DNA from: a virus
DNA length: 64,000 nt
IMG/VR virus record: IMGVR_UViG_3300020203_000013
Location: 38,269 to 102,268 of that record
Direction: 5' to 3' (one strand)
Shown here: one piece after another, positions 1 through 64,000 of the stretch
Position numbering within the stretch: the first letter of the stretch is position 1
Layout: each line of letters begins with the position of its first letter
Notes under the pieces: generated by a model
Told to the model about the DNA's origin: nothing
Database searches by the model: none
The model's input: the letters and a program-made list of their open reading frames with translations, nothing else
Program-made: the position numbers and the translations under genes

Positions 1-604
1 TTATTATAAGAGCCTCAGATGCGGGATCAACTGGTGTTGCATCTGGAGATAGTCCGTAAGTCCAACAAATAACTTGATACTTACACAGCTCTAGCAGTTC
101 AAAGTTATTATCATTTAAAAAATCTTCTGTGGACTTCCAAAGTTTATTACCAAATTCATCTACTATAAGCTCTGAAGTTAAAAAATTAATCTTATCTTCT
201 TCGGCTATTTGGTCTGCTGTATTAGCAAATACGTTATTCATAGATAAATCTTCTTGAATAACTCTTTGTTTATAAATAGTTAATAAGTTGGCATAGGTTT
301 CTAGCTCTTCTGGGCTGTTAGTTAGTTCGGATTGATCTTTAGCTAGATTATATTGATTAAGTAACTCGGTTCGTTTAATAATATAATCTTCAATTACATT
401 TATTTCACCAGACTTAAGTACTAGTTCTAACTTCTTCTTAGTATATATTCCACGTTTAATAGCTTCAGTGAAGCTTTTAGTATTTTCCATTTTTGCTTCC
501 CTAATTACTTTAGGGGAGGGCTTAACCATCTTTAAAACTTTATCATTGAATTTGAATTCAAATACTACATTTAAAACTGATGTTGACTGTGTTGTGTTTT
601 CCAT
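1..604 (-). CDS. Partial CDS, possible tail-region protein
   Basis: The gene runs off the left edge, so its C-terminus is missing. I chose ATG at 604 because it lies 2 nt after the stop of the preceding gene, with AGGTAAG just upstream. A later in-frame ATG at 490 would give a shorter protein. The visible part starts MENTTQSTSVLNVVFEFKF and is mostly charged and helical. It follows a tail tube-like gene and a small gene, where siphophages often encode tail assembly chaperones, but I see no diagnostic motif. The family is not recognised and the chaperone role is only positional inference. Confidence 0.75.
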   Translation of the reverse strand, partial: MENTTQSTSVLNVVFEFKFNDKVLKMVKPSPKVIREAKMENTKSFTEAIKRGIYTKKKLELVLKSGEINVIEDYIIKRTELLNQYNLAKDQSELTNSPEELETYANLLTIYKQRVIQEDLSMNNVFANTADQIAEEDKINFLTSELIVDEFGNKLWKSTEDFLNDNNFELLELCKYQVICWTYGLSPDATPVDPASEALII

Positions 605-606
605 AA

Positions 607-930
607 TTACTTACCTGTTCCTAGTTTTCCATCTTCCCTGCGAGATGCTATTTCTGGGGCTGCCAGTTTTGTGGTAGCGAGGCGGGGAGATGGCTTTATC
701 TGTACAACGTCTTCTCGAATAACAGAAGGTTCATACTTTAAATTGTAGTTGGTTTCTAGCTCAGACTCAATATCCCTGAGGAGGTCATTAGTGGACCCTA
801 AAATCTTTGACCGAAACTGTATATAGTTATCTTGAGGTACTACAACCTCTGACAGGTCTAATACTCTTTTTTGAAGTGACTTTATTTGTTTTTCAACGAA
901 GTCTAAAAACTTTTCCTTGTGCTTATCCAT
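607..930 (-). CDS. Small hypothetical protein, tail region
   Basis: A 107-aa protein with a charged, helical N-terminal half (MDKHKEKFLDFVEKQIKSL) that could form a coiled coil, and a basic, low-complexity C-terminus. An AAAGGTT ribosome site precedes ATG 930. A TATAAATA sequence about 65 bp upstream could drive it together with the next gene, which starts 2 nt after its stop. It lies downstream of the tail tube candidate, separated from it by a homing endonuclease gene. It could be one of a pair of tail assembly chaperones, but nothing in the sequence proves this. Confidence 0.7.
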   Translation of the reverse strand: MDKHKEKFLDFVEKQIKSLQKRVLDLSEVVVPQDNYIQFRSKILGSTNDLLRDIESELETNYNLKYEPSVIREDVVQIKPSPRLATTKLAAPEIASRREDGKLGTGK

Positions 931-994
931 AACCTTTACCTTTTACTCTATAGCTAACGCCCTAGAATCCTTACTTAAAAAATAGTACATTACG

Positions 995-1002
995 TATTTA
1001 TA
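995..1002 (-). promoter_or_regulatory. Possible T4-type late promoter (TATAAATA)
   Basis: The minus strand reads TATAAATA immediately after the stop codon of the homing endonuclease gene and about 65 bp before the next start codon. This is the T4 late-promoter consensus. The same octamer precedes the scaffold gene and a small gene at 31941. No sigma factor of the gp55 type is seen in the window, so the assignment rests on sequence match and position only. Confidence 0.4.
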
Positions 1003-2742
1003 CTAGATAGTAAGAGAGAACTTTATTTTTCCACAATCCCATATTCTTCTATACCTGGTGTAGTTAAATACTAACTCAGATTCAGTCAAACTAGAATCAT
1101 ATTTATCCCCTAATAATACCTTAAGTCTCTTCTTTTGGAAAGCCCTTCTGTGAAATAATTTCTTCCCTAAGACATAATAATATCTGGGATCTACTAAGGA
1201 TTCCTGGGTAAACCCTAAAGTCTTATATAGATTACCACTAGAATACCTTAAATCTGCAAATGAAACTATTTTTACTGGTTTATAGTTGTTTTTGAAATAA
1301 GAAAGGAGTTTGCCCGCGCCCCCTTGAACCCTATAACTACTTAGACTGCAAAACCTAACTAACTCCCAATTGCCATTTTTAGTATCTGAAAAGCTCATTA
1401 CAGAGACTAACTCCTCTTTAAAATAGAGTCCTAAGTGGGTAGTGGCCTTACAATACCCCTGAAGGTGGTTTAAATTATAGAAATTTCTAGTGCAGGTTGA
1501 ATCTCTTATTTCCAGTACTTGGCACTTTCTAGCATATATCGAAGGCAGGCTATTAGATACTTTATTTTTAAGTATATTCATCCAGATAGTCTTCTTACTG
1601 GAATCTAAAATCTCTGATTCAAGGACTGTTAACAGCTCAATTCCCTTTTCTCTACAAAGTTTGGTTTTTTTAGAGGACGCTCTTTTTTCGTCAAGAGTTT
1701 CCTGCCTGTTAAATGAGTGCCAGTACAGGCCATTGATCTCTATTGCTAGGTTTTTCTCTGGAATAAATAAGTCCAGTTCTCCGTCTATAATGTCCCTGGT
1801 GTTTGTTTCTATATTTGTAATTCCGAGAGATTTTAAATAAGTTTCAAATTCTAACTCATAAGAGGACCTAAAAAAGTACTCTACTTTTAATCCAAAGTCA
1901 GAGAAGTCTCTTATAACTTTAGTAGCAGATACCCCTAATATACCTGCTATAGAGGTCAAATCCCTCTTTAGGGTATTATGCATTATAAACAACCACTTCT
2001 TATACTTTGACTTATTTTCAAGAAACTTAAGAATCTTAAGGTCTATATGTTTTTGTTTAAAGTTTTTAACTCCATAGTTACTTATTGATGTTTTCTTTGA
2101 TTGCTCTTTAAACTTATCAGATAAGACGTAGTAATTTACTCCATATTTAAGATTAGTAGTACTCTTCTTTTTACTCTCGTACTGTTCCTTTTTAACAGGA
2201 TCTTGCATGGTTTCTTTAAAGGAGTTTGCTGCTTTCTTTTTTAGTTCTTCACTCTTTAAAGGACTTTCTACTCCATGGTTGCGTATCATAGAGGACTTAA
2301 ACTTTTCCTTAATTCTTAAACTTCTTAGTGCAGATTTAACTCCATGATTTGAATATAAAGTATCTAAAGATTTGCTATAAAACTCTGGTACTTGCAAGGC
2401 ATGTTCTGTATGATACCTCTCTAACATGGTTAACTTCATTCTTGACATGTTAGCTTTTCTAGACTCGGTGCAGTTGTTGCTACAGAATTCATTATATACG
2501 CCTGCTCTCCAGTAATTTACTAACTTTCCACATTTACATATCGGTGCGCTGAGCTGGTCATTAAGGATGCAATATACCCTTTCAGATATACTAGAGGTAG
2601 AGGATAAAAAACTAGTCTTTTCAAGTAGTTCTGAGTATAACTTAGGTTCATTGGCTTGGAGATAGGATTTTACGCATCGTGAACGATACAACGTACCATC
2701 CTCTCTGACCATCTTAGCCTTTAATTCTTCTTTAAAACTCAT
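1003..2742 (-). CDS. Free-standing homing endonuclease, Vsr-like (EDxHD-type)
   Basis: A 579-aa protein. The N-terminal third has a zinc-finger-like CKCG...CSNNC segment. It is followed by several degenerate repeats ending in a Y/NHGV motif (NHGVKSALRS, NHGVESPLKS, KYGVNYYVLS, NYGVKNFKQK), typical of DNA-binding parts of phage homing enzymes. A Vsr-like nuclease core follows around residues 300-370 (ELDLFIPEKNLAIEINGLYW, then H-S). The C-terminal part resembles the acetyltransferase-like tail often attached to these enzymes. No ribosome site is evident before ATG 2742. The gene interrupts the late tail region between the tube gene and small tail genes, as expected of a mobile, self-spreading gene. 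Confidence 0.85.
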   Translation of the reverse strand: MSFKEELKAKMVREDGTLYRSRCVKSYLQANEPKLYSELLEKTSFLSSTSSISERVYCILNDQLSAPICKCGKLVNYWRAGVYNEFCSNNCTESRKANMSRMKLTMLERYHTEHALQVPEFYSKSLDTLYSNHGVKSALRSLRIKEKFKSSMIRNHGVESPLKSEELKKKAANSFKETMQDPVKKEQYESKKKSTTNLKYGVNYYVLSDKFKEQSKKTSISNYGVKNFKQKHIDLKILKFLENKSKYKKWLFIMHNTLKRDLTSIAGILGVSATKVIRDFSDFGLKVEYFFRSSYELEFETYLKSLGITNIETNTRDIIDGELDLFIPEKNLAIEINGLYWHSFNRQETLDEKRASSKKTKLCREKGIELLTVLESEILDSSKKTIWMNILKNKVSNSLPSIYARKCQVLEIRDSTCTRNFYNLNHLQGYCKATTHLGLYFKEELVSVMSFSDTKNGNWELVRFCSLSSYRVQGGAGKLLSYFKNNYKPVKIVSFADLRYSSGNLYKTLGFTQESLVDPRYYYVLGKKLFHRRAFQKKRLKVLLGDKYDSSLTESELVFNYTRYRRIWDCGKIKFSLTI

Positions 2743-2761
2743 ATGTTACGTAGATGATAGC

Positions 2762-2798
2762 AAAAAAAAAGAGCCAGGTCTACACCTAGCTCTTTTTT
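2762..2798 (-). terminator. Rho-independent terminator after tail tube gene
   Basis: On the minus strand AAAAAGAGC, one mismatch, AGGT pairs across a 4-nt loop with its complement and is followed by a run of nine T. It lies 18 bp past the stop of the 771-aa tail gene. The A-rich other side could also let it work on the plus strand. It separates the homing endonuclease from upstream late transcription. Confidence 0.85.
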
Positions 2799-2816
2799 CA
2801 GTCATGCGATTAGAAA

Positions 2817-5132
2817 TTACTCGCCTTGTGATTCAATAGTTTTAGTTACTAAATCTACTTCCGCAAATCCTCTAATTACTGTTACTTCGTTAGTTCCCCT
2901 GAAAGCAAATGTCTGAGTAGCGTTTCCTTCTAGAGGTGTATTTGTATTTTCTTCAGTAATTCTGAGATTATTACAAACAACAGTCTTTATTGGGTACTCT
3001 CTTAAAGAACCATCAGTAACGTCATATATACGTTTAATTCCGTTAACATAGTATTCATCACCAAACATATCTGGAGATAGAACTTTTCTGTCTAGCCCCG
3101 AACCACCAGCTTCCTGGTCAGTTTGTTGGTAAATCATAACTACTGCTGTAAGATTACTCTTAGCAAATAAGTCAACAATAGCAATGTCTGTTAATGTTCC
3201 AGACTTGTATTTATTAAGCTTTCCTGCAAAAGTGGCATACTGCTCTAAGTCACTTGCTGTAGCGTCCAAACTTACTGTAAACTTGATAGGCAAAGTCAAA
3301 GGTCTAGCGTAGTTGTTTAATCTACCTAGCTCTTTTAAAGGCTCTCTAGTTAGGCTTGAAGTAATAGTAGCTGTTTGAAGTCTTAATGCAGCCTCATAAT
3401 CCCCAATTAGGATTGTTGAGTTTACAGTAGGAGATGTATTTACTAATACCGCACTTCCGTCATCAATTGCTCCAGAAGCCGTAGTAGACAGATCGATTCT
3501 TCGACTAACTTCAGAGACTCCAGATATTGTAGTATTGAATGCGTTTCCTGATACCAATACTGTAATTGCTGATCCTACGTAGTCAGCGTCAACTCCGCAC
3601 AAGCTATTAACAAATGCTCCTGATGCTGTAGAAACTGCTGAACTAGATTCCCCTAGTCTTAGGTTCGGCCAAACCGAGCCTCCTAAGGTGATACTTCCAT
3701 TATTAAAGTTACCTGAAAGACTATTGCTTGCGCCGATAATCTCTCTAGATGGTCCATTTTTACCTGGGCCGTCTACAACTCTAACTTTTAATCCTACGAA
3801 TCTACCTAGATCTACTTTACTTTCAACGGTATTGTTAAAAGTAATACTTGCTCCACTGATTGCAGCGCCAGTTAGTACAGACTTAAGGAGTAAATCTGGA
3901 TCTACTAAGTAGACTTCAATTTGTCCTTGTCTTACTGAACCGACATCTTCTACGTCATCAGATGAGATTGGGGCAAAATATTTAGCTGAGACATAGCTAG
4001 AGTCTGCACCGCCTGGTCTCCCTGCTTCTCCAACTTCAACGGCATAACCGTTGGCAGCATAGAAAGCAAAAACTTTATCGCTGTTTTGAAAACTAGATCT
4101 TCCTGCTGGAAGAACGTTAGATAAAGCTGAGTTTGTACCATTTGAGTAAAAGGCTAAGGTATTTACACTAGAATCGTACAAAAAGTATTCAGTTACGTTT
4201 GTTGGAATACAATCATTTAAATCAAATACAGGAATGGCTTTACTTTCTCCAATGGCTAATCCACCAGTGGCAGAAAAGGTAAGGAGAACTGAAGGTCTAC
4301 CTGCTAGATCTTTCTTTAAAAATCCTAAAGTTTTATTGTCTAACTTAGGTACAGCCAAAGGAGATGCAAGAGACATCTTTAAAAATGTTTTTGCTCCTAA
4401 AGTAGCTGCTAGTATTTCTCCAGCTGCTGAGTTAGCTCCAACTCTCCACTCTTCCCACGAAAGGAATCTTGCAGAGTTAAGTAACCACTGTTTTTGCTCG
4501 GACTCAGCTGCATAGTCTTCGTTAGCCATGTCTGAGGTAGAGTAAGTTAGTGTAAGGTTGTTAACAAATACGTCTTTTAGAAGTTTAGTGAATTCAATAC
4601 TATCATTGGCAGAACCTAAAGAACATTCAGATTGAATAGGACTCCAGATATCTACACCTTTAGAGATTCCGCACTCTCTACCAAAATCTGGTAGTGCTAC
4701 TCCGTGAAGGTATGCTAAGGCAGTTCCACCAGGAGAGTCTTTAATGACGATGTTTGCTTTACCTGTGCCAGATGCAGCAGGTAATCCAGAAAAAGCGGTG
4801 GCATTTAAGTCACCCTCACTGGTATCTCCAAATCCACCAACAGTACCATTAAAGGTAACTCCATCAGATTGTCTGATGTTGTGATTAAGATTTTGAGTTG
4901 GCACTTTTGCTAAAGTCGCCATTGTATAAATTGATCCGTAATCGTGCCCTTCCAAAGTTATTGCAACTTCTGGAGAGTCATCAACGATGTCTGTTAGATT
5001 GAGGTCTCCTAACTGAAACACGTCCTCAGTATTAAAGGTTGTTGAACTTCCAAGAGTTCTAATTCTGTAAAGAATTCTACCTTCTGCTTGTACGGACTGA
5101 GAAGCATAAATAATCCTAGTTCTTCTTGCCAT
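2817..5132 (-). CDS. Probable tail tube protein with duplicated tube domain
   Basis: A 771-aa virion protein with the low-charge, Ser/Thr/Gly-rich composition of phage structural proteins. Its two ends appear to be copies of one domain. An N-terminal segment (about 20-75, with RIRTLGSSTT...LGDLN...ATLA) aligns by eye with a segment near 585-640 (RLQTATITSS...LGRLN...ATFA). VNNLTLTYS near 190 matches CNNLRITEE near 720. Paired tube domains are known in trimeric tail tubes such as T5 pb6. The central 350 residues would be an insertion of other domains. Start: AAGGAG lies 9-14 nt before ATG 5132. The gene follows a 348-aa structural gene and ends at a strong terminator, consistent with high expression. 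No sheath gene was seen, favouring a siphovirus. Confidence 0.6.
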   Translation of the reverse strand: MARRTRIIYASQSVQAEGRILYRIRTLGSSTTFNTEDVFQLGDLNLTDIVDDSPEVAITLEGHDYGSIYTMATLAKVPTQNLNHNIRQSDGVTFNGTVGGFGDTSEGDLNATAFSGLPAASGTGKANIVIKDSPGGTALAYLHGVALPDFGRECGISKGVDIWSPIQSECSLGSANDSIEFTKLLKDVFVNNLTLTYSTSDMANEDYAAESEQKQWLLNSARFLSWEEWRVGANSAAGEILAATLGAKTFLKMSLASPLAVPKLDNKTLGFLKKDLAGRPSVLLTFSATGGLAIGESKAIPVFDLNDCIPTNVTEYFLYDSSVNTLAFYSNGTNSALSNVLPAGRSSFQNSDKVFAFYAANGYAVEVGEAGRPGGADSSYVSAKYFAPISSDDVEDVGSVRQGQIEVYLVDPDLLLKSVLTGAAISGASITFNNTVESKVDLGRFVGLKVRVVDGPGKNGPSREIIGASNSLSGNFNNGSITLGGSVWPNLRLGESSSAVSTASGAFVNSLCGVDADYVGSAITVLVSGNAFNTTISGVSEVSRRIDLSTTASGAIDDGSAVLVNTSPTVNSTILIGDYEAALRLQTATITSSLTREPLKELGRLNNYARPLTLPIKFTVSLDATASDLEQYATFAGKLNKYKSGTLTDIAIVDLFAKSNLTAVVMIYQQTDQEAGGSGLDRKVLSPDMFGDEYYVNGIKRIYDVTDGSLREYPIKTVVCNNLRITEENTNTPLEGNATQTFAFRGTNEVTVIRGFAEVDLVTKTIESQGE

Positions 5133-5162
5133 TTTGTATAAATGTACTCCTTAGCCTAAAAT

Positions 5163-6209
5163 TTACGATGTCTGTCCCTTCACTATTAATGAATCCAGAC
5201 CTCCTGGAGCTGCATCTAACCCATTAAATTTACCTACCAACTTGGGATCTCTATCTGTTTTAGAGCAAGTAGTTAAGCGAATTTTTCCCATGTGTCTCAT
5301 TGAGTCAGACATATTTCCACGAGGACTAGTATCGAACAAGACCTCTACTTTAATAAAGTACAATAAATTCCCATTACCAGGATTTAAAGTCAGGTAACTT
5401 CTATATGTTTTTCCATTAAAGTGAATGTCTTTTATAAAATCTTCATTGATTACCCCGTGTTGTTTTAGGGGTTGTCCAGATCTGTTAAAGTCTATGACTG
5501 GGGAGTGCTTGTTAAACAATCCAGACTCTATAACATCCAATAGGCTTCTCCTATTGGCTAAACTGGTAGCAAATACGTCTATACAGTAGCTACGTTCAAA
5601 TTTCACCCCTGGTCCAATTTGAAACCCGTGAAGTCCCTGTTTTTCAGGATATACTGCCACTATAGGGATGTTGGGGGTATTTTCTTGAGAAGGCCATCCG
5701 TCCAGGACAGCTACCATGTGAAATGAAAAATCTATACTGGTTGGGGTCAAAGTTGCCGCGATTCCTGATGGAGTCGTTGGGGCTGGATATCTTACCCTAC
5801 CCTTTTCATAGTCTATTTGATACCAGGACCTGTCCATCTCAGAACCTGACTGGTCATAGACCTTTATAGAAGTCAGCTCCCTTTCTGTAGGTATTGAGTA
5901 AGAGCTTTGGTCAAAAGGGGTCCCGTAGGTGGAGACATAAGCACTAGTAGTTACTTCATAAATATCACAAGAATTAATTGGGGACCTTTCAAAACTATTT
6001 AGACCTCTACCTTTGGTCTTATATAAAGAACCAAAGGGATTGCTGGGATCTATTACTTTATAATCTGTTCGTTGAATTCCATTATAAAGTTGGGAATCAT
6101 AGACTAAAGGTACATTCTGTACTTCTTGACTAAATTCTGGAGCTAGTATAGCTTCTTTTATATAGGAAATTAGTGATAGATGTTCTAGTTCTGTTCTGCT
6201 TAAGGACAT
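5163..6209 (-). CDS. Virion structural protein, probable tail/neck
   Basis: A 348-aa protein with no signal or membrane segment, rich in Tyr, Pro and beta-strand patterns. It begins MSLSRTELEHLSLISYIKEA. The mid part contains YQIDYEKGRVRYPAP, a pattern seen in phage connector or tail-completion proteins. An AAAGGT ribosome site precedes ATG 6209. Its position directly upstream of the tail tube candidate suggests a tail terminator, tail completion or distal tail role. The family is not recognised. Confidence 0.6.
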   Translation of the reverse strand: MSLSRTELEHLSLISYIKEAILAPEFSQEVQNVPLVYDSQLYNGIQRTDYKVIDPSNPFGSLYKTKGRGLNSFERSPINSCDIYEVTTSAYVSTYGTPFDQSSYSIPTERELTSIKVYDQSGSEMDRSWYQIDYEKGRVRYPAPTTPSGIAATLTPTSIDFSFHMVAVLDGWPSQENTPNIPIVAVYPEKQGLHGFQIGPGVKFERSYCIDVFATSLANRRSLLDVIESGLFNKHSPVIDFNRSGQPLKQHGVINEDFIKDIHFNGKTYRSYLTLNPGNGNLLYFIKVEVLFDTSPRGNMSDSMRHMGKIRLTTCSKTDRDPKLVGKFNGLDAAPGGLDSLIVKGQTS

Positions 6210-6215
6210 TTACCT

Positions 6216-6575
6216 TTATAAAACAACTAACTTTATAACGACTACTGCAATTCCTGCTGCTGTCGTATACAGTGTAATTCTTCTCCACTTAGCTGCTGAT
6301 GCTTTATATATTAAAACATCTTGCTTAGCTGAGATTAACTGATCAGTTAAACCCTTAGCTTGATTATCTCTTTCATCCAGTTTGGAGTATAAATCCTTAA
6401 CCAGTAGTTCACAAGAACTTAAGGTAGATAAATCCCTTTCGGAAGCATCAAGTAAAGTAATTACATCTATTGAGTCTGAGTCTTTAATACAGACCTCTGC
6501 GTTAGCTATTCCTACTCCTATTTGATTTATCAAAAACAATACTAATATACTGTAAATAAAGTACTTTTTGGCCAT
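6216..6575 (-). CDS. Signal-peptide protein with coiled coil and C-terminal membrane helix
   Basis: A 119-aa protein. Residues 1-26 form a signal peptide or membrane helix (MAKKYFIYSILVLFLINQIG, then a likely ANA-E cleavage site). It has two Cys (near 29 and 54), a charged helical stretch (about 55-90) and a hydrophobic C-terminal helix (LYTTAAGIAVVVIKLVVL). The third gene of a three-gene membrane set with a holin-like protein and a single-pass coiled-coil protein, it could be the outer or unimolecular spanin component. No lipobox is present, so a standard outer-membrane lipoprotein spanin is not supported. Starts one nt after the preceding stop. Confidence 0.6.
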   Translation of the reverse strand: MAKKYFIYSILVLFLINQIGVGIANAEVCIKDSDSIDVITLLDASERDLSTLSSCELLVKDLYSKLDERDNQAKGLTDQLISAKQDVLIYKASAAKWRRITLYTTAAGIAVVVIKLVVL

Positions 6576-6576
6576 A

Positions 6577-7026
6577 TTAGTCTTTAATTCCTCGTTTAGC
6601 TTTTATACGTTTAACGTCTTCCAACATTTTATCCTTTAATTCTTTAGATGTCAGTTTAGATAGGGACTTTCTAAGAACACTATTAGCTAGTGCATCTAAC
6701 TTCTTTTTACCATTTAAAGTATTAATTCTAGATAATAATAGTTCATTATCTTTCTTATTTTGATCTAAGGCCTGTTGTAGTATTTGAATTTGTCCCGCCA
6801 AAGCCTGAGCTTCTAGCTCTTTTTGATTCATATAAAGACTTAAGGAGTATAACCCTAAGGTTATTACTACAGTTAAAGCTATCCAGTTAGTTAGAGCCCA
6901 CTTAATCAATACCCCAAAGAAGGTAGAATTTTCTATATTAATAATTGCTGACTGTCTTCTAGTTTCAACAAAGTTGGAAATCTTTGACGATGGTTTTATG
7001 TTACTTGGTGTCTTTTTGGTGGCCAT
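6577..7026 (-). CDS. Single-pass membrane coiled-coil protein, i-spanin-like
   Basis: A 149-aa protein with a basic cytoplasmic N-terminus, one transmembrane helix (about residues 43-65, ALTNWIALTVVITLGLYSLS) and then a long predicted coiled coil (about 68-145). This N-in layout with a periplasmic coiled coil is that of Rz-type inner-membrane spanins. The gene lies between a holin-like gene and a second exported coiled-coil protein with nearly no spacing, as in lysis cassettes. Similar layouts also occur in structural or secretion proteins, so the role is inferred. Confidence 0.55.
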   Translation of the reverse strand: MATKKTPSNIKPSSKISNFVETRRQSAIINIENSTFFGVLIKWALTNWIALTVVITLGLYSLSLYMNQKELEAQALAGQIQILQQALDQNKKDNELLLSRINTLNGKKKLDALANSVLRKSLSKLTSKELKDKMLEDVKRIKAKRGIKD

Positions 7027-7028
7027 TT

Positions 7029-7442
7029 TTATTTACCCTGCTTTGGTAGAAATTTCTTTAAGTCTGCATTGGAAGTACCAGTATCCAACTTCTTAATTAC
7101 TTCTGAAGTGGATTTTCCGTCTGTATAATAACTGACACCTTTAATAGCTAAGATTCCTGTAATTACTGCTGTAGAAAATAGTAGCACATGGGACAAAGCT
7201 GAGTCGTAAAGAACAGTCTCGGTGTGGGTAATAATTGTCGCTAGGCCCTCTTTGGTCAGGTACCCTAGTTTATATAAGGCAGTTGATCTCTCTATTACTT
7301 CTAATAGGATCACTTTTAAACTTAGCCAAGCTCCGATCAGTAAAAATATAAAGGTCCAAAAGGCCAAGAACTTAAAGGATATTAATTGCCATTTAAGTTT
7401 ACCTAACCAGTTAGTCCAATCTTCCTTATCTAGTAGAGACAC
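7029..7442 (-). CDS. Holin-like membrane protein
   Basis: A 137-aa protein with two clear membrane segments: about 24-48 (FLAFWTFIFLLIGAWLSLKV) and about 84-104 (ALSHVLLFSTAVITGILAIK). A charged C-terminal tail follows. Size, topology and the two spanin-like neighbours fit a class II or III holin. ATG 7442 overlaps the stop of the upstream gene by one base, so translation is coupled. No endolysin is recognisable nearby, which weakens the assignment. Confidence 0.5.
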   Translation of the reverse strand: MSLLDKEDWTNWLGKLKWQLISFKFLAFWTFIFLLIGAWLSLKVILLEVIERSTALYKLGYLTKEGLATIITHTETVLYDSALSHVLLFSTAVITGILAIKGVSYYTDGKSTSEVIKKLDTGTSNADLKKFLPKQGK

Positions 7443-8425
7443 TAATACTTAGAAACGTCACGAATCCGCTTCTCTAACTCCTCTACAGTGTGTTGGTTTC
7501 CATTATCTGAATGGAAAACTCTGGCCATCTTAAGAACTGATTTGTCTCCACACATTCCTATCAACCTAGACAACTCTTTATGATCTTTTTCATTTATTAA
7601 ATCTTGAATGAATACTTCTCTTTTAACTGAAGCAGATGTCTGAGTCTGTGTGTACTTATTAACCTTTGTAGGGTCGTAGTTAACTCCAGCCGCGCTGGGG
7701 GCTTTGGATTTTTCGTCAGATCCAGAGACTACTTGAGATCCTTCCCTTGTAAGTTCGGGCGTTAGAACGTGGTGTCTTTTACTTAGATTTGCAGATTCGG
7801 CATTTCTTAAAGCTTGCTCTTCCTTAGAATTAACAATCCTAGTAACAGGTTCTCCATGTTCTGAGAGCATAATCACTCCAGCTTTTTTAGTACTTTTTGA
7901 TGCCTCTCTGCCTCTTTGTAGATCATCACCGCTGGTGACTTTAGCTGAGTCTAACTTGTTAGTTTCAACTAACTGTCTAATAGGATCTTTAGTTTGAATT
8001 GAATTATCAGGGTCTCTTTCTATAGACCCTACTGCATCTGGATGTCTCATTTTTCGAAGATTTTCTGTGGCATTTTTAGCAGATGTTGCTTTTTTCAAAG
8101 ATCCTGACTCTAAAGTTATAAGCTTTTTGCCTTTTACCTTAGGTTTAACAATTCCACCTTCATTCTCCTCAGTATCTTTTCCAGCCACGTCCTCATCATC
8201 TGCGATAGTCGAATTAGAATTTTCAACTAGAAAATCTTTGTCTGAAATAAAGTCAGATAGCCAAGTATTAAAGTCTGATCTGCTGATTCCCTTTTTTACA
8301 GAAGCTGTGACATGTTCGAATATAGACTCCAGAGACCTTGCTTGGCCCGATGCCCATTCTAGTTTTAATGACACCATAGGGAGGTTGCCAATAAATCTTA
8401 AATTCGATGTTGTACTTGTATGCAT
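7442..8425 (-). CDS. Hypothetical protein with disordered middle
   Basis: A 327-aa protein with a short folded N-terminus, a long Ser/Lys/Glu-rich middle that looks disordered (about 75-260), and a helical C-terminal domain (RLIGMCGDKSVLKMARVF near 290-310). An AAGGTAA ribosome site lies 12 nt upstream of ATG 8425. It sits between head-tail genes and the membrane-protein set. I do not recognise it; a virion or scaffold-like linker is possible. Confidence 0.65.
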   Translation of the reverse strand: MHTSTTSNLRFIGNLPMVSLKLEWASGQARSLESIFEHVTASVKKGISRSDFNTWLSDFISDKDFLVENSNSTIADDEDVAGKDTEENEGGIVKPKVKGKKLITLESGSLKKATSAKNATENLRKMRHPDAVGSIERDPDNSIQTKDPIRQLVETNKLDSAKVTSGDDLQRGREASKSTKKAGVIMLSEHGEPVTRIVNSKEEQALRNAESANLSKRHHVLTPELTREGSQVVSGSDEKSKAPSAAGVNYDPTKVNKYTQTQTSASVKREVFIQDLINEKDHKELSRLIGMCGDKSVLKMARVFHSDNGNQHTVEELEKRIRDVSKY

Positions 8426-8443
8426 AAACTATATTACCTTATA

Positions 8444-8827
8444 TTAATCTTCTCTAGATGTCCTATTATAATCAATTTTCTTCTTTAAATCAATATTATC
8501 AATTATAAAATGTAGAATATTACTAATCCTCTGACTTACTAGTATTATTACGAATAAGTTCAATGGGTTATAATTAACTAACTGAGGTAGCTCATCAAAG
8601 TACCAAAAAATTACGGACCAAATTAAAGAAACCCAGAAGCTCTTACAGTATCCACAGAATAATAAATAAGTTAAGTAATCGTTTAATTTCGTAAACCTTG
8701 TAGTTATATTTAATATAAAAGTTATAACTGGTTGAAATATAACACTTTTAGTTACTGAAACACTTATCTCTACTAAAAAAGATAGAAGGAGTAAACTACT
8801 TACTATTTGCATATCGGGCTTGAACAT
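8444..8827 (-). CDS. Multi-pass membrane protein, DUF1360-like
   Basis: A 127-aa protein with about three to four hydrophobic segments and a central C-x2-C-x-S-F-W motif (FCGYCKSFWVSLIWSV). That motif resembles the Cys pair plus FW of the DUF1360 membrane family found in phages and firmicutes. The function of that family is unknown to me. It overlaps the 3' end of the upstream gene by 32 bp; a second ATG at 8812 is a possible alternative start. Confidence 0.6.
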   Translation of the reverse strand: MFKPDMQIVSSLLLLSFLVEISVSVTKSVIFQPVITFILNITTRFTKLNDYLTYLLFCGYCKSFWVSLIWSVIFWYFDELPQLVNYNPLNLFVIILVSQRISNILHFIIDNIDLKKKIDYNRTSRED

Positions 8828-9563
8828 ACTTTACTGCGTTTTCTACTGCGGGTTGTATTACCATGGATTGAATTTCTTCCTCACTTAATACTCCCGCAAA
8901 CCAGTTTTTTCCTGCCTTACCTGACTGTGGGTGCTTCAACTGCTCTAAGGAGTAGGAATATCCTGCTGACTTTAACCTAGAGTTTATACTCAACTTTTCT
9001 TCTCCAGATGTAATGGTCCATAAATGTCCATCTCCAAATCTCCCTAGCTGTCCTGGAGAACGACCTTTTATTGCTTCATAAGCATCTAAACTAATCCAAT
9101 ATAGATCGTTTCCAAAAGAACCGACTAAGAAGTAAACTAACCACTGTATTGGAGCCGTTCCAGTTACATCCCCTTCTTTTCCAAAACCGCAAAATCCATC
9201 CGATAACAGGACTAATTCTAACTCTGAGTCTGGAGACACGCTAGTAGCGGCTAGGGCAAAGTTATTCCTAATTTCCGTCTCTATAGAACTTATATACCCT
9301 CCTTGTAAGAAGGACGTTGGATCTTGTGAGGCTACAACACTGGAGCTAAAGTACTCCGCTTGTATTTCTGCAAAGACCTGTAGAGTTTTTGATATAAAAT
9401 AGTTTTGGACAGATGAAGTTAATAACTGCTTCTTTAACTCAGCGATGTAGGTAGTTTTAAGAGTTTTTTCTATGTCTTTGATGAGGGTATTTATTTGGCC
9501 GCCAATCGCTGCCTCTGCTTTTGTAGCATTTGCTTTTAATTTAACTTTAATTCCACTTACCAT
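8796..9563 (-). CDS. Virion protein, probable tail completion/head-tail
   Basis: A 255-aa protein with an Ala/Lys-rich amphipathic N-terminus (MVSGIKVKLKANATKAEAAI), as in many phage minor tail or tail-completion proteins. A Trp-rich middle (QWLVYFLVGSFG; GDGHLWTITSGEEK) and a helical C-terminus follow. It overlaps the stop of the upstream connector-like gene by 7 bp (ATGGTAA), implying coupled translation. The role is inferred from its place among head-tail genes; the family is not recognised. Confidence 0.55.
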   Translation of the reverse strand: MVSGIKVKLKANATKAEAAIGGQINTLIKDIEKTLKTTYIAELKKQLLTSSVQNYFISKTLQVFAEIQAEYFSSSVVASQDPTSFLQGGYISSIETEIRNNFALAATSVSPDSELELVLLSDGFCGFGKEGDVTGTAPIQWLVYFLVGSFGNDLYWISLDAYEAIKGRSPGQLGRFGDGHLWTITSGEEKLSINSRLKSAGYSYSLEQLKHPQSGKAGKNWFAGVLSEEEIQSMVIQPAVENAVKYVQARYANSK

Positions 9564-10300
9564 ATGTCGTCACCAGAAGTTATTGGTGGAACTGTCGGTG
9601 TAACCACTGAGGCTTGATTAGAAACTTGCCCCTGCTCCGCCACATTTATTCTTGGATCTGCATCATAGCCCGTATCAACGCTTGAGTCAACCTGGGTTGT
9701 AGATAGGTATAACTGAGTAATATGTTTACTACCAAGGCCTTTTAGGTATGCAGGCACTTCGACTTTATAAGTTACTCCGTCAATTATGAATGACTTAGCA
9801 TCTCTACAGATGGGGTAGTGCTTTTCATAAGTTTTAAGTCTGGTTATTTGCATTCCATCTCTTCCAGCAGGCAAGTCTTCGAATCCAGGACTGTCCACTC
9901 CCCTAGATAATTTGTTTTCAGTAACTACGGCTTTTATGCATATGCTATTTGGGGACGTTAGTACTCCCGCGCCCGCACATACTGGACAAACGGCGGTGTT
10001 TAATACTCTAGGATTGGGAATGCTAGGATTATACTGTACACCACTGGCCGTTACTACGTTAAATGGTTGGGGATAAACGGTTGAAGCAAATCCAGTTGTA
10101 GGAAATATAGTTACTGGTCTTAAAAAGTTACTATCCCAGTTATTAGTTGAAGAATTCTGAATGTTATCAAATAAACAGTTTGGGCATTTAACAGAGTAAG
10201 GCTCTAAGTTAACCTGAATCTTTCGACCCATTTTATCTATGTACTCATTAAATCCTACCTTAAATTCCTTTTTAAGGGAGGTAGGTATATTTAAAGACAT
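9557..10300 (-). CDS. Zinc-ribbon virion protein, head-tail region
   Basis: A 247-aa protein with two CxxC pairs far apart: KCPNCLFDN near residue 39 and VCPVCAGAGVL near 105. These could coordinate one zinc ion across a long insertion; the second resembles a DnaJ-type knuckle. The Pro/Thr-rich C-terminus ends TSGDDIW. Its position between two connector-like genes suggests a head-tail joining role. The start 2 nt from the preceding stop indicates an operon. Confidence 0.6.
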   Translation of the reverse strand: MSLNIPTSLKKEFKVGFNEYIDKMGRKIQVNLEPYSVKCPNCLFDNIQNSSTNNWDSNFLRPVTIFPTTGFASTVYPQPFNVVTASGVQYNPSIPNPRVLNTAVCPVCAGAGVLTSPNSICIKAVVTENKLSRGVDSPGFEDLPAGRDGMQITRLKTYEKHYPICRDAKSFIIDGVTYKVEVPAYLKGLGSKHITQLYLSTTQVDSSVDTGYDADPRINVAEQGQVSNQASVVTPTVPPITSGDDIW

Positions 10301-10302
10301 AA

Positions 10303-10932
10303 TTATTCTACCTTGTATACAGGTAGTGACATAATTTTACACTTCAATCTGACTTCAATAGATTCTTTAAGCTGTCCACTTATTAACTTCATTAAATCAA
10401 GTAAAGTATTTGGTCTCCTAGACGCATCGAATTTAGAATCTGAATCCTCTAGACTAACTGCTGCATTTATATAGTTTTGTAATTTTTTGCTCATCAAAAT
10501 GTAGGCAGTAGCTAATAGTAGTAACTCGGGGCCTAAATCAGTAAAAGTTAAACTGCACTGAGATGTTAAGTAAGTTAATGCAGAAGAGTCGTAGGTGTCT
10601 AGTATCTCTAAATCAGAGTTATCAAAGTGATCATAGATGATTACTAAGCTGGAGTTGAGTCCAATAGTTCCAGGTTGGAATCTTATGTACTTATACCCCA
10701 TTACTTGTGCTCCAGGAGATCCACTAATCTCTACCCCATCGACATATATTTCTTTAGGATAGCCTTTTGGCTCTTGGAGAGCGTATATAGTCCCACTGGC
10801 TGTTAAATTTCCACAGGCAGTTGCATTATCAAACGAGTCTATAAATATCTCTTTAGTATCAGATATTAACTGTCTTATACGGAATATTATTTCTTGTTCC
10901 TGAACCTGAAAGATTGCTTCTGGTATATACAT
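10303..10932 (-). CDS. Head-tail connector candidate
   Basis: A 209-aa protein. The N-terminal helix (IFQVQEQEIIFRIRQLISDT) is followed by a beta-rich part with YPKEIYVDGVEI and YKYIRFQPG, then helices with LLLLATAYILMSKKLQ. This order of helix, strands and helices is typical of phage neck or adaptor proteins placed after the capsid gene. It is soluble, with no membrane segment despite the hydrophobic run. The role is an inference from composition and neighbours. Confidence 0.55.
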   Translation of the reverse strand: MYIPEAIFQVQEQEIIFRIRQLISDTKEIFIDSFDNATACGNLTASGTIYALQEPKGYPKEIYVDGVEISGSPGAQVMGYKYIRFQPGTIGLNSSLVIIYDHFDNSDLEILDTYDSSALTYLTSQCSLTFTDLGPELLLLATAYILMSKKLQNYINAAVSLEDSDSKFDASRRPNTLLDLMKLISGQLKESIEVRLKCKIMSLPVYKVE

Positions 10933-10939
10933 ATATATA

Positions 10940-11377
10940 TTAAAGACCCAATACTCCTTTAAAATCTGTTGCTATTGCACCTGCGCCTGCTAAAGCTCCC
11001 GTAAGTACTAGAGCTATTACTTTTATTATAAACATCACGTTATTATCTACTTTTGAATTAAAGCTATTTAGTTGTGCTTGCATCTCTGTTTGTTTCTCTG
11101 CTGATTCGTCTTTTGCATCTCTAAAATCTGTTTTGAAGTCTTCAAGATTTTCTTGAACAAATTTAATACTGTATTTGAGTCCGTCTAGCTGATCTTGCAT
11201 TCTTGCCCTGTCATATTTTGACTCTAACACACTCTCTCTGGCTTGGTCATTTCTATTACTAGATTCTGTTAGAAGCTGGTGAGTGAGGGATCTCTGCTCA
11301 GTTACTATATCCGAAAGATGAATAATCTGTTCTTCTACTCTAGCTAATGATACTTTAAGATCGTCAGATTCGGCCAT
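10940..11377 (-). CDS. Coiled-coil protein with C-terminal membrane helix, XhlA-like
   Basis: A 145-aa protein with a long charged coiled coil (about 5-110) followed by one C-terminal membrane helix with small residues (MFIIKVIALVLTGALAGAGA). This is the layout of the hemolysin XhlA family, phage membrane proteins that act with holins. It may therefore belong functionally to the lysis genes further downstream. ATG 11377 follows a short A-rich spacer, and the gene sits between a fibre-like gene and the connector candidate. Confidence 0.55.
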   Translation of the reverse strand: MAESDDLKVSLARVEEQIIHLSDIVTEQRSLTHQLLTESSNRNDQARESVLESKYDRARMQDQLDGLKYSIKFVQENLEDFKTDFRDAKDESAEKQTEMQAQLNSFNSKVDNNVMFIIKVIALVLTGALAGAGAIATDFKGVLGL

Positions 11378-11414
11378 TTACAAATACCTACCTATGCCTT
11401 TTAGTTTAAACTAT

Positions 11415-12113
11415 TTAAAAGTAGTTTAAATTTGTTCTGGCCCATCCTTGAGCTGTTTTTATATATAAAAAACTGTCATCCCATCTAAACTCTCCGATAG
11501 TACCAACTGCCCCTGAAGTAGCAGGAGGTAATCCTGGTGGTAAAACTACTGAACCACTTACGGTAAGTCTATTTTGTATAGAAACATTAACTCCATCTGA
11601 CCGAAGTCCAGTATTTGGAGCATAACTTGTTCCGTTATAGTAGACGGTATCTGTAAAAATACCAGACCCAGTTATACTTCCGGTTATTCCTGAGATAGTA
11701 GATAGAAACTCATTTACAGAATCAACAGCATCTGCTATAGACCCGCTAGGGTTAATAGTGGCTGCACCATCGACATAACTTCCATCCGTAGGGAGTCCTA
11801 TAATTCCAGCCCCGCCTAAACCACCTGTGATTGTTGCGGACCCTGAAGGTGCATATACTAACCACCTGTTATTTGCAGGATCACTGACCTCTAAACACAG
11901 AGTATCCTTATTTAAGATTACTATTCCAGGGGGAACATCTATTAGATTGGGTTTATCTAGTTCAGGAAACTCTTGAATTAAACCAATAGACTCTTTAGAT
12001 GTTCCAGTTTGAGCATAAGCGAATCCTCGATCTGAAAATTTAACGTCTGAGGTTTGTTTTACTGAAGATTTTCTTTTTTTTCTAGTAGTATTGTTAGGAC
12101 TTTGTTCTGACAT
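11415..12113 (-). CDS. Fibre-like virion protein
   Basis: A 232-aa protein with a basic, disordered N-terminus (KKRKSS) and a Gly/Ser-rich, beta-repetitive body (GGLGGAGIIGLPTDGSYVDG). It ends GEFRWDDSFLYIKTAQGWAR, a pattern common at the ends of phage fibres and head-fibre proteins. It is separated from the capsid gene by a terminator, so it has its own promoter or depends on read-through. A head fibre or short tail fibre is most likely. Confidence 0.6.
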   Translation of the reverse strand: MSEQSPNNTTRKKRKSSVKQTSDVKFSDRGFAYAQTGTSKESIGLIQEFPELDKPNLIDVPPGIVILNKDTLCLEVSDPANNRWLVYAPSGSATITGGLGGAGIIGLPTDGSYVDGAATINPSGSIADAVDSVNEFLSTISGITGSITGSGIFTDTVYYNGTSYAPNTGLRSDGVNVSIQNRLTVSGSVVLPPGLPPATSGAVGTIGEFRWDDSFLYIKTAQGWARTNLNYF

Positions 12114-12193
12114 TAATCTAAGGCCTTTTCGTTGTTTAATAGTTCATAGTATCTATAGTATATTCAGTCTTTTTTGATTACCCAAAGTCTAAT

Positions 12194-12222
12194 AAAAAAG
12201 CCCCGACAAGCGGGGCTTTTAA
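12194..12222 (-). terminator. Rho-independent terminator after capsid gene
   Basis: The minus strand has AAAAGCCCCG, a 5-nt loop and the complementary CGGGGCTTTT, followed by T-rich sequence. It lies 24-52 bp beyond the major capsid stop, giving the capsid mRNA a defined end. The 80 bp between it and the next start codon has no clear promoter. Confidence 0.9.
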
Positions 12223-12245
12223 ATAACTTAGTAAACTAAATTATA

Positions 12246-13325
12246 TTATAGTGAGCGGTCGATAATACCCATAACGATCATTCGTGTATCAAGTACTGCC
12301 ATTCCAATTTCTTCCCAACCATAGAAACCTTGTTTCTGTGATCTGTGAAGAGCTGGATCTTCAAACAATTCTAAGTCAGCTCTAATAGGCATAACAAGTG
12401 AGTCATTAGCTGTTAGATCAAAACCATAGATTTGTGTTTCTCCTGCTGTAGTTACAAACCCGTCTGAATTTACTACGTTAGCATTACTAGGTGTATAGTC
12501 GTTGAACGATCCACCTGTTCCTACTTTGAATAGACCGAACTGAGATGAGTTCGAGTTGATGTTGTACTTTCCAGCTGCACCTAGATTGTGCAATGGATGA
12601 AGTTTAACACCATAGATTTCAGAAGTTCCACCACTTACATAGATTTCTCTACGTGTGACGTTATCTACTTGGGATTCTCCCCACTCTCTTACATCAGCTA
12701 GATCTTCTGGTGATAAATAAACATCAGTCAGAGTTCTTCGTTGACGTTCCATCTTAACAATCATTTGATTAAGGAGTTCTTTACTGAAAAATCCAGCAGA
12801 AGGACCACCATTAATTTCTACGATTGGAGCTGGACGTGGGCCCAAAAGGGCTTTACCCGCAAATGCAGAAGTAGCCGCTGGAGCCAAAAGTCTCCAAGCT
12901 GATTCTTCTTCATAGTCAATGATCGCACGAGCAGCGTTTCTCATAGCTCTCTGTGCAATATCGATTCTTCCGTCTCTTGCATACTGCAAAGACCAGTCAA
13001 ATGCTGTTCCGATTTTAAATGTCGGTACAAACACTTCTTCACCTGGAGCTTCGATGTAGTTCTGAGGAACTTGACCTAGCTTAGGTAGAATAAATACTGG
13101 AGCTTCAAAGTCATCTGCAATTGGATAAGAAGCTTGAGCACCAGGCTCAAGGTTCTGAGTTGCAAACAACTGTCTTGCAACAGATTGATCACGTACTTTC
13201 TGTAGGATAGGTACAGTGATTGCTTGTGCAACCGCTTTTTGTACTTCGGGTGACTGAACGGCACCTTCGGAAGCAGTTGCTTTTAGGAGTTCTTTTAACT
13301 CTTCTTTAATAACTATTTCATTCAT
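12246..13325 (-). CDS. Major capsid protein
   Basis: A 359-aa HK97-type capsid candidate. The N-terminal helix with KEELKELLKATASEGAVQSP is followed by QNLEPGAQASYPIADDFEAP. Later, the E-loop to P-domain pattern includes ILPKLGQVPQNYIEAP and a basic helix MERQRRTLTDVYLSP. It lies just after scaffold and decoration genes, the usual order. I chose ATG 13325 rather than an upstream in-frame start at 13424, because a strong GGAGG sits at 13338-13342 and the longer form would overlap the decoration gene by 79 bp with an unlikely Cys/Arg-rich leader. It is followed by a strong terminator. Confidence 0.85.
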   Translation of the reverse strand: MNEIVIKEELKELLKATASEGAVQSPEVQKAVAQAITVPILQKVRDQSVARQLFATQNLEPGAQASYPIADDFEAPVFILPKLGQVPQNYIEAPGEEVFVPTFKIGTAFDWSLQYARDGRIDIAQRAMRNAARAIIDYEEESAWRLLAPAATSAFAGKALLGPRPAPIVEINGGPSAGFFSKELLNQMIVKMERQRRTLTDVYLSPEDLADVREWGESQVDNVTRREIYVSGGTSEIYGVKLHPLHNLGAAGKYNINSNSSQFGLFKVGTGGSFNDYTPSNANVVNSDGFVTTAGETQIYGFDLTANDSLVMPIRADLELFEDPALHRSQKQGFYGWEEIGMAVLDTRMIVMGIIDRSL

Positions 13326-13345
13326 ATTAATATATCGCCTCCGTA

Positions 13346-13831
13346 TTATAGTGCCAACTTGATAACTAGATTCTCGCCTGCTGCTGCTTGTGCCGCACTC
13401 AAAGAATTTTGAGCAATGGCGCAAACTTTAGGTACTCCACCTTCAAGAGCGCCTGAAGCAGATACGTTAGTAAGTCTGCCTTGAGTTGCACTTGCATAAA
13501 GTGGGGCACCGGCTGCTAGCGAACCTGATACCAAATAGTGTGTTGTTTCAAAAATTCCACCGGATTGGAAACATAAAACTGGGTCACCTACGTGAGCGTC
13601 AGAGTTTCCGATCTCTCCTGGAAATTGAAAGTTTTGTGGAAGACCTGCGGCTTGTGCCTTAACTCTCTGAGCAAGTAGAGCATAAGGTGCTCCACCTGAG
13701 ATGCTAGTAATAGCAGCTAATTTATTTTCTCCTGAAAGTCTTACGATAGCACCTGCCTCGGCAGTTCCACTGTTCTCGTCATGACGACAGAGAGCATTTT
13801 CTTGTACGATGTGTCTTGGGGTTAAAGCCAT
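13346..13831 (-). CDS. Head decoration protein
   Basis: A 161-aa protein, Ala/Gly/Ser-rich and of low charge, with short beta strands (AGAIVRLSGENKLAAITS; VGDPVLCFQSGGIFETTHY). This matches the capsid-stabilising decoration proteins that precede the capsid gene in many phages. A strong AGGATGG lies 14-20 nt before ATG 13831. The gene is between scaffold and capsid, with only 20 bp to the capsid start. It is assigned by composition and order. Confidence 0.7.
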   Translation of the reverse strand: MALTPRHIVQENALCRHDENSGTAEAGAIVRLSGENKLAAITSISGGAPYALLAQRVKAQAAGLPQNFQFPGEIGNSDAHVGDPVLCFQSGGIFETTHYLVSGSLAAGAPLYASATQGRLTNVSASGALEGGVPKVCAIAQNSLSAAQAAAGENLVIKLAL

Positions 13832-13837
13832 AGCTTA

Positions 13838-14578
13838 TTATAACCATCCTTTATTTTTGCTATCTTGTTTTAATTCGGCAGACATAATCTTTTTAAAACC
13901 CTCGGTCATGCGTAGAACGTCTGACTTTGAGTTTACGGTAGATGCTGCCTCTTTAGAAGACATTTCTGTCTTCTCTTCTGTCTCAGCAGCCGCTGGTTTA
14001 GCTAAACTTTCTAGTACTTTTGATACTAGATTATCTTCGCTAACAGATATACTCTCTGATGCTACAACTTCTTCTGCCTTAACTGCATCTGTAGCTTCTA
14101 CGTTCTCTTGAACTACTTCTACTGGTTTAGTAAAAGAATTGACTGTTTGAATTTTTACATCAAGTAAATCTTCTAAGTAGGAAGTAAAATCTTCCTCAGT
14201 CATAGCTCTTACCTTTTCAGCTTGTTTAATTCGAGAACTTTCTTCTGTCTTAAGAAGGCCTTCGCCCTCTAGTTTAGAAATTCTTTCTCTCAGCATTGCT
14301 TCTTCTTTCATCTGATTAATCTCAGATTGTGCTAACTCACGTGCTTTTTCGGCATCTGCAAGTTTGGTGTTCAAAGACTCATTCTCTGAACGAAGTGCTG
14401 CTAGTTCCTCTTGAAAGGCTTTTTCCTGCTCAAGTGCTACAGTATGTAGATCTTCAACTTCAGCAGCGCGATCTAGGATTGCGGCCTTTAGTTGTTCAAC
14501 TTGTGCTGCGGTTTCACTAAGGTTATCCTTAGTCATGCCCTCAGGGGTAATCTTATCTTCGTTATTAGTTTCACTCAT
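13838..14578 (-). CDS. Capsid scaffold protein
   Basis: A 246-aa, highly acidic, almost wholly coiled-coil protein (about residues 20-130; AEVEDLHTVALEQEKAFQEE). The C-terminus is basic (SAELKQDSKNKGW), as in scaffold proteins whose tail binds the capsid shell. It has a consensus AGGAGG site before ATG 14578 and a TATAAATA element about 35 bp upstream. It is placed between protease and capsid genes and is probably degraded by the prohead protease. Confidence 0.8.
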   Translation of the reverse strand: MSETNNEDKITPEGMTKDNLSETAAQVEQLKAAILDRAAEVEDLHTVALEQEKAFQEELAALRSENESLNTKLADAEKARELAQSEINQMKEEAMLRERISKLEGEGLLKTEESSRIKQAEKVRAMTEEDFTSYLEDLLDVKIQTVNSFTKPVEVVQENVEATDAVKAEEVVASESISVSEDNLVSKVLESLAKPAAAETEEKTEMSSKEAASTVNSKSDVLRMTEGFKKIMSAELKQDSKNKGWL

Positions 14579-14612
14579 TAAAAGAAACCTCCTAGTCGTC
14601 TATCGCAAAAAG

Positions 14613-14620
14613 TATTTATA
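14613..14620 (-). promoter_or_regulatory. Possible late promoter inside a 16-bp palindrome
   Basis: TATAAATA on the minus strand sits inside the perfect palindrome AGTATTTATAAATACT (14611-14626), overlapping the stop codon of the 107-aa gene. Initiation about 7 nt downstream would give a leader of roughly 30 nt carrying AGGAGG before the scaffold start. The palindrome could equally be a protein-binding site. This is inference from motif and position. Confidence 0.45.
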
Positions 14621-14939
14621 AATACTGACCGTATTTAGTCTTAAATCCCATAGTACATATTTTAAATTTATCAGCATGGGATAGTATTTTATAGAATGCT
14701 TCCTTTTTTTCGTCTTCTGAGCAGGAGGCAACATTTCCAAAATGGTTTAATGCTGATAGAATCTGTCTGTCACTTTCTAGAGGTAGTTTCCTCAGTCTGG
14801 CAAAGGCATAGGTTTGATTTGGGCTTAAGTTCTTACTTTTATTGGGCTTATTAGGTTTATTAGATTTAAAGCCTGTTAGCTTACTCTGCATTACTTGGTC
14901 TTGTAATTCAATAGGAAATAGGTCAAAAAGTTTGGTCAT
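14616..14939 (-). CDS. Small protein with one DUF6582-like repeat
   Basis: A 107-aa protein with a basic linker (KSNKPNKPNKSKN). The C-terminal 60 residues (FARLRKLPLESDRQILSALN) match the two C-terminal repeats of the adjacent prohead protease by eye: R-K-x-P-[LI]-x-S-[KD]-x-[QE]-[IV]. The pattern of R-K-[YFL]-P followed by helices resembles DUF6582, a domain attached to phage head proteins. It may have broken off from the protease gene by duplication and could be an internal capsid protein or a scaffold tether. Confidence 0.7.
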   Translation of the reverse strand: MTKLFDLFPIELQDQVMQSKLTGFKSNKPNKPNKSKNLSPNQTYAFARLRKLPLESDRQILSALNHFGNVASCSEDEKKEAFYKILSHADKFKICTMGFKTKYGQYL

Positions 14940-14951
14940 TTTTAGGAATCT

Positions 14952-17060
14952 TTAATTGGAGGGTCTAGCTTTAGTCCTGAACGAGCTGGTATCGATATGG
15001 AATTTACCTGCTGCCCTGAGAATGCTTGCTATCAAGTGGGCCTTCTCGTGATCTGTAATTTCGGATTTTAGAAAAGAGTATCTACTCATTGCAGCTAATA
15101 CTTGTTCTTTGCTGTTTAAAGGGAACTGCTTTAACCTAGGTATTCCGTAATCTTCGGAAAACTCTAATCCAGGTTTAATGGAGAATCCTAAAGACTTTCC
15201 TTGCTTTTCGAAGTCCTCTGTGGAGACTCCTAGGCTATCAGATGCCAGTAAGATGTTCTTGTAGAGTTCCTTTTGTTCTTTAATTTTTAGAGTCTTAGTA
15301 GCTCCAACAAACATCTGCATAGTAGAAGCTACTGACTCTTTAGAGTGGATTGGAAATTTTCTAGATTCTGGTAATCCAAAGTCTTTATTTGATAGAGATT
15401 TCCTAGCTTCAAAGCTAATTGAAGCTACTTGTATAGGAAACTGTTTAGCAGGATCAGTAATAACTAATCCTTTTTTAGATTTAAATAATACACCTTGAGG
15501 TATAAACTCACTATCTGTGATTAAAACTCCTGGAGTATTTAAATCATCCTTAATCTTATTAGCTGCTGGACCTTGTTTTATTTTAGAAGGTAAGGGTTGA
15601 GAATCAACGCTTGGCTTGTTGTTTAATATTTGTTGTTCTGTGTCAGTACTTGGTAACTCATCTGAGCTTAATAGTTCTGTATCTCTTAAGTCTACTCTAG
15701 GGTTATAAGGTGCCGGACGAATTGCATTTCCATGAAGATTATCATCTTTAACTAGTCTGGAGTATTTATTCCTTAAACATGAGGAGTCATGTGCATCAGC
15801 GCCCAAAACTGGGCAAGACTTGTTAAATAGTTTACACCAATGTGTAGCAACTATCCTTCCAGGATTTGGATTATTAGGGTACTGTGTTACATATTTTTCA
15901 AAGCTTATACATATTCCAGCTGACTGCTCTGCTGGTCCGTATTTAGCGGCTAGGAATGATTTTTCTTTATTAGCTAATCCAAAAGAGTGAACCTCTAATA
16001 CATCGCCTTTATCGTCTGTTGAGTAGAGCACAGCATCACTAGATTGGTTAATTGGAGTAATTGATTTAGGTGTGAAAATGCTATTCGCTGCTACAATTAG
16101 GAACTTAGAACTCTTATTTTGTGCGGAGAGTTTTATTGCTTCCTTGGAGACCGTGTTATAGTTAGAGTCAAAAACACCATCTACTAACTTCGATTCTCCT
16201 GACTCGGAAACTTCTAGTAGGTAATAACCTGCTGCTTCAATCTGAACTACTTCATTTTTAATTGGGTTTGGAATTTGAGTAAAGCCTTCTGGATTCTCTG
16301 TTACACTGGCAGTTGCTTGGTCTAACGATTCCATTGTTTTTTCTAGATTCATGGAAGCAGCTTCGACAATGATTGATCTTTCGTTAGCTGGATTTTTTAC
16401 AATCCCTACGCCACAGAATCTAATATCTTTTAATACTCTTGACACTTGGCTTGTTCCTATGGATTTTCCCGATAGAACTAAGCTTAAGTCTGTTTCCTCA
16501 GCTTTGCTAAGTTTTACTAATTTTTTAGCTACCAGTTGTTTTGGAATTACTACACTTCCTATTTTAAGATCATAGTCCTCATAGTAGCACTCCATTGAAA
16601 CTTTCCATTCGCCTTTTTCAATTTCGGCGGCTAGGTCTGGAAATCGGTCTTTATAAATAACAGACACAATTCCTATGTCCATACTCATATCGTCTAGTGT
16701 TTTTGCTACTTCTGAGGCATTTTCAGAATTCGATAGCTCTTTATATAAATCTTCATCGTCTATGACATTACCTGACCAGTCCATATACATGGCTGAAGCT
16801 ATGTGTCCGATAATTTCTTGTTCTTTATGTTCTAGGTTAACAGCTTTTTGAGATATACTATCTCTAGCTTTAATTAACTCTGACCCTATAAACGTGGCCC
16901 CGTTTTTATTAGTCCCTGTTGATACTAAAATAGCAGACATGAATAAAAGATCTGCTTGATCATTTTCCGGTAGGGATAGTTTACTAGCCATTGCCTTGGC
17001 TTGTGCAGGCTTAAGCCTTCTTAGAACTAATGGGGCTTCTAGTAATATCTTATGTTTCAT
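14952..17060 (-). CDS. Prohead protease with C-terminal repeats
   Basis: A 702-aa protein. The first 240 residues resemble phage prohead proteases of the herpesvirus-protease fold: NLEHKEQEIIGHI (His78 and His86), VSMECYYEDYD (Ser155), and GVGIVKNPANERS near 220. His78 and Ser155 are the likely catalytic pair. A Cys-containing middle follows (HWCKLFNKSCPVLGADAHDS near 405-425). Then come two about 70-residue DUF6582-like repeats (about 560-636 and 637-702). At 702 aa it is two to three times longer than usual, so the C-terminal part may act as a fused internal scaffold. It starts at 17060, sharing one base with the preceding stop. Confidence 0.75.
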   Translation of the reverse strand: MKHKILLEAPLVLRRLKPAQAKAMASKLSLPENDQADLLFMSAILVSTGTNKNGATFIGSELIKARDSISQKAVNLEHKEQEIIGHIASAMYMDWSGNVIDDEDLYKELSNSENASEVAKTLDDMSMDIGIVSVIYKDRFPDLAAEIEKGEWKVSMECYYEDYDLKIGSVVIPKQLVAKKLVKLSKAEETDLSLVLSGKSIGTSQVSRVLKDIRFCGVGIVKNPANERSIIVEAASMNLEKTMESLDQATASVTENPEGFTQIPNPIKNEVVQIEAAGYYLLEVSESGESKLVDGVFDSNYNTVSKEAIKLSAQNKSSKFLIVAANSIFTPKSITPINQSSDAVLYSTDDKGDVLEVHSFGLANKEKSFLAAKYGPAEQSAGICISFEKYVTQYPNNPNPGRIVATHWCKLFNKSCPVLGADAHDSSCLRNKYSRLVKDDNLHGNAIRPAPYNPRVDLRDTELLSSDELPSTDTEQQILNNKPSVDSQPLPSKIKQGPAANKIKDDLNTPGVLITDSEFIPQGVLFKSKKGLVITDPAKQFPIQVASISFEARKSLSNKDFGLPESRKFPIHSKESVASTMQMFVGATKTLKIKEQKELYKNILLASDSLGVSTEDFEKQGKSLGFSIKPGLEFSEDYGIPRLKQFPLNSKEQVLAAMSRYSFLKSEITDHEKAHLIASILRAAGKFHIDTSSFRTKARPSN

Positions 17061-17335
17061 TATTTACTTGCTTTAGCTTTATCTATACTAGCAAATACTT
17101 GAACTTTTATATCTTCTATAACTTGATACATTTTATCTAAGTCCCTGTATGCTTGGGCTATTTCATTATTTATACTCATTTGGTGCTCTAAAAGCATATT
17201 AATTGAATCACTTCCGAGTGGTGGCAAATATACTCGATCCATATCATTGGCGAGCGCAGCGGCAACGGAGTTAAATATTACATGCATTGCCTGCAACTGT
17301 TGGTTTAATTTATAGATTTCATCACTCAGAGCCAT
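17060..17335 (-). CDS. Small helical hypothetical protein
   Basis: A 91-aa, all-helical protein with heptad-like spacing (IYKLNQQLQAMHVIF; QAYRDLDKMYQVIEDIKVQ), between portal and prohead protease. Its stop overlaps the start of the protease gene by one base, so the two are probably coupled. It could be a small core or portal-associated protein. No family is recognised. Confidence 0.7.
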   Translation of the reverse strand: MALSDEIYKLNQQLQAMHVIFNSVAAALANDMDRVYLPPLGSDSINMLLEHQMSINNEIAQAYRDLDKMYQVIEDIKVQVFASIDKAKASK

Positions 17336-17357
17336 ATAACTTAAATAAAGTACAATA

Positions 17358-19475
17358 CTAATCTAAAATCTCATCTAAAGTCGATTTAGAGATATCTACT
17401 TCTGTTCCTTCTTCTATTGTACTTTTGTCTGCTTTTATAGACAATCTTTCTTTTAATTCTGTTAGGGAGACTGGATCTAGAGATCTTAAGATGTCAATTA
17501 ACTCGTCTACTCCAAGGCTAGCCTTACTAGGCGCTTTAACTTTAGTGGTGTCCTTCACTACCTTGACTGAATCTATTGGTTTTTGGGCTAGAGGGGGTTG
17601 TCCTACCGGCCTTCCAGAGTCTCCCGAAGGAGATGTTGCTACTTGATTGTAAGGGCTTCCTGCTCTTAAAACGTCTTCTTGGATGAGAGGAAGTTCTTCT
17701 CTTAATCTTTGCAACTCTGTATCATAATCGAAGTCCATCTCTCTCATGTACGATTGCACCGATATTGCCTTTCTATCTAGCATCTGCATAAAGGAGGCAC
17801 GAGTAACTGCGTCACTGTCTGTACTAATCACTGATTCTTTCCATCTTACGACTGGATAAGAGTTAAATCCTGCCAGCTTAGCAAGCTCTCTGTACTGACT
17901 GTAAACCCAATCTTCTACTTTAATTCTTGCTGCTGTTATTTCACTCTTTAAGCTTTTAGTAACTAATACCCCGCCATCTCCAGATAAACCCTTGCCGTCA
18001 ATTAAGACCCTAGAAAACCCTAGAGAGTTTGTAATTTCATCATCTACTGGCTCGTACTTAGCTTTACCTAGTATTTCTCCAACATCTCCAGCTGAAGTTA
18101 TCTTTTCAATCTTAAGAGTGTCGTTCCAAACTACTGTAAACGCTTTTTGAGGGGTGTTAAAAGCTTCAGCTAAATCTGCTAATACCTTTTCATCCTGAAT
18201 AGGTCTCTCCGCGTCTCCGACAGTTACTTTTAAAATATAATTGGTAATGCCATCAATAGTGGCATAATCTGCTTTCTTAAGCTCATCCCTATAATCAAAA
18301 GCGTCAAACGCTCTTGAAGCTCTGGGCTTGGCATATACATCAGAGTCTCTCTTCCTCAAAAAGATTACAGAAACTTCTTCGTCTTTAAAGGTGTACTCTT
18401 GGTTGCTCTGAGCTGCTGTTTTCATTCCAGACGGTATATTAGTTAAAGAATCTTTTACTGACTTAGATACTTTACTAGGATCTGATTTAATCTTCTCTAA
18501 TATCTTTTTAAGAGGTAGGAGGCCTTTTTTAGTTATGGTAAGGCTTGTTCCACCAAAAAATCCTGAGGAATCTAACCTAATCTCTTCAGGAGGCAGTAGC
18601 GTATAGGCTATAGGATAGCCACCTGCTGCGGCAGTTTCAGAGGTAAGAGACTTATATTTGGTAGAAAATTTACTATAGTCTAGGTCTTTCCCTAATTCGG
18701 CCCTAATTCTCTCTTTAATTAGATGGGCTAATTGAGCTTTTTTACCCGCCTTAGTATTTGAGGGGGCTCTTCCTGGTATGGATGATATTCCATCTGGATG
18801 GGCCTCATATGGGCCTTTAGCGTTTAAGATATAACAAACGGAGTATTTAAATAGATCATTAAAAATTTTACTAACTACTCCAGTAAATCCAGTATCACGA
18901 GTCCAAGCATCATAAAACTCTTTAACTTCCTGATCATTGATTTCATTATAAAACCCTGTAGCTGAGAAGTTAGATAGAACATCTATTTGAGTTCCATATA
19001 TTCCTGTCCTGTAATACTCTTCATTAGATCTAGTATATAATTTTAAGGCTGCAAGTTCATCTGAAGGCTTTCCTCTTAAATCTAAATAAGAACTATCTAG
19101 TGCATCTCTATACTGAGTGTTTAGTTTGGCTGTTTCAATTCCTTTAGTACTAGTCTCCACTCTAGCTTTTTCTCTAAGAGCTTCTAGTTTTTCATTTAAA
19201 TTAAAAAGTTCTTTTTCAGCCTGTAGCTTACCCATCAAGGTATTGGAGTTATTAATAGGTTTAATTCTGGAGCGGAAAGTTTCTTTCTGATCTGTGGGAA
19301 AGAAGAGCGCGTCGATAGTTTCTTCACTCGTTTGAACGGTTAGCTCATACTTTCCATCTTTCGTCTTAGTAGCCTCAAGGAATTTGGCGTTACCTTTGGT
19401 AATCCGACTGTTTAGCTGATCTACTAGCTCTGGGGCTGGTCCTGCGGGCTTATTAATATCTTTTCTTCTTGCCAT
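17358..19475 (-). CDS. Portal protein
   Basis: A 705-aa protein immediately after the large terminase gene, overlapping it by 23 bp. The middle section has SNEEYYRTGIYGTQIDVLSN and FNDLFKYSVCYILNAKG, followed by GYPIAYTLLPPEEIRLDSSG. This is the stem-wing pattern of phage portals (a helix, then a statement of residues giving material such as YxLxPxxIxxD). The C-terminal DYDTELQRLREELPLIQED matches the end of the clip-to-crown helices. The size is large but within the range of large-phage portals. It forms the dodecameric DNA gate of the head. Confidence 0.8.
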   Translation of the reverse strand: MARRKDINKPAGPAPELVDQLNSRITKGNAKFLEATKTKDGKYELTVQTSEETIDALFFPTDQKETFRSRIKPINNSNTLMGKLQAEKELFNLNEKLEALREKARVETSTKGIETAKLNTQYRDALDSSYLDLRGKPSDELAALKLYTRSNEEYYRTGIYGTQIDVLSNFSATGFYNEINDQEVKEFYDAWTRDTGFTGVVSKIFNDLFKYSVCYILNAKGPYEAHPDGISSIPGRAPSNTKAGKKAQLAHLIKERIRAELGKDLDYSKFSTKYKSLTSETAAAGGYPIAYTLLPPEEIRLDSSGFFGGTSLTITKKGLLPLKKILEKIKSDPSKVSKSVKDSLTNIPSGMKTAAQSNQEYTFKDEEVSVIFLRKRDSDVYAKPRASRAFDAFDYRDELKKADYATIDGITNYILKVTVGDAERPIQDEKVLADLAEAFNTPQKAFTVVWNDTLKIEKITSAGDVGEILGKAKYEPVDDEITNSLGFSRVLIDGKGLSGDGGVLVTKSLKSEITAARIKVEDWVYSQYRELAKLAGFNSYPVVRWKESVISTDSDAVTRASFMQMLDRKAISVQSYMREMDFDYDTELQRLREELPLIQEDVLRAGSPYNQVATSPSGDSGRPVGQPPLAQKPIDSVKVVKDTTKVKAPSKASLGVDELIDILRSLDPVSLTELKERLSIKADKSTIEEGTEVDISKSTLDEILD

Positions 19476-21276
19476 TGCTTAGAATTAGTCCTCCCCCTCT
19501 TATAGTAATAACATTTTTACTAGAATCCCCATTCATTGTATCAACACCTGCCGATCTAGTCAAGGTCGGGTCTATTGAGACTACTTGATTCCTTTGTGTT
19601 GGGCTAATCTCTTGTATTACGCCTCTCTCTACTGCGGGAGTTACCTCCCTGTGTTTCCATTGAAGGTCATAAACACACTTACAGGCTAGAATGAAAGAGG
19701 TATATAAATCCTTCTTTTTAGGTTTTCCTGAGTTAGTTGACCCTTTAGGTAGATCATAGTGCAGTTTACCTGTTGTTGTTTGAGTAACTACTATAGAAGA
19801 TATTTGGTTTATAAGCTCTTGAACTAGATCGACTTCTTTACTCTGTCCTTTAAGATTAGCTTTTCTATGGCCATCAATTGGATTAGATGCAGATGGTATC
19901 TTTATGGCTCTCTGCTCTAGTAAGGTTTTAGTGTTGTTATTAGCATCTTCAATAAATACTGGGTTAAAGTTACATAGGGTTAATATCCTAGATCCTCTTA
20001 AGTTAGGAGCTGAGTCTGAGGTTATTACTGTTTCAGTTACTGAATATCCAACTGTAGAGGGATCTGCTAGATGATCTCTGATAGTTTGGCCTCCGCCGAA
20101 TTCATCCATATAAATTGCTACTGGATTAAATCTCCTTATTAAATCGAAGATGTGTTTCGATTGGTCTTGAAAACGGGTCTGCTCAAGTTCTGATATAAAA
20201 ACTAGTTTACTTGGATACCCTAACTCAACTACTGTAACAGCTGTGGAGTCTCTTTCTCTTGCTACGTCAATTCCAAAAACGTATTTCTTACCTTTATCTG
20301 TATCGGGATCTCTACCCATCTTAGGGATTACTTTATCGTCTCTACAGGACTCCAATAAGCTCATCGGAAAAGCTCCATCAGAGTCTGATATCCATTCCGC
20401 CATCCACTCTGTCAAGAACATGTGGCGAGGTGCATTTATCTGAGCGTCTGTAACAGTATCTACGTCATAAAACCCATCTGGTAGCTCTAAGTAAGGAGTG
20501 AATCTTAGGTTATAGTGCTTAGACCCCTTCTTTATTTGGTCATAGAAGTTTAAAATTTCTTGCCACCAATAGTTGAATTGATAATATCCAGATGTAATTC
20601 CAATATATCCGTTATCACTTAGGATAAGATCTTCTGGTATTATTCCACCATATTGTTCTTTTAATTTCTCAAGTTGTTTAACCTTTTGCATTGGATTAAC
20701 AGCTGTACTCATCATAGGCTGAATTGAGGACCTGAATATTATTTCAGGCATATGTGGGATTTCATCTAATATGACTTTTCTAAAACGCTCCCCTCTTATT
20801 TTTCCTCCATCAGATCCTACTGGCAAGGCTTTAATTTCACTGGGGGCTAACCCTCTACCTGTAGATTTAAAAATACATAAACATTGATCATTCTGTTGAG
20901 TCGGATCTTTGTCTACTGCCTCTTGAAGCAGAGGACTCTCTGCATGTAATCTAGTAAATTCTTTAAAGATAAGTTTAGATTGACGAAATGCTGGAGCAAA
21001 GATTCCTATCTTAGTTCCTGGATATAAAGTAGCCTGTAAAGAGGCATAGACTGCGGCCAAAAAAGACTTACCCATACCTCTGGAAGCGGTATTTAATGAG
21101 AATTTAGAATACCACCATTCCGTAAGAACTATCTCTTGAATAGGTGCTAAAGTTAATGGTTCACCATCTCTTTTAAGTAAATGATTAGCAGCAATAACTG
21201 GATTCTTTCTCCAGTAATCTACTATACTACTAGAGTATTTTTCATCTAGTTGTTTATTTATTTTTATTAGAACCAA
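19453..21276 (-). CDS. Terminase large subunit
   Basis: A 607-aa packaging motor. Walker A TASRGMGKS is at about 63-71 and Walker B KVILDEIPHMP at about 167-177, with catalytic Asp171-Glu172. The C-terminal RNase H-like nuclease starts FGIDVARERDSTAVTVVEL near 335-355, with a further acidic residue in YMDEFGGGQT. All expected motifs are intact. It drives ATP-dependent DNA packaging through the portal and cuts the concatemer. The upstream gene is the probable small subunit, 5 bp away. Confidence 0.95.
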   Translation of the reverse strand: MVLIKINKQLDEKYSSSIVDYWRKNPVIAANHLLKRDGEPLTLAPIQEIVLTEWWYSKFSLNTASRGMGKSFLAAVYASLQATLYPGTKIGIFAPAFRQSKLIFKEFTRLHAESPLLQEAVDKDPTQQNDQCLCIFKSTGRGLAPSEIKALPVGSDGGKIRGERFRKVILDEIPHMPEIIFRSSIQPMMSTAVNPMQKVKQLEKLKEQYGGIIPEDLILSDNGYIGITSGYYQFNYWWQEILNFYDQIKKGSKHYNLRFTPYLELPDGFYDVDTVTDAQINAPRHMFLTEWMAEWISDSDGAFPMSLLESCRDDKVIPKMGRDPDTDKGKKYVFGIDVARERDSTAVTVVELGYPSKLVFISELEQTRFQDQSKHIFDLIRRFNPVAIYMDEFGGGQTIRDHLADPSTVGYSVTETVITSDSAPNLRGSRILTLCNFNPVFIEDANNNTKTLLEQRAIKIPSASNPIDGHRKANLKGQSKEVDLVQELINQISSIVVTQTTTGKLHYDLPKGSTNSGKPKKKDLYTSFILACKCVYDLQWKHREVTPAVERGVIQEISPTQRNQVVSIDPTLTRSAGVDTMNGDSSKNVITIRGGGLILSNGKKKRY

Positions 21277-21281
21277 GTAAT

Positions 21282-21935
21282 TTAATCTTCTTCTTTTATA
21301 AGGTTTATAGTAGAGCCTATGTGATCTTCCATGTAATCAGCAGTATTCGTAAAATGTTTTTTATTCTGTGTAATTAATAGTTGTTTTTCTCCAGCTTCTA
21401 TCTCAAATGATTTTTTATCTTCAACATACTTACCAATTAATTCCATTAAAGTTCCAACATTACTTTCTTTTCTTTTTTTACCCCTGTCAATGAATCTAGA
21501 ACCTAGGTTAGTTTTTCTTTGTTCTAGTCCTTTATTTAATTTCTCCAGCTGTAAGACCATTGTAGAGTCCATGACTCCATCAGCTTGAGCAAAAGATTCG
21601 TACATCTTATCGCAGTAAATTCTATCCCTATAGTATAGGGTAATTTCTTCTAAATCACTTTCAGACACTGAGTCGGACCCTAAGTCCTTTATCATAGCAT
21701 CACATAAGTTTATATACCTATCTAAGTCGCTAGTTGGTATGGTGTGCTTGGGAACATAGTTAAATATGTCGTCTTTTGTATACTTACCATTTTTTAAAGT
21801 CTGATCTACTTTGCGCCAGCCTTTTTTCTTTCCACCTATCCTAGCTTGTTTAGGTTTATCTAATGGGTTTGTAATTGCAGGAGATCCGGCAACTCTACTA
21901 TCTTCTGGCTCTAAATCGTTGTTTTTATTTGACAT
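21282..21935 (-). CDS. Probable terminase small subunit
   Basis: A 217-aa protein with a basic N-terminus (KKKGWRKVDQTLKNGKY), a helical middle (LDRYINLCDAMIKDLGSD) and a coiled C-terminus. It lies directly upstream of the large terminase with a 5-bp gap, the standard place of the DNA-recognition subunit. The sequence RFIDRGKKRKESNVGTLMEL also fits small-terminase oligomerisation segments. The call is by size, composition and position. Confidence 0.65.
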   Translation of the reverse strand: MSNKNNDLEPEDSRVAGSPAITNPLDKPKQARIGGKKKGWRKVDQTLKNGKYTKDDIFNYVPKHTIPTSDLDRYINLCDAMIKDLGSDSVSESDLEEITLYYRDRIYCDKMYESFAQADGVMDSTMVLQLEKLNKGLEQRKTNLGSRFIDRGKKRKESNVGTLMELIGKYVEDKKSFEIEAGEKQLLITQNKKHFTNTADYMEDHIGSTINLIKEED

Positions 21936-21938
21936 CTA

Positions 21939-22280
21939 TTAACCAAACTTTTTAACAGTGAATTCTTCTGTTAGTCTATCTACTGTTACAAAATATCCTG
22001 TTTTACAATTACTGCACTGTATAGAAGCAGTATTCCTATTAACGGGCATTGAATTACTACAGCCCTCGGCCTCACAAAGAAATCCTCCAATACTTAAACC
22101 ACTAGATATTTTGGACTTTCTAGGATCTGTAAAATCTATTTTATGGTACATAGCCCCTGTCTTAGGGTCTCGGGTTCCAACTTTTTTATCATACTCTTTG
22201 TTCTGTTTCTCGACGCGAGCTTGATATTTTGCTGGACCTAGGTCCTGCTTTAGGACACTTTCTGGTACTCTCTTAATCAT
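21939..22280 (-). CDS. Zinc-ribbon protein next to terminase
   Basis: A 113-aa protein with a C-terminal zinc ribbon: CEAEGCSNSMPVN then IQCSNCKTGYF. The N-terminal half is basic and helical. It sits 3 bp before the small terminase gene and 61 bp after the preceding gene, so it may open this operon; CTCTATAATACT upstream holds a TATAAT. A DNA-binding helper of packaging is possible. No family is recognised. Confidence 0.65.
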   Translation of the reverse strand: MIKRVPESVLKQDLGPAKYQARVEKQNKEYDKKVGTRDPKTGAMYHKIDFTDPRKSKISSGLSIGGFLCEAEGCSNSMPVNRNTASIQCSNCKTGYFVTVDRLTEEFTVKKFG

Positions 22281-22341
22281 AAGTTATAGCCTCTCACTAT
22301 GGGTTATATAGTATTATAGAGGTTAGACGTGTAATTGTCTA

Positions 22342-22974
22342 TTAATTGTGCTCAGATTGGGTGAGCTTTTTTGAACCACTCTCTAGGGCCCCATTAGATG
22401 GGGTATATTTAGCACTTTCACAACGGCCCCAGATTACATTATCATGGCGGCCATTGCCGTCACCAGTTTTTAGATCTAGAAAATAATGCCCTAGTTCGTG
22501 CCTAAGTATTTCACTTTGATCGTAGTTTTCCACAATAAACATGGTTTTAATCTGATCTTCATAGAATCCTAAAACTCTATCTAGGTTTAAGAAGGTAGGA
22601 CTTATATAACTAAAAGACTTATCTTCTGACTCCATGACATCTGCGGAGCTTGTCTTGATGACGTAGCATTCTGGAATTGGTGGGTCGATTAACTTATCTT
22701 CTGGAAATCCCACTTGATTGAAACAGGACAAGGCAGTTAAGTACTCAGTTTTAAAGTCAAATACATCCTGACACCTAACTAGGTCTGATTTTTTAGTAAA
22801 AGGGATTAAATAATGAGCCTCATAGTCTCTAAAAATAACCTTTATAGCTTTGTAGAAATCTCTTTTAGTTAGGGTTGAGGTGTGTAGGTTACTTGTTATT
22901 GATGTAGGACTGAATTTAGATGGACCTGAAAAGGACAAAACTAAAGTAACATATAAAAGAGAAAAAAACCTCAT
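22342..22974 (-). CDS. Secreted zinc metalloprotease-like protein (HELGH)
   Basis: A 210-aa protein with a signal peptide (MRFFSLLYVTLVLSFSG). It carries ILRHELGHYFLDLKTGDGN near residues 160-178, the HExxH zinc site of gluzincin/metzincin-type peptidases, with a following GRHD that could supply a third ligand. Two pairs of Cys could form disulfides, in keeping with export. Phage-encoded exported proteases are uncommon. It could act on the cell envelope in lysis or alter host surface proteins. No ribosome site is obvious before ATG 22974. Confidence 0.65.
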   Translation of the reverse strand: MRFFSLLYVTLVLSFSGPSKFSPTSITSNLHTSTLTKRDFYKAIKVIFRDYEAHYLIPFTKKSDLVRCQDVFDFKTEYLTALSCFNQVGFPEDKLIDPPIPECYVIKTSSADVMESEDKSFSYISPTFLNLDRVLGFYEDQIKTMFIVENYDQSEILRHELGHYFLDLKTGDGNGRHDNVIWGRCESAKYTPSNGALESGSKKLTQSEHN

Positions 22975-23018
22975 AATATTACAAAGTACTGTAATTAATG
23001 AAGTTTGTAGTATTTTTA

Positions 23019-23252
23019 CTATGCTCTAGACGAGCCGACTCGTTTTTGTCTTGCATTTTCGGTCGTTGGATAGTCACCTGGGCTAACTATTCTATAATCT
23101 ACAGCCCCCGAATAAGCTGCCAGAGATGAGAGATTAATATTTTGACCGTCAATTACTATAACCCCAGATACTGCTAGAGGTGGAGGTAAGATTCCTCCGT
23201 ATTCACTGGAGTTTACTCCAGAACTTACTAAAAAATGGAACGCTGCTGTCAT
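23019..23252 (-). CDS. Small hypothetical virion-type protein
   Basis: A 77-aa protein with Ser/Gly/Pro-rich, beta-prone sequence (GILPPPLAVSGVIVIDGQNI) and a basic end. AGAGG lies 8 nt before ATG 23252 and overlaps a TATAAT. Composition resembles small virion proteins; the function is unknown. Confidence 0.6.
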   Translation of the reverse strand: MTAAFHFLVSSGVNSSEYGGILPPPLAVSGVIVIDGQNINLSSLAAYSGAVDYRIVSPGDYPTTENARQKRVGSSRA

Positions 23253-23307
23253 GTATTATACCTCTAACTTTTAACTGTTTTCCTTAATATAAATAGTATA
23301 TTAACTA

Positions 23308-23922
23308 TTACTTAAATTTTCTCTTCCTTATAGCCCCGTTTGGAAACCTAACTTTAGGTTCAGTTGGGTTATCAAACTCTGGCTTAATGAGCCACTCAAA
23401 TCTACCTACATTTGGGTTATAAGAGTAGATATAATCGTTCTTAGGTCTCTGACTCTCAGTTCTAGTGTTATTGGCTATTATAAACTCGGACGATGGGGAG
23501 TTGGATACATCCTCAAAGTCGGTAATAGTGTTAGGGTTATCAGAGGGTGGACCCTGAGTGAAGGGGACAAAATCTATAGGAAAAATACCACTCTCCGTAG
23601 CGTAAAACCCTTGAGGCACATTACTAATATTTGGAGCATTATTAACATAGCGGTACTTAGCGTCCATTATCGTTAGGGGTCTTCTCGTAGATAGGTTAGC
23701 GTAATCTACCCCGTCTCCAGGTAGATCTCCCCTATAAGACCTAGCGTAGTCTTCGGATCTATAATCTAAGTTAACCGCTTTGCGATCATCAATTAAAGGG
23801 AATTTAACCTTAATTCTTTCGTATTTAGAAAATTTTACATCCTCGTGCCAAGCCTCTGCCCACGAGGAGTCGGTGGAAGAATACTCTGGTCCATCCTCAA
23901 AATTTCTTTTAGCCACTATCAT
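23308..23922 (-). CDS. Hypothetical protein, Tyr/Asn/Pro-rich
   Basis: A 204-aa protein with many Tyr, Asp and Pro residues and no membrane segment (YRSEDYARSYRGDLPGDGVD). It ends in a basic tail (NGAIRKRKFK). AGAGG is directly next to ATG 23922; a GTG two codons later has better spacing and may be the true start. It is probably a minor virion protein by composition. Not recognised. Confidence 0.6.
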   Translation of the reverse strand: MIVAKRNFEDGPEYSSTDSSWAEAWHEDVKFSKYERIKVKFPLIDDRKAVNLDYRSEDYARSYRGDLPGDGVDYANLSTRRPLTIMDAKYRYVNNAPNISNVPQGFYATESGIFPIDFVPFTQGPPSDNPNTITDFEDVSNSPSSEFIIANNTRTESQRPKNDYIYSYNPNVGRFEWLIKPEFDNPTEPKVRFPNGAIRKRKFK

Positions 23923-23962
23923 ACCTCTAATGTGTTGTATACATTAGAGAAATAGTACTAAG

Positions 23963-24640
23963 TTAGGTGTGCAAGGTAGCAAGTAAGGATGTTACTTTGT
24001 CTCCGAAGCTCACTAAAGTGGAATTATTATCTAGGGTATAATGCCACTTAGAGAATGTATTCAAATCATTTTCACTAATATCATTAGCACCAGATCTGGC
24101 TATTACATCTCTTTTAATATTAATTAATTTTAAATCTATATCTGGTCTTGTTTCTGACCAGCGTAATGCAACGTCTGCTTCATTTCTAAATCTAAAATCT
24201 GTTATAACAATTTTGGTATGTCCTTGGGAAATCAACTCTGGAACTTTGGTATTAAATATGTAGGATGCCCATATGTCTGGAAATAGTTTTCTTTGATCTT
24301 GTCCAAAAATCTGAAGAACCCTGCGGGGAGTTAAAAACTTCTTATAGTCTGGGTTGGGAATCTCAATGGGCGGGCCAACTCCCCTAACCCCTACCCCTAA
24401 GTGACCAAAAACTGTTATTGTCTTGGGGTCTACTAGATTCAGGTAACGAGTATCCTCCACGTCCTTATAATCCCCATGCATCTGCTCATGTGAAAAGTTA
24501 TACAAGTCTGCTACAGTATCTTTAAGGCAGTCAGCAAATGCTAATCTTTTATAGTCTAAGTCTTTTGCGAAAGAAAAGAATGTATCTTTTCCTGTTAAAG
24601 ACCTGTACCCTAGCATAATTACTGTAGTCTTATTACTCAT
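23963..24640 (-). CDS. Deoxynucleoside monophosphate kinase-like
   Basis: A 225-aa P-loop kinase. It has GYRSLTGKDTFF near 12-23, the variant P-loop ending GKDT seen in T4 gp1-type dNMP kinases. KRLAFADCLKDTVADLYNF follows, and TDFRFRNEADVA near 165 matches the DxRxxxE motif of that family. It would phosphorylate dNMPs for phage DNA synthesis. It overlaps the next gene's region by only a 1-bp gap, so it is part of an operon. Confidence 0.75.
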   Translation of the reverse strand: MSNKTTVIMLGYRSLTGKDTFFSFAKDLDYKRLAFADCLKDTVADLYNFSHEQMHGDYKDVEDTRYLNLVDPKTITVFGHLGVGVRGVGPPIEIPNPDYKKFLTPRRVLQIFGQDQRKLFPDIWASYIFNTKVPELISQGHTKIVITDFRFRNEADVALRWSETRPDIDLKLINIKRDVIARSGANDISENDLNTFSKWHYTLDNNSTLVSFGDKVTSLLATLHT

Positions 24641-24641
24641 A

Positions 24642-24872
24642 TTATTTTTGTACCTTTCTTATAGCCTCGGTTAGGCTTTTTAACTCTCGTTTAATTTTTC
24701 TAGTGTGATCAATTATAGCATTTTTTAATCCTGCATGTCTATCTTCTTTAATAATTTTTATTGAAATAATACAAAGTTTTTTATCCTTGGATTCATTGGG
24801 ATTTGTAGTGATTACAGGATGAACTAAGTCTTCATTCCAATAGCCTACAAATTTTATATCTTCTTCGTCCAT
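24642..24872 (-). CDS. Small hypothetical protein
   Basis: A 76-aa protein with an N-terminal strand-rich part (DIKFVGYWNEDLVHPVITTN) and a basic C-terminal helix (LTEAIRKVQK). It is packed between the kinase-like gene and a helical protein, each within 1-2 bp. Not recognised. Confidence 0.6.
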   Translation of the reverse strand: MDEEDIKFVGYWNEDLVHPVITTNPNESKDKKLCIISIKIIKEDRHAGLKNAIIDHTRKIKRELKSLTEAIRKVQK

Positions 24873-25283
24873 TTAAGCTCCAGTAAAGACTTTTTCGTAT
24901 TTAAGTATTTTATCCTGTACTTCCTCTATTAGTTTTTTAGTGGTAACTAGCCTAACTACTTGATCCGTAGTGGTTAGAGATATTAAAGTGAATAATACTT
25001 TTTGAATGATAGTAGCCCTAAAGTCTTTAAAGAATAGTAAATTTTCTGGGCTTTGCCCACTTACTAAACTACTTATTACATCTAACTCTCTAAATACAGA
25101 TTCAATAGTAGCTTGAACAGTGCTAGATAAGGCTTCAATATACTTTAACTCTTCCTTAGAGGGTGAAGTATTTGATTTAATTGATAAAAGTAGTTGAAGG
25201 TAATTAGATAAGTTACTTATATGATAAGATAAGTGATGAAGGGCTAGTAACATCCTCCTATTATACACAAAATAAAACCCCAC
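24873..25283 (-). CDS. Helical hypothetical protein
   Basis: A 136-aa, nearly all-helical protein (LLALHHLSYHISNLSNYLQL). The first residues may not be translated: the start region lies over the terminator hairpin of the next gene (25270-25303). A later ATG at 25253 (MLLALHHL) preceded by AGGAGG-like AGGATG is a plausible start. The gene contains no motif that I recognise. Confidence 0.6.
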   Translation of the reverse strand: MGFYFVYNRRMLLALHHLSYHISNLSNYLQLLLSIKSNTSPSKEELKYIEALSSTVQATIESVFRELDVISSLVSGQSPENLLFFKDFRATIIQKVLFTLISLTTTDQVVRLVTTKKLIEEVQDKILKYEKVFTGA

Positions 25284-25303
25284 ATCAAGTGGGGCTTTAT
25301 TAT
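25270..25303 (-). terminator. Rho-independent terminator after small abundant-protein gene
   Basis: The minus strand forms AAAGCCCCAC, a 5-nt loop and GTGGGGTTTTATTTT. It is 24 bp past the stop of the 109-aa gene. It shows that this gene forms its own transcript, as do capsid and the 77-aa gene at 31.7 kb, which carry similar GC-rich terminators. Confidence 0.9.
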
Positions 25304-25326
25304 ACAGATCCTAACTAACTTAAGTT

Positions 25327-25656
25327 CTACTTAGCGATAGTTGATGGACTGGTTCTAACCGAACTCGTTGGAGCTGGGAAAGGGTTACTCATTGGGGCAG
25401 TTGTTTGGGCTGTCTTTTGAATCATTCCACGTCCTGAAACGTTTCCTGAACGACCTTTACCTGTAACTGGACCAGCAAGATTTGGCTTTGCGCCCATTGC
25501 GCCCATTGCGCCGTCTGGGTTACCAAACATACCGAAATCTTGAGCTTGTAAAAGCGCAGTACCTGGCGCTGTAGCCAAGTTTTCGATTCCGAGTTGGTTA
25601 TCTGATCCGTCTAATTCTACGACTGAACCTGATTTATGTGGTTTTGCAACAAACAT
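25327..25656 (-). CDS. Small Gly/Ala/Met-rich protein, separately transcribed
   Basis: A 109-aa, low-complexity protein (NPDGAMGAMGAKPNLAGPVT; SNPFPAPTSSVRTSPS). It has a strong AGGAG site, a TATAAT about 27 bp upstream and its own terminator. That arrangement, and codon choice resembling the capsid gene, suggests high expression of a virion or DNA-associated protein. No family is known to me. Confidence 0.75.
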   Translation of the reverse strand: MFVAKPHKSGSVVELDGSDNQLGIENLATAPGTALLQAQDFGMFGNPDGAMGAMGAKPNLAGPVTGKGRSGNVSGRGMIQKTAQTTAPMSNPFPAPTSSVRTSPSTIAK

Positions 25657-25682
25657 ATTTATATATCTCCTGTTAACTTTAT

Positions 25683-25688
25683 ATTATA
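25683..25688 (-). promoter_or_regulatory. Possible -10 box with nearby palindromes
   Basis: The minus strand reads TATAAT 26 bp before ATG 25656, following ACCTTAAGGT (palindrome) and a GGATAG...CTATCC hairpin in the 100-bp gap. No clear -35 box is present, so activation by another factor is possible. This is the only gap that could promote the 109-aa gene separately. Confidence 0.4.
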
Positions 25689-25759
25689 CTTCACCTTAAG
25701 GTATCACGGATAGATAATTAGCCTATCCACCTTAATTCATAGTACATTTTGGTAAGGTT

Positions 25760-26578
25760 TTATATAGTTAGGATTATTGGTCCAGTCTCTGATAGGTAGA
25801 CATGGTTTTCATAATGTGCTGAAGGGGACTTATCCCTAGTTTTAAACTTTAGGAAGCCTGACGGCAGTTCCTCCTTTATTATGTCTTTTGTATCTAAAGA
25901 CCTATCTAAATGGTTAAAAATTAACACAGGCTCTATACAAAAGGACATGCCGACTTTAAACGCTAAGCCCCCCTCTTTAAATCCAAAGTTAGGTATGCCT
26001 GGGGACTCATGTAGTTTTAAGCCTATTCCATGTCCTTGAAAGGGGGGAAATACATTAAAGAGGGCCTTGTTATGTTCTTGTTGAGAGATTACATGTTTCT
26101 GAATAGTATAGCCTATCAATCCTGTAGTAACGTCCGGTTTCATTACCCCTAAGGCCTTGTAGAAAGATTCTTCTGCTACCTCTATTAGTCTCTGATGCTT
26201 AAGGTCTTTGGGTTGGCCGATTATAATAGTTCTAGCCATATCGGAACAAAATCCTTGATAATTAACCCCCAAGTCTAGGGATATAACGTCTCCCTCCTGT
26301 ATGGCATCATCATCTGGTGTTCCATGTACGATATACTCATTCTTAGAGTAACAAATTGAATGAGGGAAACCGTTATAATTTAGAAAAGCTGGAGTAGCTC
26401 CACTATCTTTAATAAAAGTATTTATTTCTTTTTCAACTTGATTGCCTGTGTTTAGTTGCTTCAAAAGGCTGAGACCAAGATCCATAGATCCTTTAGCTAT
26501 ACTTGCGGCCTTAGTAAGTTTCTCCAAGGCTTCATCAAAGTATAGATTAATTCCATTCCTTTGGGTTATAACGGTCAT
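25760..26578 (-). CDS. map: Methionine aminopeptidase, type I
   Basis: A 272-aa enzyme that removes the initiator Met from new proteins. All five metal ligands are visible: Asp102 (SLDLGV), Asp113 (CSDMART), His183 (GHGIGLKLHE), Glu216 (CIEPV) and Glu257 (HYENHVYLSE). The FPHSICYSKN and VHGTPDDD motifs are also intact, and the length is normal. The gene abuts the actin-like gene with no gap. A phage-borne copy could keep N-terminal processing going when the host enzyme is limiting or inhibited. Confidence 0.93.
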   Translation of the reverse strand: MTVITQRNGINLYFDEALEKLTKAASIAKGSMDLGLSLLKQLNTGNQVEKEINTFIKDSGATPAFLNYNGFPHSICYSKNEYIVHGTPDDDAIQEGDVISLDLGVNYQGFCSDMARTIIIGQPKDLKHQRLIEVAEESFYKALGVMKPDVTTGLIGYTIQKHVISQQEHNKALFNVFPPFQGHGIGLKLHESPGIPNFGFKEGGLAFKVGMSFCIEPVLIFNHLDRSLDTKDIIKEELPSGFLKFKTRDKSPSAHYENHVYLSETGPIILTI

Positions 26579-27631
26579 TTACTCTTCTGACATCAATGCA
26601 ATTAGGCATCCTTGAGCTACTGACTCAAGTGCGTTCTTTGAGTGTCTAACTTCTTTAACTTTAAACGGTAGTTTATTTTCTACTAACTTAAGTTCTGAAT
26701 TAAATACCTCTATAAAGCCTTTAGCTAGAGAAGTTCCACCTGCAATAACTATAGGAACTGGTTTAACAAATTTAACCGAAGTTTGATGATTGGAAAATTG
26801 GTCTACTAAGTTACTGATTAAGTATTTAATTAAGTTCCTATAGTGAGCAGCAATACCTATCTGAATTTTATCATTAGGATCTGGATTTAAAATATCTACT
26901 CCAGCTTCTTTAGTAAAAGTTATTAAATTAGGAGTATATGCATTTGATTTAGATGTGGAATCAAAACCTAAACTAGTTGCTGTTCCATGATCTATATAGT
27001 CTCCACCTTTGGCAATAGAAAAACTGAAGAGAAGGTCTGCCGCATTTACGGCAGCCACATTAGTCATACCGCTTCCGAAAGAAATGGAAATTCCACTATA
27101 ATCGTCGTTTTCTAGTTCTGAAAATGCTAGAGCGTGAGCTTCATTAATAGATTTTCCTGCAAACCCTAAATCTTTTAAGATGCTTTCAATTACGGCTGTA
27201 TGGTATATGACATCAAACTGTCCGTCTACTGGGGGCGCGGGCACTGTAAATACTATTTTTTCATTTTCTACTTTGGGGGCTCCTAGTAATTCCTTTAGAA
27301 GAGCTTTAAACATTGGTAAAGCTTTTGCCTCTTTAGGGGATATAACCCCCTTTGACATTGGCCTTTTTAAAACCGCCTGCCTCTCGACCGACTGTTGTAA
27401 AGAGTCTTGGCCAAGAATTATGATACTATCCTCATCCTCTAGAAAAGATATTCCAGACTTAATAAGTCCTTTCCTCATTGTAGATTGGACTAGCTTGTTA
27501 GGTGTTATGATTTCTAAAAAACAATCACGAACTGATTTTAATTGAGTCTCTCCGTCTTGTTTAGACCTGGCCGAAACTAAAAATCCAGTCCCACAATCTA
27601 AACCAATACCTGCCTTGAATTCATTTTTCAT
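26579..27631 (-). CDS. Actin-like ATPase (ParM/MreB/Hsp70-fold)
   Basis: A 350-aa protein. Phosphate-1 motif AGIGLDCGTGF is at about 7-17, connect-like INEAHALAFSE at 162-172, phosphate-2 ISISFGSGMTNVA at about 180-192 and the adenosine motif IVIAGGTSLAKG at about 294-305. This is the actin-family ATPase core. Length fits bacterial and phage actins. It could form filaments that position phage DNA or organise replication, or be a chaperone-like ATPase. AGGAAT precedes ATG 27631. Confidence 0.75.
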   Translation of the reverse strand: MKNEFKAGIGLDCGTGFLVSARSKQDGETQLKSVRDCFLEIITPNKLVQSTMRKGLIKSGISFLEDEDSIIILGQDSLQQSVERQAVLKRPMSKGVISPKEAKALPMFKALLKELLGAPKVENEKIVFTVPAPPVDGQFDVIYHTAVIESILKDLGFAGKSINEAHALAFSELENDDYSGISISFGSGMTNVAAVNAADLLFSFSIAKGGDYIDHGTATSLGFDSTSKSNAYTPNLITFTKEAGVDILNPDPNDKIQIGIAAHYRNLIKYLISNLVDQFSNHQTSVKFVKPVPIVIAGGTSLAKGFIEVFNSELKLVENKLPFKVKEVRHSKNALESVAQGCLIALMSEE

Positions 27632-27643
27632 AGTTAATTATTC

Positions 27644-28036
27644 CTAACTTTCATCTAAAGATCTAAAAATTTCCTGTGCAACTCTTTGTATCATCGTGAC
27701 CGGCACTGAGTTTCCCACTTGTTTATAGGAGTTACTATTAGCTGATTTTTGGGGAAAGTTAAAAGACTCGGGAAATCCCTGCAATCTCAGGCATTCCCTA
27801 ACTGAAAGTTTTCTTACTCCAAAGTTATCTAAAAGTAGAGGAACATTATGTCCTCCACTTCCCATATTTGCAGTTAGAGTCGGGCAAATCTGTTCTTTGG
27901 TATGTCCTGAACCATAAACCATATCAATCGAAAACTTTCTACTTTTGTCTAGGTCTTGTTGGGATATAATAACATTCCCTTTAAACGGGGGCTGGATTTT
28001 CTTTTTTAAATTATTAAATACTTCTTGACTATCCAT
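27644..28036 (-). CDS. C-terminal half of a cytosine-5 DNA methyltransferase
   Basis: A 130-aa protein matching only the target-recognition and C-terminal part of Dcm-type methylases. It has CPTLTANMGSGGHNVPL, then motif IX-like RKLSVRECLRLQGFPESF and motif X-like SYKQVGNSVPV. The SAM-binding motif I, catalytic Pro-Cys motif IV and Glu-Asn-Val motif VI are absent. It is either a remnant or one half of a split enzyme (two-subunit methylases such as M.AquI exist). A Vsr-like nuclease gene lies 1 bp upstream. The ORF is intact with a normal start. Confidence 0.8.
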   Translation of the reverse strand: MDSQEVFNNLKKKIQPPFKGNVIISQQDLDKSRKFSIDMVYGSGHTKEQICPTLTANMGSGGHNVPLLLDNFGVRKLSVRECLRLQGFPESFNFPQKSANSNSYKQVGNSVPVTMIQRVAQEIFRSLDES

Positions 28037-28037
28037 A

Positions 28038-28421
28038 CTAGTATAACTTAAATATTAGTTTTCCTGACTTTATATCCTTGATAGTATTGTATATTATTGT
28101 AGGTATAATTTCAATGTTATCTTTGATAAAACATTCCCTAAACCTTAACATATTAACTTTCCTGTACTTATGGTACATGTTACAGGCTTTATCTCTACGT
28201 GCTTGAAACTTTTGCCTAGCATGGTGCTTCTTATCCACGTTACAATCACTACAGAAGTGGTGCCAGCAACCATCGACTTGTATTGAAAGGTTGGCCGACT
28301 TTATATGGAAGTCTACTGGATAATTACCTATTCTGGTTTGTTGAGAGTATTTAATGCCTGCCCCAGACATTACATTTCCAACTTCTTTTTCTAAGTCAGA
28401 ACCAAACTTGGACTTAGCCAT
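28038..28421 (-). CDS. Vsr-like (very short patch repair) endonuclease
   Basis: A 127-aa protein with the Vsr core: PVDFHIKSANLSIQVDGCWH, then HFCSDCNVDKKHHARQ, and a C-terminal NMLRFRECFI. In bacteria Vsr cuts T:G mismatches made by deamination of 5-methylcytosine at Dcm sites, so its pairing with a cytosine methylase gene is expected. Length and motifs look intact. It starts on the stop of the 193-aa gene, sharing one base. Confidence 0.8.
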   Translation of the reverse strand: MAKSKFGSDLEKEVGNVMSGAGIKYSQQTRIGNYPVDFHIKSANLSIQVDGCWHHFCSDCNVDKKHHARQKFQARRDKACNMYHKYRKVNMLRFRECFIKDNIEIIPTIIYNTIKDIKSGKLIFKLY

Positions 28422-29002
28422 TACAGCTTATCTTGTTTCAGTTTTTTAAGTTTATCCAGTTTATCTGATATGTTACTAGACTTTTTCTCTTCTATTGAAA
28501 CTTTACCTTTAAGGTTATTAAACTTGTTTTCGTCTATAGGATTAACAAATACTGTATCCATTTTACTTGTAGGGGGGTCTTGTAACTCCTCTTCTGCCCA
28601 TTTTGAAAACTTTGTAATGTCCTGAGTAGTTATCTGTCCGTTTCTAGCTTGAGCTAGACCCTTACTGACCGATTTGGCTACCTCTTCAGATAGTCCTTCT
28701 TTCATGGCCCTCATAAAGTCCATAAGTTCTTGATTATTATTATTATTACTTTGACTAAGCTGTTGAGTTACTGTGGAGGGGACTTCTGCTAATCCATTTT
28801 TTAGGTTTTGTAATAGAAAGTCTATAGTTAATAAGTTTTTAGATGAAAATAAATCGGCAGTACTCTTATCTAAGGTAGTTAGTGTAGAGTCAAATCTAAC
28901 TATTAAATCAGGATTTCCCTGAGCCCTAGTTTGTAAGTCATGTAGAGCACTCGCGTCTACCCCTAGAGCTTCAACCTTAGATATAATTGATCGTATGTCC
29001 AT
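28421..29002 (-). CDS. Hypothetical coiled-coil protein
   Basis: A 193-aa protein, largely helical, with an Asn tract (about residue 86-90) and a Lys/Asp-rich coiled C-terminus (DKLDKLKKLKQDKL). It lies between the clamp-loader genes and the Vsr gene. Nothing identifies a function. Confidence 0.65.
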   Translation of the reverse strand: MDIRSIISKVEALGVDASALHDLQTRAQGNPDLIVRFDSTLTTLDKSTADLFSSKNLLTIDFLLQNLKNGLAEVPSTVTQQLSQSNNNNNQELMDFMRAMKEGLSEEVAKSVSKGLAQARNGQITTQDITKFSKWAEEELQDPPTSKMDTVFVNPIDENKFNNLKGKVSIEEKKSSNISDKLDKLKKLKQDKL

Positions 29003-29019
29003 AGATGTAAGATAGTACC

Positions 29020-29895
29020 TTAGAGGTTTAGTGCCCGAAATCTAACTAACTCTGTTAAGAATATACAGGCAGAAGAGTTTTCAGGGTAACCATCTAGTCT
29101 ATTGTAAATATAGTTATAAAAGGTAAGAAGCCTTTTAATTCCTAGCTCCTTAGCTAGCTTTAATCTCTTAGTCACGATGAAAGGTGGGGCGTTTATTACT
29201 ATCTTGGCTGATGAGTTTGCTGAGACTAGTGTAATTAAAAAAAATATACTTCTGAGTAGTAGGGATCTTAAAGCAAATAGGTTTGTTGATTCTTCTACCT
29301 TTAGGGCGTAGTCGTAAGCTAGGATTGAGTTATTCTCTAGAAGGTGGTCAATGAATACAAAAATATCGTCATCGGCGTTGAATCTACAGGGTACTTTGTA
29401 TATCTCTTCCCCCTCAACAAATTCCATAGCTTTGAAACACTTCTCTACTTCTGATCTTATAATAGACCTAGACTCCGAAGCATTAGTTAATAGAATCTTA
29501 TATAACCTTCTATCTTTTAGATTTAAACCACTATAAAAAGTATCCAAGGATTGCTTTCTATTATTTAAATACTTTAAAGGTTCAATGGCTTCAATACTAG
29601 TTAAGCCTTTTATTTTCTTATAGATATTAGTATTGGACCTCAAGGTTTTAAAGCACCAGATATATTTCAGAGGGCTTGTATCTAATACTTGAGTCAGTTC
29701 CTTAGAGTCGATGTCCTCTACATTAGTAAAGACTTTAATCTCTTTTCTATTGAATAGATTAGCGCAGTGTTCTATAGAAAAAGAGCTTTCTAAATCTTCT
29801 GAGTTTTTAAATACTAGCTTTTCTGATTTAAAATCCTCAGTTACTATTTGTCTTATGTTTTCAGACTCAGGGCAAATATAACATTTAAGTATCAT
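29020..29895 (-). CDS. Probable clamp loader delta-like subunit
   Basis: A 291-aa protein without a P-loop. It has an N-terminal fold with alternating strands and helices (KEIKVFTNVEDIDSKE), a middle with LLTNASESRSIIRSEV and a helical C-terminal domain (FVFIDHLLENNSILAYDYAL). This resembles the order in HolA-type delta subunits, which lack ATP binding and open the clamp. The next gene upstream is a DnaX/RFC-type loader with no gap between them. Sequence similarity is weak; the call rests on layout and neighbour. Confidence 0.5.
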   Translation of the reverse strand: MILKCYICPESENIRQIVTEDFKSEKLVFKNSEDLESSFSIEHCANLFNRKEIKVFTNVEDIDSKELTQVLDTSPLKYIWCFKTLRSNTNIYKKIKGLTSIEAIEPLKYLNNRKQSLDTFYSGLNLKDRRLYKILLTNASESRSIIRSEVEKCFKAMEFVEGEEIYKVPCRFNADDDIFVFIDHLLENNSILAYDYALKVEESTNLFALRSLLLRSIFFLITLVSANSSAKIVINAPPFIVTKRLKLAKELGIKRLLTFYNYIYNRLDGYPENSSACIFLTELVRFRALNL

Positions 29896-30942
29896 TTACT
29901 GGTGGGCTTCTATTGTTTTAATTATAAAGCGACTAAGTAGTGCATCTTTATTGGTTGTTCTTTTTACATTTGATTCTAGCTCTAAAAGCAAATCGTATAA
30001 CTTATCTAAAAGCTTGCCCGCTTTCTTTTTATCAAACGCAGTTCCAGCCTTATCTACATATGTAGTAAAATAACTAACATCAGATTTGGTAGACGTTTTT
30101 AAGTCTGGAAGGACTAGGCAAAGACGGCAGTCTGTGGTTAACTGCTGTAGATCACTAATTGATCTAGATATATCGGACTTATCTGTATTAAATATTTCTG
30201 ATATAGAAAACAACTGGTTATAATCTGCTACCAAATAGGATAATAGAAATTTAGTTAACTTCTTCGGGCTAACTAGTCCTAGTATAGACTCTATAGTAGC
30301 TTCAGCATCTGATGGATCTAAGTTTAATACTTCCTCTAGAGTTACTAGGGCGTTTCTTAGAGAGCCCGAACTCGAACCAACTATGAGGTTTAGAATGCTA
30401 TCAGGTACTAGTTTTTTCTCATCCTTTACTACCTGCTCTAATAATAGTTTAATCTTTTTAGTATTTATTTTCGCTAAACAGTGACACTCAGACCTGGACC
30501 TAATACTTAGAGGTATCTTTTCAAAATCCGTTGTTAGGAATATAAAAGTAACATGTGGTGGCGGTTCTTCTGTAACCTTTAGGAGAGACGAGAATGCCTG
30601 TCTTGTTAGCTCTTGCGCTTCATCAAATACATAAGTCTTGTGCTCTCCTACCATTGGAGTATTAGATACACTACTCACAATGCTTTGTATCCTTTCTTTC
30701 CCTCCATCTTCGGCAGAGTCTAGTTCTATTATACCGTGATCACTCTCATTTAAGTGTTTAGCGATAATTCTAGATATAGTGGTCTTGCCTGTCCCAGGGG
30801 GACCGTACAGTATTATTGACTTAGGTAATTGTTTTTTGTCTAAGTAACCTTGGATAACTTTAGTGACGTGTTCCTGTCCTATGACGTGTTTAAGGTCAGT
30901 TGGTCTAACCTTATTATAGAGGCTAATTTTTGATGTGGTCAT
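29896..30942 (-). CDS. Clamp loader ATPase, DnaX/RFC-small-like
   Basis: A 348-aa AAA+ protein. It begins NKVRPTDLKHVIGQEHV, typical of RFC/DnaX, then has Walker A YGPPGTGKTT (46-55), Walker B TYVFDEAQEL, sensor-1 IFLTT and the arginine-finger SRSECH (Ser-Arg-[Ser/Cys] type). The C-terminal domain forms the collar. It loads the sliding clamp onto primed DNA. Together with the next gene it forms a two-gene loader, as in T4 gp44/62, though the partner is not gp62-like by sequence. Confidence 0.9.
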   Translation of the reverse strand: MTTSKISLYNKVRPTDLKHVIGQEHVTKVIQGYLDKKQLPKSIILYGPPGTGKTTISRIIAKHLNESDHGIIELDSAEDGGKERIQSIVSSVSNTPMVGEHKTYVFDEAQELTRQAFSSLLKVTEEPPPHVTFIFLTTDFEKIPLSIRSRSECHCLAKINTKKIKLLLEQVVKDEKKLVPDSILNLIVGSSSGSLRNALVTLEEVLNLDPSDAEATIESILGLVSPKKLTKFLLSYLVADYNQLFSISEIFNTDKSDISRSISDLQQLTTDCRLCLVLPDLKTSTKSDVSYFTTYVDKAGTAFDKKKAGKLLDKLYDLLLELESNVKRTTNKDALLSRFIIKTIEAHQ

Positions 30943-31416
30943 CTAGTTTAAATCGGTTAAATAATCTGGTAAAATATCCTCTGGGCTAAATCTCAATACA
31001 TATATTGGATGTCCCTGTGCTGTCACATTAGTATTATCACCCGATTTAGTGTTAATGTCAACGCATTTTAGTTTTAAATAAGTCTCGTCTGGATCAAAGA
31101 AGATATCTAACTTACGTTCTTTATCTGTACCAAAACTACCGTTATTTTTTAAACAAAGAGTATACAGATCTAACTTTTTCTTCTTGAATAACTCACTTAA
31201 GGTTTTGTAATCACTAGAGTAGCTTCCTATCCAGTTACTAATTTTGTCTTCTTTTATTAGGTACTGTGCCGTTGCTACCTCTAAGAATAAGGGGCCGACT
31301 ACTAAAATGAAGGGGATAAAGCTTTTAGCGTGGGCTTGCGATACTAGTTCTTCAATATCGTCTATCACCTGTTGGTGCAGATTTTTTGAGCCAAGATCTT
31401 TTATAGATATATTCAT
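30943..31416 (-). CDS. Hypothetical protein next to clamp loader
   Basis: A 157-aa protein with one hydrophobic stretch (FIPFILVVGPLFLEVATAQY) that is probably buried rather than membranous, and a beta-rich C-terminus (LKLKCVDINTKSGD). It directly abuts the clamp loader gene, so a replication role is possible. Not recognised. Confidence 0.65.
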   Translation of the reverse strand: MNISIKDLGSKNLHQQVIDDIEELVSQAHAKSFIPFILVVGPLFLEVATAQYLIKEDKISNWIGSYSSDYKTLSELFKKKKLDLYTLCLKNNGSFGTDKERKLDIFFDPDETYLKLKCVDINTKSGDNTNVTAQGHPIYVLRFSPEDILPDYLTDLN

Positions 31417-31422
31417 TCTTTA

Positions 31423-31665
31423 TTAATTATTTAATAAGTCTTTAATCCAGCCTTTCTCTAAAAAATTGTTATATGTTTTTGGAGAAAGCTGCCATATTTT
31501 TTTCATTTTATCTCTACAAAATATTCCGTTGCAATTTTCACACTTATACCATTTCTTAGTTCCATCATTAGTGTGGACAGATAAATAATACTCTTGATCG
31601 CCTATTTCTAGTACAGACATTGATTTTTCAACTTCTGGACAACAAAAAGGACAATCTAGTTTCAT
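31423..31665 (-). CDS. Small zinc-ribbon protein
   Basis: An 80-aa protein with DCPFCCPE near residue 4 and KCENCNGIFC near 42: two CxxC pairs that would bind one zinc. The C-terminal helix ends LEKGWIKDLLNN. It lies 6 bp before the clamp-loader group in the same direction. Possibly a transcription or replication adaptor; the family is unclear. Confidence 0.7.
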   Translation of the reverse strand: MKLDCPFCCPEVEKSMSVLEIGDQEYYLSVHTNDGTKKWYKCENCNGIFCRDKMKKIWQLSPKTYNNFLEKGWIKDLLNN

Positions 31666-31671
31666 AATTTA

Positions 31672-31702
31672 TAATAAAAATAGCCCCTGCAAGCAGGGGC
31701 TA
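31672..31702 (-). terminator. Rho-independent terminator after 77-aa gene
   Basis: TAGCCCCTG and CAGGGGCTA pair across a 4-nt loop, followed on the minus strand by TTTTTATT. It sits 6 bp past the stop of the 77-aa gene. Confidence 0.9.
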
Positions 31703-31707
31703 AAACC

Positions 31708-31941
31708 CTAGTTAGCTAGAACCCATGATCCAGCTTTAGAAATTTTCAACTTGTTAACAGTCGTGTCGAATGCCAAGCATCCATCTTCTACGTGAGCCGC
31801 ATTTGGCAATGCTGCTGTAACGTAAAAAGGGACTAAGCCTGTAGCTTTCGAAGACTTGCCGCCTAAACCTTTAGCAAGCTTATTGATAAGCTTAACTGAT
31901 TGTTCTGGTCGGACTTGTTGTTTAACTTTATTTGATGACAT
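31708..31941 (-). CDS. Small separately transcribed protein, virion-like
   Basis: A 77-aa protein. The basic N-terminus (NKVKQQVRPEQSVKLINKLA) is followed by a strand-rich end (VEDGCLAFDTTVNKLKISKA, then GSWVLAN) like that found in fibre or head-fibre proteins and in the 232-aa protein at 11.4 kb. It has its own TATAAATA promoter candidate, an AGAGG site and a terminator, suggesting abundant late synthesis. Confidence 0.7.
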   Translation of the reverse strand: MSSNKVKQQVRPEQSVKLINKLAKGLGGKSSKATGLVPFYVTAALPNAAHVEDGCLAFDTTVNKLKISKAGSWVLAN

Positions 31942-31961
31942 GTCTGTACCTCTTAATGCTA

Positions 31962-31969
31962 TATTTATA
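31962..31969 (-). promoter_or_regulatory. Possible T4-type late promoter (TATAAATA)
   Basis: The minus strand reads AATTATAAATATAGC 20-35 bp before the ATG of the 77-aa gene. It contains TATAAATA, and also TATAAT a few bases further upstream. The short distance and the downstream terminator make a single-gene transcript likely. Confidence 0.5.
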
Positions 31970-32009
31970 ATTATAAATGGGCCGAGCCCTTATCTATAAG
32001 ATAGTACTT

Positions 32010-32255
32010 TTATTTGGTATTTTCCATATTTAGCCTTTTAGAAACCTCATGGTCTACAGAATCAGAAACGGTCTCTTTAAGCTTAAGTAGTTCCTGATCG
32101 GTTAGAGCTTTTAAAAAAAGGATATGTGTAGTAATTTTTAAAACAGTTCCAGCTGGAATTAGATTTCCTTCTGGGTCTTTTACGTAAGCTGTAGAATCGA
32201 ACCAGTCGAAGTCTGGTTCGATAAACTCTTTGATGGATTCTTTTTTGTTTATCAT
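32010..32255 (-). CDS. Small acidic hypothetical protein
   Basis: An 81-aa protein (EFIEPDFDWFDSTAYVKDPE, then GNLIPAGTVLKI) ending in a charged helix. The first gene-sized ORF after the two minus-strand genes starting at 32708; no own promoter seen. Not recognised. Confidence 0.6.
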   Translation of the reverse strand: MINKKESIKEFIEPDFDWFDSTAYVKDPEGNLIPAGTVLKITTHILFLKALTDQELLKLKETVSDSVDHEVSKRLNMENTK

Positions 32256-32287
32256 TAGAATCTATATTCTAACAAGAATAAATCAAA

Positions 32288-32446
32288 CTAGCAACTTATT
32301 AGTTTGTATATAACAAAGCAGGCAAGCACTACGATAGTTATTTTTTTATTTTTCTTTGCTAATTCTATTAATTTGCAAGTTAAATTGGCTACTTCTTTTA
32401 AAGTGCAAAGCGAAAGTTCTTTTAATCTGTCTATAGGCAGTTTCAT
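32288..32446 (-). CDS. 52-aa single-pass membrane protein
   Basis: A small gene whose ATG 32446 lies 1 nt after the stop of the 86-aa gene, with AGGACAAT upstream. The product has an amphipathic helix (MKLPIDRLKELSLCTLKEVA), a basic stretch (KKNKK) and a C-terminal membrane helix (ITIVVLACFVIYKLISC). Arrangement and codon frame look real. Function unknown. Confidence 0.65.
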   Translation of the reverse strand: MKLPIDRLKELSLCTLKEVANLTCKLIELAKKNKKITIVVLACFVIYKLISC

Positions 32447-32447
32447 A

Positions 32448-32708
32448 TTAATTGTCCTTTACAGACTCTTTATTGATTAAAGAGCTTTTAGTGTTGGTAT
32501 CTATCATATCTATTGTATAAGCCACTGGAGATAAACCAGGAGACTGTCGTAGGTAAAAATCTAGATTTCTAATGATTTGCTTTTTGAGTAATTCTATAGA
32601 GTTTAAATCTAATTGAAGATCTGATGTAGATATATTAATAGCAATGGTTGCTTGGATTAATATCTCTTCATTGATTTGGTACTTCTTTCCAGACTTTTTC
32701 ATGTGCAT
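32448..32708 (-). CDS. Small hypothetical protein
   Basis: An 86-aa protein with a basic N-terminus (MHMKKSGKKYQI) and helices rich in Leu/Ile (LDLNSIELLKKQIIRNLDFY). GTAGGAGAA is the ribosome site before ATG 32708. It is the first minus-strand gene at a divergent junction with the plus-strand exonuclease operon. Not recognised. Confidence 0.65.
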   Translation of the reverse strand: MHMKKSGKKYQINEEILIQATIAINISTSDLQLDLNSIELLKKQIIRNLDFYLRQSPGLSPVAYTIDMIDTNTKSSLINKESVKDN

Positions 32709-32758
32709 TCTCCTACCTATTAAATAATACAGTTACTTAAGGGTGAATGATTATTCAA

Positions 32759-32787
32759 TTGACTTATAGCCCAGAGTGATTTAAAGT
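32759..32787 (+). promoter_or_regulatory. Sigma70-type promoter for plus-strand operon
   Basis: TTGACT, a 17-bp spacer and TAAAGT lie 49 bp before the exonuclease start, in the 127-bp divergent gap. The -35 matches five of six bases, the -10 four of six. The host sigma70 holoenzyme would be sufficient, in keeping with an early operon. Confidence 0.5.
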
Positions 32788-32835
32788 AGTAAAATCGGGT
32801 CTATAAGGGGCCTCGTCTTCACATGGATTATAGTT

Positions 32836-33519
32836 ATGTTAAAATTAAACCTTCCTGGGCCCGTAATTGTATTCGACACTGAGACGGGTGGATTAAACCC
32901 AGATATTGAGGTATCTTGGTCTGTTGACCCAAAAAAGTACGTCTTAGGGGAGTCCATTCAAGGTAACTTAACTAAACTTGCTTCTCCTATTTTAGAGATT
33001 GGAGCTGTTGTTTTGAATCCTTTGAACTTAAAAGAGGAGGAGGAGTTTCATAGGATCTGTGGAAAAAGTGAAGAAGAAACTTTTAAAGATTTTATGTCTC
33101 GATGCTCTGATAAGGCATTAGAGGTTAATGGGTTCGCTAACCGACTGGAAGATTTAGAGAAAGCTCTGCCTTTAAAGAAAGCTTTGGAAGATTTTGTTAA
33201 GTGGATAAGAAAAGCTGAAGACAGGTTTGGCGGTAGAGCCATTGCTTCAGGTCAAAATGTAAGGTTCGACATAGAGATGGTTAACTTTGCATGTAAAAGG
33301 CTTGGGGTAGATTATCAACTGCAAAGTCATCCATTAGAGTTAACTAGTTATTCTCAACTATATTTTGCTTTGCCTAATACTCCTACTGTAGCTAACTATA
33401 AACTCACAACTGTGGCTTCGGCTTTAAATTTAAGCACTGAGAATGCCCATTCAGCTTTAGCTGACGTAAGAATGACCGCTGAGTGTATTAGACGAATGTT
33501 TAGAAAATTCTGCCCTTAG
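32836..33519 (+). CDS. DnaQ-like 3'-5' exonuclease (DEDDh)
   Basis: A 227-aa nuclease. ExoI FDTETGG (Asp14, Glu16), ExoII GQNVRFDIEM and ExoIII HSALADVRMT give the DEDDh set. An insertion of about 60 residues after ExoI (KYVLGESIQGNL...) is larger than in DnaQ. It could proofread, degrade RNA or trim host DNA. It leads a six-gene plus-strand operon that continues with an ATPase pair and a uracil-DNA glycosylase. No ribosome site is obvious at the start. Confidence 0.85.
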   Translation: MLKLNLPGPVIVFDTETGGLNPDIEVSWSVDPKKYVLGESIQGNLTKLASPILEIGAVVLNPLNLKEEEEFHRICGKSEEETFKDFMSRCSDKALEVNGFANRLEDLEKALPLKKALEDFVKWIRKAEDRFGGRAIASGQNVRFDIEMVNFACKRLGVDYQLQSHPLELTSYSQLYFALPNTPTVANYKLTTVASALNLSTENAHSALADVRMTAECIRRMFRKFCP

Positions 33520-33602
33520 TGTAAATATATCTAAAGTATTATTTAAAAACAGCCGATACTATAAACTTGAGATTAACTTTTTATCAACTTTTTATTGAGA
33601 TT

Positions 33603-35186
33603 ATGAGTAAAACTAAACAAGACCTTACTAAGTATACTGGAGACAGTGTTGGATTAATCGGATTAAATCGGGAGTGGAAACTTTGCCACATTCCTTTCTT
33701 AATCGAGCACGATGTTTTTGGTGCTTTAGCTTTACAGGGCTCTTCTGGGACAGGTAAAACTACCATTGTTAAGAAGCTAGGTATACTAAATGAACTTGCT
33801 ACTGGAGAGGGGTGGGGTATTTACTCTGCCGATAAAGCTAGGTATGAAGATTTCGTAGGGTGTCCGATTCCTAATAAAGAGACGCACAAGATGGACATCT
33901 TTACGATGCCTAATTCTATTGCCACTAAGTCTGTAATTTTGATAGATGAAATTAATAGAGCTACATATGAGAACCAAGAAAAATGGTTATCTTTAATTGC
34001 AGGTAGAGAGATTGACGGTTTTAAGACTAAAATTAGATACGTATTTACTGCAATGAATCCTGTTATGGGAACTGATAATGACGTTTATGAGGGGGTGCAG
34101 CCTTTGGATAAAGCTCTCGGAGAGAGAATGATAGGCTTAATAGATATTCCCTCTCTAGGTAGTATGGAAGATTCTGAAAAAAGAAAAATGATTTTAAAAA
34201 GTGCCGTCAATCAAACTCGCTGGCACCCAACTGAGGAGTTAGTGCAGTTGCACATTGACTTCATCTCTAGAGCTAGAGAGCACTACGAGGAAGCTAAGTA
34301 TATGTTTTTAGAGCAAGTTGCTGAGTATGTAGATATTGTTCAATCTGATTTGAGGAAAGAAACTAAAAATACCCTTAAGATTGAGGCTAGACGTGCTCAA
34401 TTTATGTTGATGAACATTCTGGCTACTTATGCTCTTGAAGCGGCTTCAAAAGCTGGGACAAATGAGTCTAAAGTTCTTGAGTCGGCGGCTGAAGCTGCAT
34501 TGCTCTCTAGCTTTCCAAATACCCTATGGGAGCAGAACGTAAATAAGGCCCAACTGTCTGAGGCTCATAAGCGAGCCAAGGGGTGTTTAACTATTAGCCT
34601 TGAAGCATTGAAATCAGGTATTCATAATCAAACTGATTTACTTAAGGCCATATCTGAGGTTCTCTCAGCGGTAAGTGAAGGTAAACCTAAAGAAGTTGTA
34701 TCTAAGATGATTAACGTTAACTTACCTCTTAAAGAATCCAATGTATTTAATTACTTTTCTTATGTAGCATCAGTAGTTGATGGATTAACTGATAGTGGTA
34801 AACAGAAACAGACGCTAATGAAGGAGCAAGAGTTTTCTAGATTTGAGAAAATATATAATGAGATTATTGAATCTCCTGAGATGACTAAATATAAAGCACT
34901 CTCTAGTGAGTTGTCTACAATACATGAGCCTCTGAAGAAGGAACAGTTTATTGCAAAGAACTACCCTGATTTTGTTCTCAAGGATTTGGACTCCAGTGAA
35001 AGTGACCAAGTTTCCCAATTAAACTGCGTACTAGAGAACGGATATTTTAATGTTCCATTAGCAATGATTGAAATGAATAAGATTAAAATGGAATCTATAA
35101 ATGATCTTATGACTTTTGTTGATAGTATTTCAGAGGGAAGTGCTAAGTTTCATAGCATCAGAGAGTCATATGCCGCTACAAAGTAA
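33603..35186 (+). CDS. MoxR-type AAA+ ATPase
   Basis: A 527-aa protein with Walker A LQGSSGTGKTTIVKK near 46-60, Walker B VILIDEINRATYE near 113-125 and sensor YVFTAMNPVMGTDNDVYEGV. This is the order of MoxR/RavA-like ATPases, which work with VWA-domain partners. The partner gene follows directly with a 17-bp overlap. I chose ATG 33603 (MSKTKQDL) over an in-frame upstream ATG at 33567, because GAG sits just before it and the extra 12 residues look untranslated. It may remodel protein complexes or insert metal cofactors. Confidence 0.85.
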   Translation: MSKTKQDLTKYTGDSVGLIGLNREWKLCHIPFLIEHDVFGALALQGSSGTGKTTIVKKLGILNELATGEGWGIYSADKARYEDFVGCPIPNKETHKMDIFTMPNSIATKSVILIDEINRATYENQEKWLSLIAGREIDGFKTKIRYVFTAMNPVMGTDNDVYEGVQPLDKALGERMIGLIDIPSLGSMEDSEKRKMILKSAVNQTRWHPTEELVQLHIDFISRAREHYEEAKYMFLEQVAEYVDIVQSDLRKETKNTLKIEARRAQFMLMNILATYALEAASKAGTNESKVLESAAEAALLSSFPNTLWEQNVNKAQLSEAHKRAKGCLTISLEALKSGIHNQTDLLKAISEVLSAVSEGKPKEVVSKMINVNLPLKESNVFNYFSYVASVVDGLTDSGKQKQTLMKEQEFSRFEKIYNEIIESPEMTKYKALSSELSTIHEPLKKEQFIAKNYPDFVLKDLDSSESDQVSQLNCVLENGYFNVPLAMIEMNKIKMESINDLMTFVDSISEGSAKFHSIRESYAATK

Positions 35187-36744
35187 AAAGAAGCTAAAGT
35201 TTGATCTTCCAGAAAGTGCTGAAGATTTAACTCTCAAGATCCTAGACAACTATCCTAGGGAGAGGGATTCTGCCTCTCTAAAGAAAGTTCTAGGGGTAGG
35301 TCAGATTAAATATGCTGATCTAGTAGGGGGTCAAAAAGTAACTGCTGCGGTCGTAAACACAAAACCCTATACTTTACTTTTTGGGAAAGAGTTTATTGAA
35401 GAGAACTTAGAGGATATGGATGATTTAGTTTATCTTCTAAGTCATGAGTTAACCCACTTAGTTCTAGACCACTTTGCTGATGATATTCTAAAAGAATTTA
35501 AAGATAGAAAATTAGGACAACCTGCTATGCATATCATAGTAGATTGTCAGGTAAATGCTACTGTATATAACTCTTTAAAGGAAGAGAAGTACCTTAAGTT
35601 TATTAAAGACTACTACTATAAAGATATTGTTCCATATTGTTTTTTTAGACCTGATGGTGATCCTAAGTACGTATCTGAGGGTATAAATGAGGAGGCCAAG
35701 AAGAGACTAGGAAATACAGATGACCCTAGATCGAATATCAGTCACGAAGATTTAATATTAAAAGAGCTTGATCCTGAGTTGAGAAAAAGCTTTACTGATG
35801 CTCACGCAAAGCTATACTCTGAAGGTGGAATTTCCAATAAAGAGTTAATAGATGTGTTGATGCCTTGGTTTGAGCAAGAACAACAAAAGCAGGATGCCTT
35901 TCAAGAGATACTAGAAAAGTTGCTTGGTAATCACAGTGATCTAGGTAAAGGTAAGAGTTGTGGATCTCCTGGTCTGTCCGATTTAACTGAGACTGTGGCC
36001 AACAACTACCTTAACAGGGATAAAAAAGAAGAGGCGGGGAATGGGGAGGAAGGCGGAGGAAGCTCTGAAAAAGACGGGGGACGTAAAGCTGGAGAGGGGG
36101 GCCCAAAGAGGGACCAGATGGTTGAGATTGTTATTGAGTCTGCTGAACATGCTAGGCACGTCAGGAAGCAGATCAAGGACGTGAGAACCATTAGTCCTAG
36201 TGCCAGAATTTATAGAGCTATAGATCAGTATAGCCCTAAAACAGCTACTAGAAGCGTAGTGCCTAATTTTTATGATAGAAGGACTTCTGCAATCTATTCA
36301 ACTACAGGGGAAGTTCCCGTCTTTCATAAAATAACAAACTTAGGATCTAAAGTTCTAGTCCCTTGTTATTTGGACGTTTCTGGGTCTCAGGGTCATGTTA
36401 TCCCACACACTATACCCGTGGTAAGTAAGCTAAAAAAATTGATAGGTAATGTGGTTTTCTGTTTTTCTACTTATGTTAGCGATACCAACATCAACGTACT
36501 TAAAACTGGTAGCTATGACACCAGTGGTGGAACTGACTTTAATCCAGTACTAGAGCATATACTTAAAAATAGGTATAAACAGGCCGTAATACTAACAGAT
36601 GGAGAAGCTTATGCCGACCCAAAACTGTTAGATCGGATTAAAAAAATGAGGGTTAAGATTACTGTAGGTTGGACTTGTAGTAAACCCTCTCTTTTTCCAC
36701 TATCTGAGATAGCTGAAAAAACATTCTTTGTATTTGATAACTAA
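35170..36744 (+). CDS. VWA-domain metallopeptidase-like protein
   Basis: A 524-aa protein with an N-terminal zinc site (LSHELTHLVLDHF, then VDCQVNATVY) like the DUF2201-type putative metallopeptidases. A Gly/Glu-rich linker follows (EAGNGEEGGGSSEKDGG). The C-terminal VWA-like domain has a MIDAS set: LDVSGSQ, GGTDFNP and ILTDGE. The HELTH plus VWA architecture is often next to MoxR-type ATPases, as here with a 17-bp overlap. ATG 35170 is chosen because the upstream start at 35116 would overlap the ATPase gene by 71 bp. Confidence 0.8.
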   Translation: MPLQSKKKLKFDLPESAEDLTLKILDNYPRERDSASLKKVLGVGQIKYADLVGGQKVTAAVVNTKPYTLLFGKEFIEENLEDMDDLVYLLSHELTHLVLDHFADDILKEFKDRKLGQPAMHIIVDCQVNATVYNSLKEEKYLKFIKDYYYKDIVPYCFFRPDGDPKYVSEGINEEAKKRLGNTDDPRSNISHEDLILKELDPELRKSFTDAHAKLYSEGGISNKELIDVLMPWFEQEQQKQDAFQEILEKLLGNHSDLGKGKSCGSPGLSDLTETVANNYLNRDKKEEAGNGEEGGGSSEKDGGRKAGEGGPKRDQMVEIVIESAEHARHVRKQIKDVRTISPSARIYRAIDQYSPKTATRSVVPNFYDRRTSAIYSTTGEVPVFHKITNLGSKVLVPCYLDVSGSQGHVIPHTIPVVSKLKKLIGNVVFCFSTYVSDTNINVLKTGSYDTSGGTDFNPVLEHILKNRYKQAVILTDGEAYADPKLLDRIKKMRVKITVGWTCSKPSLFPLSEIAEKTFFVFDN

Positions 36745-37388
36745 TGGACTCCAATAAAGACCTGCAAAATTTAAAGAGGGTATACAAGTCCTGCTTATTA
36801 AAGATTGAAGGTCTTTACTCAGATGCAACTGTTTTACCCTCTAAGGATAAAATAATTAGATGCATGGAGGGAGTAAAGTTAGAGGATATAAAGGTTGTTA
36901 TTATAGGTCAGGACCCCTTCCATGGTCAGGGCCAAGCTAACGGGTTAGCCTTTTCAGTTGATGAGGGTATTGAATTGCCACCACCTTTAAAGAACATATT
37001 CAAAGAAATTAAATCAGATTTAAACATAAGTAACTCTTCTGGTAACTTAATAAAGTGGAAAAATCAAGGAGTTCTTCTACTTAATAAGGTCTTAACCGTA
37101 GAGCTTGATAAGGCTGGGTCTCATAAAGAGGTGATTGGCTGGGAAAGCTTTACTGAGGAATTAGTTAGTATCATATCTAAGGTAGGCTCTAATGTGGTAT
37201 TTATGCTATGGGGCAATGATGCTAAAAGCCTTCAACCTTTAGTAGATGAGAAAAGGCATTTAGTTCTCACCGCTACCCACCCCTCTCCTTTATCGGCTAG
37301 TAAGGGGTTTTTTGGCTGCAAACACTTCTCTAAAGCTAATAAGTATTTAATTGAAAATAAAAGAAGTGCTATTGATTGGTCGGTGTGA
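36744..37388 (+). CDS. ung: Uracil-DNA glycosylase
   Basis: A 214-aa family 1 enzyme. VVIIGQDPFHGQGQANGLAF holds the water-activating Asp. It also has the central NVVFMLWGNDAK and the HPSPLSASKGF DNA-binding loop. All motifs are complete, in a normal length. It removes uracil from DNA, so this phage DNA presumably contains normal thymine. The start overlaps the preceding stop by one base. Repair by this enzyme joins the nearby exonuclease and the Vsr-like gene as DNA-maintenance functions. Confidence 0.95.
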   Translation: MDSNKDLQNLKRVYKSCLLKIEGLYSDATVLPSKDKIIRCMEGVKLEDIKVVIIGQDPFHGQGQANGLAFSVDEGIELPPPLKNIFKEIKSDLNISNSSGNLIKWKNQGVLLLNKVLTVELDKAGSHKEVIGWESFTEELVSIISKVGSNVVFMLWGNDAKSLQPLVDEKRHLVLTATHPSPLSASKGFFGCKHFSKANKYLIENKRSAIDWSV

Positions 37389-37400
37389 TATAACTAGACT

Positions 37401-37904
37401 ATGCCTATTTACGAATATGAATGCAGTAGGTGTAGTTATTTTGAAGTAACTCAGTCCATAAAGGATGGAGTCCTACTAAAATGTATTAACCCTGAGTGTG
37501 ATGGATCAGTTAATAAATTAATATCTAGCGGTAATTTTATTCTAGAAGGATCGGGCTTTACTCAACGGATTGTAAAAATGCCAAAAAAGCAAAGCAGAAG
37601 TAATCAGAATAACTTAATTCTTGCAGAGCAACTTATAACTCTGTTGCTAGTTTTTCAAATAGTCGATGGTATCTTAACCTATGTGGGAGTGTCTGGAGGA
37701 TTTTCCGATGAAGAAAATCCACTAGTTAGGTCCGTTGTTGACTTAGTAGGGCTGGGATTAGGGTTGTTTTTAGTTAAGTCTTGTGCTATAATGGTGCTGT
37801 TGAAGATTAGAAAATATGCTGTTAATTTTATTGGTTTTCTTTTCTGCGCTGCTCTGGCGTACACCTTTGCAGTTCTATCTTGGATTTATATAATTTTTTC
37901 TTAA
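37401..37904 (+). CDS. FmdB-type zinc ribbon fused to a DUF5658-like membrane domain
   Basis: A 167-aa protein. The N-terminal 45 residues are an FmdB-type ribbon: MPIYEYECSRC, then LKCINPECDGSVNKLIS, with CxxC and CxxxxC. A basic linker (PKKQSRSNQ) leads to three membrane helices with VFQIVDGILTYVGV and DEENPLVRSVVD, similar to DUF5658 (Asp in helix 1, E-x-NP between helices). I know no characterised protein with this combination. It follows ung by 12 bp. Confidence 0.75.
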   Translation: MPIYEYECSRCSYFEVTQSIKDGVLLKCINPECDGSVNKLISSGNFILEGSGFTQRIVKMPKKQSRSNQNNLILAEQLITLLLVFQIVDGILTYVGVSGGFSDEENPLVRSVVDLVGLGLGLFLVKSCAIMVLLKIRKYAVNFIGFLFCAALAYTFAVLSWIYIIFS

Positions 37905-37913
37905 AGGAACAAT

Positions 37914-38492
37914 ATGAAAGATTTTTTTAGTAAACTGTTTAATCAAGTTAAAGAGGCGATTAGAAGGTTCTTGGATACTAATGCTAGTAGTCCTAGTCCC
38001 ACTCCAGTTGTTACTCCTATACAGCTACCTATCCCGACTCCTACCCCAACGCTTTCACCCGTACCGCCAGTATTAACTCCAAGTGAGGAAGAGGAGCCTG
38101 CTGTAAGTGATCCTTATGGATTCATCACTTCTTTTCTATGGAAACCGGAATCTGATACTACTCCAAAGGGCATAGTAATTAGTGTAAGTTCTGATACTCT
38201 TAGGGCAGAAGATGTCAGAGTCACTCTGAAAGACTCTTTTGGTAAGATTATTAAAGCCAATGATAAGTATAATATGGGTGGACTATTACGGGGCAATAAA
38301 CTTCCAGGTCATAAGTATGGAAGATTTAACTTTAAACCTGGTGGAAGTGCTGAATCCTACTCACCATCAAAACCTCTTACTGTCTCCTTTACTTTAGTGT
38401 TAAATGGTAAATCCACTCCTATTAAGGTAATGGATAAGTTTTCAATAGAAATTAAAGATCCCTCAAAAAGACTTGATTCAAGGTCAAGGTAA
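37914..38492 (+). CDS. Pro-rich-linker protein, unknown C-terminal domain
   Basis: A 192-aa protein. An amphipathic basic N-terminal helix (FFSKLFNQVKEAIRRFLDTN) is followed by a Pro/Thr/Ser linker (PTPTPTLSPVPPVLTPSEEE) and a beta-rich domain (GIVISVSSDTLRAEDVRVTL). Immunoglobulin-like folds have similar patterns. AAAGGAAC precedes ATG 37914. It is the last gene of the operon, 5 bp before a terminator. Function unknown. Confidence 0.7.
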   Translation: MKDFFSKLFNQVKEAIRRFLDTNASSPSPTPVVTPIQLPIPTPTPTLSPVPPVLTPSEEEEPAVSDPYGFITSFLWKPESDTTPKGIVISVSSDTLRAEDVRVTLKDSFGKIIKANDKYNMGGLLRGNKLPGHKYGRFNFKPGGSAESYSPSKPLTVSFTLVLNGKSTPIKVMDKFSIEIKDPSKRLDSRSR

Positions 38493-38497
38493 AAAGA

Positions 38498-38522
38498 AAG
38501 GGAGCCTAGGCTCCCTTTTTAT
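38498..38522. terminator. Bidirectional terminator between convergent genes
   Basis: AAAGGGAGCC and GGCTCCCTTT form a near-perfect stem with a 2-4 nt tip. T-runs follow on both strands (TTTTTATT on plus, TTTCTTTTT on minus). It separates the plus operon ending at 38492 from the minus gene ending at 38544. Confidence 0.9.
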
Positions 38523-38543
38523 TATCTGTAATAAGCTTATTAA

Positions 38544-38777
38544 TTAACTAGGAAATTTAGTAGAGATACAAAAAGCTAAAGCTTCTCGTTTATCAGTTCC
38601 GCTACCATCAAAAGTTCTAGAACTATTTGAGGCTAAATGACATCTAACAACGTATTGATCATTAGCTAGTCGTTTAATAAAGTCTAAGTCAGTGGAACAG
38701 TCATAATTAGCTGCTGTATAATTTAACATAGCAGTGCATGACTTGAAGTTATTTAAAAGATACTGTTTACTAGGCAT
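38544..38777 (-). CDS. Small Cys-containing hypothetical protein
   Basis: A 77-aa protein with four Cys (CTAM, DCST, RCHL, FCIS) and a Tyr/Leu-rich N-terminus (MPSKQYLLNNFKS). The start has a weak GGAG at 12-13 nt spacing. It lies between the terminator and the glycan genes. No family recognised. Confidence 0.6.
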   Translation of the reverse strand: MPSKQYLLNNFKSCTAMLNYTAANYDCSTDLDFIKRLANDQYVVRCHLASNSSRTFDGSGTDKREALAFCISTKFPS

Positions 38778-38834
38778 AGTAGGTATTAGTCTCCGTAAGT
38801 ATTGGATATTTTTACACCTTTTAAATAGTACAAC

Positions 38835-39932
38835 TTAACTGTTGACTACTTCAAGTGCCGAATTTACAATGTACTTTAGCTGATTTTCATTTAAGTCTGG
38901 GAAACTTGGAAGATTAAAACCTAGTTTATAGATTTCTTCACAGTTAGTAAGGGGAACTGGTGTCTTTATATCAAACCCCTTCATGAGGTGGATTGGAGTA
39001 AACACTGACCTAGTATCTACATTCTTTTTTGACATCTCACTTTGAAACTTAGAGTAGTTAATAGTGTTTGGTAATTTAAATACAGGCATCCACTCAGAAC
39101 TGTCTATAGATGGCCATACGTTGGTGATAGGGGAACCTTCAAATCGTGTCCTATAGAATGATGCTAGGGCTTTCTTTTTATGGGTTATTCCGGCTAGCTC
39201 TTCTAACTGTGCAGTACCTATAGCGGCCTGAATGTTGGTCATCCTAAAGTTATGACCTGGACCATCGTGGATAAAACCACCAATATGAGATTGGCTCTTC
39301 AGAAGTCTAAGTTTTTTACTTAACTCCAGGTTATTAGTGCAAACACATCCACCCTCTCCTGTTGTAATATTTTTGTTAGCGAAGAAAGAAAAAGATGATG
39401 CTACTCCTAAACTGCCGACAGCTTTACCATCGGGCATAAAGCAGTTGAATGCCTCTGCACTATCCTCAATTAAGTGAATGGAATTTGAATTACAGAAGTC
39501 TATTAAGTAATTCATATCAGGTGCATCACTATAAAGTTCGGGCACCATAATAGCTTTAGTCTTTTTACTTAAGCATTGTTTTAGTTTATCTAAATCCATT
39601 TGAAAGTTATTATCAGAATCTACTAGCACCGCTGTGGAGCCAGATAGGTTGATAGAGCTTATAGTTGCTGCATAAGTTAAGCTGGGAGTAATTACCTCGT
39701 CACCGTAACCTATATTCAAGCCCCTGAGGATGAGTAATAAGGAAACTGATCCATTAAAGGTACTAAGAGTGTTACTAATTCCTAAAGCCTTAGATATGGA
39801 TTTTTCAAACTTGTCTATGTAATCTCCCCTAGAACTAATCCAATTAGAGTCTATACAATCCAGAACATACTTTCTTTGGTTCTTAGCTTTATGAGGTTCG
39901 TATACTGGTATTAAACTCTTTGGCTTATACAT
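38835..39932 (-). CDS. DegT/DnrJ/EryC1 sugar aminotransferase
   Basis: A 365-aa PLP enzyme. SNWISSRGDYIDKFEKSI near the N-terminus, TFNGSVSLLLILRGL, IEDSAEAFNC and FANKNITTGEGG (with the PLP-binding Lys) are all typical. The end GHNFRMTNIQAAIG is also conserved. It transfers an amino group to a keto-sugar nucleotide for glycan building. I chose ATG 39932, which overlaps the preceding stop as TAATG and follows GGAGAG, rather than the in-frame ATG at 39959. Confidence 0.92.
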   Translation of the reverse strand: MYKPKSLIPVYEPHKAKNQRKYVLDCIDSNWISSRGDYIDKFEKSISKALGISNTLSTFNGSVSLLLILRGLNIGYGDEVITPSLTYAATISSINLSGSTAVLVDSDNNFQMDLDKLKQCLSKKTKAIMVPELYSDAPDMNYLIDFCNSNSIHLIEDSAEAFNCFMPDGKAVGSLGVASSFSFFANKNITTGEGGCVCTNNLELSKKLRLLKSQSHIGGFIHDGPGHNFRMTNIQAAIGTAQLEELAGITHKKKALASFYRTRFEGSPITNVWPSIDSSEWMPVFKLPNTINYSKFQSEMSKKNVDTRSVFTPIHLMKGFDIKTPVPLTNCEEIYKLGFNLPSFPDLNENQLKYIVNSALEVVNS

Positions 39933-40975
39933 TATAGGCTCTCCAAAAACTCTTTCCAATCCGACCGAACTTTATCCTTAGAGAACTCTTTCAAGACTAA
40001 CTCCCTGCCATTCTTGGATATATACTCAGCCAATTGCCTATTGTTTAACAGTTCTTTTAGAATTGAATTCAGTTCTCCTAGGTTATCTGAGAAAAATGCA
40101 TGTACCCCGTTTGTAATTAAGTCGGAAGGTTCGTAGGTTCCATCCCACTTACTGCCTCTCCAGTTGCCCAGATCTGGGCCCCAAGTAACTGTAGGTGTTC
40201 CTGTAAGCATGGCCTCTAGCATGTTATAAGTCAAGGATGCTGGTTTAGAGCCTAAGGCGAAGTATGCCTTAGCCTTCCTGTACGCCAGCCTCTGATCTTC
40301 CCAGGAAAGATGTCCTATGACCTCAGGATGCCCATCAGAGGTACCGCCATATGTCTTATGGGGAATGTCGGAAACTACCTGTAGATACTGAGGGGTATTA
40401 CTGATAAAGGATCGGCGGGCGAAAAAGTTATTAAAGGTTAACACGTAGTTATCTGTACCTTCCCAACCAAAGTAATCCTTTTCATTTACAAAGGGCCTGA
40501 TAACTCTAGTCATAGGTAAAGATCCTAGAATATTCTGCTCTTTAGGGGAACCTCTGACAACTTTAAGTCCTTGAGATATTAAAGGGGCCATAGCCACCTC
40601 TATCTCAGGCTGTTGTTGGGTATAAGTATGCCATATTACCGGCTTATGTTTAATTGCATCCCAGTTAGCTAATACCCCATAAGGCCAAGGACAACAGTGA
40701 CTTACTAGAACAATATCAAACTGATCTACTAGTTCTTTTGATACAATAGATGCCCCATGTATTTGCTTATTGGGACAGGACTTTCTAAATGAATCGATCC
40801 ACTCTTGATTGGCTGTCTTATTAATTGACTGTCTATATAATCCATCTGCTGGAATTGGATTTTGTGGGTCTAGGAAATGGCCAGTCGAAAACCAGTCATA
40901 TCCTAGCTCTGTAAAAAGAGTCATCAAGTCGAACTCCATAATTATGTGGTCGGAGCTAATGTGTAAAATCTTCAT
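39932..40975 (-). CDS. Glycosyltransferase (GT4-like), copy A
   Basis: A 347-aa protein beginning MKILHISSDHIIMEFDLMTL. The C-terminal part has YFALGSKPASLTYNMLEAML and TGTPTVTWGPDLG, the acceptor/donor-binding region of GT4-type enzymes. It is clearly paralogous to the protein at 44403-45425, with near-identical starts (MKIL-x-I-x-S) and C-terminal motifs. A promoter with TATAAT 6 nt before the ATG suggests leaderless translation. It adds a sugar to a phage-made or host glycan. Confidence 0.85.
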   Translation of the reverse strand: MKILHISSDHIIMEFDLMTLFTELGYDWFSTGHFLDPQNPIPADGLYRQSINKTANQEWIDSFRKSCPNKQIHGASIVSKELVDQFDIVLVSHCCPWPYGVLANWDAIKHKPVIWHTYTQQQPEIEVAMAPLISQGLKVVRGSPKEQNILGSLPMTRVIRPFVNEKDYFGWEGTDNYVLTFNNFFARRSFISNTPQYLQVVSDIPHKTYGGTSDGHPEVIGHLSWEDQRLAYRKAKAYFALGSKPASLTYNMLEAMLTGTPTVTWGPDLGNWRGSKWDGTYEPSDLITNGVHAFFSDNLGELNSILKELLNNRQLAEYISKNGRELVLKEFSKDKVRSDWKEFLESL

Positions 40976-40981
40976 AGACCT

Positions 40982-41009
40982 ATTATACCTTATTAATTGA
41001 TAATTTCAA
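40982..41009 (-). promoter_or_regulatory. Strong sigma70-type promoter, leaderless arrangement
   Basis: TTGAAA, a 16-bp spacer and TATAAT end only 6 nt before the ATG of the glycosyltransferase gene. Transcription would start at or next to the ATG, so the mRNA would lack a Shine-Dalgarno leader, and none is seen. It is back-to-back with the plus-strand promoter of the sugar-activation operon in a 76-bp gap. Confidence 0.65.
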
Positions 41010-41012
41010 ATG

Positions 41013-41041
41013 TAGACTTCTATCTAAATAGTTGATAAAAT
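41013..41041 (+). promoter_or_regulatory. Sigma70-type promoter of the sugar-activation operon
   Basis: TAGACT, a 17-bp spacer and TAAAAT end 10 nt before ATG 41052. The spacing leaves only a few leader bases and no Shine-Dalgarno sequence. It overlaps on the other strand with the region upstream of the minus-strand promoter, so the two may compete or share control. Confidence 0.45.
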
Positions 41042-41051
41042 ACACTCATCT

Positions 41052-42035
41052 ATGAGAATAATTGCACATCGGGGGAACTTAACGGGGCCAAACCCAGAAA
41101 TGGAGAATAATCCTTCTTACTTACTAAAGGCTTTGGGTGAGGGATATGACGTAGAAGTTGATGTATGGAAGACTCCAGATGGTCTATTTCTAGGTCATGA
41201 TATTCCAGATTATAAAATAGAAAGATCTTTTCTTTGTAATAAACGAGTTTGGTCTCATGCTAAGACTATAGAAACCTTTTACTTTTTGTCTCAGTTTAAA
41301 GACATAAATACCTTTTATCAAACTGAAGAAGATGTGGTGTTAACTAGTAGAGGTTTTTTCTGGTCTCATTCTAAAAATAAAGTATTTAATGAAAAAACTA
41401 TCTGTACTGATTTAAATCCTAATCCTAGTCATCTAAGTGGTCGTATAGATATTTATGGATTTTGCACAGATTACTGTTTAGAGGCCAGTTCTTACTTACC
41501 TAAGGAAAACAAATCCTTTCCGTTCAAACTATTGATACTAGATATTGATGGGGTAATGACTGACGGTACTAAAACATATGGACTATTAGGGGAAGTTTTA
41601 TCTAAGAAGTATTGTGACTTAGACTTTACCGCAATAAAAAGATTTAAGTCTGCTGGAATTAAAGTATGTTTTTTATCAGGAGATACTACAGTCAATGAGG
41701 AGATGGCGGAGTCTAGGAAGATAGACTTTTTTCATGCGCGGGCAGATAATGGAAACATAGATAAATCCGATTTTGTAAATAAACTTACCAATCACTATGG
41801 AGTTCATAAATCAGAAATGGCTTATGTAGGGGATGACTATTACGATTTAAGTATAATAGAGTCTCTTAAATTTACTTACTGTCCTTCTACCGCAAATGGT
41901 TGCATTAAAGAAAGATGTTCTAGGGTTCTAGACTCTCCTGGTGGTCATGGAGTAGTTGCTGAGTTGTATGAAATCCTTAAGGATGGGTTAGATTATGCCT
42001 TTCCAATAGACTCAATAGAGGTAAACCCTAAGTGA
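41052..42035 (+). CDS. Fusion: GDPD-like N-domain plus KdsC-type HAD phosphatase
   Basis: A 327-aa protein of two domains. Residues 1-150 begin MRIIAHRGN and have YDVEVDVWKT and LGHDIPDY, like the N-terminal part of glycerophosphodiester phosphodiesterases, but shorter. Residues 155-320 are a KdsC/CMP-acylneuraminate phosphatase-type HAD domain: LLILDIDGVMTDG, VCFLSGDTT, then YVGDDYYDLSIIE. The HAD part should dephosphorylate a sugar phosphate. It leads a four-gene operon with kinase, nucleotidyltransferase and isomerase domains. No ribosome site is seen. Confidence 0.85.
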   Translation: MRIIAHRGNLTGPNPEMENNPSYLLKALGEGYDVEVDVWKTPDGLFLGHDIPDYKIERSFLCNKRVWSHAKTIETFYFLSQFKDINTFYQTEEDVVLTSRGFFWSHSKNKVFNEKTICTDLNPNPSHLSGRIDIYGFCTDYCLEASSYLPKENKSFPFKLLILDIDGVMTDGTKTYGLLGEVLSKKYCDLDFTAIKRFKSAGIKVCFLSGDTTVNEEMAESRKIDFFHARADNGNIDKSDFVNKLTNHYGVHKSEMAYVGDDYYDLSIIESLKFTYCPSTANGCIKERCSRVLDSPGGHGVVAELYEILKDGLDYAFPIDSIEVNPK

Positions 42036-42949
42036 TTAAAATAGATTTACATCTTATCGGTAACTCAATAGTTGACCAAGTATTTGAAATTAAAAAATCT
42101 AAGTCAGATAGTAAAGGCTTCCTTCCAGGAAGTTCCAACAGTTATTCATCTAGCAGAGTGTGTTTTGGGGGTTTAGGAAATTTACTTTCAGTATTTAAGA
42201 AGTCAAAACTAAACTTTCATGTATCTACTCATATAGGTAAAGACCAGAATGGTCAGAAGCTTAAGGACTATTTCTTAAAGAATAAAATAAATTTTAGCCC
42301 TTACGGTATAAAAGAAACTAGCTCTGCGTTACTCCTATCAGAAACTCTTGAAAACAACATTAAAGAGAAGACTAGTTTTGTAAGGTGGGGAGATGTTTCT
42401 GATTTGAAGAATTTTAAACCAGTAAAAGCGAGATGGGCTCATATTTCCTACCTAGATGTTGTACATAACTTAGACTTATCAGAATTAAGAAAACAATACG
42501 ATTACATGTCCGCTGATTTGTGCCTTAATGACCCAAAAAAGTCTGTAATAAATAAAGTTTTAAAAAGTCTTAAGTATTTAGATTTTCTTTTTATCTCTAC
42601 CAATGAGGCTTACACTTATACTAACTTAGTAACCAGGGAGAGTGGGGTTCTTTATATAGGAGATTTTTTAACTAAGCTTCTTAGAGATAAAAAGTCAGAT
42701 ACTAAAGTAATACTACATTCCCCTTACTTCTGTTCTGTATGCGAAAGGAGTGAAGAGCCTGTACATATAAGCTACCCTAATGCTAGAGGAAACGTATCTG
42801 TTGTGGGGGCGGGAGATAAGTTCTGTGCTAACTTCATCTCTTTTCTACTATATAATTGTAAGGAAATTACAAAACGAAATATACTTCTAGCTTGTGAGCG
42901 GTCTCATAAAAAAACTAAAAGTAGTTTAGAAACTTATGAAGAAATATAA
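42032..42949 (+). CDS. PfkB-family sugar kinase
   Basis: A 305-aa kinase. FGGLGNLLSVFKKS near residue 48 and the C-terminal signature VVGAGDKFCANF (catalytic Asp in GAGD) show a ribokinase/PfkB fold, closest in layout to heptose 7-phosphate kinase domains (HldE/HddA type). It starts with GTG overlapping the previous stop as GTGA. It would phosphorylate the 1-position or another position of a sugar phosphate in the operon pathway. Substrate not known from the sequence. Confidence 0.85.
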   Translation: MIKIDLHLIGNSIVDQVFEIKKSKSDSKGFLPGSSNSYSSSRVCFGGLGNLLSVFKKSKLNFHVSTHIGKDQNGQKLKDYFLKNKINFSPYGIKETSSALLLSETLENNIKEKTSFVRWGDVSDLKNFKPVKARWAHISYLDVVHNLDLSELRKQYDYMSADLCLNDPKKSVINKVLKSLKYLDFLFISTNEAYTYTNLVTRESGVLYIGDFLTKLLRDKKSDTKVILHSPYFCSVCERSEEPVHISYPNARGNVSVVGAGDKFCANFISFLLYNCKEITKRNILLACERSHKKTKSSLETYEEI

Positions 42950-44093
42950 CTTATTGGTGCCTTTGGCTGGGAAGGGGCAAAGAATGGTGGATGGGGGTTA
43001 CTCCTTTCCAAAGCCAATGATTATGGCTGGGGATCGGCATATTCTAGATTACGGTTTAGACTCTATTGATTACTCTGAGTGTAATTTAATATTCGTAGTC
43101 AGGAGAGATCATATCTGTAATTTTGCAATAGATAAGTTCCTAGAGAAGTATGGATCAGATATTAAAATTATTGTTGCAGAAGAAGACACTAAAGGATCAG
43201 TCTCTACTTGCCTCCTAGCTAAAGACGAAATCAATAGTGATATACCTCTTATTATATTCTGCCCTGACATATATTTTGAGGATAAGTTTAAGCCTACGGA
43301 CGATTCCTTTAAACACGAAGGACTTATATTAACCTTTAAAGCTAACTCTGCTAACTATAGTTACGTCTGTGAAGACCAAGACGGCTTTGTAGAGCGTACC
43401 GCAGAGAAACTTGTTATCAGCGATAATGCCTCTGTTGGAGTCTATTGCTTTAAATCTGGTAAGAGTTTTGTAAACTTAGCAGAGCTTGCAACCACCAATG
43501 ACCTTAAAACTAAAAATGAGTTTTATATCTGCCCGCTTTATAATTTGCTAATTGCCGGTGGGGGTAAAGTTAAATCCCAACAAGTACGAGTCATGTACGT
43601 TATGGGAACTCCCGATGAAATGAGTTTCTTTAAGGAAGTTATATATCCTTACTTTTTAAAAAGAAAGATTATCTTATGTGCAGACCATTCTGGTTTCGAA
43701 ACTAAAGAAAGAATTAAAGATTACTTGATAGAGTTGGAGTACGATTTTCTTGATTGTGGCACTTACTCTAAATCCGATTGTGATTACAGCGACTACATTG
43801 ATCAAGCAGTAGAGTCCAAGAGGTTTTTTCCAGGAGCTTTAATTATTGGGTGTTGTAGATCGGCTCAGGGTATTAACATGTGCGCCAATAAACATTCTGG
43901 TATTAGATCTGCTATGATCTCTACAGCCGAGGCTGCATCTTTAGCTATAAGACATAACGCAGCTAACTTCTTTGCAATTCCAGTAGGTATAGATGCTGTA
44001 GAACTAGAGTCTATGATTGATACCCTCCTCTCTGAGAAGTTTGAAGGCGGAAGATTTCAAAATAGATTGCAAAAACTTAAACGAATACTTTAA
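42936..44093 (+). CDS. Fusion: sugar nucleotidyltransferase plus RpiB-type isomerase
   Basis: A 385-aa protein. Residues 1-235 form an NTP-transferase: NLLVPLAGKGQRMVDGGYSF with PKPMI, and IIFCPDIYF. Residues 240-385 are an RpiB/LacAB isomerase: KIILCADHSGFETKERIKDY, CCRSAQGINMCANK and RHNAANFFAIP. The RpiB signature Cys and the ANK are kept, although the usual GTGxG is replaced by RSAQG. I know no described protein with this fusion. It overlaps the kinase gene by 14 bp. Confidence 0.85.
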   Translation: MKKYNLLVPLAGKGQRMVDGGYSFPKPMIMAGDRHILDYGLDSIDYSECNLIFVVRRDHICNFAIDKFLEKYGSDIKIIVAEEDTKGSVSTCLLAKDEINSDIPLIIFCPDIYFEDKFKPTDDSFKHEGLILTFKANSANYSYVCEDQDGFVERTAEKLVISDNASVGVYCFKSGKSFVNLAELATTNDLKTKNEFYICPLYNLLIAGGGKVKSQQVRVMYVMGTPDEMSFFKEVIYPYFLKRKIILCADHSGFETKERIKDYLIELEYDFLDCGTYSKSDCDYSDYIDQAVESKRFFPGALIIGCCRSAQGINMCANKHSGIRSAMISTAEAASLAIRHNAANFFAIPVGIDAVELESMIDTLLSEKFEGGRFQNRLQKLKRIL

Positions 44094-44413
44094 TGAAAGT
44101 CTCTAAATTATCTGATTTCAGTAATGGGTGGTTTATAGGGGACTTTGAACCTACCTTACTTAAGACAAGTCAATTTGAAGTTGCTCATCATAAATACATT
44201 AAGGGGTATAAGGGTATACCACATACTCACAAGGTTTCTACTGAATATAACTATGTAATTAGTGGAAAACTTATTGCTTCAGGTGAAGAGGTTAATTCAG
44301 GGGAGATATTTACTTACTTTCCTAATGAAGTCTCTGATGTAACATTCTTAGAAGACACTGACCTCATAATAATAAAGTCCCCTTCAATACCTAATGATAA
44401 GTTTAACTGCTAA
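44093..44413 (+). CDS. Cupin-fold protein
   Basis: A 106-aa protein with a cupin-like pattern: IPHTHKVSTEYNYVISGKLI, then GEEVNSGEIFTYFPNEVSD. His-Thr-His and Glu match the metal site of the first cupin motif. It overlaps the previous stop by one base (TAATG) and converges with the next gene, sharing 11 bp at the 3' ends. It could be an isomerase/epimerase or a metabolite sensor for the sugar pathway. Confidence 0.75.
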   Translation: MKVSKLSDFSNGWFIGDFEPTLLKTSQFEVAHHKYIKGYKGIPHTHKVSTEYNYVISGKLIASGEEVNSGEIFTYFPNEVSDVTFLEDTDLIIIKSPSIPNDKFNC

Positions 44414-45425
44414 GGACTAGTTTCCATTGTTGTAGTTTATCTTCTTTTGAAAATAATTTAATAGCTAATTTTCTAGCTTCTACAGATATACTCTTTGCTA
44501 GCTTTTCATTCGAGACGAGTTCTTTAGCTATATCTACCAGTTCCCCTGAATTATCAGAATAGAATCCATTTATACCGTTTTCTATTACATCTGGTAAGGT
44601 GTAAGTTCCTCCGTAGTGGGGATGTTTAGATCCTCCCAAATTTGGGCCAAAGTTGATTGTAGGCATTCCAGTCATTAAAGCCTCCATTAAATTGTAAGTA
44701 TACCAAGAAGGTTTAGTACCTAAAGAGAAGTAAGCTCTGTGAGACTTATACATCTCTTTTTGTGTGGTCCAGTCTACGGGTGGGGATGAGTATGAAACTT
44801 GATTATTATATCCAACTAGTTTAAATGGAAAATCTTTTATAATACTGGAGTAAACCTCATAATTATCATAGACTCTAATTCCAACCTCATCTACATGAGA
44901 TAATCTAGTCCTGAAGTCATTTTGAAAAGTTAAGACGGCTAACTCATTTCCTGCCCAGCCTTTATAGGTATCTTTATCTACGTAGTGGGATATTACATAA
45001 TCGGATTTGGTAGAAAAAGATAAATTATTTTCCCAATCAAACATTCTAACTAGGATTAAGCCCTCTAACTGACAAGATCTTAGTAAGTTTTCAGTCTTAT
45101 GGGTAGGATTATCGTGAGACCTATAAATTACTTTTTTATTTTTCAGGATTGGCCAAAATTGTTCTAAATAGGCCGGTGAATTACTTATAAATATTATATC
45201 AAAATTATTTAAGGTATTTATAAGGGGGTCAAAGTCACTTCTAAGTATTTCACTGTATAGACTAGGTTCTATTATTTTATCTATAGGAGGTCTCATCGTT
45301 GATGTAGGAATTTGAGGATTAAAGTAATGACTCATCGATAGCCAATCGTAACCTAGTTCTGTAAACAAAGTTAAATCATCGAATTCCAAGACTGGATGTC
45401 CTGATCCTATATATAATATTTTCAT
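44403..45425 (-). CDS. Glycosyltransferase (GT4-like), copy B
   Basis: A 340-aa paralogue of the protein at 39932-40975. Both begin MKIL-x-I and have ELGYDW in the first 30 residues; both have TKPSWYTYNLMEALMTGMPT-like cores. The middle parts differ strongly, so the acceptor or donor is probably different. The pair flanks the inverted plus-strand operon. The start is one base from the stop of the next gene upstream. Confidence 0.85.
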   Translation of the reverse strand: MKILYIGSGHPVLEFDDLTLFTELGYDWLSMSHYFNPQIPTSTMRPPIDKIIEPSLYSEILRSDFDPLINTLNNFDIIFISNSPAYLEQFWPILKNKKVIYRSHDNPTHKTENLLRSCQLEGLILVRMFDWENNLSFSTKSDYVISHYVDKDTYKGWAGNELAVLTFQNDFRTRLSHVDEVGIRVYDNYEVYSSIIKDFPFKLVGYNNQVSYSSPPVDWTTQKEMYKSHRAYFSLGTKPSWYTYNLMEALMTGMPTINFGPNLGGSKHPHYGGTYTLPDVIENGINGFYSDNSGELVDIAKELVSNEKLAKSISVEARKLAIKLFSKEDKLQQWKLVLSS

Positions 45426-46373
45426 TTATTTAACTCTTCCAATTAGATTTTCAAATTTCAAAAAGAATTCCGACTCTTTCCACTTTAACAGATATGGCTC
45501 CAACACGCTAGGGCCTCGATCTATTATGTCTTGTATTTTATTACTATCTAGGCAGATTAAGTGCTTTACATCTAAGAGATGATCAAACATGGGAGATGAA
45601 CTAATTCCTATAGGTCTTCTTGCTGATAAGGCAAAGTCCACTGAGCTAGATATTCCTATTTTATTCTTCTCTTGGTATAGGAAAAGATTAACAGTGTTCT
45701 GACCTAACCATTCAACTACCTGACTTGTACTTAAAAAATCATGAGTTATTTTTAAAGTTATTCCTGGCTTGAGGGTTTTTTCATTACAGAGTTTTTCAGT
45801 ATTCAATGCATGAGTTTTACCGTCCAGGTCTACGACTGAGTTAAAAGGCATATGAAAACATATATCAGCTGTATCAAATTCATCTTGAACTCTATCTATA
45901 GTTTGTAACCAGCCTCTACTTAAAAATCCAAAGCCAAATGCTCCAATTTTAGGGACATCTTTATTAACATACTCTACTGCGTTCAAAGGTGGTATTAATC
46001 TAGGTAATGGAAAAAAACCAGGCTCTTCTTTTAATGTCGTATTAGCGTAGAAACCGTGAGAAAAGTAATAAGGATTACAGGAGGACTTTAAGTGTTGAAA
46101 TTGTCCTGGTTCATGTATTATATTGATATAGATTTTTGCAGGGCATGGAACGTGGTTATGAACATAAGACATTAGTCCTGGGACATAGTTAATTACAACT
46201 ATGTCTGCTTTAGTCCTGTTTAAGGCTAGTTGAAAGTCTTCTAAGTTTCCTGGTTCTTCATAGAAGTACTCATTAGTGTTGCTGGTAAAGTTAGTTAAGA
46301 CCTTTCCAATATTATATCCAAATTGGTATATTCCACATTGCTTACTATTAGTATTGACAAGTAAAACTCTCAT
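45426..46373 (-). CDS. Glycosyltransferase-like protein
   Basis: A 315-aa protein starting MRVLLVNTNSKQCGIYQFG, a GT4/GT-B type N-terminus. It has IGAFGFGFLSRGW near 150 and ISSSVDFALSARRPIGISSS near 260, the latter the donor-site region of glycosyltransferases. I chose ATG 46373 because GGAG is upstream and the longer in-frame start at 46406 would overlap the preceding gene. Exact family uncertain. Confidence 0.75.
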   Translation of the reverse strand: MRVLLVNTNSKQCGIYQFGYNIGKVLTNFTSNTNEYFYEEPGNLEDFQLALNRTKADIVVINYVPGLMSYVHNHVPCPAKIYINIIHEPGQFQHLKSSCNPYYFSHGFYANTTLKEEPGFFPLPRLIPPLNAVEYVNKDVPKIGAFGFGFLSRGWLQTIDRVQDEFDTADICFHMPFNSVVDLDGKTHALNTEKLCNEKTLKPGITLKITHDFLSTSQVVEWLGQNTVNLFLYQEKNKIGISSSVDFALSARRPIGISSSPMFDHLLDVKHLICLDSNKIQDIIDRGPSVLEPYLLKWKESEFFLKFENLIGRVK

Positions 46374-46377
46374 ATGT

Positions 46378-47178
46378 TTACCAAGACTCCTCATACCAGT
46401 ACTCACTTAGGACTTCTCCCACATGAAAATGATAATTTTTTAAGTTGTGTTTTGGCCAGGAGAAGTCAATTCTAGGAAAAACCTTGAATACTTTGTCCCT
46501 AAGGTTGTTATATATATTAAGTGCCTCTTCTTTTTTAGGACTGACATCTGTTAAATACTCTGCATAGTTCTCCATCATTATAGATACTCTAGAGTCAAAT
46601 AGAGAGTAGTAATGACCTCCTATATAACTTTCAGGTCTGACAACATGGTTCCAATAAGACTCTGATCCTATAGGTTTTCCGACAACTTCCTTAGGTTGCA
46701 TAAGAAAGGGAATATCAAATAGTTTTTTAAGGTCTTTAGTGCTTCCCCAAAATATATGATCTCTTGGGTGAAACGGAAAGTCTTTATACATTCCTAAAAC
46801 AAAGATAGGGGAAGATGGGCCAGAAATACCTTGATAGTGTATTTCGTTTTTAGAAAACTTTCGATAAAAACTGTCCATAGTGTCCAAAGCGGAGTGGGAA
46901 AATACCTGGTCTGTTCTCATCTTAGCACAGTAGTCGAGGCTTACATGCTTTAGTCCTTCCCTTGATGAGTGAATCTGTCTGTTTATATTTCCAACGCCTG
47001 GATACTCTACATCTTCATTCTTAACTAGTATAACTCTATTAGATTCTAGAACTGGAATGTTGCAGGATTTCCAACAGGATATTATGACATTATTTACTAG
47101 AGGATGAAGTAGATATTTAGAAACTATATCTTGAGTATAACTATAGAGAGGTCCTTGTAACACGAGATCAATTTTCAT
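46378..47178 (-). CDS. WavE-family lipopolysaccharide synthesis protein
   Basis: A 266-aa protein. VLQGPLYSYTQDIVSKYL, NVIISCWKSCN, NINRQIHSSREGLKHVS and YCAKMRTDQVF match the order in WavE-type proteins of LPS core synthesis (QGP, S-x-W, N-x-NRQ, K-x-R-x-D). The domain is a probable glycosyltransferase. Its AAGG ribosome site is weak. It belongs to the minus-strand glycan group with only a 4-bp gap to the next gene. Confidence 0.85.
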   Translation of the reverse strand: MKIDLVLQGPLYSYTQDIVSKYLLHPLVNNVIISCWKSCNIPVLESNRVILVKNEDVEYPGVGNINRQIHSSREGLKHVSLDYCAKMRTDQVFSHSALDTMDSFYRKFSKNEIHYQGISGPSSPIFVLGMYKDFPFHPRDHIFWGSTKDLKKLFDIPFLMQPKEVVGKPIGSESYWNHVVRPESYIGGHYYSLFDSRVSIMMENYAEYLTDVSPKKEEALNIYNNLRDKVFKVFPRIDFSWPKHNLKNYHFHVGEVLSEYWYEESW

Positions 47179-47191
47179 GTATCGTAAAACC

Positions 47192-47905
47192 TTATCTCTT
47201 TATTAAAGTCTTAGCTGGAGAACCTACTACTGTTATATTTTCTGGAACATCTTTAGTTACTACCGCGCCCGCGCCTACTACCGCGCCCGCGCCTATGTTC
47301 TTCTTTTCTAGAATGGTACTTCCAGTTCCCAGGTAAGAACCTTCCCCTACGTGACAGTTACCTGATAGCTTTACTCCTGGACTGATCACGACATAATCAT
47401 CAATAACACAGTCGTGACCTATAGTAGAGTTCCAATTAATCATCACATGGTTTCCAATAGTAATATTGCATGTCAAAATGTTACCTGCTGTAATTAGATT
47501 ACCTACACCAATCTTATTAAAATTACGTATGCTATGGTAACGATTCTGAGGATGATCTTCTATTCCTATTACGGAGGGGTGAATTAGGTTAGGGAACGTA
47601 CAGTAATCTTTAATTTCGTTAACTATAGACTTCTTTACACTTGGAGAGCCAATTCCGATAGCTACGGATAGGGTAATCCAGTAGGGTGACCTATCTCCCT
47701 TGGTTTCATGGTAGTCCTTTATCCAAGACTCGTTCCCTAAGACTTTAATTCCATTAACTTCAGTTCCCCACTTACTTGAGTCTTTATCTATAAATCCTAA
47801 CAAGTTAAAACACGCGCCAGGATTAGATCTATTAATATCTTCTATTAATCCTACCACTTCCCTAGCAAAGCCACCCGCCCCTACAATTACTATGTCTCTA
47901 GGCAT
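47192..47905 (-). CDS. NeuD/PglD-type sugar O/N-acyltransferase
   Basis: A 237-aa protein. The N-terminal nucleotide-sugar binding domain has IVIVGAGGFAREVVGLIED and the C-terminal left-handed beta-helix has hexapeptide repeats (IGHDCVIDDYVVISPGVKLS; IGAGAVVGAGAVVTKDVPEN). It would acetylate an amino sugar nucleotide, in sequence with the DegT aminotransferase. The start shares one base with the preceding stop. Confidence 0.92.
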   Translation of the reverse strand: MPRDIVIVGAGGFAREVVGLIEDINRSNPGACFNLLGFIDKDSSKWGTEVNGIKVLGNESWIKDYHETKGDRSPYWITLSVAIGIGSPSVKKSIVNEIKDYCTFPNLIHPSVIGIEDHPQNRYHSIRNFNKIGVGNLITAGNILTCNITIGNHVMINWNSTIGHDCVIDDYVVISPGVKLSGNCHVGEGSYLGTGSTILEKKNIGAGAVVGAGAVVTKDVPENITVVGSPAKTLIKR

Positions 47906-49188
47906 TACTTCTTTACCTTTGGTTCTTCCTTAGAAATCACTTCTAACTTAGGTAACGGGAATACTACTCTACCGCCTTGTTCTATAAACTTTTTAACTTT
48001 AGGGTTGTTTAATATATTAGTGCGAAAGTGGTAAGGCCCAATAATTAAAACATCACTATTTTTTCTATCTAGTATCTTATCTTGTTTTACAATAGGTATA
48101 TTAGTTCCTGGAGTTACTTTACCAAACTTAGTTGGATTTACTTCTCCAATCTCTTTCATTAAATTAGAGTCTACATTACAGTATTGAAGTAGTACGTTTA
48201 ACTTAGTGCTTGCGCCAAATCCATTTACCTTAAGTCCTTGAACCTTACAAGTATTTAACAATGCAACAAAATCTGCCTTAAAATTAGAACATTTATAAGC
48301 AAACTTATCGTATGTTTTGCTATCGTTAATCCACCTACCTTCTTTGAAGAACTCTTTCCCTACTTTAATACGTTGTCTAACTGTTGGTCTTCTTTTAGAA
48401 AGCACTACTCTAAAGCTTCCTCCATTACAATCGTTATAAGTTACGTCTAGTATATTTAGCTTACACTTCTTAGCTATATTATGAATATCCCTTAGGGAGT
48501 AGTAACTTAAGTGCTCATGCACGAAACCATCGACACATATTTTATCCAGTATCGCGCCTAGATATGCGGCCTCCATTACCCAGACCCCATCTTTAGTTAA
48601 CACCTTAGTAACATCCTTGGCAAACTTAATAGGGTCATCTAGATCGTAAAAACAGGCTATACTCGTCACTAAATGAACAGAGTTCATATATTTTTGCAGT
48701 GCTGGTGTTCTTGTTAGGTCGAAAAAATCGGGGAAAGTTTCTATATTTTCCTCGTGATTTTCATAAGCTTTCTCAAAGTTAATTATAGAAGGATCAACTG
48801 CTATTAGTTTCTTCCCTTCTCTACCAAAGAATGATAGAAAGGTTCCATCATTTGCACCAATGTCTAGAACCTTGTCTTGCCCTTTTGCAGGAAATTTAGC
48901 AAACTTTCGAGAGTAATTTGATAACTCTTCAAGGTGAGATACCATCTGAGAGTTTAAAGCTGAAGAGTACCCATAACTCTGCCCAAACATTTGATTAGCG
49001 TCCGTGGTTTCTTTGAGTTGAACCAGACCACAAGACTTACATTTAATAACGGTTACTGGAACCTTTTCAACGTATTCCCCTTTCTTTGGGAAATTACCTG
49101 TTAGACTCTGTACACCTAAGTCCAATAAGACCCTTGAATCTTTTATCGACTTGTTACAAATCCTACAACTAGTTCTAATAGTATACAT
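47905..49188 (-). CDS. Sugar C-methyltransferase
   Basis: A 427-aa protein of three parts. The N-terminal zinc domain has CRICNK and KCKSCGLVQL. The SAM-binding domain has KVLDIGANDGTFLSFFG. The C-terminal domain has VNGFGASTKLNVLLQYC and GPYHFRTNIL. This is the architecture of TylCIII/C-methyltransferases acting on deoxysugar nucleotides. A TATAAT lies 8 nt before ATG 49188 and no ribosome site is seen. Confidence 0.92.
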   Translation of the reverse strand: MYTIRTSCRICNKSIKDSRVLLDLGVQSLTGNFPKKGEYVEKVPVTVIKCKSCGLVQLKETTDANQMFGQSYGYSSALNSQMVSHLEELSNYSRKFAKFPAKGQDKVLDIGANDGTFLSFFGREGKKLIAVDPSIINFEKAYENHEENIETFPDFFDLTRTPALQKYMNSVHLVTSIACFYDLDDPIKFAKDVTKVLTKDGVWVMEAAYLGAILDKICVDGFVHEHLSYYSLRDIHNIAKKCKLNILDVTYNDCNGGSFRVVLSKRRPTVRQRIKVGKEFFKEGRWINDSKTYDKFAYKCSNFKADFVALLNTCKVQGLKVNGFGASTKLNVLLQYCNVDSNLMKEIGEVNPTKFGKVTPGTNIPIVKQDKILDRKNSDVLIIGPYHFRTNILNNPKVKKFIEQGGRVVFPLPKLEVISKEEPKVKK

Positions 49189-49196
49189 AGTGGTAT

Positions 49197-49202
49197 ATTA
49201 TA
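49197..49202 (-). promoter_or_regulatory. Possible -10 box next to a start codon
   Basis: TATAAT on the minus strand ends 8 nt before the ATG of the C-methyltransferase gene and overlaps the stop of the array gene upstream. The -35 region is weak. It is a third case of a -10 box placed where the mRNA would have almost no leader. Confidence 0.35.
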
Positions 49203-49608
49203 CACTATCTTTGATAAAAGTTAAATACCAGTTTGTTTTATACTCTGATATTGAGTATGTTTTGGCAGGAGTCCTAACGTCTACTGAATAACCGTTGGCA
49301 TTTTCTAATTTAGGAAATAAAACTTTATATTTACTACTACTACTCTTCTTCTTGCTATCTTCGATTATGTTCTGTATTAACACTAACTTATCTCCGATAA
49401 CATTACTTACAACTACTAACCTACTAGTAAAGGAAGGGGTTCCATTAGGATTCCACTCGTTAATTACCAACGGTTCTATGAAAAAATCCATATCCGCTAC
49501 CGTCATCTGAGATTTATAAACTTTTAAATAGCTATTTAAATCTACACAAGACTTTAGTTGAGAGGATAGGTATATCTTCCTTAGAACTCCTTTACTAGAT
49601 TCTTCCAT
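49198..49608 (-). CDS. Array protein 1 (YxxxW family)
   Basis: A 136-aa member of the right-hand paralogous array, and its leftmost member on this side. It has GVLRKIYLSSQLKS at the N-terminus, a Lys/Ser run in the middle (KKKSSSSK) and SEYKTNWYLTFIKD at the end, giving the C-terminal Y-x3-W-Y signature. It lies between SSB and the methyltransferase, so the array reaches across the SSB gene. Function unknown. Confidence 0.75.
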   Translation of the reverse strand: MEESSKGVLRKIYLSSQLKSCVDLNSYLKVYKSQMTVADMDFFIEPLVINEWNPNGTPSFTSRLVVVSNVIGDKLVLIQNIIEDSKKKSSSSKYKVLFPKLENANGYSVDVRTPAKTYSISEYKTNWYLTFIKDSV

Positions 49609-49619
49609 TAATTGAAGTC

Positions 49620-50024
49620 TTAGGCTGGAGTTAAAGCTTCTTGTACGCTAGCTTCCTGACTATTATCTCTCGTGGACTCTGAGTTTTGGTCGCTTTTGTT
49701 TTTTGATAGAGCTTGAACTGTTGAAGCTTTAATTTCAAAAGCTTTAACCTTAGTACCATCTTTAAGATTGTACTCTCTAGCTTGAAGTTTTCCTTCTACC
49801 AGTACTTCTCTTCCTTTCTTAAGGTACTTAAGAGCAAATTCGGCATTACTACCAAAACATACTACATCAAACCACTCAGTTACTTTTTCTACTTTACCGT
49901 TGAAGTTGGTAGTTTCATGGGTAGCGATACTAAAGGCGGCGATTGAACTCTGCGCGTCTTCTTTAGAAATCTTTACTGGATCTTTTCCTAGATTACCAAC
50001 AATAATTACTTTATTAAAACTCAT
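49620..50024 (-). CDS. ssb: Single-stranded DNA-binding protein
   Basis: A 134-aa protein of the bacterial SSB type. It has MSFNKVIIVGNLGKDP, SIATHETTNFNGK with TEWFDVVCFG, and a KGREVLVEGKLQAREY core, then a disordered acidic-polar tail. ATG 50024 is chosen because AAGGAAAA precedes it, against an upstream in-frame start at 50051. It coats ssDNA during replication. The C-terminus ends in EALTPA and lacks the usual acidic DDIPF tip, so partner binding may differ from the host SSB. Confidence 0.93.
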   Translation of the reverse strand: MSFNKVIIVGNLGKDPVKISKEDAQSSIAAFSIATHETTNFNGKVEKVTEWFDVVCFGSNAEFALKYLKKGREVLVEGKLQAREYNLKDGTKVKAFEIKASTVQALSKNKSDQNSESTRDNSQEASVQEALTPA

Positions 50025-50081
50025 ATTATTTTTCCTTACTAAATTACACAAAATATTGTTACAGATCAGATCCTACAGTAT

Positions 50082-50411
50082 TTACTTTTGTGAGTCAAGA
50101 ACAGGGGACTTAAATAAAGAATATAAGATTTGATTACCTTGTATAGGTAATACTACAACCTTATCATAATTAATGTCGTGAATTTTAAAATGTAGGTCTC
50201 TACCTATAGAGCACAAGAATCTAATTTTTTTAACACCGTGAGGGGACTGTAGCTCTCTCACTGTAAGTTTGTCATTAAATTTAAGGTGTTGGATTTCTAA
50301 ATTATCCAGCTCCAGATTCTTAATAGACTTATAGTTAATTTTTAACCTTATTACCAAATGGAGGAGGTAATCTAGAGAACGCAACGCTATTGATGGTCTT
50401 TCGTACAACAT
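50082..50411 (-). CDS. Hypothetical protein upstream of SSB
   Basis: A 109-aa protein of Leu-rich, basic sequence (SLDYLLHLVIRLKINYKSIK; KKIRFLCSIGRDLHFKIHD). It does not show the array's C-terminal W signature, though size and place resemble members, so it may be a diverged one. A consensus promoter ends 7 nt before its ATG and no ribosome site is visible. Confidence 0.65.
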   Translation of the reverse strand: MLYERPSIALRSLDYLLHLVIRLKINYKSIKNLELDNLEIQHLKFNDKLTVRELQSPHGVKKIRFLCSIGRDLHFKIHDINYDKVVVLPIQGNQILYSLFKSPVLDSQK

Positions 50412-50418
50412 TTTATAT

Positions 50419-50446
50419 ATTATATATGATCTTTTAGATCTATCAA
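50419..50446 (-). promoter_or_regulatory. Consensus sigma70 promoter with palindromic spacer
   Basis: TTGATA, a 16-bp spacer and TATAAT end 7 nt before ATG 50411. The spacer holds GATCT-AAA-AGATC, a perfect inverted repeat that could be an operator. The mRNA start should fall on or next to the ATG, giving a leaderless message. It would drive the 109-aa gene and SSB. Confidence 0.65.
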
Positions 50447-50511
50447 CTAATGAGTTAACTAATTAATAGTTTAAAAAAGTTTAATAACCATCTAATATTA
50501 CTAAATCTCTT

Positions 50512-50987
50512 AAAGTGTTATAGTTTAGATTGGATAGAGGGCGAGTTCTTCCCTTTTTACAGGGAAAAATAGAAAAAGTTTGAGTTATCAATCAGTTTTT
50601 GCAAAATACAACCTTGGATTTTCATCTAGGTTCTCGACGGGGTTATCCTGTCGCCGTTTTATGTAAGATATTCACGGGTACAACTTTATTCCCTACCTTG
50701 CAGTCAGAGGGAGTTGACAGGAGTGGTTACCTGTTCCTTCGGCCTATGGAGTACTAACCTAAAGCACTCTGTAAATTAATCTTGCACTGTCTAAAGCAAC
50801 AAGAAATTAATCATTTTTATACAGCCAACCTTTGGCTGTGATCTTTCTTCCCCTCACCCTTTCAAAACCTGGAAACAGGCAAACAGGACTAGCTCTATAT
50901 TAGCAGGAAGAGTTATGGTCATGTCCTGATATTTAGATCAGAACATCTTAGGTCTGCCAGCAAGTTATCATTAAAGTATAACAGGAG
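50512..50987. other. Gene-free stretch with many hairpins; possible structured RNA
   Basis: No credible ORF lies in this 576-bp gap (50412-50987), which breaks an otherwise gapless region. Plus-strand hairpins include TTCCCT/AGGGAA (50549-50566), CGACGGG/CCTGTCG (50635-50653), ACAGG/CCTGT (50717-50734), ATTAATCTTG/CAAGAAATTAAT (50775-50811), ACAGCCAA/TTGGCTGT (50821-50839), CCTG-GAAA-CAGG with a GNRA loop (50868-50879) and a 9-bp stem (50922-50945). The GNRA loop favours the plus strand; one wobble favours the minus. Could be a large noncoding RNA or a replication origin. Confidence 0.45.
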
Positions 50988-51221
50988 TCAAGTGACTATC
51001 TCGTATGAGGACCAAGTTTTATTATATTCTGAGATCTTTAGTATTAAAAGTTCGTCCCCAGTTCCACTTAAAAGTTCTATAACATCAGTATTAAAGTTAA
51101 TAAAGTCAGAAGTAAAAGAGTCAGATAAATCAGAAAGGTCTAAATCAGGATCTCCTTTATTTATAATAATAAAAGGATGGCCCTTAATTATAAAGTCTGG
51201 AAGGGTTTTATTTTTCAACAT
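50988..51221 (-). CDS. Array protein 2, short (YxxxW end only)
   Basis: A 77-aa protein lacking the N-terminal LLxKLY helix of the array family but ending LLILKISEYNKTWSSYEI, the Y-x3-W signature. Its start lies inside the end of the next gene upstream (14-bp overlap), so it is probably translated by coupling. It borders the hairpin-rich gap. It may be a truncated member. Confidence 0.65.
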   Translation of the reverse strand: MLKNKTLPDFIIKGHPFIIINKGDPDLDLSDLSDSFTSDFINFNTDVIELLSGTGDELLILKISEYNKTWSSYEIVT

Positions 51222-51489
51222 ACCATGTTAATCCATAAGTAGTTAAGACTTCGTGGTGGACTATATCGGACCTTACCCCAGTAAAGCCGTTCATTAGCTC
51301 TCCTGTCTTCTGGTGTCCAATGAATATTAAAGTTACAACTCCCCCTTTTAACTCGACAAAAGAGACTTTAAAAGGCCCCCCAAAGTCTTTCGTATAAACG
51401 TTTACAAAATCCCTAGGAGGTATATTTAAAAGCTCCTTCTTACTTTTTCCAAGACTCTGAGCTATTACTTTGAAAAAAATGGCGCTCAT
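51208..51489 (-). CDS. Array protein 3 (YxxxW family)
   Basis: A 93-aa member. A helical start (MSAIFFKVIAQSLGKSKKEL) is followed by a beta-rich middle (FKVSFVELKGGVVTLIFIGH) and the signature TTYGLTWYVEK at the very end. It fits the family pattern at minimal length: helix, strands, final YGxTW strand. It has a 22-bp gap from the GP-repeat gene. Confidence 0.75.
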   Translation of the reverse strand: MSAIFFKVIAQSLGKSKKELLNIPPRDFVNVYTKDFGGPFKVSFVELKGGVVTLIFIGHQKTGELMNGFTGVRSDIVHHEVLTTYGLTWYVEK

Positions 51490-51511
51490 ACTAAGGGACG
51501 AAACTAAGTTA

Positions 51512-52243
51512 TTAAATTTGTTTAACTAAATCCCCAAACAAATCCGGCGCATCTTCTAAGTTTGTATCTAAAGAAGCACAAGTTAAGAGGGTATTAGAGA
51601 CTAAAATGGTATTAGAACTGAATGAGCCACCAGAAGTTCCTCTCTCAGCCAAATCCCCGCTAGGTATTTTTATTGTCTGACTACCCCAAGAGTTCGTCTG
51701 AGTGGCAGTCCCGATTTTAGGCCCAAAAGGATTAGTTGGGTAAGAAGGTCCAGGGTATGTACCAGGGCCTATAACGCCAGGGTATATGTTAGGTATTCCA
51801 GGGCCTATAACACCAGGGTGTACACCGCCAGGGTATATGTTAGGTATTCCAGGACCAAAAGGACCCTTACTGATCTTTTTTATAATGTCTTGCATCTCTT
51901 CGTCGGTTAACCCAACGATAGCTTTATGTACTTTGGTTATGTTTTCACTAGTCCTGGTAACTGAGATATTGGCTTCGCATATAACCCAGCTAACTTTATA
52001 CTCCAAAGAACTTAAAGATTCTACGTTCTTTCCATCATGAATTTTAATAACCTTTCTAACTGGATTAAGTTCTTCTACTATAGACCGAACCTTAATATCT
52101 ACAATTTGGACATTTTTTTTATCGTCCTGTAAGGCCAAAAGATAGAACCTATTAACTGAGATGTCGTCAAAAGGAATAGCCTTGCTCTTTAAGAACCCCC
52201 AATGGATAGATTTTAACATGCCAGGAACGTCAGGAATTTTCAT
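51512..52243 (-). CDS. Array protein 4 with GP-rich repeat extension
   Basis: A 243-aa protein. Residues 1-100 have the array layout and the signature LSSLEYKVSWVICEANI. A charged helix follows, then a Gly/Pro-rich stretch with repeats of GPGIPNIYPG and PGVIGPG (about residues 128-175), and a low-complexity Ser/Asn tail. The repeat resembles elastin or collagen-like spacers. It is the longest member and could be surface exposed or assembled in multimers. Confidence 0.7.
   Translation of the reverse strand: MKIPDVPGMLKSIHWGFLKSKAIPFDDISVNRFYLLALQDDKKNVQIVDIKVRSIVEELNPVRKVIKIHDGKNVESLSSLEYKVSWVICEANISVTRTSENITKVHKAIVGLTDEEMQDIIKKISKGPFGPGIPNIYPGGVHPGVIGPGIPNIYPGVIGPGTYPGPSYPTNPFGPKIGTATQTNSWGSQTIKIPSGDLAERGTSGGSFSSNTILVSNTLLTCASLDTNLEDAPDLFGDLVKQI
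51768..51853 (-). repeat. Direct repeats coding GP-rich segment
   Basis: A 22-bp sequence beginning GGTATATGTTAGG occurs at 51781-51802 and 51832-51853, a 51-bp period (17 codons), with shorter copies (CAGGGCCTATAAC) between. It encodes the GPGIPNIYPG motif. Tandem slippage would change repeat number without shifting the frame. Confidence 0.8.
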
Positions 52244-52250
52244 ATTTTTT

Positions 52251-52598
52251 CTAAATTAACACTTTTATAAGTCCGTACTTAATACCATAATCTACTATCG
52301 GAATGACAAAGTAAGGACAATCAGTTGAAGAATCTGATAATATTATTGCTTTATCAGTGATAGAGTGAATATATAGTTTTTTATTTAATCTCCTAAAAGA
52401 GACCACATCGTCCTGCTTCTTTAATAGATGGACCTTAAACTCTATAGTGCTATCTTCTTTATACTCTCGAAGAGAACTCAATGGCTCTAAGTGCCTCAGT
52501 GACAGTTTGATAGTGAGTTGGTGGAGCCTATCAGCTACAGAGATTCTTTTAGCTTTTGCCGCCTCTGAAAGGGCTGCACTTATATCTGTGTCCTTCAT
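52251..52598 (-). CDS. Array protein 5, diverged
   Basis: A 115-aa protein with a helical N-terminus (ISAALSEAAKAKRISVADRL) and a strand-rich end, VDYGIKYGLIKVLI, where Tyr replaces Trp in the YG-x2-W signature. It overlaps the upstream stop by ATGA. Family membership is probable by position, size and partial motif. Confidence 0.65.
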   Translation of the reverse strand: MKDTDISAALSEAAKAKRISVADRLHQLTIKLSLRHLEPLSSLREYKEDSTIEFKVHLLKKQDDVVSFRRLNKKLYIHSITDKAIILSDSSTDCPYFVIPIVDYGIKYGLIKVLI

Positions 52599-52999
52599 AC
52601 TAAAACCCCTGCTAAGTAAAAATAGCCAATCTCATACCTATCTCTATCGAAGTAGTTCTCAATATTGAAAGTTTTTATAACTTCAGTTCCTCTTTTTAAA
52701 ACAAACAACTGGAATTTGCTATTATACCCTATTCCATCTATAAAGCATATATCGATTAAAGCATTGTTAGGTTTTTTACTAACCAATAAGTAACGTTTAA
52801 ACCTAGAGGTGTAGTAGTCATCAACCAGGTAATCATAAGAATCCCCATAAGTATCCCACAAAAAAGGCGACATCTGAGTACTGTTCGACGGCAAAAAAGG
52901 CAAATCAATTAAGGAGTTAGTGAAAAAAACTAAATCTTCTTTTAATATTTGGGTACTAAAGGACAGAATTATTTTTGTAAGCTGTCTTTTATCGTGCAT
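52595..52999 (-). CDS. Array protein 6, diverged
   Basis: A 134-aa protein. The N-terminal helix LTKIILSFSTQILKED resembles the family helix, and the end DRDRYEIGYFYLAGVLV is a Y-x3-[YF] variant of the signature. It overlaps the metallopeptidase-like gene by 11 bp at its start and the next gene by ATGA. Function unknown. Confidence 0.65.
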   Translation of the reverse strand: MHDKRQLTKIILSFSTQILKEDLVFFTNSLIDLPFLPSNSTQMSPFLWDTYGDSYDYLVDDYYTSRFKRYLLVSKKPNNALIDICFIDGIGYNSKFQLFVLKRGTEVIKTFNIENYFDRDRYEIGYFYLAGVLV

Positions 53000-53384
53000 T
53001 TTTCTTTTTAATCCTCTTTATAGCTCTATCTAAGTGCTCGTCTACATTAGGTTTTGCTGACTGAGTTAGTAACCAATTTATCAACTTAGGGTTATTTTTT
53101 ATGATATAAAACAATCCTATGGAGATGTCGGTTACTAACCGCTCTTCTGTCCTATTGTTGATGTTTATATCATAGTTATAAAATATACTGTGAAGTAATT
53201 CGTGAAGAATAGTTTCTTCCATGTCTCCAGGTTTAAGATTTTTAGTATAAGAGATGATTTGCTTTTCGGATCTTTCAAACATACCTGCTGCTCTATTTTT
53301 AGATCCCCAATATGAGGACCTCTGTTCTATAAGAACAGGGTCGAAATCTGGATGAACCTTAACGGTCTTAGGAAGCTTTGCCAT
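52989..53384 (-). CDS. HELLH metallopeptidase-like protein inside the array
   Basis: A 131-aa protein not of the array family. METILHELLHSIFYNYDINI near residue 58 holds an HExxH zinc site, and an acidic RTEERLVTDISIG follows about 20 residues later, where a third ligand (Glu) is expected. The size and layout resemble small phage SprT/WLM-like zinc peptidases. The basic end (RAIKRIKKKNAR) could bind nucleic acid. It overlaps array genes on both sides, so it moves or is expressed with them. Confidence 0.7.
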   Translation of the reverse strand: MAKLPKTVKVHPDFDPVLIEQRSSYWGSKNRAAGMFERSEKQIISYTKNLKPGDMEETILHELLHSIFYNYDININNRTEERLVTDISIGLFYIIKNNPKLINWLLTQSAKPNVDEHLDRAIKRIKKKNAR

Positions 53385-53775
53385 TTATCCTATGCCCTCT
53401 CCCAATACATAACAACCAAGTTGAATTATAAAAGAGTAAATCTTCTAAGGTATACTTCTCCTCAAGATTTTTAAGTGGGGACTTAAACAAGATTAACCCT
53501 TTGTCAATTCCAAGACTCATATTACTATAGCTTGAATACCTGCCTACCTTATAAATCGCGAAAGCTTTCCCGTTCACATCCAGTCTAATGTAAAACAAGT
53601 TTTCAGGTAATCTAGGTAAAGAGCCTATAAAGGGGATTCCCGTCTCGTAAACGCATCGAGTAACCTTGTATACTGGGCCGAACTTTTTCTCATAGAAATT
53701 CATTAGGTCTTCTACATCAGAACGTGGAAGAACTCTATACATTGATTTTATCAGACTAGAACTAAGCTTAACCAC
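53368..53775 (-). CDS. Array protein 7 (YxxxW family)
   Basis: A 135-aa member. N-terminus LSSSLIKSMYRVLPRSDVED fits the helix pattern; LLFYNSTWLLCIGRG carries the Y-x3-W signature, followed by a 12-residue basic tail. The start overlaps the upstream gene by 8 bp, its end overlaps the peptidase gene start by 17 bp. Confidence 0.75.
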   Translation of the reverse strand: MVKLSSSLIKSMYRVLPRSDVEDLMNFYEKKFGPVYKVTRCVYETGIPFIGSLPRLPENLFYIRLDVNGKAFAIYKVGRYSSYSNMSLGIDKGLILFKSPLKNLEEKYTLEDLLFYNSTWLLCIGRGHRINGKAS

Positions 53776-54097
53776 CTTTAACCCACCAAGTTCTTTTATA
53801 ATCTTCTATTGAAAAAGACATTAGTTGTCCCAAGTTTTTTACATCAAGGTCTCTTACCGTAACTGTTTTTTCTTGAATCAATTCAACTACTTTAACCATT
53901 TTAAATTCTAGTTTACCTTCATTTTTAAAGAGTAAGTGAACTGGAACTTTAGCTTTTATCTTTTTGCCTGACCACCTAATTAAGTAGTCAGAGGTAACAG
54001 AGAGGACTTTAAAGTAAACATCAAAACTATCAGCCTTATTAGCCTTAATTCTTCTATCTGCTTCTATCTTTGCCCAATTATGTTTATACGGTTGCAT
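53768..54097 (-). CDS. Array protein 8 (YxxxWW)
   Basis: A 109-aa basic member. The N-terminus is a helix without the LLxKLY core (HNWAKIEADRRIKANKADSF); beta strands follow, and it ends SFSIEDYKRTWWVKGG, a full Y-x3-WW signature. It has its own 31-bp gap upstream. Confidence 0.75.
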   Translation of the reverse strand: MQPYKHNWAKIEADRRIKANKADSFDVYFKVLSVTSDYLIRWSGKKIKAKVPVHLLFKNEGKLEFKMVKVVELIQEKTVTVRDLDVKNLGQLMSFSIEDYKRTWWVKGG

Positions 54098-54128
54098 ACC
54101 TTATACTACAATAACTAATCCCAACTGT

Positions 54129-54545
54129 CTATTTAATAAATAAAAAAGACCCACCCACTCCTGTGCCAAGTTCCCCAGAAGACTTCAGAGTAACCTCAAA
54201 GTTAAAAGAAAAAGATGACTGAGGGCAAGGATGAATGAGGGTAAACCTAATTATAGAGTTGTCTTTTCCTAATAACCTAATTAAGTGGACTGGAGCATCT
54301 CCAGATAGTTTTAAAACCTTACCAGTTGGGTAATGATAGTACCTTAAATTACTCATTTTATCATTAGATAGGGTAATAGATCCACTAGAACCAATACTTT
54401 TGAGGTGCCTCCTAACCTCCTCAGCACTACTATCATCTGAAACTTTAAGACCTTTATAGTAAAAGGAAAAGGGTGCAAGGTCATCTAAGTGCCTGACCCG
54501 ATTATAATAACTAAACCTTTTGTTGAGTTTCTTTAAAAGATCCAT
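54129..54545 (-). CDS. Array protein 9, diverged
   Basis: A 138-aa protein with the N-terminal helix MDLLKKLNKRFSYYNRV of the array type. It lacks a clear Trp at the end (VTLKSSGELGTGVGGSFLFI), so the C-terminal strand is altered. Placed in line between typical members; likely a diverged member. Confidence 0.65.
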   Translation of the reverse strand: MDLLKKLNKRFSYYNRVRHLDDLAPFSFYYKGLKVSDDSSAEEVRRHLKSIGSSGSITLSNDKMSNLRYYHYPTGKVLKLSGDAPVHLIRLLGKDNSIIRFTLIHPCPQSSFSFNFEVTLKSSGELGTGVGGSFLFIK

Positions 54546-54558
54546 ATAAATACTATCG

Positions 54559-54993
54559 TCAGGTTAATTCAGAATCTTTAATTTTATTTGCTGAAACTAA
54601 AGACCACGAAACACAAAGCTGCGTAGTCTCAAGCATTAAGGTTTTTTTGCGCGACCAAGGTGTTAACTTTAATAACGACTCTTCGTCTAACTGAATAGCA
54701 ATCCAATTGGGACCTATATAGGGATATGCCACCCCCTTCAATAGCTTAAATCCGTCGAAAAAACCATGAAAGTGTACATCATGTACACACATTGCGGTGT
54801 CATTCTCAGACATTTTTACTCTAGTGTGGTTAGCAATAAAAACCTCTACCTCCATAAATCTTAAGGCGTAAGTATCTGCTATCATATTACGCCCTACGGG
54901 CGGAGTTAGATCCGTTAACGGACTATGCCTCAGTAAGTTCTTATCTAAAAACCGCTTAGTTAATCTATTGGTAAAATTGAAAATACTACTCAA
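54559..54993 (-). CDS. Array protein 10 (CVSW variant)
   Basis: A 144-aa protein with FTNRLTKRFLDKNLLRHSPL at the N-terminus and TTQLCVSWSLVSANK near the end, where the Tyr of the signature is Leu but the Trp remains. A His-rich middle (CVHDVHFHGFF) is unusual in the family. Overlaps the next gene upstream by 8 bp. Confidence 0.7.
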   Translation of the reverse strand: MSSIFNFTNRLTKRFLDKNLLRHSPLTDLTPPVGRNMIADTYALRFMEVEVFIANHTRVKMSENDTAMCVHDVHFHGFFDGFKLLKGVAYPYIGPNWIAIQLDEESLLKLTPWSRKKTLMLETTQLCVSWSLVSANKIKDSELT

Positions 54994-55666
54994 TACCTAC
55001 TCCAAGAACAAAGCCTCTACCACTTTTAATACCCTTAAACTCCCTTCCCCCGTCTTGCTTTACTATTCCTTCTTCGGTGCGATTAAGGTCTTCAGGAAAG
55101 AAGGGGTTCTCAATAAAAATACCCTGATTCTCTCCAGATAGGTGAGCATCAGGGTCTGAAGAAGGACTAACGGTGAGCGCATCTGTAACGTCCTCGTAAG
55201 AGGACGGGTAGGAGAAGGTTCCAATACCTATTATAGCCCAAGTTATATTATAATCATCGCGACAGAGACAAAAACTTGAGTAATTCCGTCCACTAGCAAA
55301 AGGCCTATAAAACGTAATAAGCTGTGGAATAGAACTAGACCTATCACTCCCTTGTTCACAGGATTCTTGTCTAGCTAGAACAACTCCCTTAAAGGGATCT
55401 TCTCTTTGACTATAGCTTCGACAATCTGCGGCTGAATTCTCATGATCCATAATCCCCCAAGGACCTAAAACTATCATTTTATAAAATATACGACCGAATT
55501 GATAGTCTGGGTAATTTCTTTGAGTATACCCTAAAGCAAGTTTTAGAGGCGGGGCAAGTGTAACTAACCGACTAGCACCCTCTAGAAACTTTCTCTGTTG
55601 ATCATCTTTTAATTTTTTTTCTATATTGATAGTAAATTTATTTAAAAGTTCTCTGTTAGATTTCAT
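54986..55666 (-). CDS. Array protein 11 with C-terminal extension
   Basis: A 226-aa member. The N-terminus SNRELLNKFTINIEKKLKDD is typical; the signature CRDDYNITWAIIGIGTF comes near residue 150, followed by about 65 extra residues, acidic then Gly-rich (EFKGIKSGRGFVLGVG). It has 4-bp overlap with the upstream gene. Confidence 0.75.
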   Translation of the reverse strand: MKSNRELLNKFTINIEKKLKDDQQRKFLEGASRLVTLAPPLKLALGYTQRNYPDYQFGRIFYKMIVLGPWGIMDHENSAADCRSYSQREDPFKGVVLARQESCEQGSDRSSSIPQLITFYRPFASGRNYSSFCLCRDDYNITWAIIGIGTFSYPSSYEDVTDALTVSPSSDPDAHLSGENQGIFIENPFFPEDLNRTEEGIVKQDGGREFKGIKSGRGFVLGVGIE

Positions 55667-56097
55667 TTAATCTCCCAAGCAGTCTTATAATTTTTAAGAT
55701 CTAATTTTATATAATAACCCCACCAAGTTTTGCCTACTTTATTCCCGAATAGGGTATACTTTCCCAAAAGAGTGTCTTCAGTTATTGAGTCTAAGTAAAA
55801 AGTATTCCATCGTGGGGAGTAGTTAAGATGGCCATAGACGGTAGAGCCTGAAAACATTCTACCAATTGCAGGGCTCTTTATCTCGACATTATCATAGGTA
55901 AATATAAGGATTGCCGTGTTCAATGTAATATACCGCCAGCGACCGTATTCTTCTAGTTTATACTCTAAGTTTGCAATAACATCGTCTCTAGGCATTTCAC
56001 TTTCGTAACTTAATAAACTTTCAAAAGATCTTTTAATCTCGTAATTCCTAGCTTTCTTAGCCAAAATAGTTAATATATTTTTAGATGTTTGAAGCAT
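55663..56097 (-). CDS. Array protein 12 (YxxxW family)
   Basis: A 144-aa member with SKNILTILAKKARNYEIKRS at the N-terminus, beta strands (YVNIEI-like patterns), a KVGKTWWGYYIKLD segment and the final LDLKNYKTAWEIK signature. Ends ATGA-overlapping with the next gene. Confidence 0.75.
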   Translation of the reverse strand: MLQTSKNILTILAKKARNYEIKRSFESLLSYESEMPRDDVIANLEYKLEEYGRWRYITLNTAILIFTYDNVEIKSPAIGRMFSGSTVYGHLNYSPRWNTFYLDSITEDTLLGKYTLFGNKVGKTWWGYYIKLDLKNYKTAWEIK

Positions 56098-56100
56098 AGA

Positions 56101-56490
56101 CTAAAGTGTAAATCCTTTTTCAGATAAATAGTCAACTATTACACTATTATTTCTAATAATTGCAGAGACATGTAAGGACTGTGTTGATATTCTAGTTACA
56201 ACCCAGCCCTCACCCCAGCTCTCACCATAATCGCTATGTTGTAACCATATCATTGGCTCCACCATACGTTCCGTAAAGCTAAACATGTAGCTACCCCCAC
56301 TACTAAAGGATAGTCTACCCATCTCAAACTTTCTAGACTCTCCAAGTTTCAATAAAATTCTGGCCTCAACTGATTCTTCTACGGAGTGATCCATAACCCA
56401 CTTAACGTAACCAAAAGGAATATACTTTCCAGAATTTAAAATGTCGTCTACTGTTTTATTGTACAGTATCTGTAGGGTACTCTTTACCAT
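56101..56490 (-). CDS. Array protein 13 (W signature displaced)
   Basis: A 129-aa protein. STLQILYNKTVDDILNSGKY at the N-terminus fits the LLxKLY helix. A Trp-rich YGESWGEGWVVTRIS occurs about 35 residues before the end, followed by a distinct tail (VIVDYLSEKGF). It may be a fusion of the signature with an added C-terminal stretch. Packed 2 bp from the upstream gene. Confidence 0.72.
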   Translation of the reverse strand: MVKSTLQILYNKTVDDILNSGKYIPFGYVKWVMDHSVEESVEARILLKLGESRKFEMGRLSFSSGGSYMFSFTERMVEPMIWLQHSDYGESWGEGWVVTRISTQSLHVSAIIRNNSVIVDYLSEKGFTL

Positions 56491-56492
56491 AT

Positions 56493-57026
56493 TTAATATA
56501 CTCTTATTAGCTCCTCGTTTGTTTTTTTAATAAAAGAAACTAATCTACCTGTATCGTCTAAATCTACATGAGATGAAACCTCATTTGAAGTTATATACCA
56601 CTTAATTATATACTGCTTTTCATCGAAAAACATGTGCAAAGGAACCTTTTCTCCATTTATATATTGCACTAGATTGAAACTACTTTCAGGGTTTGATATA
56701 AGACATGGAAGTGTGTCGGAGTGCAAACTAAGATCAGACAAAAAATCTCCCCCAAACTTAGCATCTCCTCTATAAGCGGTAAGTAAAGCAGGAAACTTAA
56801 ACATCCCAATAATATGATCATCATCTACCCAGTCATGCTGTGTTCGGCTTTTAATGGGACAATGTAAAATAGCTATAATATCTACTACGGGATAAAATCT
56901 TCTCCCAGAAGATAATTTAAAGAACTCTTCAAGCATGACATATGCAGATTCAAAAGGGACAGAGGGATACTTATCAAAGACCCCCTTTACTACTTTTCTA
57001 TGTATCTTTAAAAGTTTATAATTCAT
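56493..57026 (-). CDS. Array protein 14, long (YxxxWY)
   Basis: A 177-aa member with MNYKLLKIHRKVVKGVFDKY, a beta middle containing RTQHDWVDDDHIIGM, and FDEKQYIIKWYITSNE about 25 residues before the end; the remainder is a short helix (SFIKKTNEELIRV). It overlaps the upstream gene by 4 bp. Confidence 0.75.
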   Translation of the reverse strand: MNYKLLKIHRKVVKGVFDKYPSVPFESAYVMLEEFFKLSSGRRFYPVVDIIAILHCPIKSRTQHDWVDDDHIIGMFKFPALLTAYRGDAKFGGDFLSDLSLHSDTLPCLISNPESSFNLVQYINGEKVPLHMFFDEKQYIIKWYITSNEVSSHVDLDDTGRLVSFIKKTNEELIRVY

Positions 57027-57568
57027 TTCTGTATCTCTAATATGACCACATCTTGTGGGTCTATGAAATCACCATAGTCTTCCTCTTTAGTTGACTGTTT
57101 AATTTCATTTATAAACCATAGCGTGTTATAGGTATTTTCATTATAAATTTTATCTAAATTTATTGCGTTTAGACAGTTAAGATCCTTAGTATCATGAAAG
57201 CATTGGATGGGATTTATCTGCATCTTCAGGTCCGTATGATGCTGATTAATATTCGACCAATAAGACATCCATACAGATATATTATCTATTGAAACTACTC
57301 TAGACTTCGTATTTAACTGATACGGGCAGAGAAAGCTTTCGTCTATTTTTCCAACTAAGTATCGCCTAAAGAGTTCTGTATCCCATATAAAGGTAACCTT
57401 AGCTCTGTAGAAATCCCCAAATCCCATACCAGAACCTCCGCCCTCTTCTTCATCTCGGTCTCTTAAAAAGTTAAATATTGCGGTAGGGGACTTGCGGTCC
57501 CCTATTAAGGTTTTTAATTGTCTATTTTTTAACTTAAGCCAGAACTCACCTATGGAATTAATCGACAT
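57023..57568 (-). CDS. Array protein 15, long (YxxxWF)
   Basis: A 181-aa member with a variant N-terminus (GEFWLKLKNRQLKTLIGDRK), a Gly/Glu run (EEGGGSGMGFGDF) and NENTYNTLWFINEIKQS about 30 residues before the end. Its C-terminal acidic tail (KEEDYGDFIDPQDV) is unusual. It overlaps both neighbours. Confidence 0.75.
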   Translation of the reverse strand: MSINSIGEFWLKLKNRQLKTLIGDRKSPTAIFNFLRDRDEEEGGGSGMGFGDFYRAKVTFIWDTELFRRYLVGKIDESFLCPYQLNTKSRVVSIDNISVWMSYWSNINQHHTDLKMQINPIQCFHDTKDLNCLNAINLDKIYNENTYNTLWFINEIKQSTKEEDYGDFIDPQDVVILEIQK

Positions 57569-57938
57569 ATTCCAAGCCCTTTAAGTAAGTATGGTCTATG
57601 CCGTGTAAGTAAGTTTCCTGCGTTAAATATAATCCGAAGTTATCCTTAAAATTAAGGGTCGGATGAATACAAATACTTATATAAAAGACCGTCTCCGGTC
57701 CCGATCTGTTAAAGTATCTAAAAAATCCAATTATATCTTCTCCACTAAAGTTAATAGTAACTTGGATTTTTTCTAAGTGCTGTCCAAGGTTAGGCATACT
57801 CTTACTATCCGTAAAATCTACTAAATCGTTTAAGGCTTTTTGATAGTCGTAAGAAAGCTCTAGGTTTATAAGTTCAACCTTATTAATAATCATCCTACGC
57901 AAATTATCGTTATATATCTTACTTAATAAATTCTTCAT
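57558..57938 (-). CDS. Array protein 16, diverged
   Basis: A 126-aa member with the classic start MKNLLSKIYNDNLRRMI, but no final Trp (DNFGLYLTQETYLHGIDHTY). A recombined or eroded C-terminal end is likely. It overlaps the upstream gene start by 11 bp. Confidence 0.72.
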   Translation of the reverse strand: MKNLLSKIYNDNLRRMIINKVELINLELSYDYQKALNDLVDFTDSKSMPNLGQHLEKIQVTINFSGEDIIGFFRYFNRSGPETVFYISICIHPTLNFKDNFGLYLTQETYLHGIDHTYLKGLEYVD

Positions 57939-57958
57939 ACAATAAGTCTGTCGGCATA

Positions 57959-58360
57959 TTAGGGTAAATTCTTTAGTAAATTTTCATCGTACTTGAGAAT
58001 GCTCCATTGGTCCCCGTAAGTACTTATGCGGGCCCTATACCTCCTAGGCCGTACCTTTCCTGGCCGTACCTCCTTAGGATGAAAATTTAAATATGCAGCA
58101 CCTACCGATTCATCACTTACCGACGATAGCTCTCCTTCAAGAAAGTGGCACCTACAGGGCTCGGTTCTCCAGGGTACACGTTTAATCTTTAGTAGGACAT
58201 TTATTCTAGCAGAAGGAACAGATTTTAAGTAGCTTATTATACCCTCAAGCCCTTCAACAGGTAAAGGTTTAAAGGCACCATCCATCATCTTTTCAAGCAG
58301 TCTAGCTGATATTGACACTAGTAACCTCCAGAACTTCCCAACTTTTACCATACCCTTCAA
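57959..58360 (-). CDS. Array protein 17 (YGxxW)
   Basis: A 133-aa basic member ending RISTYGDQWSILKYDENLLK. The helix SARLLEKMMDGAFKPLPVEG stands at the N-terminus. The start is uncertain: TTG 58360, or ATG 58351 (MVKVGKFW), which follows GAAGGGT. The start lies inside the 32-codon remnant ORF 58302-58400 in another frame. Confidence 0.7.
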   Translation of the reverse strand: MKGMVKVGKFWRLLVSISARLLEKMMDGAFKPLPVEGLEGIISYLKSVPSARINVLLKIKRVPWRTEPCRCHFLEGELSSVSDESVGAAYLNFHPKEVRPGKVRPRRYRARISTYGDQWSILKYDENLLKNLP

Positions 58361-58400
58361 GCAAGACTATATCTGATAGTTTTTTCAATAGGTAACTCAT
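58302..58400 (-). pseudogene. Deleted array member, 32-codon remnant
   Basis: An ORF starting ATG 58400, overlapping the upstream stop as ATGA, like real members. It encodes MSYLLKKLSDIVLLEGYGKS, followed by WEVLEVTSVNIS: the family N-terminal helix joined straight to a YGKSW end, like the YGKVW end of its neighbours. The middle beta region is missing, as after an internal deletion. It could still make a micro-protein. It overlaps the start of the next gene in a different frame. Confidence 0.5.
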
Positions 58401-58717
58401 TTTAGCGCCGCCCAAACTTTACCATAATCTTTAGTATTAAAAACAAAAGTACTTATATGTACTCCTTTCTCATTAATATACTTCTCTACTGGGACTGCAT
58501 AAATACTGGTCCCGTCCGTTAAGAAGATAGATATGTTAGATAGAAATATCCTAGACTCTTCAAGGTTAACCATTTTAAGTTGAGGGCTTACATCGCTAGT
58601 ACTGGCGTTAAGCCATATATCTACTACCCTACAAAATGAGTAGACATCATGAGCTTTCTCGGTGTTTACCAGATGGAGGAGGCTTTTCCTATAGAATTTG
58701 TTTAATAGATAATTCAT
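58397..58717 (-). CDS. Array protein 18, recent twin of protein 20
   Basis: A 106-aa member. Its first 35 residues (MNYLLNKFYRKSLLHLVNTE, then KAHDVYSFCRVVDIW) are identical to those of the protein at 59064-59393. The end FNTKDYGKVWAALK is also nearly identical, while the middle differs. It is a fresh duplicate with rapid change in the central strands. Overlaps the upstream gene by 4 bp. Confidence 0.85.
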   Translation of the reverse strand: MNYLLNKFYRKSLLHLVNTEKAHDVYSFCRVVDIWLNASTSDVSPQLKMVNLEESRIFLSNISIFLTDGTSIYAVPVEKYINEKGVHISTFVFNTKDYGKVWAALK

Positions 58718-58720
58718 TTT
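58613..58720 (-). repeat. Duplicate copy of 59289-59396
   Basis: About 108 bp of near-identical sequence (one visible mismatch) matches 59289-59396, offset 676 bp. A second match of about 65 bp joins 58401 onward with 59068 onward, offset 667 bp. Together they mark a segmental duplication of one array gene plus its neighbour. Confidence 0.85.
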
Positions 58721-59067
58721 TTAAGTACCCACCATGACGTTGTGTACGAAGACTCTTCAAAAAAAAGAGGCTGGCCTTCCTCGTAGTAAAGCACGTGAAA
58801 CCTAAAGTAGACACGATCTCTGTACAACCTGTTGGCAGTACATTGGCTAATAAGGGTACCAGTCGTTTTTACCAAAATCCCATCTTCCATTCTTTGTATT
58901 ATAGTTACATTCCGTAAATAGCCATAATCATTAAACGAACTATAATAAAATGCTTTTTTTACTCTATGTAAATCCTCTATCATTTTTCGGTCAGTGATCT
59001 CTCTTTCTAATCCTTTCTGATTTAAAGCAGTTAATCCTTTAGTTAATCCTTCAGTTATGTAACTCAT
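58714..59067 (-). CDS. Array protein 19 (YxxxWW)
   Basis: A 117-aa member. ATG 59067 is chosen because it overlaps the upstream stop as ATGA, matching its neighbours; an in-frame start at 59082 is less likely. N-terminus MSYITEGLTKGLTALNQKG, end FEESSYTTSWWVLKK. It lies between the twin genes 18 and 20. Confidence 0.8.
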   Translation of the reverse strand: MSYITEGLTKGLTALNQKGLEREITDRKMIEDLHRVKKAFYYSSFNDYGYLRNVTIIQRMEDGILVKTTGTLISQCTANRLYRDRVYFRFHVLYYEEGQPLFFEESSYTTSWWVLKK

Positions 59068-59393
59068 TTTAGCGCCGCCCAAACTTTACCATAATCTTTA
59101 GTATTTAAAACAAAACAACTTATATGTACTCCTTGCGTATCAATATACTTCTCTACTGTGCCTGCATAAAAACGGGTCCCGTCCGTTAAATCAATAGATA
59201 TGTTAGATAGAAATACCCGACCCTCGGCAAGATGAACAATTTTAAGTTGGATATAGGTAAATTTGTAGTCCCCACCGTCACCTTTATACCATATATCTAC
59301 TACCCTACAAAATGAGTAGACATCATGAGCTTTCTCGGTGTTTACCAGATGGAGGAGGCTTTTCCTATAGAATTTGTTTAATAAATAATTCAT
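59064..59393 (-). CDS. Array protein 20, recent twin of protein 18
   Basis: A 109-aa member: start MNYLLNKFYRKSLLHLVNTE and end LNTKDYGKVWAALK, almost the same as protein 18, with a different middle (WYKGDGGDYKFTYIQLKIVH against WLNASTSDVSPQLKMVN). The ends of these twins are conserved and the middle is replaced, which suggests the ends carry the constant function. Confidence 0.85.
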   Translation of the reverse strand: MNYLLNKFYRKSLLHLVNTEKAHDVYSFCRVVDIWYKGDGGDYKFTYIQLKIVHLAEGRVFLSNISIDLTDGTRFYAGTVEKYIDTQGVHISCFVLNTKDYGKVWAALK

Positions 59394-59394
59394 T

Positions 59395-59787
59395 TTAGTG
59401 TATTTTTATAATATCCCATCCTATTCCTAGATCAGATATTCTTAATTTAACTCTATGTAAGTTAGGACTAGTTGGGCAGTATACGTCTGTTATCCATAAA
59501 TGGTCCCCAAACACTGCCACGTCCCCAAAAAACTCATCCGTGTTACGAGAATGCAAGGTAAAATCCCTATATACGTAAAATAAATTACTATTACTACTAT
59601 CTCTATACTCTACTATGCTCATTTTAATCAGTCTGTCAGTTAAAAATCTTCTGTAAAGTCCATACGGCATAATAGCCTTATCCTTAGACCTAAGACCTAT
59701 TAGATTTTTTATTTCGCTTGAAGTATACCCTTTAAATAGATCAACCAGTCTCCAGGTAAATACTTTCTCTAGTAGTCTATTCTTCAT
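59395..59787 (-). CDS. Array protein 21 (LGxGW)
   Basis: A 130-aa member. MKNRLLEKVFTWRLVDLFKG at the start, then strands, ending RISDLGIGWDIIKIH, the L-G-x-G-W form of the signature. It overlaps the upstream gene by 11 bp. Confidence 0.8.
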   Translation of the reverse strand: MKNRLLEKVFTWRLVDLFKGYTSSEIKNLIGLRSKDKAIMPYGLYRRFLTDRLIKMSIVEYRDSSNSNLFYVYRDFTLHSRNTDEFFGDVAVFGDHLWITDVYCPTSPNLHRVKLRISDLGIGWDIIKIH

Positions 59788-60148
59788 CTTCTAAAATTAC
59801 CCACCACTGCTCTTTATAAGTTCTTTCGGAATACTCTTTACTCTCTTGCTTTCCCCCACCAGATTCCTTGCCTACAAAAGAGTAATACCTGTACGTAAAT
59901 CCTATTAATAAGTCTTCATAGTTATCTTTTAAAGACCCCTTTAATATTCTATACGGCCTCTCTTTACTTCTAGTTTTATTGACTAAAGTAACTTTAATTG
60001 GCAACTTACTTTCTAATCTTCTATCAATATCATTTAAACTAGCTACTCTAGACCTCTCCCCTGATATTAAATCCAGAATAGACTCCTGATAGGAATCCTG
60101 CACCCTCTTTAAGTGATTAGTATATAGCCGGTTCAGTAATAAGTTCAT
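59777..60148 (-). CDS. Array protein 22 (YxxxWW)
   Basis: A 123-aa member. MNLLLNRLYTNHLKRVQDSY starts it and SERTYKEQWWVILEDEE ends it. A KVTLVNKTRSKERPYRILKG segment shows the usual strand middle. ATGA-type overlap with the next upstream gene. Confidence 0.82.
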   Translation of the reverse strand: MNLLLNRLYTNHLKRVQDSYQESILDLISGERSRVASLNDIDRRLESKLPIKVTLVNKTRSKERPYRILKGSLKDNYEDLLIGFTYRYYSFVGKESGGGKQESKEYSERTYKEQWWVILEDEE

Positions 60149-60462
60149 TTAATCTCCGTAAAGTCAGTTATCCACCAGTCTACCCCGTATGTATGCTCAT
60201 CAAACCTTAAACCACACTTACTACCTAACATTAGAGAATCTTCTAACACATACTCGTTCCCTATTGGATCAAATATAAGTTTACCCTTACGTAATATTCC
60301 AACTCGGAAATAACTCTTATCCAGAATAGTAGCTTGACAATTTATACCTTGACTTAAATATGACTTTCTAATCATAATTATAGGCACAACTATAGGTAAG
60401 ACATTAATCTTAGTTTCTCCTAAACACTTGAGGTACAATTTTAATAGTAGTGATGAGTTCAT
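60145..60462 (-). CDS. Array protein 23 (YGxxWW)
   Basis: A 105-aa member, close to the minimal family size. Starts NSSLLLKLYLKCLGETKINV and ends FDEHTYGVDWWITDFTEIK. Overlaps by 4 bp on both sides. Confidence 0.82.
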   Translation of the reverse strand: MNSSLLLKLYLKCLGETKINVLPIVVPIIMIRKSYLSQGINCQATILDKSYFRVGILRKGKLIFDPIGNEYVLEDSLMLGSKCGLRFDEHTYGVDWWITDFTEIK

Positions 60463-60836
60463 TTATCTAGGTGAACCTTAAAAATAAAAACCGTTTTACC
60501 TATCTGATCTAACTCAAATCCTACATAATTTAAGTCCGTACTAGTATTATAAAAATAAGCCCCACCTGGGCCAGAGTTTATGGCAAATTCCACAGCGTCA
60601 ACAACAGCTAAACGAGCTACTTCTATAGGGAGTTCCCATAGACCAAAGATTGAATCTCCGCCAGTCTGAAATCGAATTGGAATATGAACAAAGGAGAGAG
60701 TAATCTTTCCATCCACCATCAAAGACCTTATCGAGTCTTCATCAAACCCCAAAGCGTAAGTACTCATAACCCTTTTTATTTCGGAGTATGTTAAAGATTT
60801 TATATATTGCAAAAAAACTTTATTTAAGAGGGTCAT
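60459..60836 (-). CDS. Array protein 24 (IGKTVF)
   Basis: A 125-aa member starting MTLLNKVFLQYIKSLTYSEI. ATG 60836 overlaps the upstream stop as ATGA, so it is chosen over an in-frame ATG at 60899 inside that gene. The end LDQIGKTVFIFKVHLDK keeps the strand but replaces Trp with Val-Phe. Confidence 0.78.
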   Translation of the reverse strand: MTLLNKVFLQYIKSLTYSEIKRVMSTYALGFDEDSIRSLMVDGKITLSFVHIPIRFQTGGDSIFGLWELPIEVARLAVVDAVEFAINSGPGGAYFYNTSTDLNYVGFELDQIGKTVFIFKVHLDK

Positions 60837-61318
60837 ATATTTCCCGCCGTTCCCGTTGTTGGCGCTGTTGTTAAAGGGTCCCATCCTGAGAGAAGCCACG
60901 CTCCAGACTCAACTAAACTCAAAATTTCTGCCAGAGTTAAAATTAGATAGTATCGAAAGCCATCTCCATTCAGGCTATAAAAAGTTATATTGTATTCTAT
61001 TTCCTCTAAAGGTTTAGTTAACTCCGCAAAAACTCCTCCTACCTTAATTTTTACAGTGTTAATATATACGTACCCCTCAGTATACGCAACGGCAAAAGGG
61101 ATTTGACTAACTGGAGGGGGTACCCAATCTCCTGTTTTAAGCATAAAAGTTATAGCATTGGAATTTAGTATCTTCTTCCTAACAAAATAGCTTTTTAATC
61201 CAAACTTCCTCTGAGCCTGTAAGCTTATCTGCTGTAGCCGTGTTGGGCGAAGGGGTATTAGTTTATAAGTCATACGGATACTATCGGCAGGGGCCTTCCA
61301 AACCTTGAGCCTTTTCAA
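60833..61318 (-). CDS. Unrelated array-embedded protein, TTG start
   Basis: A 161-aa protein without the array signatures. It begins MKRLKVWKAPADSIRMTYKL with TTG as start codon, supported by AGGAGG 8 nt upstream. It has mixed basic and hydrophobic sequence (YLILTLAEILSLVESGAWLL) and a Thr/Gly-rich end. The ribosome site lies in the loop of a hairpin (61321-61347), which may control its translation. Not recognised. Confidence 0.65.
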   Translation of the reverse strand: MKRLKVWKAPADSIRMTYKLIPLRPTRLQQISLQAQRKFGLKSYFVRKKILNSNAITFMLKTGDWVPPPVSQIPFAVAYTEGYVYINTVKIKVGGVFAELTKPLEEIEYNITFYSLNGDGFRYYLILTLAEILSLVESGAWLLSGWDPLTTAPTTGTAGNI

Positions 61319-61320
61319 CC

Positions 61321-61347
61321 GAGTGCCCTCCTAAAAACCCCGCACTC
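61321..61347 (-). promoter_or_regulatory. Hairpin placing the ribosome site in its loop
   Basis: GAGTGC and GCACTC pair across a 15-nt loop (minus strand) that holds AGGAGG, 2 nt before the TTG-start gene begins. The loop exposes or hides the site depending on ligand, RNA partner or coupling. Upstream (about 61350-61365) is an A-run with CCCC that could pair with GGGG in the loop and compete. This is inferred from pairing only. Confidence 0.4.
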
Positions 61348-61476
61348 AACCGATTTTTTTTGGGGCTCCCTCTAATAGTTTAACTATGGGTTAGTAGTCA
61401 ATTATATCTTGTAATATCAAGTAGTTAGAGTACTTATACCCATTCATAATTTTATAATTAAGCATATAATCAATAG

Positions 61477-61848
61477 TTAATTAAACTTATGTTCCGATAA
61501 TCTAGATAAAACCCATTCAGCACCATAACTTTCTCTTCTGTATATACCCATCGTACCTAAAACCCCGCCTACTAAACATATTGATTGCCACTGACCTACT
61601 TTAAAAAATCCAGAGGGCATATTACCTATTATAAATTTACCTATTATATTTTCAGGGGGGAGTGTTTGCCTGGAACGTGCTACAATTACGTCCAGCTTTA
61701 TGCCATATTCACCGTAATACTGATAGTCTAAATACCTATCTAATTCTTGTAGAGTATATGCATAAACTTCTTTCCCACAGAACTTTGTAGGAAGATAATC
61801 CTTTAATACATGCTTATCATATAACTTATCTAATAGCTTATTTCTCAT
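61477..61848 (-). CDS. Array protein 25 (YGxxW)
   Basis: A 123-aa member. MRNKLLDKLYDKHVLKDYLP is the clearest LLxKLY start; the end RRESYGAEWVLSRLSEHKFN holds YGxxW. A 158-bp gap follows before the next gene. Overlaps the next upstream gene by 4 bp. Confidence 0.82.
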   Translation of the reverse strand: MRNKLLDKLYDKHVLKDYLPTKFCGKEVYAYTLQELDRYLDYQYYGEYGIKLDVIVARSRQTLPPENIIGKFIIGNMPSGFFKVGQWQSICLVGGVLGTMGIYRRESYGAEWVLSRLSEHKFN

Positions 61849-62258
61849 TTAAAATATAACGGCTCAGGCTTCTTAATAGTATCAATACTAAATTTCAATA
61901 TAAAAACAGTTCTACTTAAATTAAGGACACTAAAAGATTGCAAATCAGAATTATATATATCAGTTACAAAATAACGTCCACTATCTAGATGACCTAGATA
62001 AGTACCTCTACGTTCATATTCCACCTGGAAGGGTTGGTTTATCATTATATATTTAATTTTACCTTTTGGTTCAGTTAATACTACTACTGTTAATTTTATT
62101 TCTTTATAGGGGGATAAGTCTTTATCAAAGTAAAGCTTGTTCAGTGCTTCCCCATCTACACAAACTTGATTCCTATTCAAGAAAGAATGTAACTCTTTAG
62201 TCCCCAAATTTTTAAGGAAGTTAATATATACTTTTTCCATTGACATGGATTTATACAT
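61845..62258 (-). CDS. Array protein 26 (diverged end)
   Basis: A 137-aa member with MYKSMSMEKVYINFLKNLGT at the start, chosen because ATG 62258 overlaps the previous stop. The end VLNLSRTVFILKFSIDT has Phe in place of Trp, like protein 24. Several in-frame Met codons (62258, 62246) make the exact start uncertain. Confidence 0.75.
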   Translation of the reverse strand: MYKSMSMEKVYINFLKNLGTKELHSFLNRNQVCVDGEALNKLYFDKDLSPYKEIKLTVVVLTEPKGKIKYIMINQPFQVEYERRGTYLGHLDSGRYFVTDIYNSDLQSFSVLNLSRTVFILKFSIDTIKKPEPLYFK

Positions 62259-62640
62259 GGTGTATCTCAACTATAAACCAGGTATTACCTAAGTCGTCTA
62301 GCCTTAATCTGGTAGGTTTTTTAGTAAGACGATCAATCCTTTCTAGGTAATCAGGGTGATTAGGGCAATTATCACCATTACCACAAGCAGGACTTACTAA
62401 ATCCCAGGGTTCTTTATATACGAAGACCTGGGGATGAATACCCGACTCATGTACGTAAGCGGGAGAGGAGAGGGTTAAGTTAATTGGTCCAATATATTTA
62501 GTATACCCTTCTTTAGTTTTATAGAATGAGTTAATTATAGTTTCCCTTGTTATACCTTTAGCAAGGAATTCATCTTTTGCATCCTTATTAATACCTTCTA
62601 CAATCCTTATACACATTTTTTTTAAAATGGGGTTATGCAT
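62251..62640 (-). CDS. Array protein 27 (NTWF, Cys-containing)
   Basis: A 129-aa member. MHNPILKKMCIRIVEGINKD starts it; the end RLDDLGNTWFIVEIHHV holds the L-G-x-x-W signature. A CGNGDNCPNHPDYL insertion near residue 85 with two Cys and a His could bind metal, unlike other members. Confidence 0.82.
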   Translation of the reverse strand: MHNPILKKMCIRIVEGINKDAKDEFLAKGITRETIINSFYKTKEGYTKYIGPINLTLSSPAYVHESGIHPQVFVYKEPWDLVSPACGNGDNCPNHPDYLERIDRLTKKPTRLRLDDLGNTWFIVEIHHV

Positions 62641-62989
62641 CGTATACCTTAAGTATAAACCAAGTAAGATCCTGTTCCGATAGGGGAAACCTTTTACAAT
62701 CAGAAAACTCTCCCTGAGGAAGTCTTACTCGCAGATGACCTTCCTGTATAGTAAACTGTTGATTTATCAATAAGATAGGTCCCACAGCATCTGTAGGATA
62801 TTTTTTACCCTTAATAATAGTTAGGTTCCTAAACCCAGTTAGACCACCTAAGTAATCAAAAGTAAATAACTTTGTTAGTTCTAGTAAAGGTAGAATAATC
62901 CTATTCTTATTAATAAAAGCTAGAAAATCTGTATGATCCATCCCCTCTATACAAGATTTATATATATTATTTAATATATGGGTGTTCAT
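62633..62989 (-). CDS. Array protein 28 (LTWF)
   Basis: A 118-aa member: MNTHILNNIYKSCIEGMDHT at the start and PLSEQDLTWFILKVYDA at the end. AGGTTAAAG precedes its ATG. It is the first gene after a 147-bp AT-rich gap with a TA repeat, which may hold a promoter. Confidence 0.82.
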   Translation of the reverse strand: MNTHILNNIYKSCIEGMDHTDFLAFINKNRIILPLLELTKLFTFDYLGGLTGFRNLTIIKGKKYPTDAVGPILLINQQFTIQEGHLRVRLPQGEFSDCKRFPLSEQDLTWFILKVYDA

Positions 62990-63136
62990 GTCTTTAACCT
63001 ATAATTCATTAAGTAGTCTATCGACACTAAGTCTAAATAACTTTATATATATATATTTATTTCACTATGGGGTAGAACATATATTAAGTGCCCAAAATTA
63101 TTTCTGATTCTATTGGTATTAAATATAAGGGGTTTA

Positions 63137-63514
63137 TCACCAGTGCTTAGAAAAGTTTAATATCCAATAAGTCTTGTTAACATCTTCAATTAGAAATTGT
63201 GTCGCGATCCCCTTATTATGTTCGAAGCGGGAGATCACTGTAAAACTACCCTTCTCAAAACTGTTATTGCCATACAAGTGTGCAAAACCATAACCTAGTT
63301 TATAACACACTATTCCCTCTAAAGAGGTAGATATTGCTGCATAGGTAACAACTTGATAAGAATCAAAACGTAATTCAGTCTTGAATATACTAAATAATTG
63401 CTCAGAGTCTAAGGGTTTACTAGAATTCTTACAAAGACTTTTAATACCATCGGAGTCTAGTCCATGTAAAAACTTCCAATAAAGCCTCTTTAATAGTTCT
63501 TTATTCATGGACAT
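63137..63514 (-). CDS. Array protein 29 (YW)
   Basis: A 125-aa member beginning MSMNKELLKRLYWKFLHGLD and ending IEDVNKTYWILNFSKHW. The first 20 codons match the start of its right neighbours (MSMNKELL), so they share a recent origin. Overlaps by 14 bp. Confidence 0.85.
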   Translation of the reverse strand: MSMNKELLKRLYWKFLHGLDSDGIKSLCKNSSKPLDSEQLFSIFKTELRFDSYQVVTYAAISTSLEGIVCYKLGYGFAHLYGNNSFEKGSFTVISRFEHNKGIATQFLIEDVNKTYWILNFSKHW

Positions 63515-63920
63515 TTAGTATCCACCAGTGAATGTTCAAATCACCAACTAGCAGTTCGTTCATTTGAACGTGAGGTATGTAGTCCTTCTCCCAATAACGA
63601 AGTTGTTGCGCCTTCTTCCCCCAATAACGAAGTTGTTGCCCCTTACCCGTGATGTGTATCTCTTGGTCTAGATAAAGATGGTAGTTAAGGTCATCCCAGT
63701 TCCAACATACAAATGTAGCCTTGAAAGACGTGAAGTGCGGGTTATGTATTGCTTTTTTTCGTACTGTCTCTAAAAATGCCTTCATTTTCTCAGGCCTTGA
63801 AGACTTCTTATAGCAATCAATATGATTCTCCAACTTTAGATATATGCTATCTCCCTTTTTATAAAGATCCGTCAGCGTTCTAAAGTATATTTTATCTAAT
63901 AGTTCTTTATTCATGGACAT
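63501..63920 (-). CDS. Array protein 30 with 10-residue tandem repeat
   Basis: A 139-aa member. MSMNKELLDKIYFRTLTDLY starts it and GDLNIHWWILNVHE ends it. Residues near 100-118 contain a duplicated 10-residue unit (QQLRYWGKKA then QQLRYWEKDY). Its end is almost the same as that of the next, partial, gene to the right, so the two are recent duplicates. Confidence 0.85.
   Translation of the reverse strand: MSMNKELLDKIYFRTLTDLYKKGDSIYLKLENHIDCYKKSSRPEKMKAFLETVRKKAIHNPHFTSFKATFVCWNWDDLNYHLYLDQEIHITGKGQQLRYWGKKAQQLRYWEKDYIPHVQMNELLVGDLNIHWWILNVHE
63591..63642 (-). repeat. 30-bp tandem duplication in coding sequence
   Basis: The 19-bp run beginning CCAATAACGAAGTTGTTGC appears at 63591-63609 and 63621-63639, a 30-bp period that keeps the reading frame. 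The first copy has a few differences at its edges. It suggests recent slippage inside an array gene. Confidence 0.85.
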
Positions 63921-64000
63921 TTAGTATCCACCAGTCAATGTTCAAACCAGAAACTGACAGGTCGTTCATTGGAGCGTGAGGCATGTCCTTATCCCAATAA
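63907..64000 (-). CDS. Partial array protein 31, cut by window edge
   Basis: Only the C-terminal 31 residues are inside the window. They read YWDKD then PHAPMNDLSVSGLNIDWWI and LNVHE, against YWEKD, PHVQMNELLVGDLNIHWWI, LNVHE of gene 30. The stop lies inside the start of gene 30, 14 bp overlap. The array therefore continues to the right. Confidence 0.75.
   Translation of the reverse strand, partial: YWDKDMPHAPMNDLSVSGLNIDWWILNVHE

Follow-up and report, generated by a model that had tools for sequence, protein, structure and literature searches.

A Tandem Array of Small Phage Genes with Constant Ends and Variable Middles

Small-gene Clusters in Phages

Phages encode many host-inhibiting proteins in clusters of small genes, which usually have no recognizable signature in common. 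The host takeover module of SPO1 contains 26 small early genes, several of which are individually aimed at host processes (PMC6873191). The internal proteins of T-even phages are described as a diverse set of defense proteins with only a capsid-targeting sequence in common (PMC3012670). In the jumbo Bacillus phage G, ∼28 tandem co-oriented genes (gp444-gp474) have a constant C terminus; they are ordinary BLAST-linked paralogs of ∼200 residues with a CPIC...C zinc-ribbon-like core and the ending DRYLAKIL.

The locus described here lies in a 64,000-nucleotide stretch of viral DNA (the window), bases 38269-102268 of a 102,268-bp IMG/VR virus record, i.e. the right end of that record. Like the SPO1 module, it brings together many small phage genes. 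However, a motif-free scan of gene ends detects no constant-end array in SPO1 (maximum zC 3.8), and several SPO1 products are aimed at host processes, whereas any host targets of the window genes are putative. Like the T-even internal proteins, the window products are diverse small proteins with only short constant elements in common, the T-even payload being directed at host defense. In T4, the element targets proteins to the head core, whereas the clearest constant element of the window is C-terminal, and internal in four members. Phage G offers the likeness of tandem, co-oriented genes with a constant C terminus, but the window ending is Yx3W, and both the CPIC...C core and a DRYLxKIL end are absent from the window array proteins. 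Tandem small overlapping genes with constant ends, a variable middle, and an aromatic terminal strand are also found at 0.2-8.4 kb of a related contig (G003, see below), which differs from the window in its N-terminal element KYL[LVA], its shorter proteins, and an end fixed at I/V-COOH.

Organization of the Array

The right 14.8 kb of the window holds 34 short ORFs (median 130 residues), all on the minus strand between 49198 and 63920 and numbered g01-g34 from left to right (Table 1). Neighboring ORFs overlap at 19 of 33 junctions, and 29 junctions fall within 35 nt. The array is located beyond the glycan genes and a single-stranded DNA-binding protein (SSB) gene, away from the structural block, and runs off the contig end. 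It continues beyond the window, because the last bases encode the C terminus of one more member. Typical members have ∼75-145 residues. The pI exceeds 8.5 in 22 of the 34 proteins, and a TM-like stretch is present in only three.

The original prediction described this region as a tandem array of about 30 motif-bearing genes. The tandem arrangement and the motifs are as described, but about 24-26 genes bear at least one motif, and not every ORF is a member: exceptions are the SSB (g02), g09 with its peptidase-like HELLH, and about six genes in which neither motif is convincing (g03, g07, g08, g12, g13, and g28). A Pfam search with g09 gave no match. The start of g20 is probably a GTG, and this revision exposes a 32-residue gene. 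Promoter-like sites across the array region are in no excess over shuffled sequence, and searches for RNA elements gave no Rfam match and no tRNA.

Table 1. Features of the array region in window coordinates
Feature	Coordinates	Strand	Evidence or remarks
g01, array member left of SSB	49198..49608	-	ends ISEYKTNWYLTFIKDSV; leave-one-out HMM E 0.067, no null sequence better
g02, single-stranded DNA-binding protein, non-member	49620..50051	-	PF00436 E 7e-26; G002 homolog 45756-46247
576-nt gap	50412..50987	.	best promoter-like site TTGATA-16-TATAAT, 50446-50419, minus strand; consensus match only
g04-g06, members	50988..52243	-	g04 YNKTW; g05 YGLTWYV; g06 YKVSWVI, then 157-residue Gly/Pro-rich tail
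g07-g09, no convincing motif	52251..53384	-	sequence
g09, HELLH peptidase-like motif, non-member	52989-53384	-	sequence
g10 and g11, members	53368..54097	-	g11 (SIEDYKRTWWVKGG) is top-scoring member, leave-one-out E 1.7e-5
g12-g18, mixed	54129..57568	-	g14, g17, and g18 have Yx3W element, then tails; g15 ends YKTAWEIK
g19 (N-motif) and g20 (revised start)	57558..58318	-	g20 probable GTG start at 58318
32-residue gene, previously overlooked	58302..58400	-	N-motif MSYLLKKL joined directly to C-motif YGKSWEVL; could be chance
g21, near-copy of g23	58397..58717	-	75% identity; constant ends, diverged middle
g22, between near-copies g21 and g23	58714..59082	-	ends SSYTTSWWVLKK; leave-one-out HMM E 0.0036
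g23, near-copy of g21	59064..59393	-	
g24-g27, typical members	59395..60899	-	N-motif LLxKhY and C-motif
g28, no convincing motif	60833..61318	-	
g29-g32, typical members	61477..62989	-	junction sequence common to g30 and g31
g33 and g34, same N terminus, unrelated bodies	63137..63920	-	
C terminus of one further member, cut by contig end	63907..63984	-	NDLSVSGLNIDWWILNVHE; 89% match over 90 nt to g34/g33 junction

Constant Ends

The C-terminal element is the clearer of the two. The pattern [YLI]x3Wx[ILV] occurs in the last 25 residues of 14 of the 34 array genes and in none of 84 genes from elsewhere in this phage (Fisher 3e-9); the mean for shuffled array proteins is 0.6. When the training set of a position matrix was confined to 14 genes of two related phages, the array genes still outscored the other genes (Mann-Whitney 5e-7), most of them with the motif close to the C terminus. 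In leave-one-out tests of a C-terminal HMM, 11 of 23 motif bearers score better than every one of the 424 background and shuffled sequences, and another 7 rank behind no more than four of these, whereas g10, g15, g21, g27, and g29 fail individually. Background genes of the same phage do not score below E 13 with this model.

The window model also recovers genes of related phages outside its training set, G002 50832 (E 2e-4) and G003 24376 (E 0.0013), and, at E < 1, each of the seven Yx3W genes in the G002 array, so that profile comparison links the motif-bearing genes as originally predicted. A scan of ten phages with E up to 1 matched 23 of 136 genes in the window phage (G000), by construction mostly the training set, 7 of 76 in G002, 11 of 369 in G003, and 16 of ∼2,300 in phage G, RaK2, T4, CBB, phiKZ, and SPO1. 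When window-only and relatives-only alignments are compared with hhalign, they meet on the motif (E 0.0028, at a probability of only 11%); the comparison of alignments A4 and A5 was discarded as evidence because they share members.

The predicted C-terminal position of this element does not hold for every member. In g06, g14, g17, and g18, 31-157 residues lie downstream of Yx3W, and the element therefore appears to mark the end of a domain there. These tails speak for a strand that closes the domain rather than for a C-terminal tag.

The N-terminal motif, [LI][LI]x[KR]h[YFHW], is likewise enriched as predicted (10 of 34 array genes, 0 of 84 others, shuffled mean 0.2), but leave-one-out tests are clear for only about six genes, g21, g23, g25, g29, g33, and g34, all in the right half of the array.

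Variable Middles and the Search for Known Families

Between these ends, the middles of most members cannot be aligned. BLAST within the array finds clear relatives only in g21/g23 and in the first 23 residues of g33/g34; the remaining bodies show no relationship (1 of 28 pairs linked). Nonetheless, the motif and profile results provide good support, at the level of sequence, for reading the array as one fast-diverging family of small domains.

As anticipated, no named family matches the array. Profile searches of the array proteins against Pfam, PHROG, and PADLOC gave only scattered single-member matches near chance, a PDB sequence search gave no usable match, and none of the known counter-defense or takeover proteins resembles any array member. 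No close relatives of g34, g23, the neighboring methyltransferase, or the SSB were found in IMG/VR, and neither a portal search of bacterial genomes nor tblastn of phage records with two members found any.

A common fold for the array members may be proposed. AlphaFold models of two members have low confidence (mean pLDDT 46 and 51); both place N-terminal helices before strands, and in g32 the final strand is the motif. These low-confidence models match nothing in the PDB, and Foldseek with the g32 model gave chance matches only. A small β-barrel (SH3-like) fold was considered from the strand-turn-strand pattern.

Arrays in Related Phages

Searches of IMG/VR with terminase, portal, and capsid proteins all return the same few contigs: 3300015360_000059 (G002, 51 kb), IMGVR_UViG_3300037851_000542 (G003, 260 kb), and 3300014913_000011 (G004, 72 kb). 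A further contig, G005, is essentially identical (100%) to G003 where the two overlap. The capsid protein of the window phage is distantly related to gp27 of phage G (27%).

G002 has the same gene order as the window: glycan genes, SSB, and then an array (46587-51113) that extends to the contig end. The SSB gene thus also marks the array locus in G002. Other genes with a homolog have a median identity of 44%, whereas BLAST between the two arrays detects no clear orthologs except the SSB. In the G002 array, seven Yx3W genes are interleaved with seven genes that end in a helix-like [DP]R-x2-[IV][ILV]-x-Y[LI], and this second constant ending sits on bodies of very different character.

G003 carries a few Yx3W genes and, separately, the array at 0.2-8.4 kb, which comprises 31 tandem genes of 63-107 residues. 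Their ends follow a loose aromatic-aliphatic pattern closing in I/V-COOH (27 of 31 genes versus 2 of 276 elsewhere, Fisher 3e-32), a pattern written after the genes were seen; the motif-free scan picks the same stretch. The array is a single family, with 17 of 31 members recovered over their whole length in leave-one-out tests, and the order of elements in its members, assigned by eye, appears to be strand, strand, helix, strand, strand. Profile comparison with hhalign does not link this family to that of the window, despite the similar end.

The motif-free scan compares the last 14 residues of eight neighboring same-strand genes with interior segments. Maxima (zC) are 7.3 in the window phage, 11.0 in G002, 15.3 in G003, and 26 in phage G, compared with 6.1 in RaK2, 4.2 in CBB (first 220 kb), 3.8 in SPO1, 3.5 in T4, and 2.5 in phiKZ. 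The maximum in G004, a contig that ends in its glycan genes, is 1.0. Since the value for the window phage is only modestly above that of RaK2 and one of its non-array stretches reaches 5.0, the motif tests carry the claim for this phage. The constant-ended stretches of the window phage, G002, and G003 have 1-5 of 28 pairs linked by BLAST, against 28 of 28 in phage G. The comparison of array content among relatives, suggested along with the original prediction, reveals comparable arrays in G002 and G003 and extends the original finding: arrays with constant ends and variable middles recur in related phages, with different ends.

Mosaic Copies

The pattern of constant ends and variable middles, also part of the original prediction, is seen down to mosaic DNA in recent copies. 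Between g21 and g23, the first 34 codons have one synonymous and no nonsynonymous changes and the last 13 codons have none, whereas the middle 59 codons have a dN of 0.31 and a dS of 0.30. Because synonymous sites, too, are alike in the ends (ends versus middle, Fisher p 0.018), protein-level selection alone does not explain the pattern. It would be accounted for if gene conversion had acted on the ends or the middle had been replaced. Relaxed constraint, as opposed to diversifying selection, would also agree with the dN/dS near 1 in the middle.

Across the array, junction-centered DNA is more alike than gene middles. At the g34/g33 junction, a 90-nt stretch containing one gene end and the next gene start is repeated at the contig end with 89% identity. 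The 32-residue gene resembles what recombination between ends would produce, but it may also have arisen by chance. The mosaic DNA evidence consists of two or three recent pairs, and recent shuffling is shown only in the window phage; no such DNA repeats were found in G002, and those in G003 are only weak.

Proposed Function and Alternatives

The explanation that best accounts for the locus as a whole combines a tandem, fast-diverging family, end-mediated recombination, and products that bind host proteins; we adopt it tentatively, as a combination that falls a little short of probable. On this view, a single family of small proteins that diverges very fast would occupy the locus as a tandem array, its genes in one orientation and probably co-transcribed. 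An N-terminal helix (LLxKhY) would be present in many members, and the domain of a typical member would close with a hydrophobic strand ([YL]x3W-h-[ILV]), so that constant elements frame a variable, probably β-rich middle. The array may have grown by tandem duplication, and its near-identical ends would let homologous recombination duplicate, delete, or exchange middles, as suggested by g21/g23, by g33, g34, and the next gene, and perhaps by the 32-residue gene. The products are most likely intracellular and would bind host proteins, with the changing middle as the target-binding part and a putative role in takeover or counter-defense. Among the inhibitor, adaptor, and surface roles originally suggested, a surface role is the least likely, because TM-like stretches are so rare.

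The constant C-terminal element might instead be a tag or docking end rather than part of a domain, which is possible, if unlikely. The G003 chains that stop at the same I/V in 27 of 31 genes would suit a tag, as would the second, helix-like ending on seven very different bodies in G002 and the precedent of the T-even internal proteins, diverse defense proteins that share only a capsid-targeting sequence (PMC3012670). However, the element is followed by long tails in four window members, its pattern is that of a hydrophobic strand, and no gene of the window phage outside the array scores well for it; moreover, recovery of the G003 family extends along the full length of its proteins and is not confined to the end.

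A place in the virion, with the products as internal, ejected, or decorating proteins that vary because they are the first to meet the host, is distinctly unlikely. The high pI of most array proteins suits packing with DNA, and shorter proteins with a similar constant ending occur in phage G a few kb from the capsid gene, but the phage G array belongs to a different family and the window array lies away from the structural block. Neutral expansion, in which weakly constrained duplicates are kept by chance and the ends conserved as overlapping start and stop signals, is very improbable: it agrees with the dN/dS near 1 in the g21/g23 middle and with the start/stop overlap at most junctions, but not with ∼30 undisrupted open frames over 14.8 kb, with ends conserved across phages as protein and not merely as junction DNA, or with the retention of comparable arrays in three phages.

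If the preferred host-targeting reading is true, one phage would supply ∼25 candidate inhibitors, which may have a scaffold in common. The constant ends let members be recognized despite unrelated middles, and the recent copies illustrate a possible origin of new variants. A broader proposal, speculative and on balance unlikely, is that this jumbo-phage lineage uses constant-ended cassettes as a general means of diversification. The terminal elements of each phage (the Yx3W strand, the aromatic-aliphatic I/V-COOH strand, and the [DP]R-x2-[IV][ILV]-x-YL helix) would then serve both as a protein scaffold or docking end and as a DNA handle for recombination, with dozens of binding surfaces reshuffled against host proteins.

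Two other roles were considered. An outer-membrane β-signal, suggested by the aromatic C terminus, was set aside as no signal-peptide pattern is visible by eye. DNA mimicry is unlikely given the 22 proteins with pI above 8.5.

Constant-Ended Arrays in Related Viruses

Across the G003 array the extreme C-terminus is constant (for example, DIFYFI, KLWYLI and SIHILI), and the same contig carries additional copies of such genes in two other stretches (24-36 kb and 249-258 kb). The G002 genes with a second C-terminal element are of widely differing character and alternate with Yx3W genes in an interleaved arrangement. The contigs of G000, the source of the window, and of G002 both end within their respective arrays (G000 at window position 64000), and in G003 a gap of 224 bases separates the array from a contig end. 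Such positions would be expected if the arrays differed from strain to strain and disrupted assembly. Within the window, the g06 tail contains a 51-nt tandem repeat (51761-51862).

The neighboring glycan cluster encodes a C-methyltransferase and PglD-like transferase, WavE-like, glycosyltransferase-like and RpiB-like proteins; the relatives carry comparable clusters.

Features of the window, its relatives and phage G
Feature	Location	Remarks
G003 (3300037851_000542) array	L009:224-8383, minus	31 tandem genes, 63-107 aa each
Seven small G002 (3300015360_000059) genes	L028:8400-10847	C-terminal [DP]R-x2-[IV][ILV]-x-Y[LI]
g06	51512-52243	Gly/Pro/Tyr-rich low-complexity tail after Yx3W element
Glycan gene cluster	39932-49188	Adjoins array
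Bacillus phage G gp444-gp474	JN638751 352560-371001	~28 tandem paralogs
Relatives' terminase large subunit ORFs	L003:9965-12568, L004:10001-12517, L005:8726-11683	
Large homing-endonuclease-like gene	1003-2742	phrog_3339 match, E 2e-115

Terminase Insertion

Downstream of the SRG[FY]GK motif, the relatives' terminase large subunit ORFs contain a large, intein-like insertion that preserves the reading frame; no such insertion is present in the window terminase (19453-21276).

Comparison Phages

The phage G paralogs combine a CPIC...C zinc-ribbon-like core with a YWKENDRYLAKIL ending; other sites listed with this array are at 26.1, 26.7, 27.1, 32.7, 100.0 and 311.4 kb. Shorter phage G proteins, encoded within a few kilobases of the capsid gene, also have the YWKENDRYLAKIL ending. 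In phage RaK2 (JQ513383, 218593-221036; stretch L093), a series of small hydrophobic genes, probably membrane genes, have similar ends (EFRNKLPD, EFHNKLPD and LRNKIPD).
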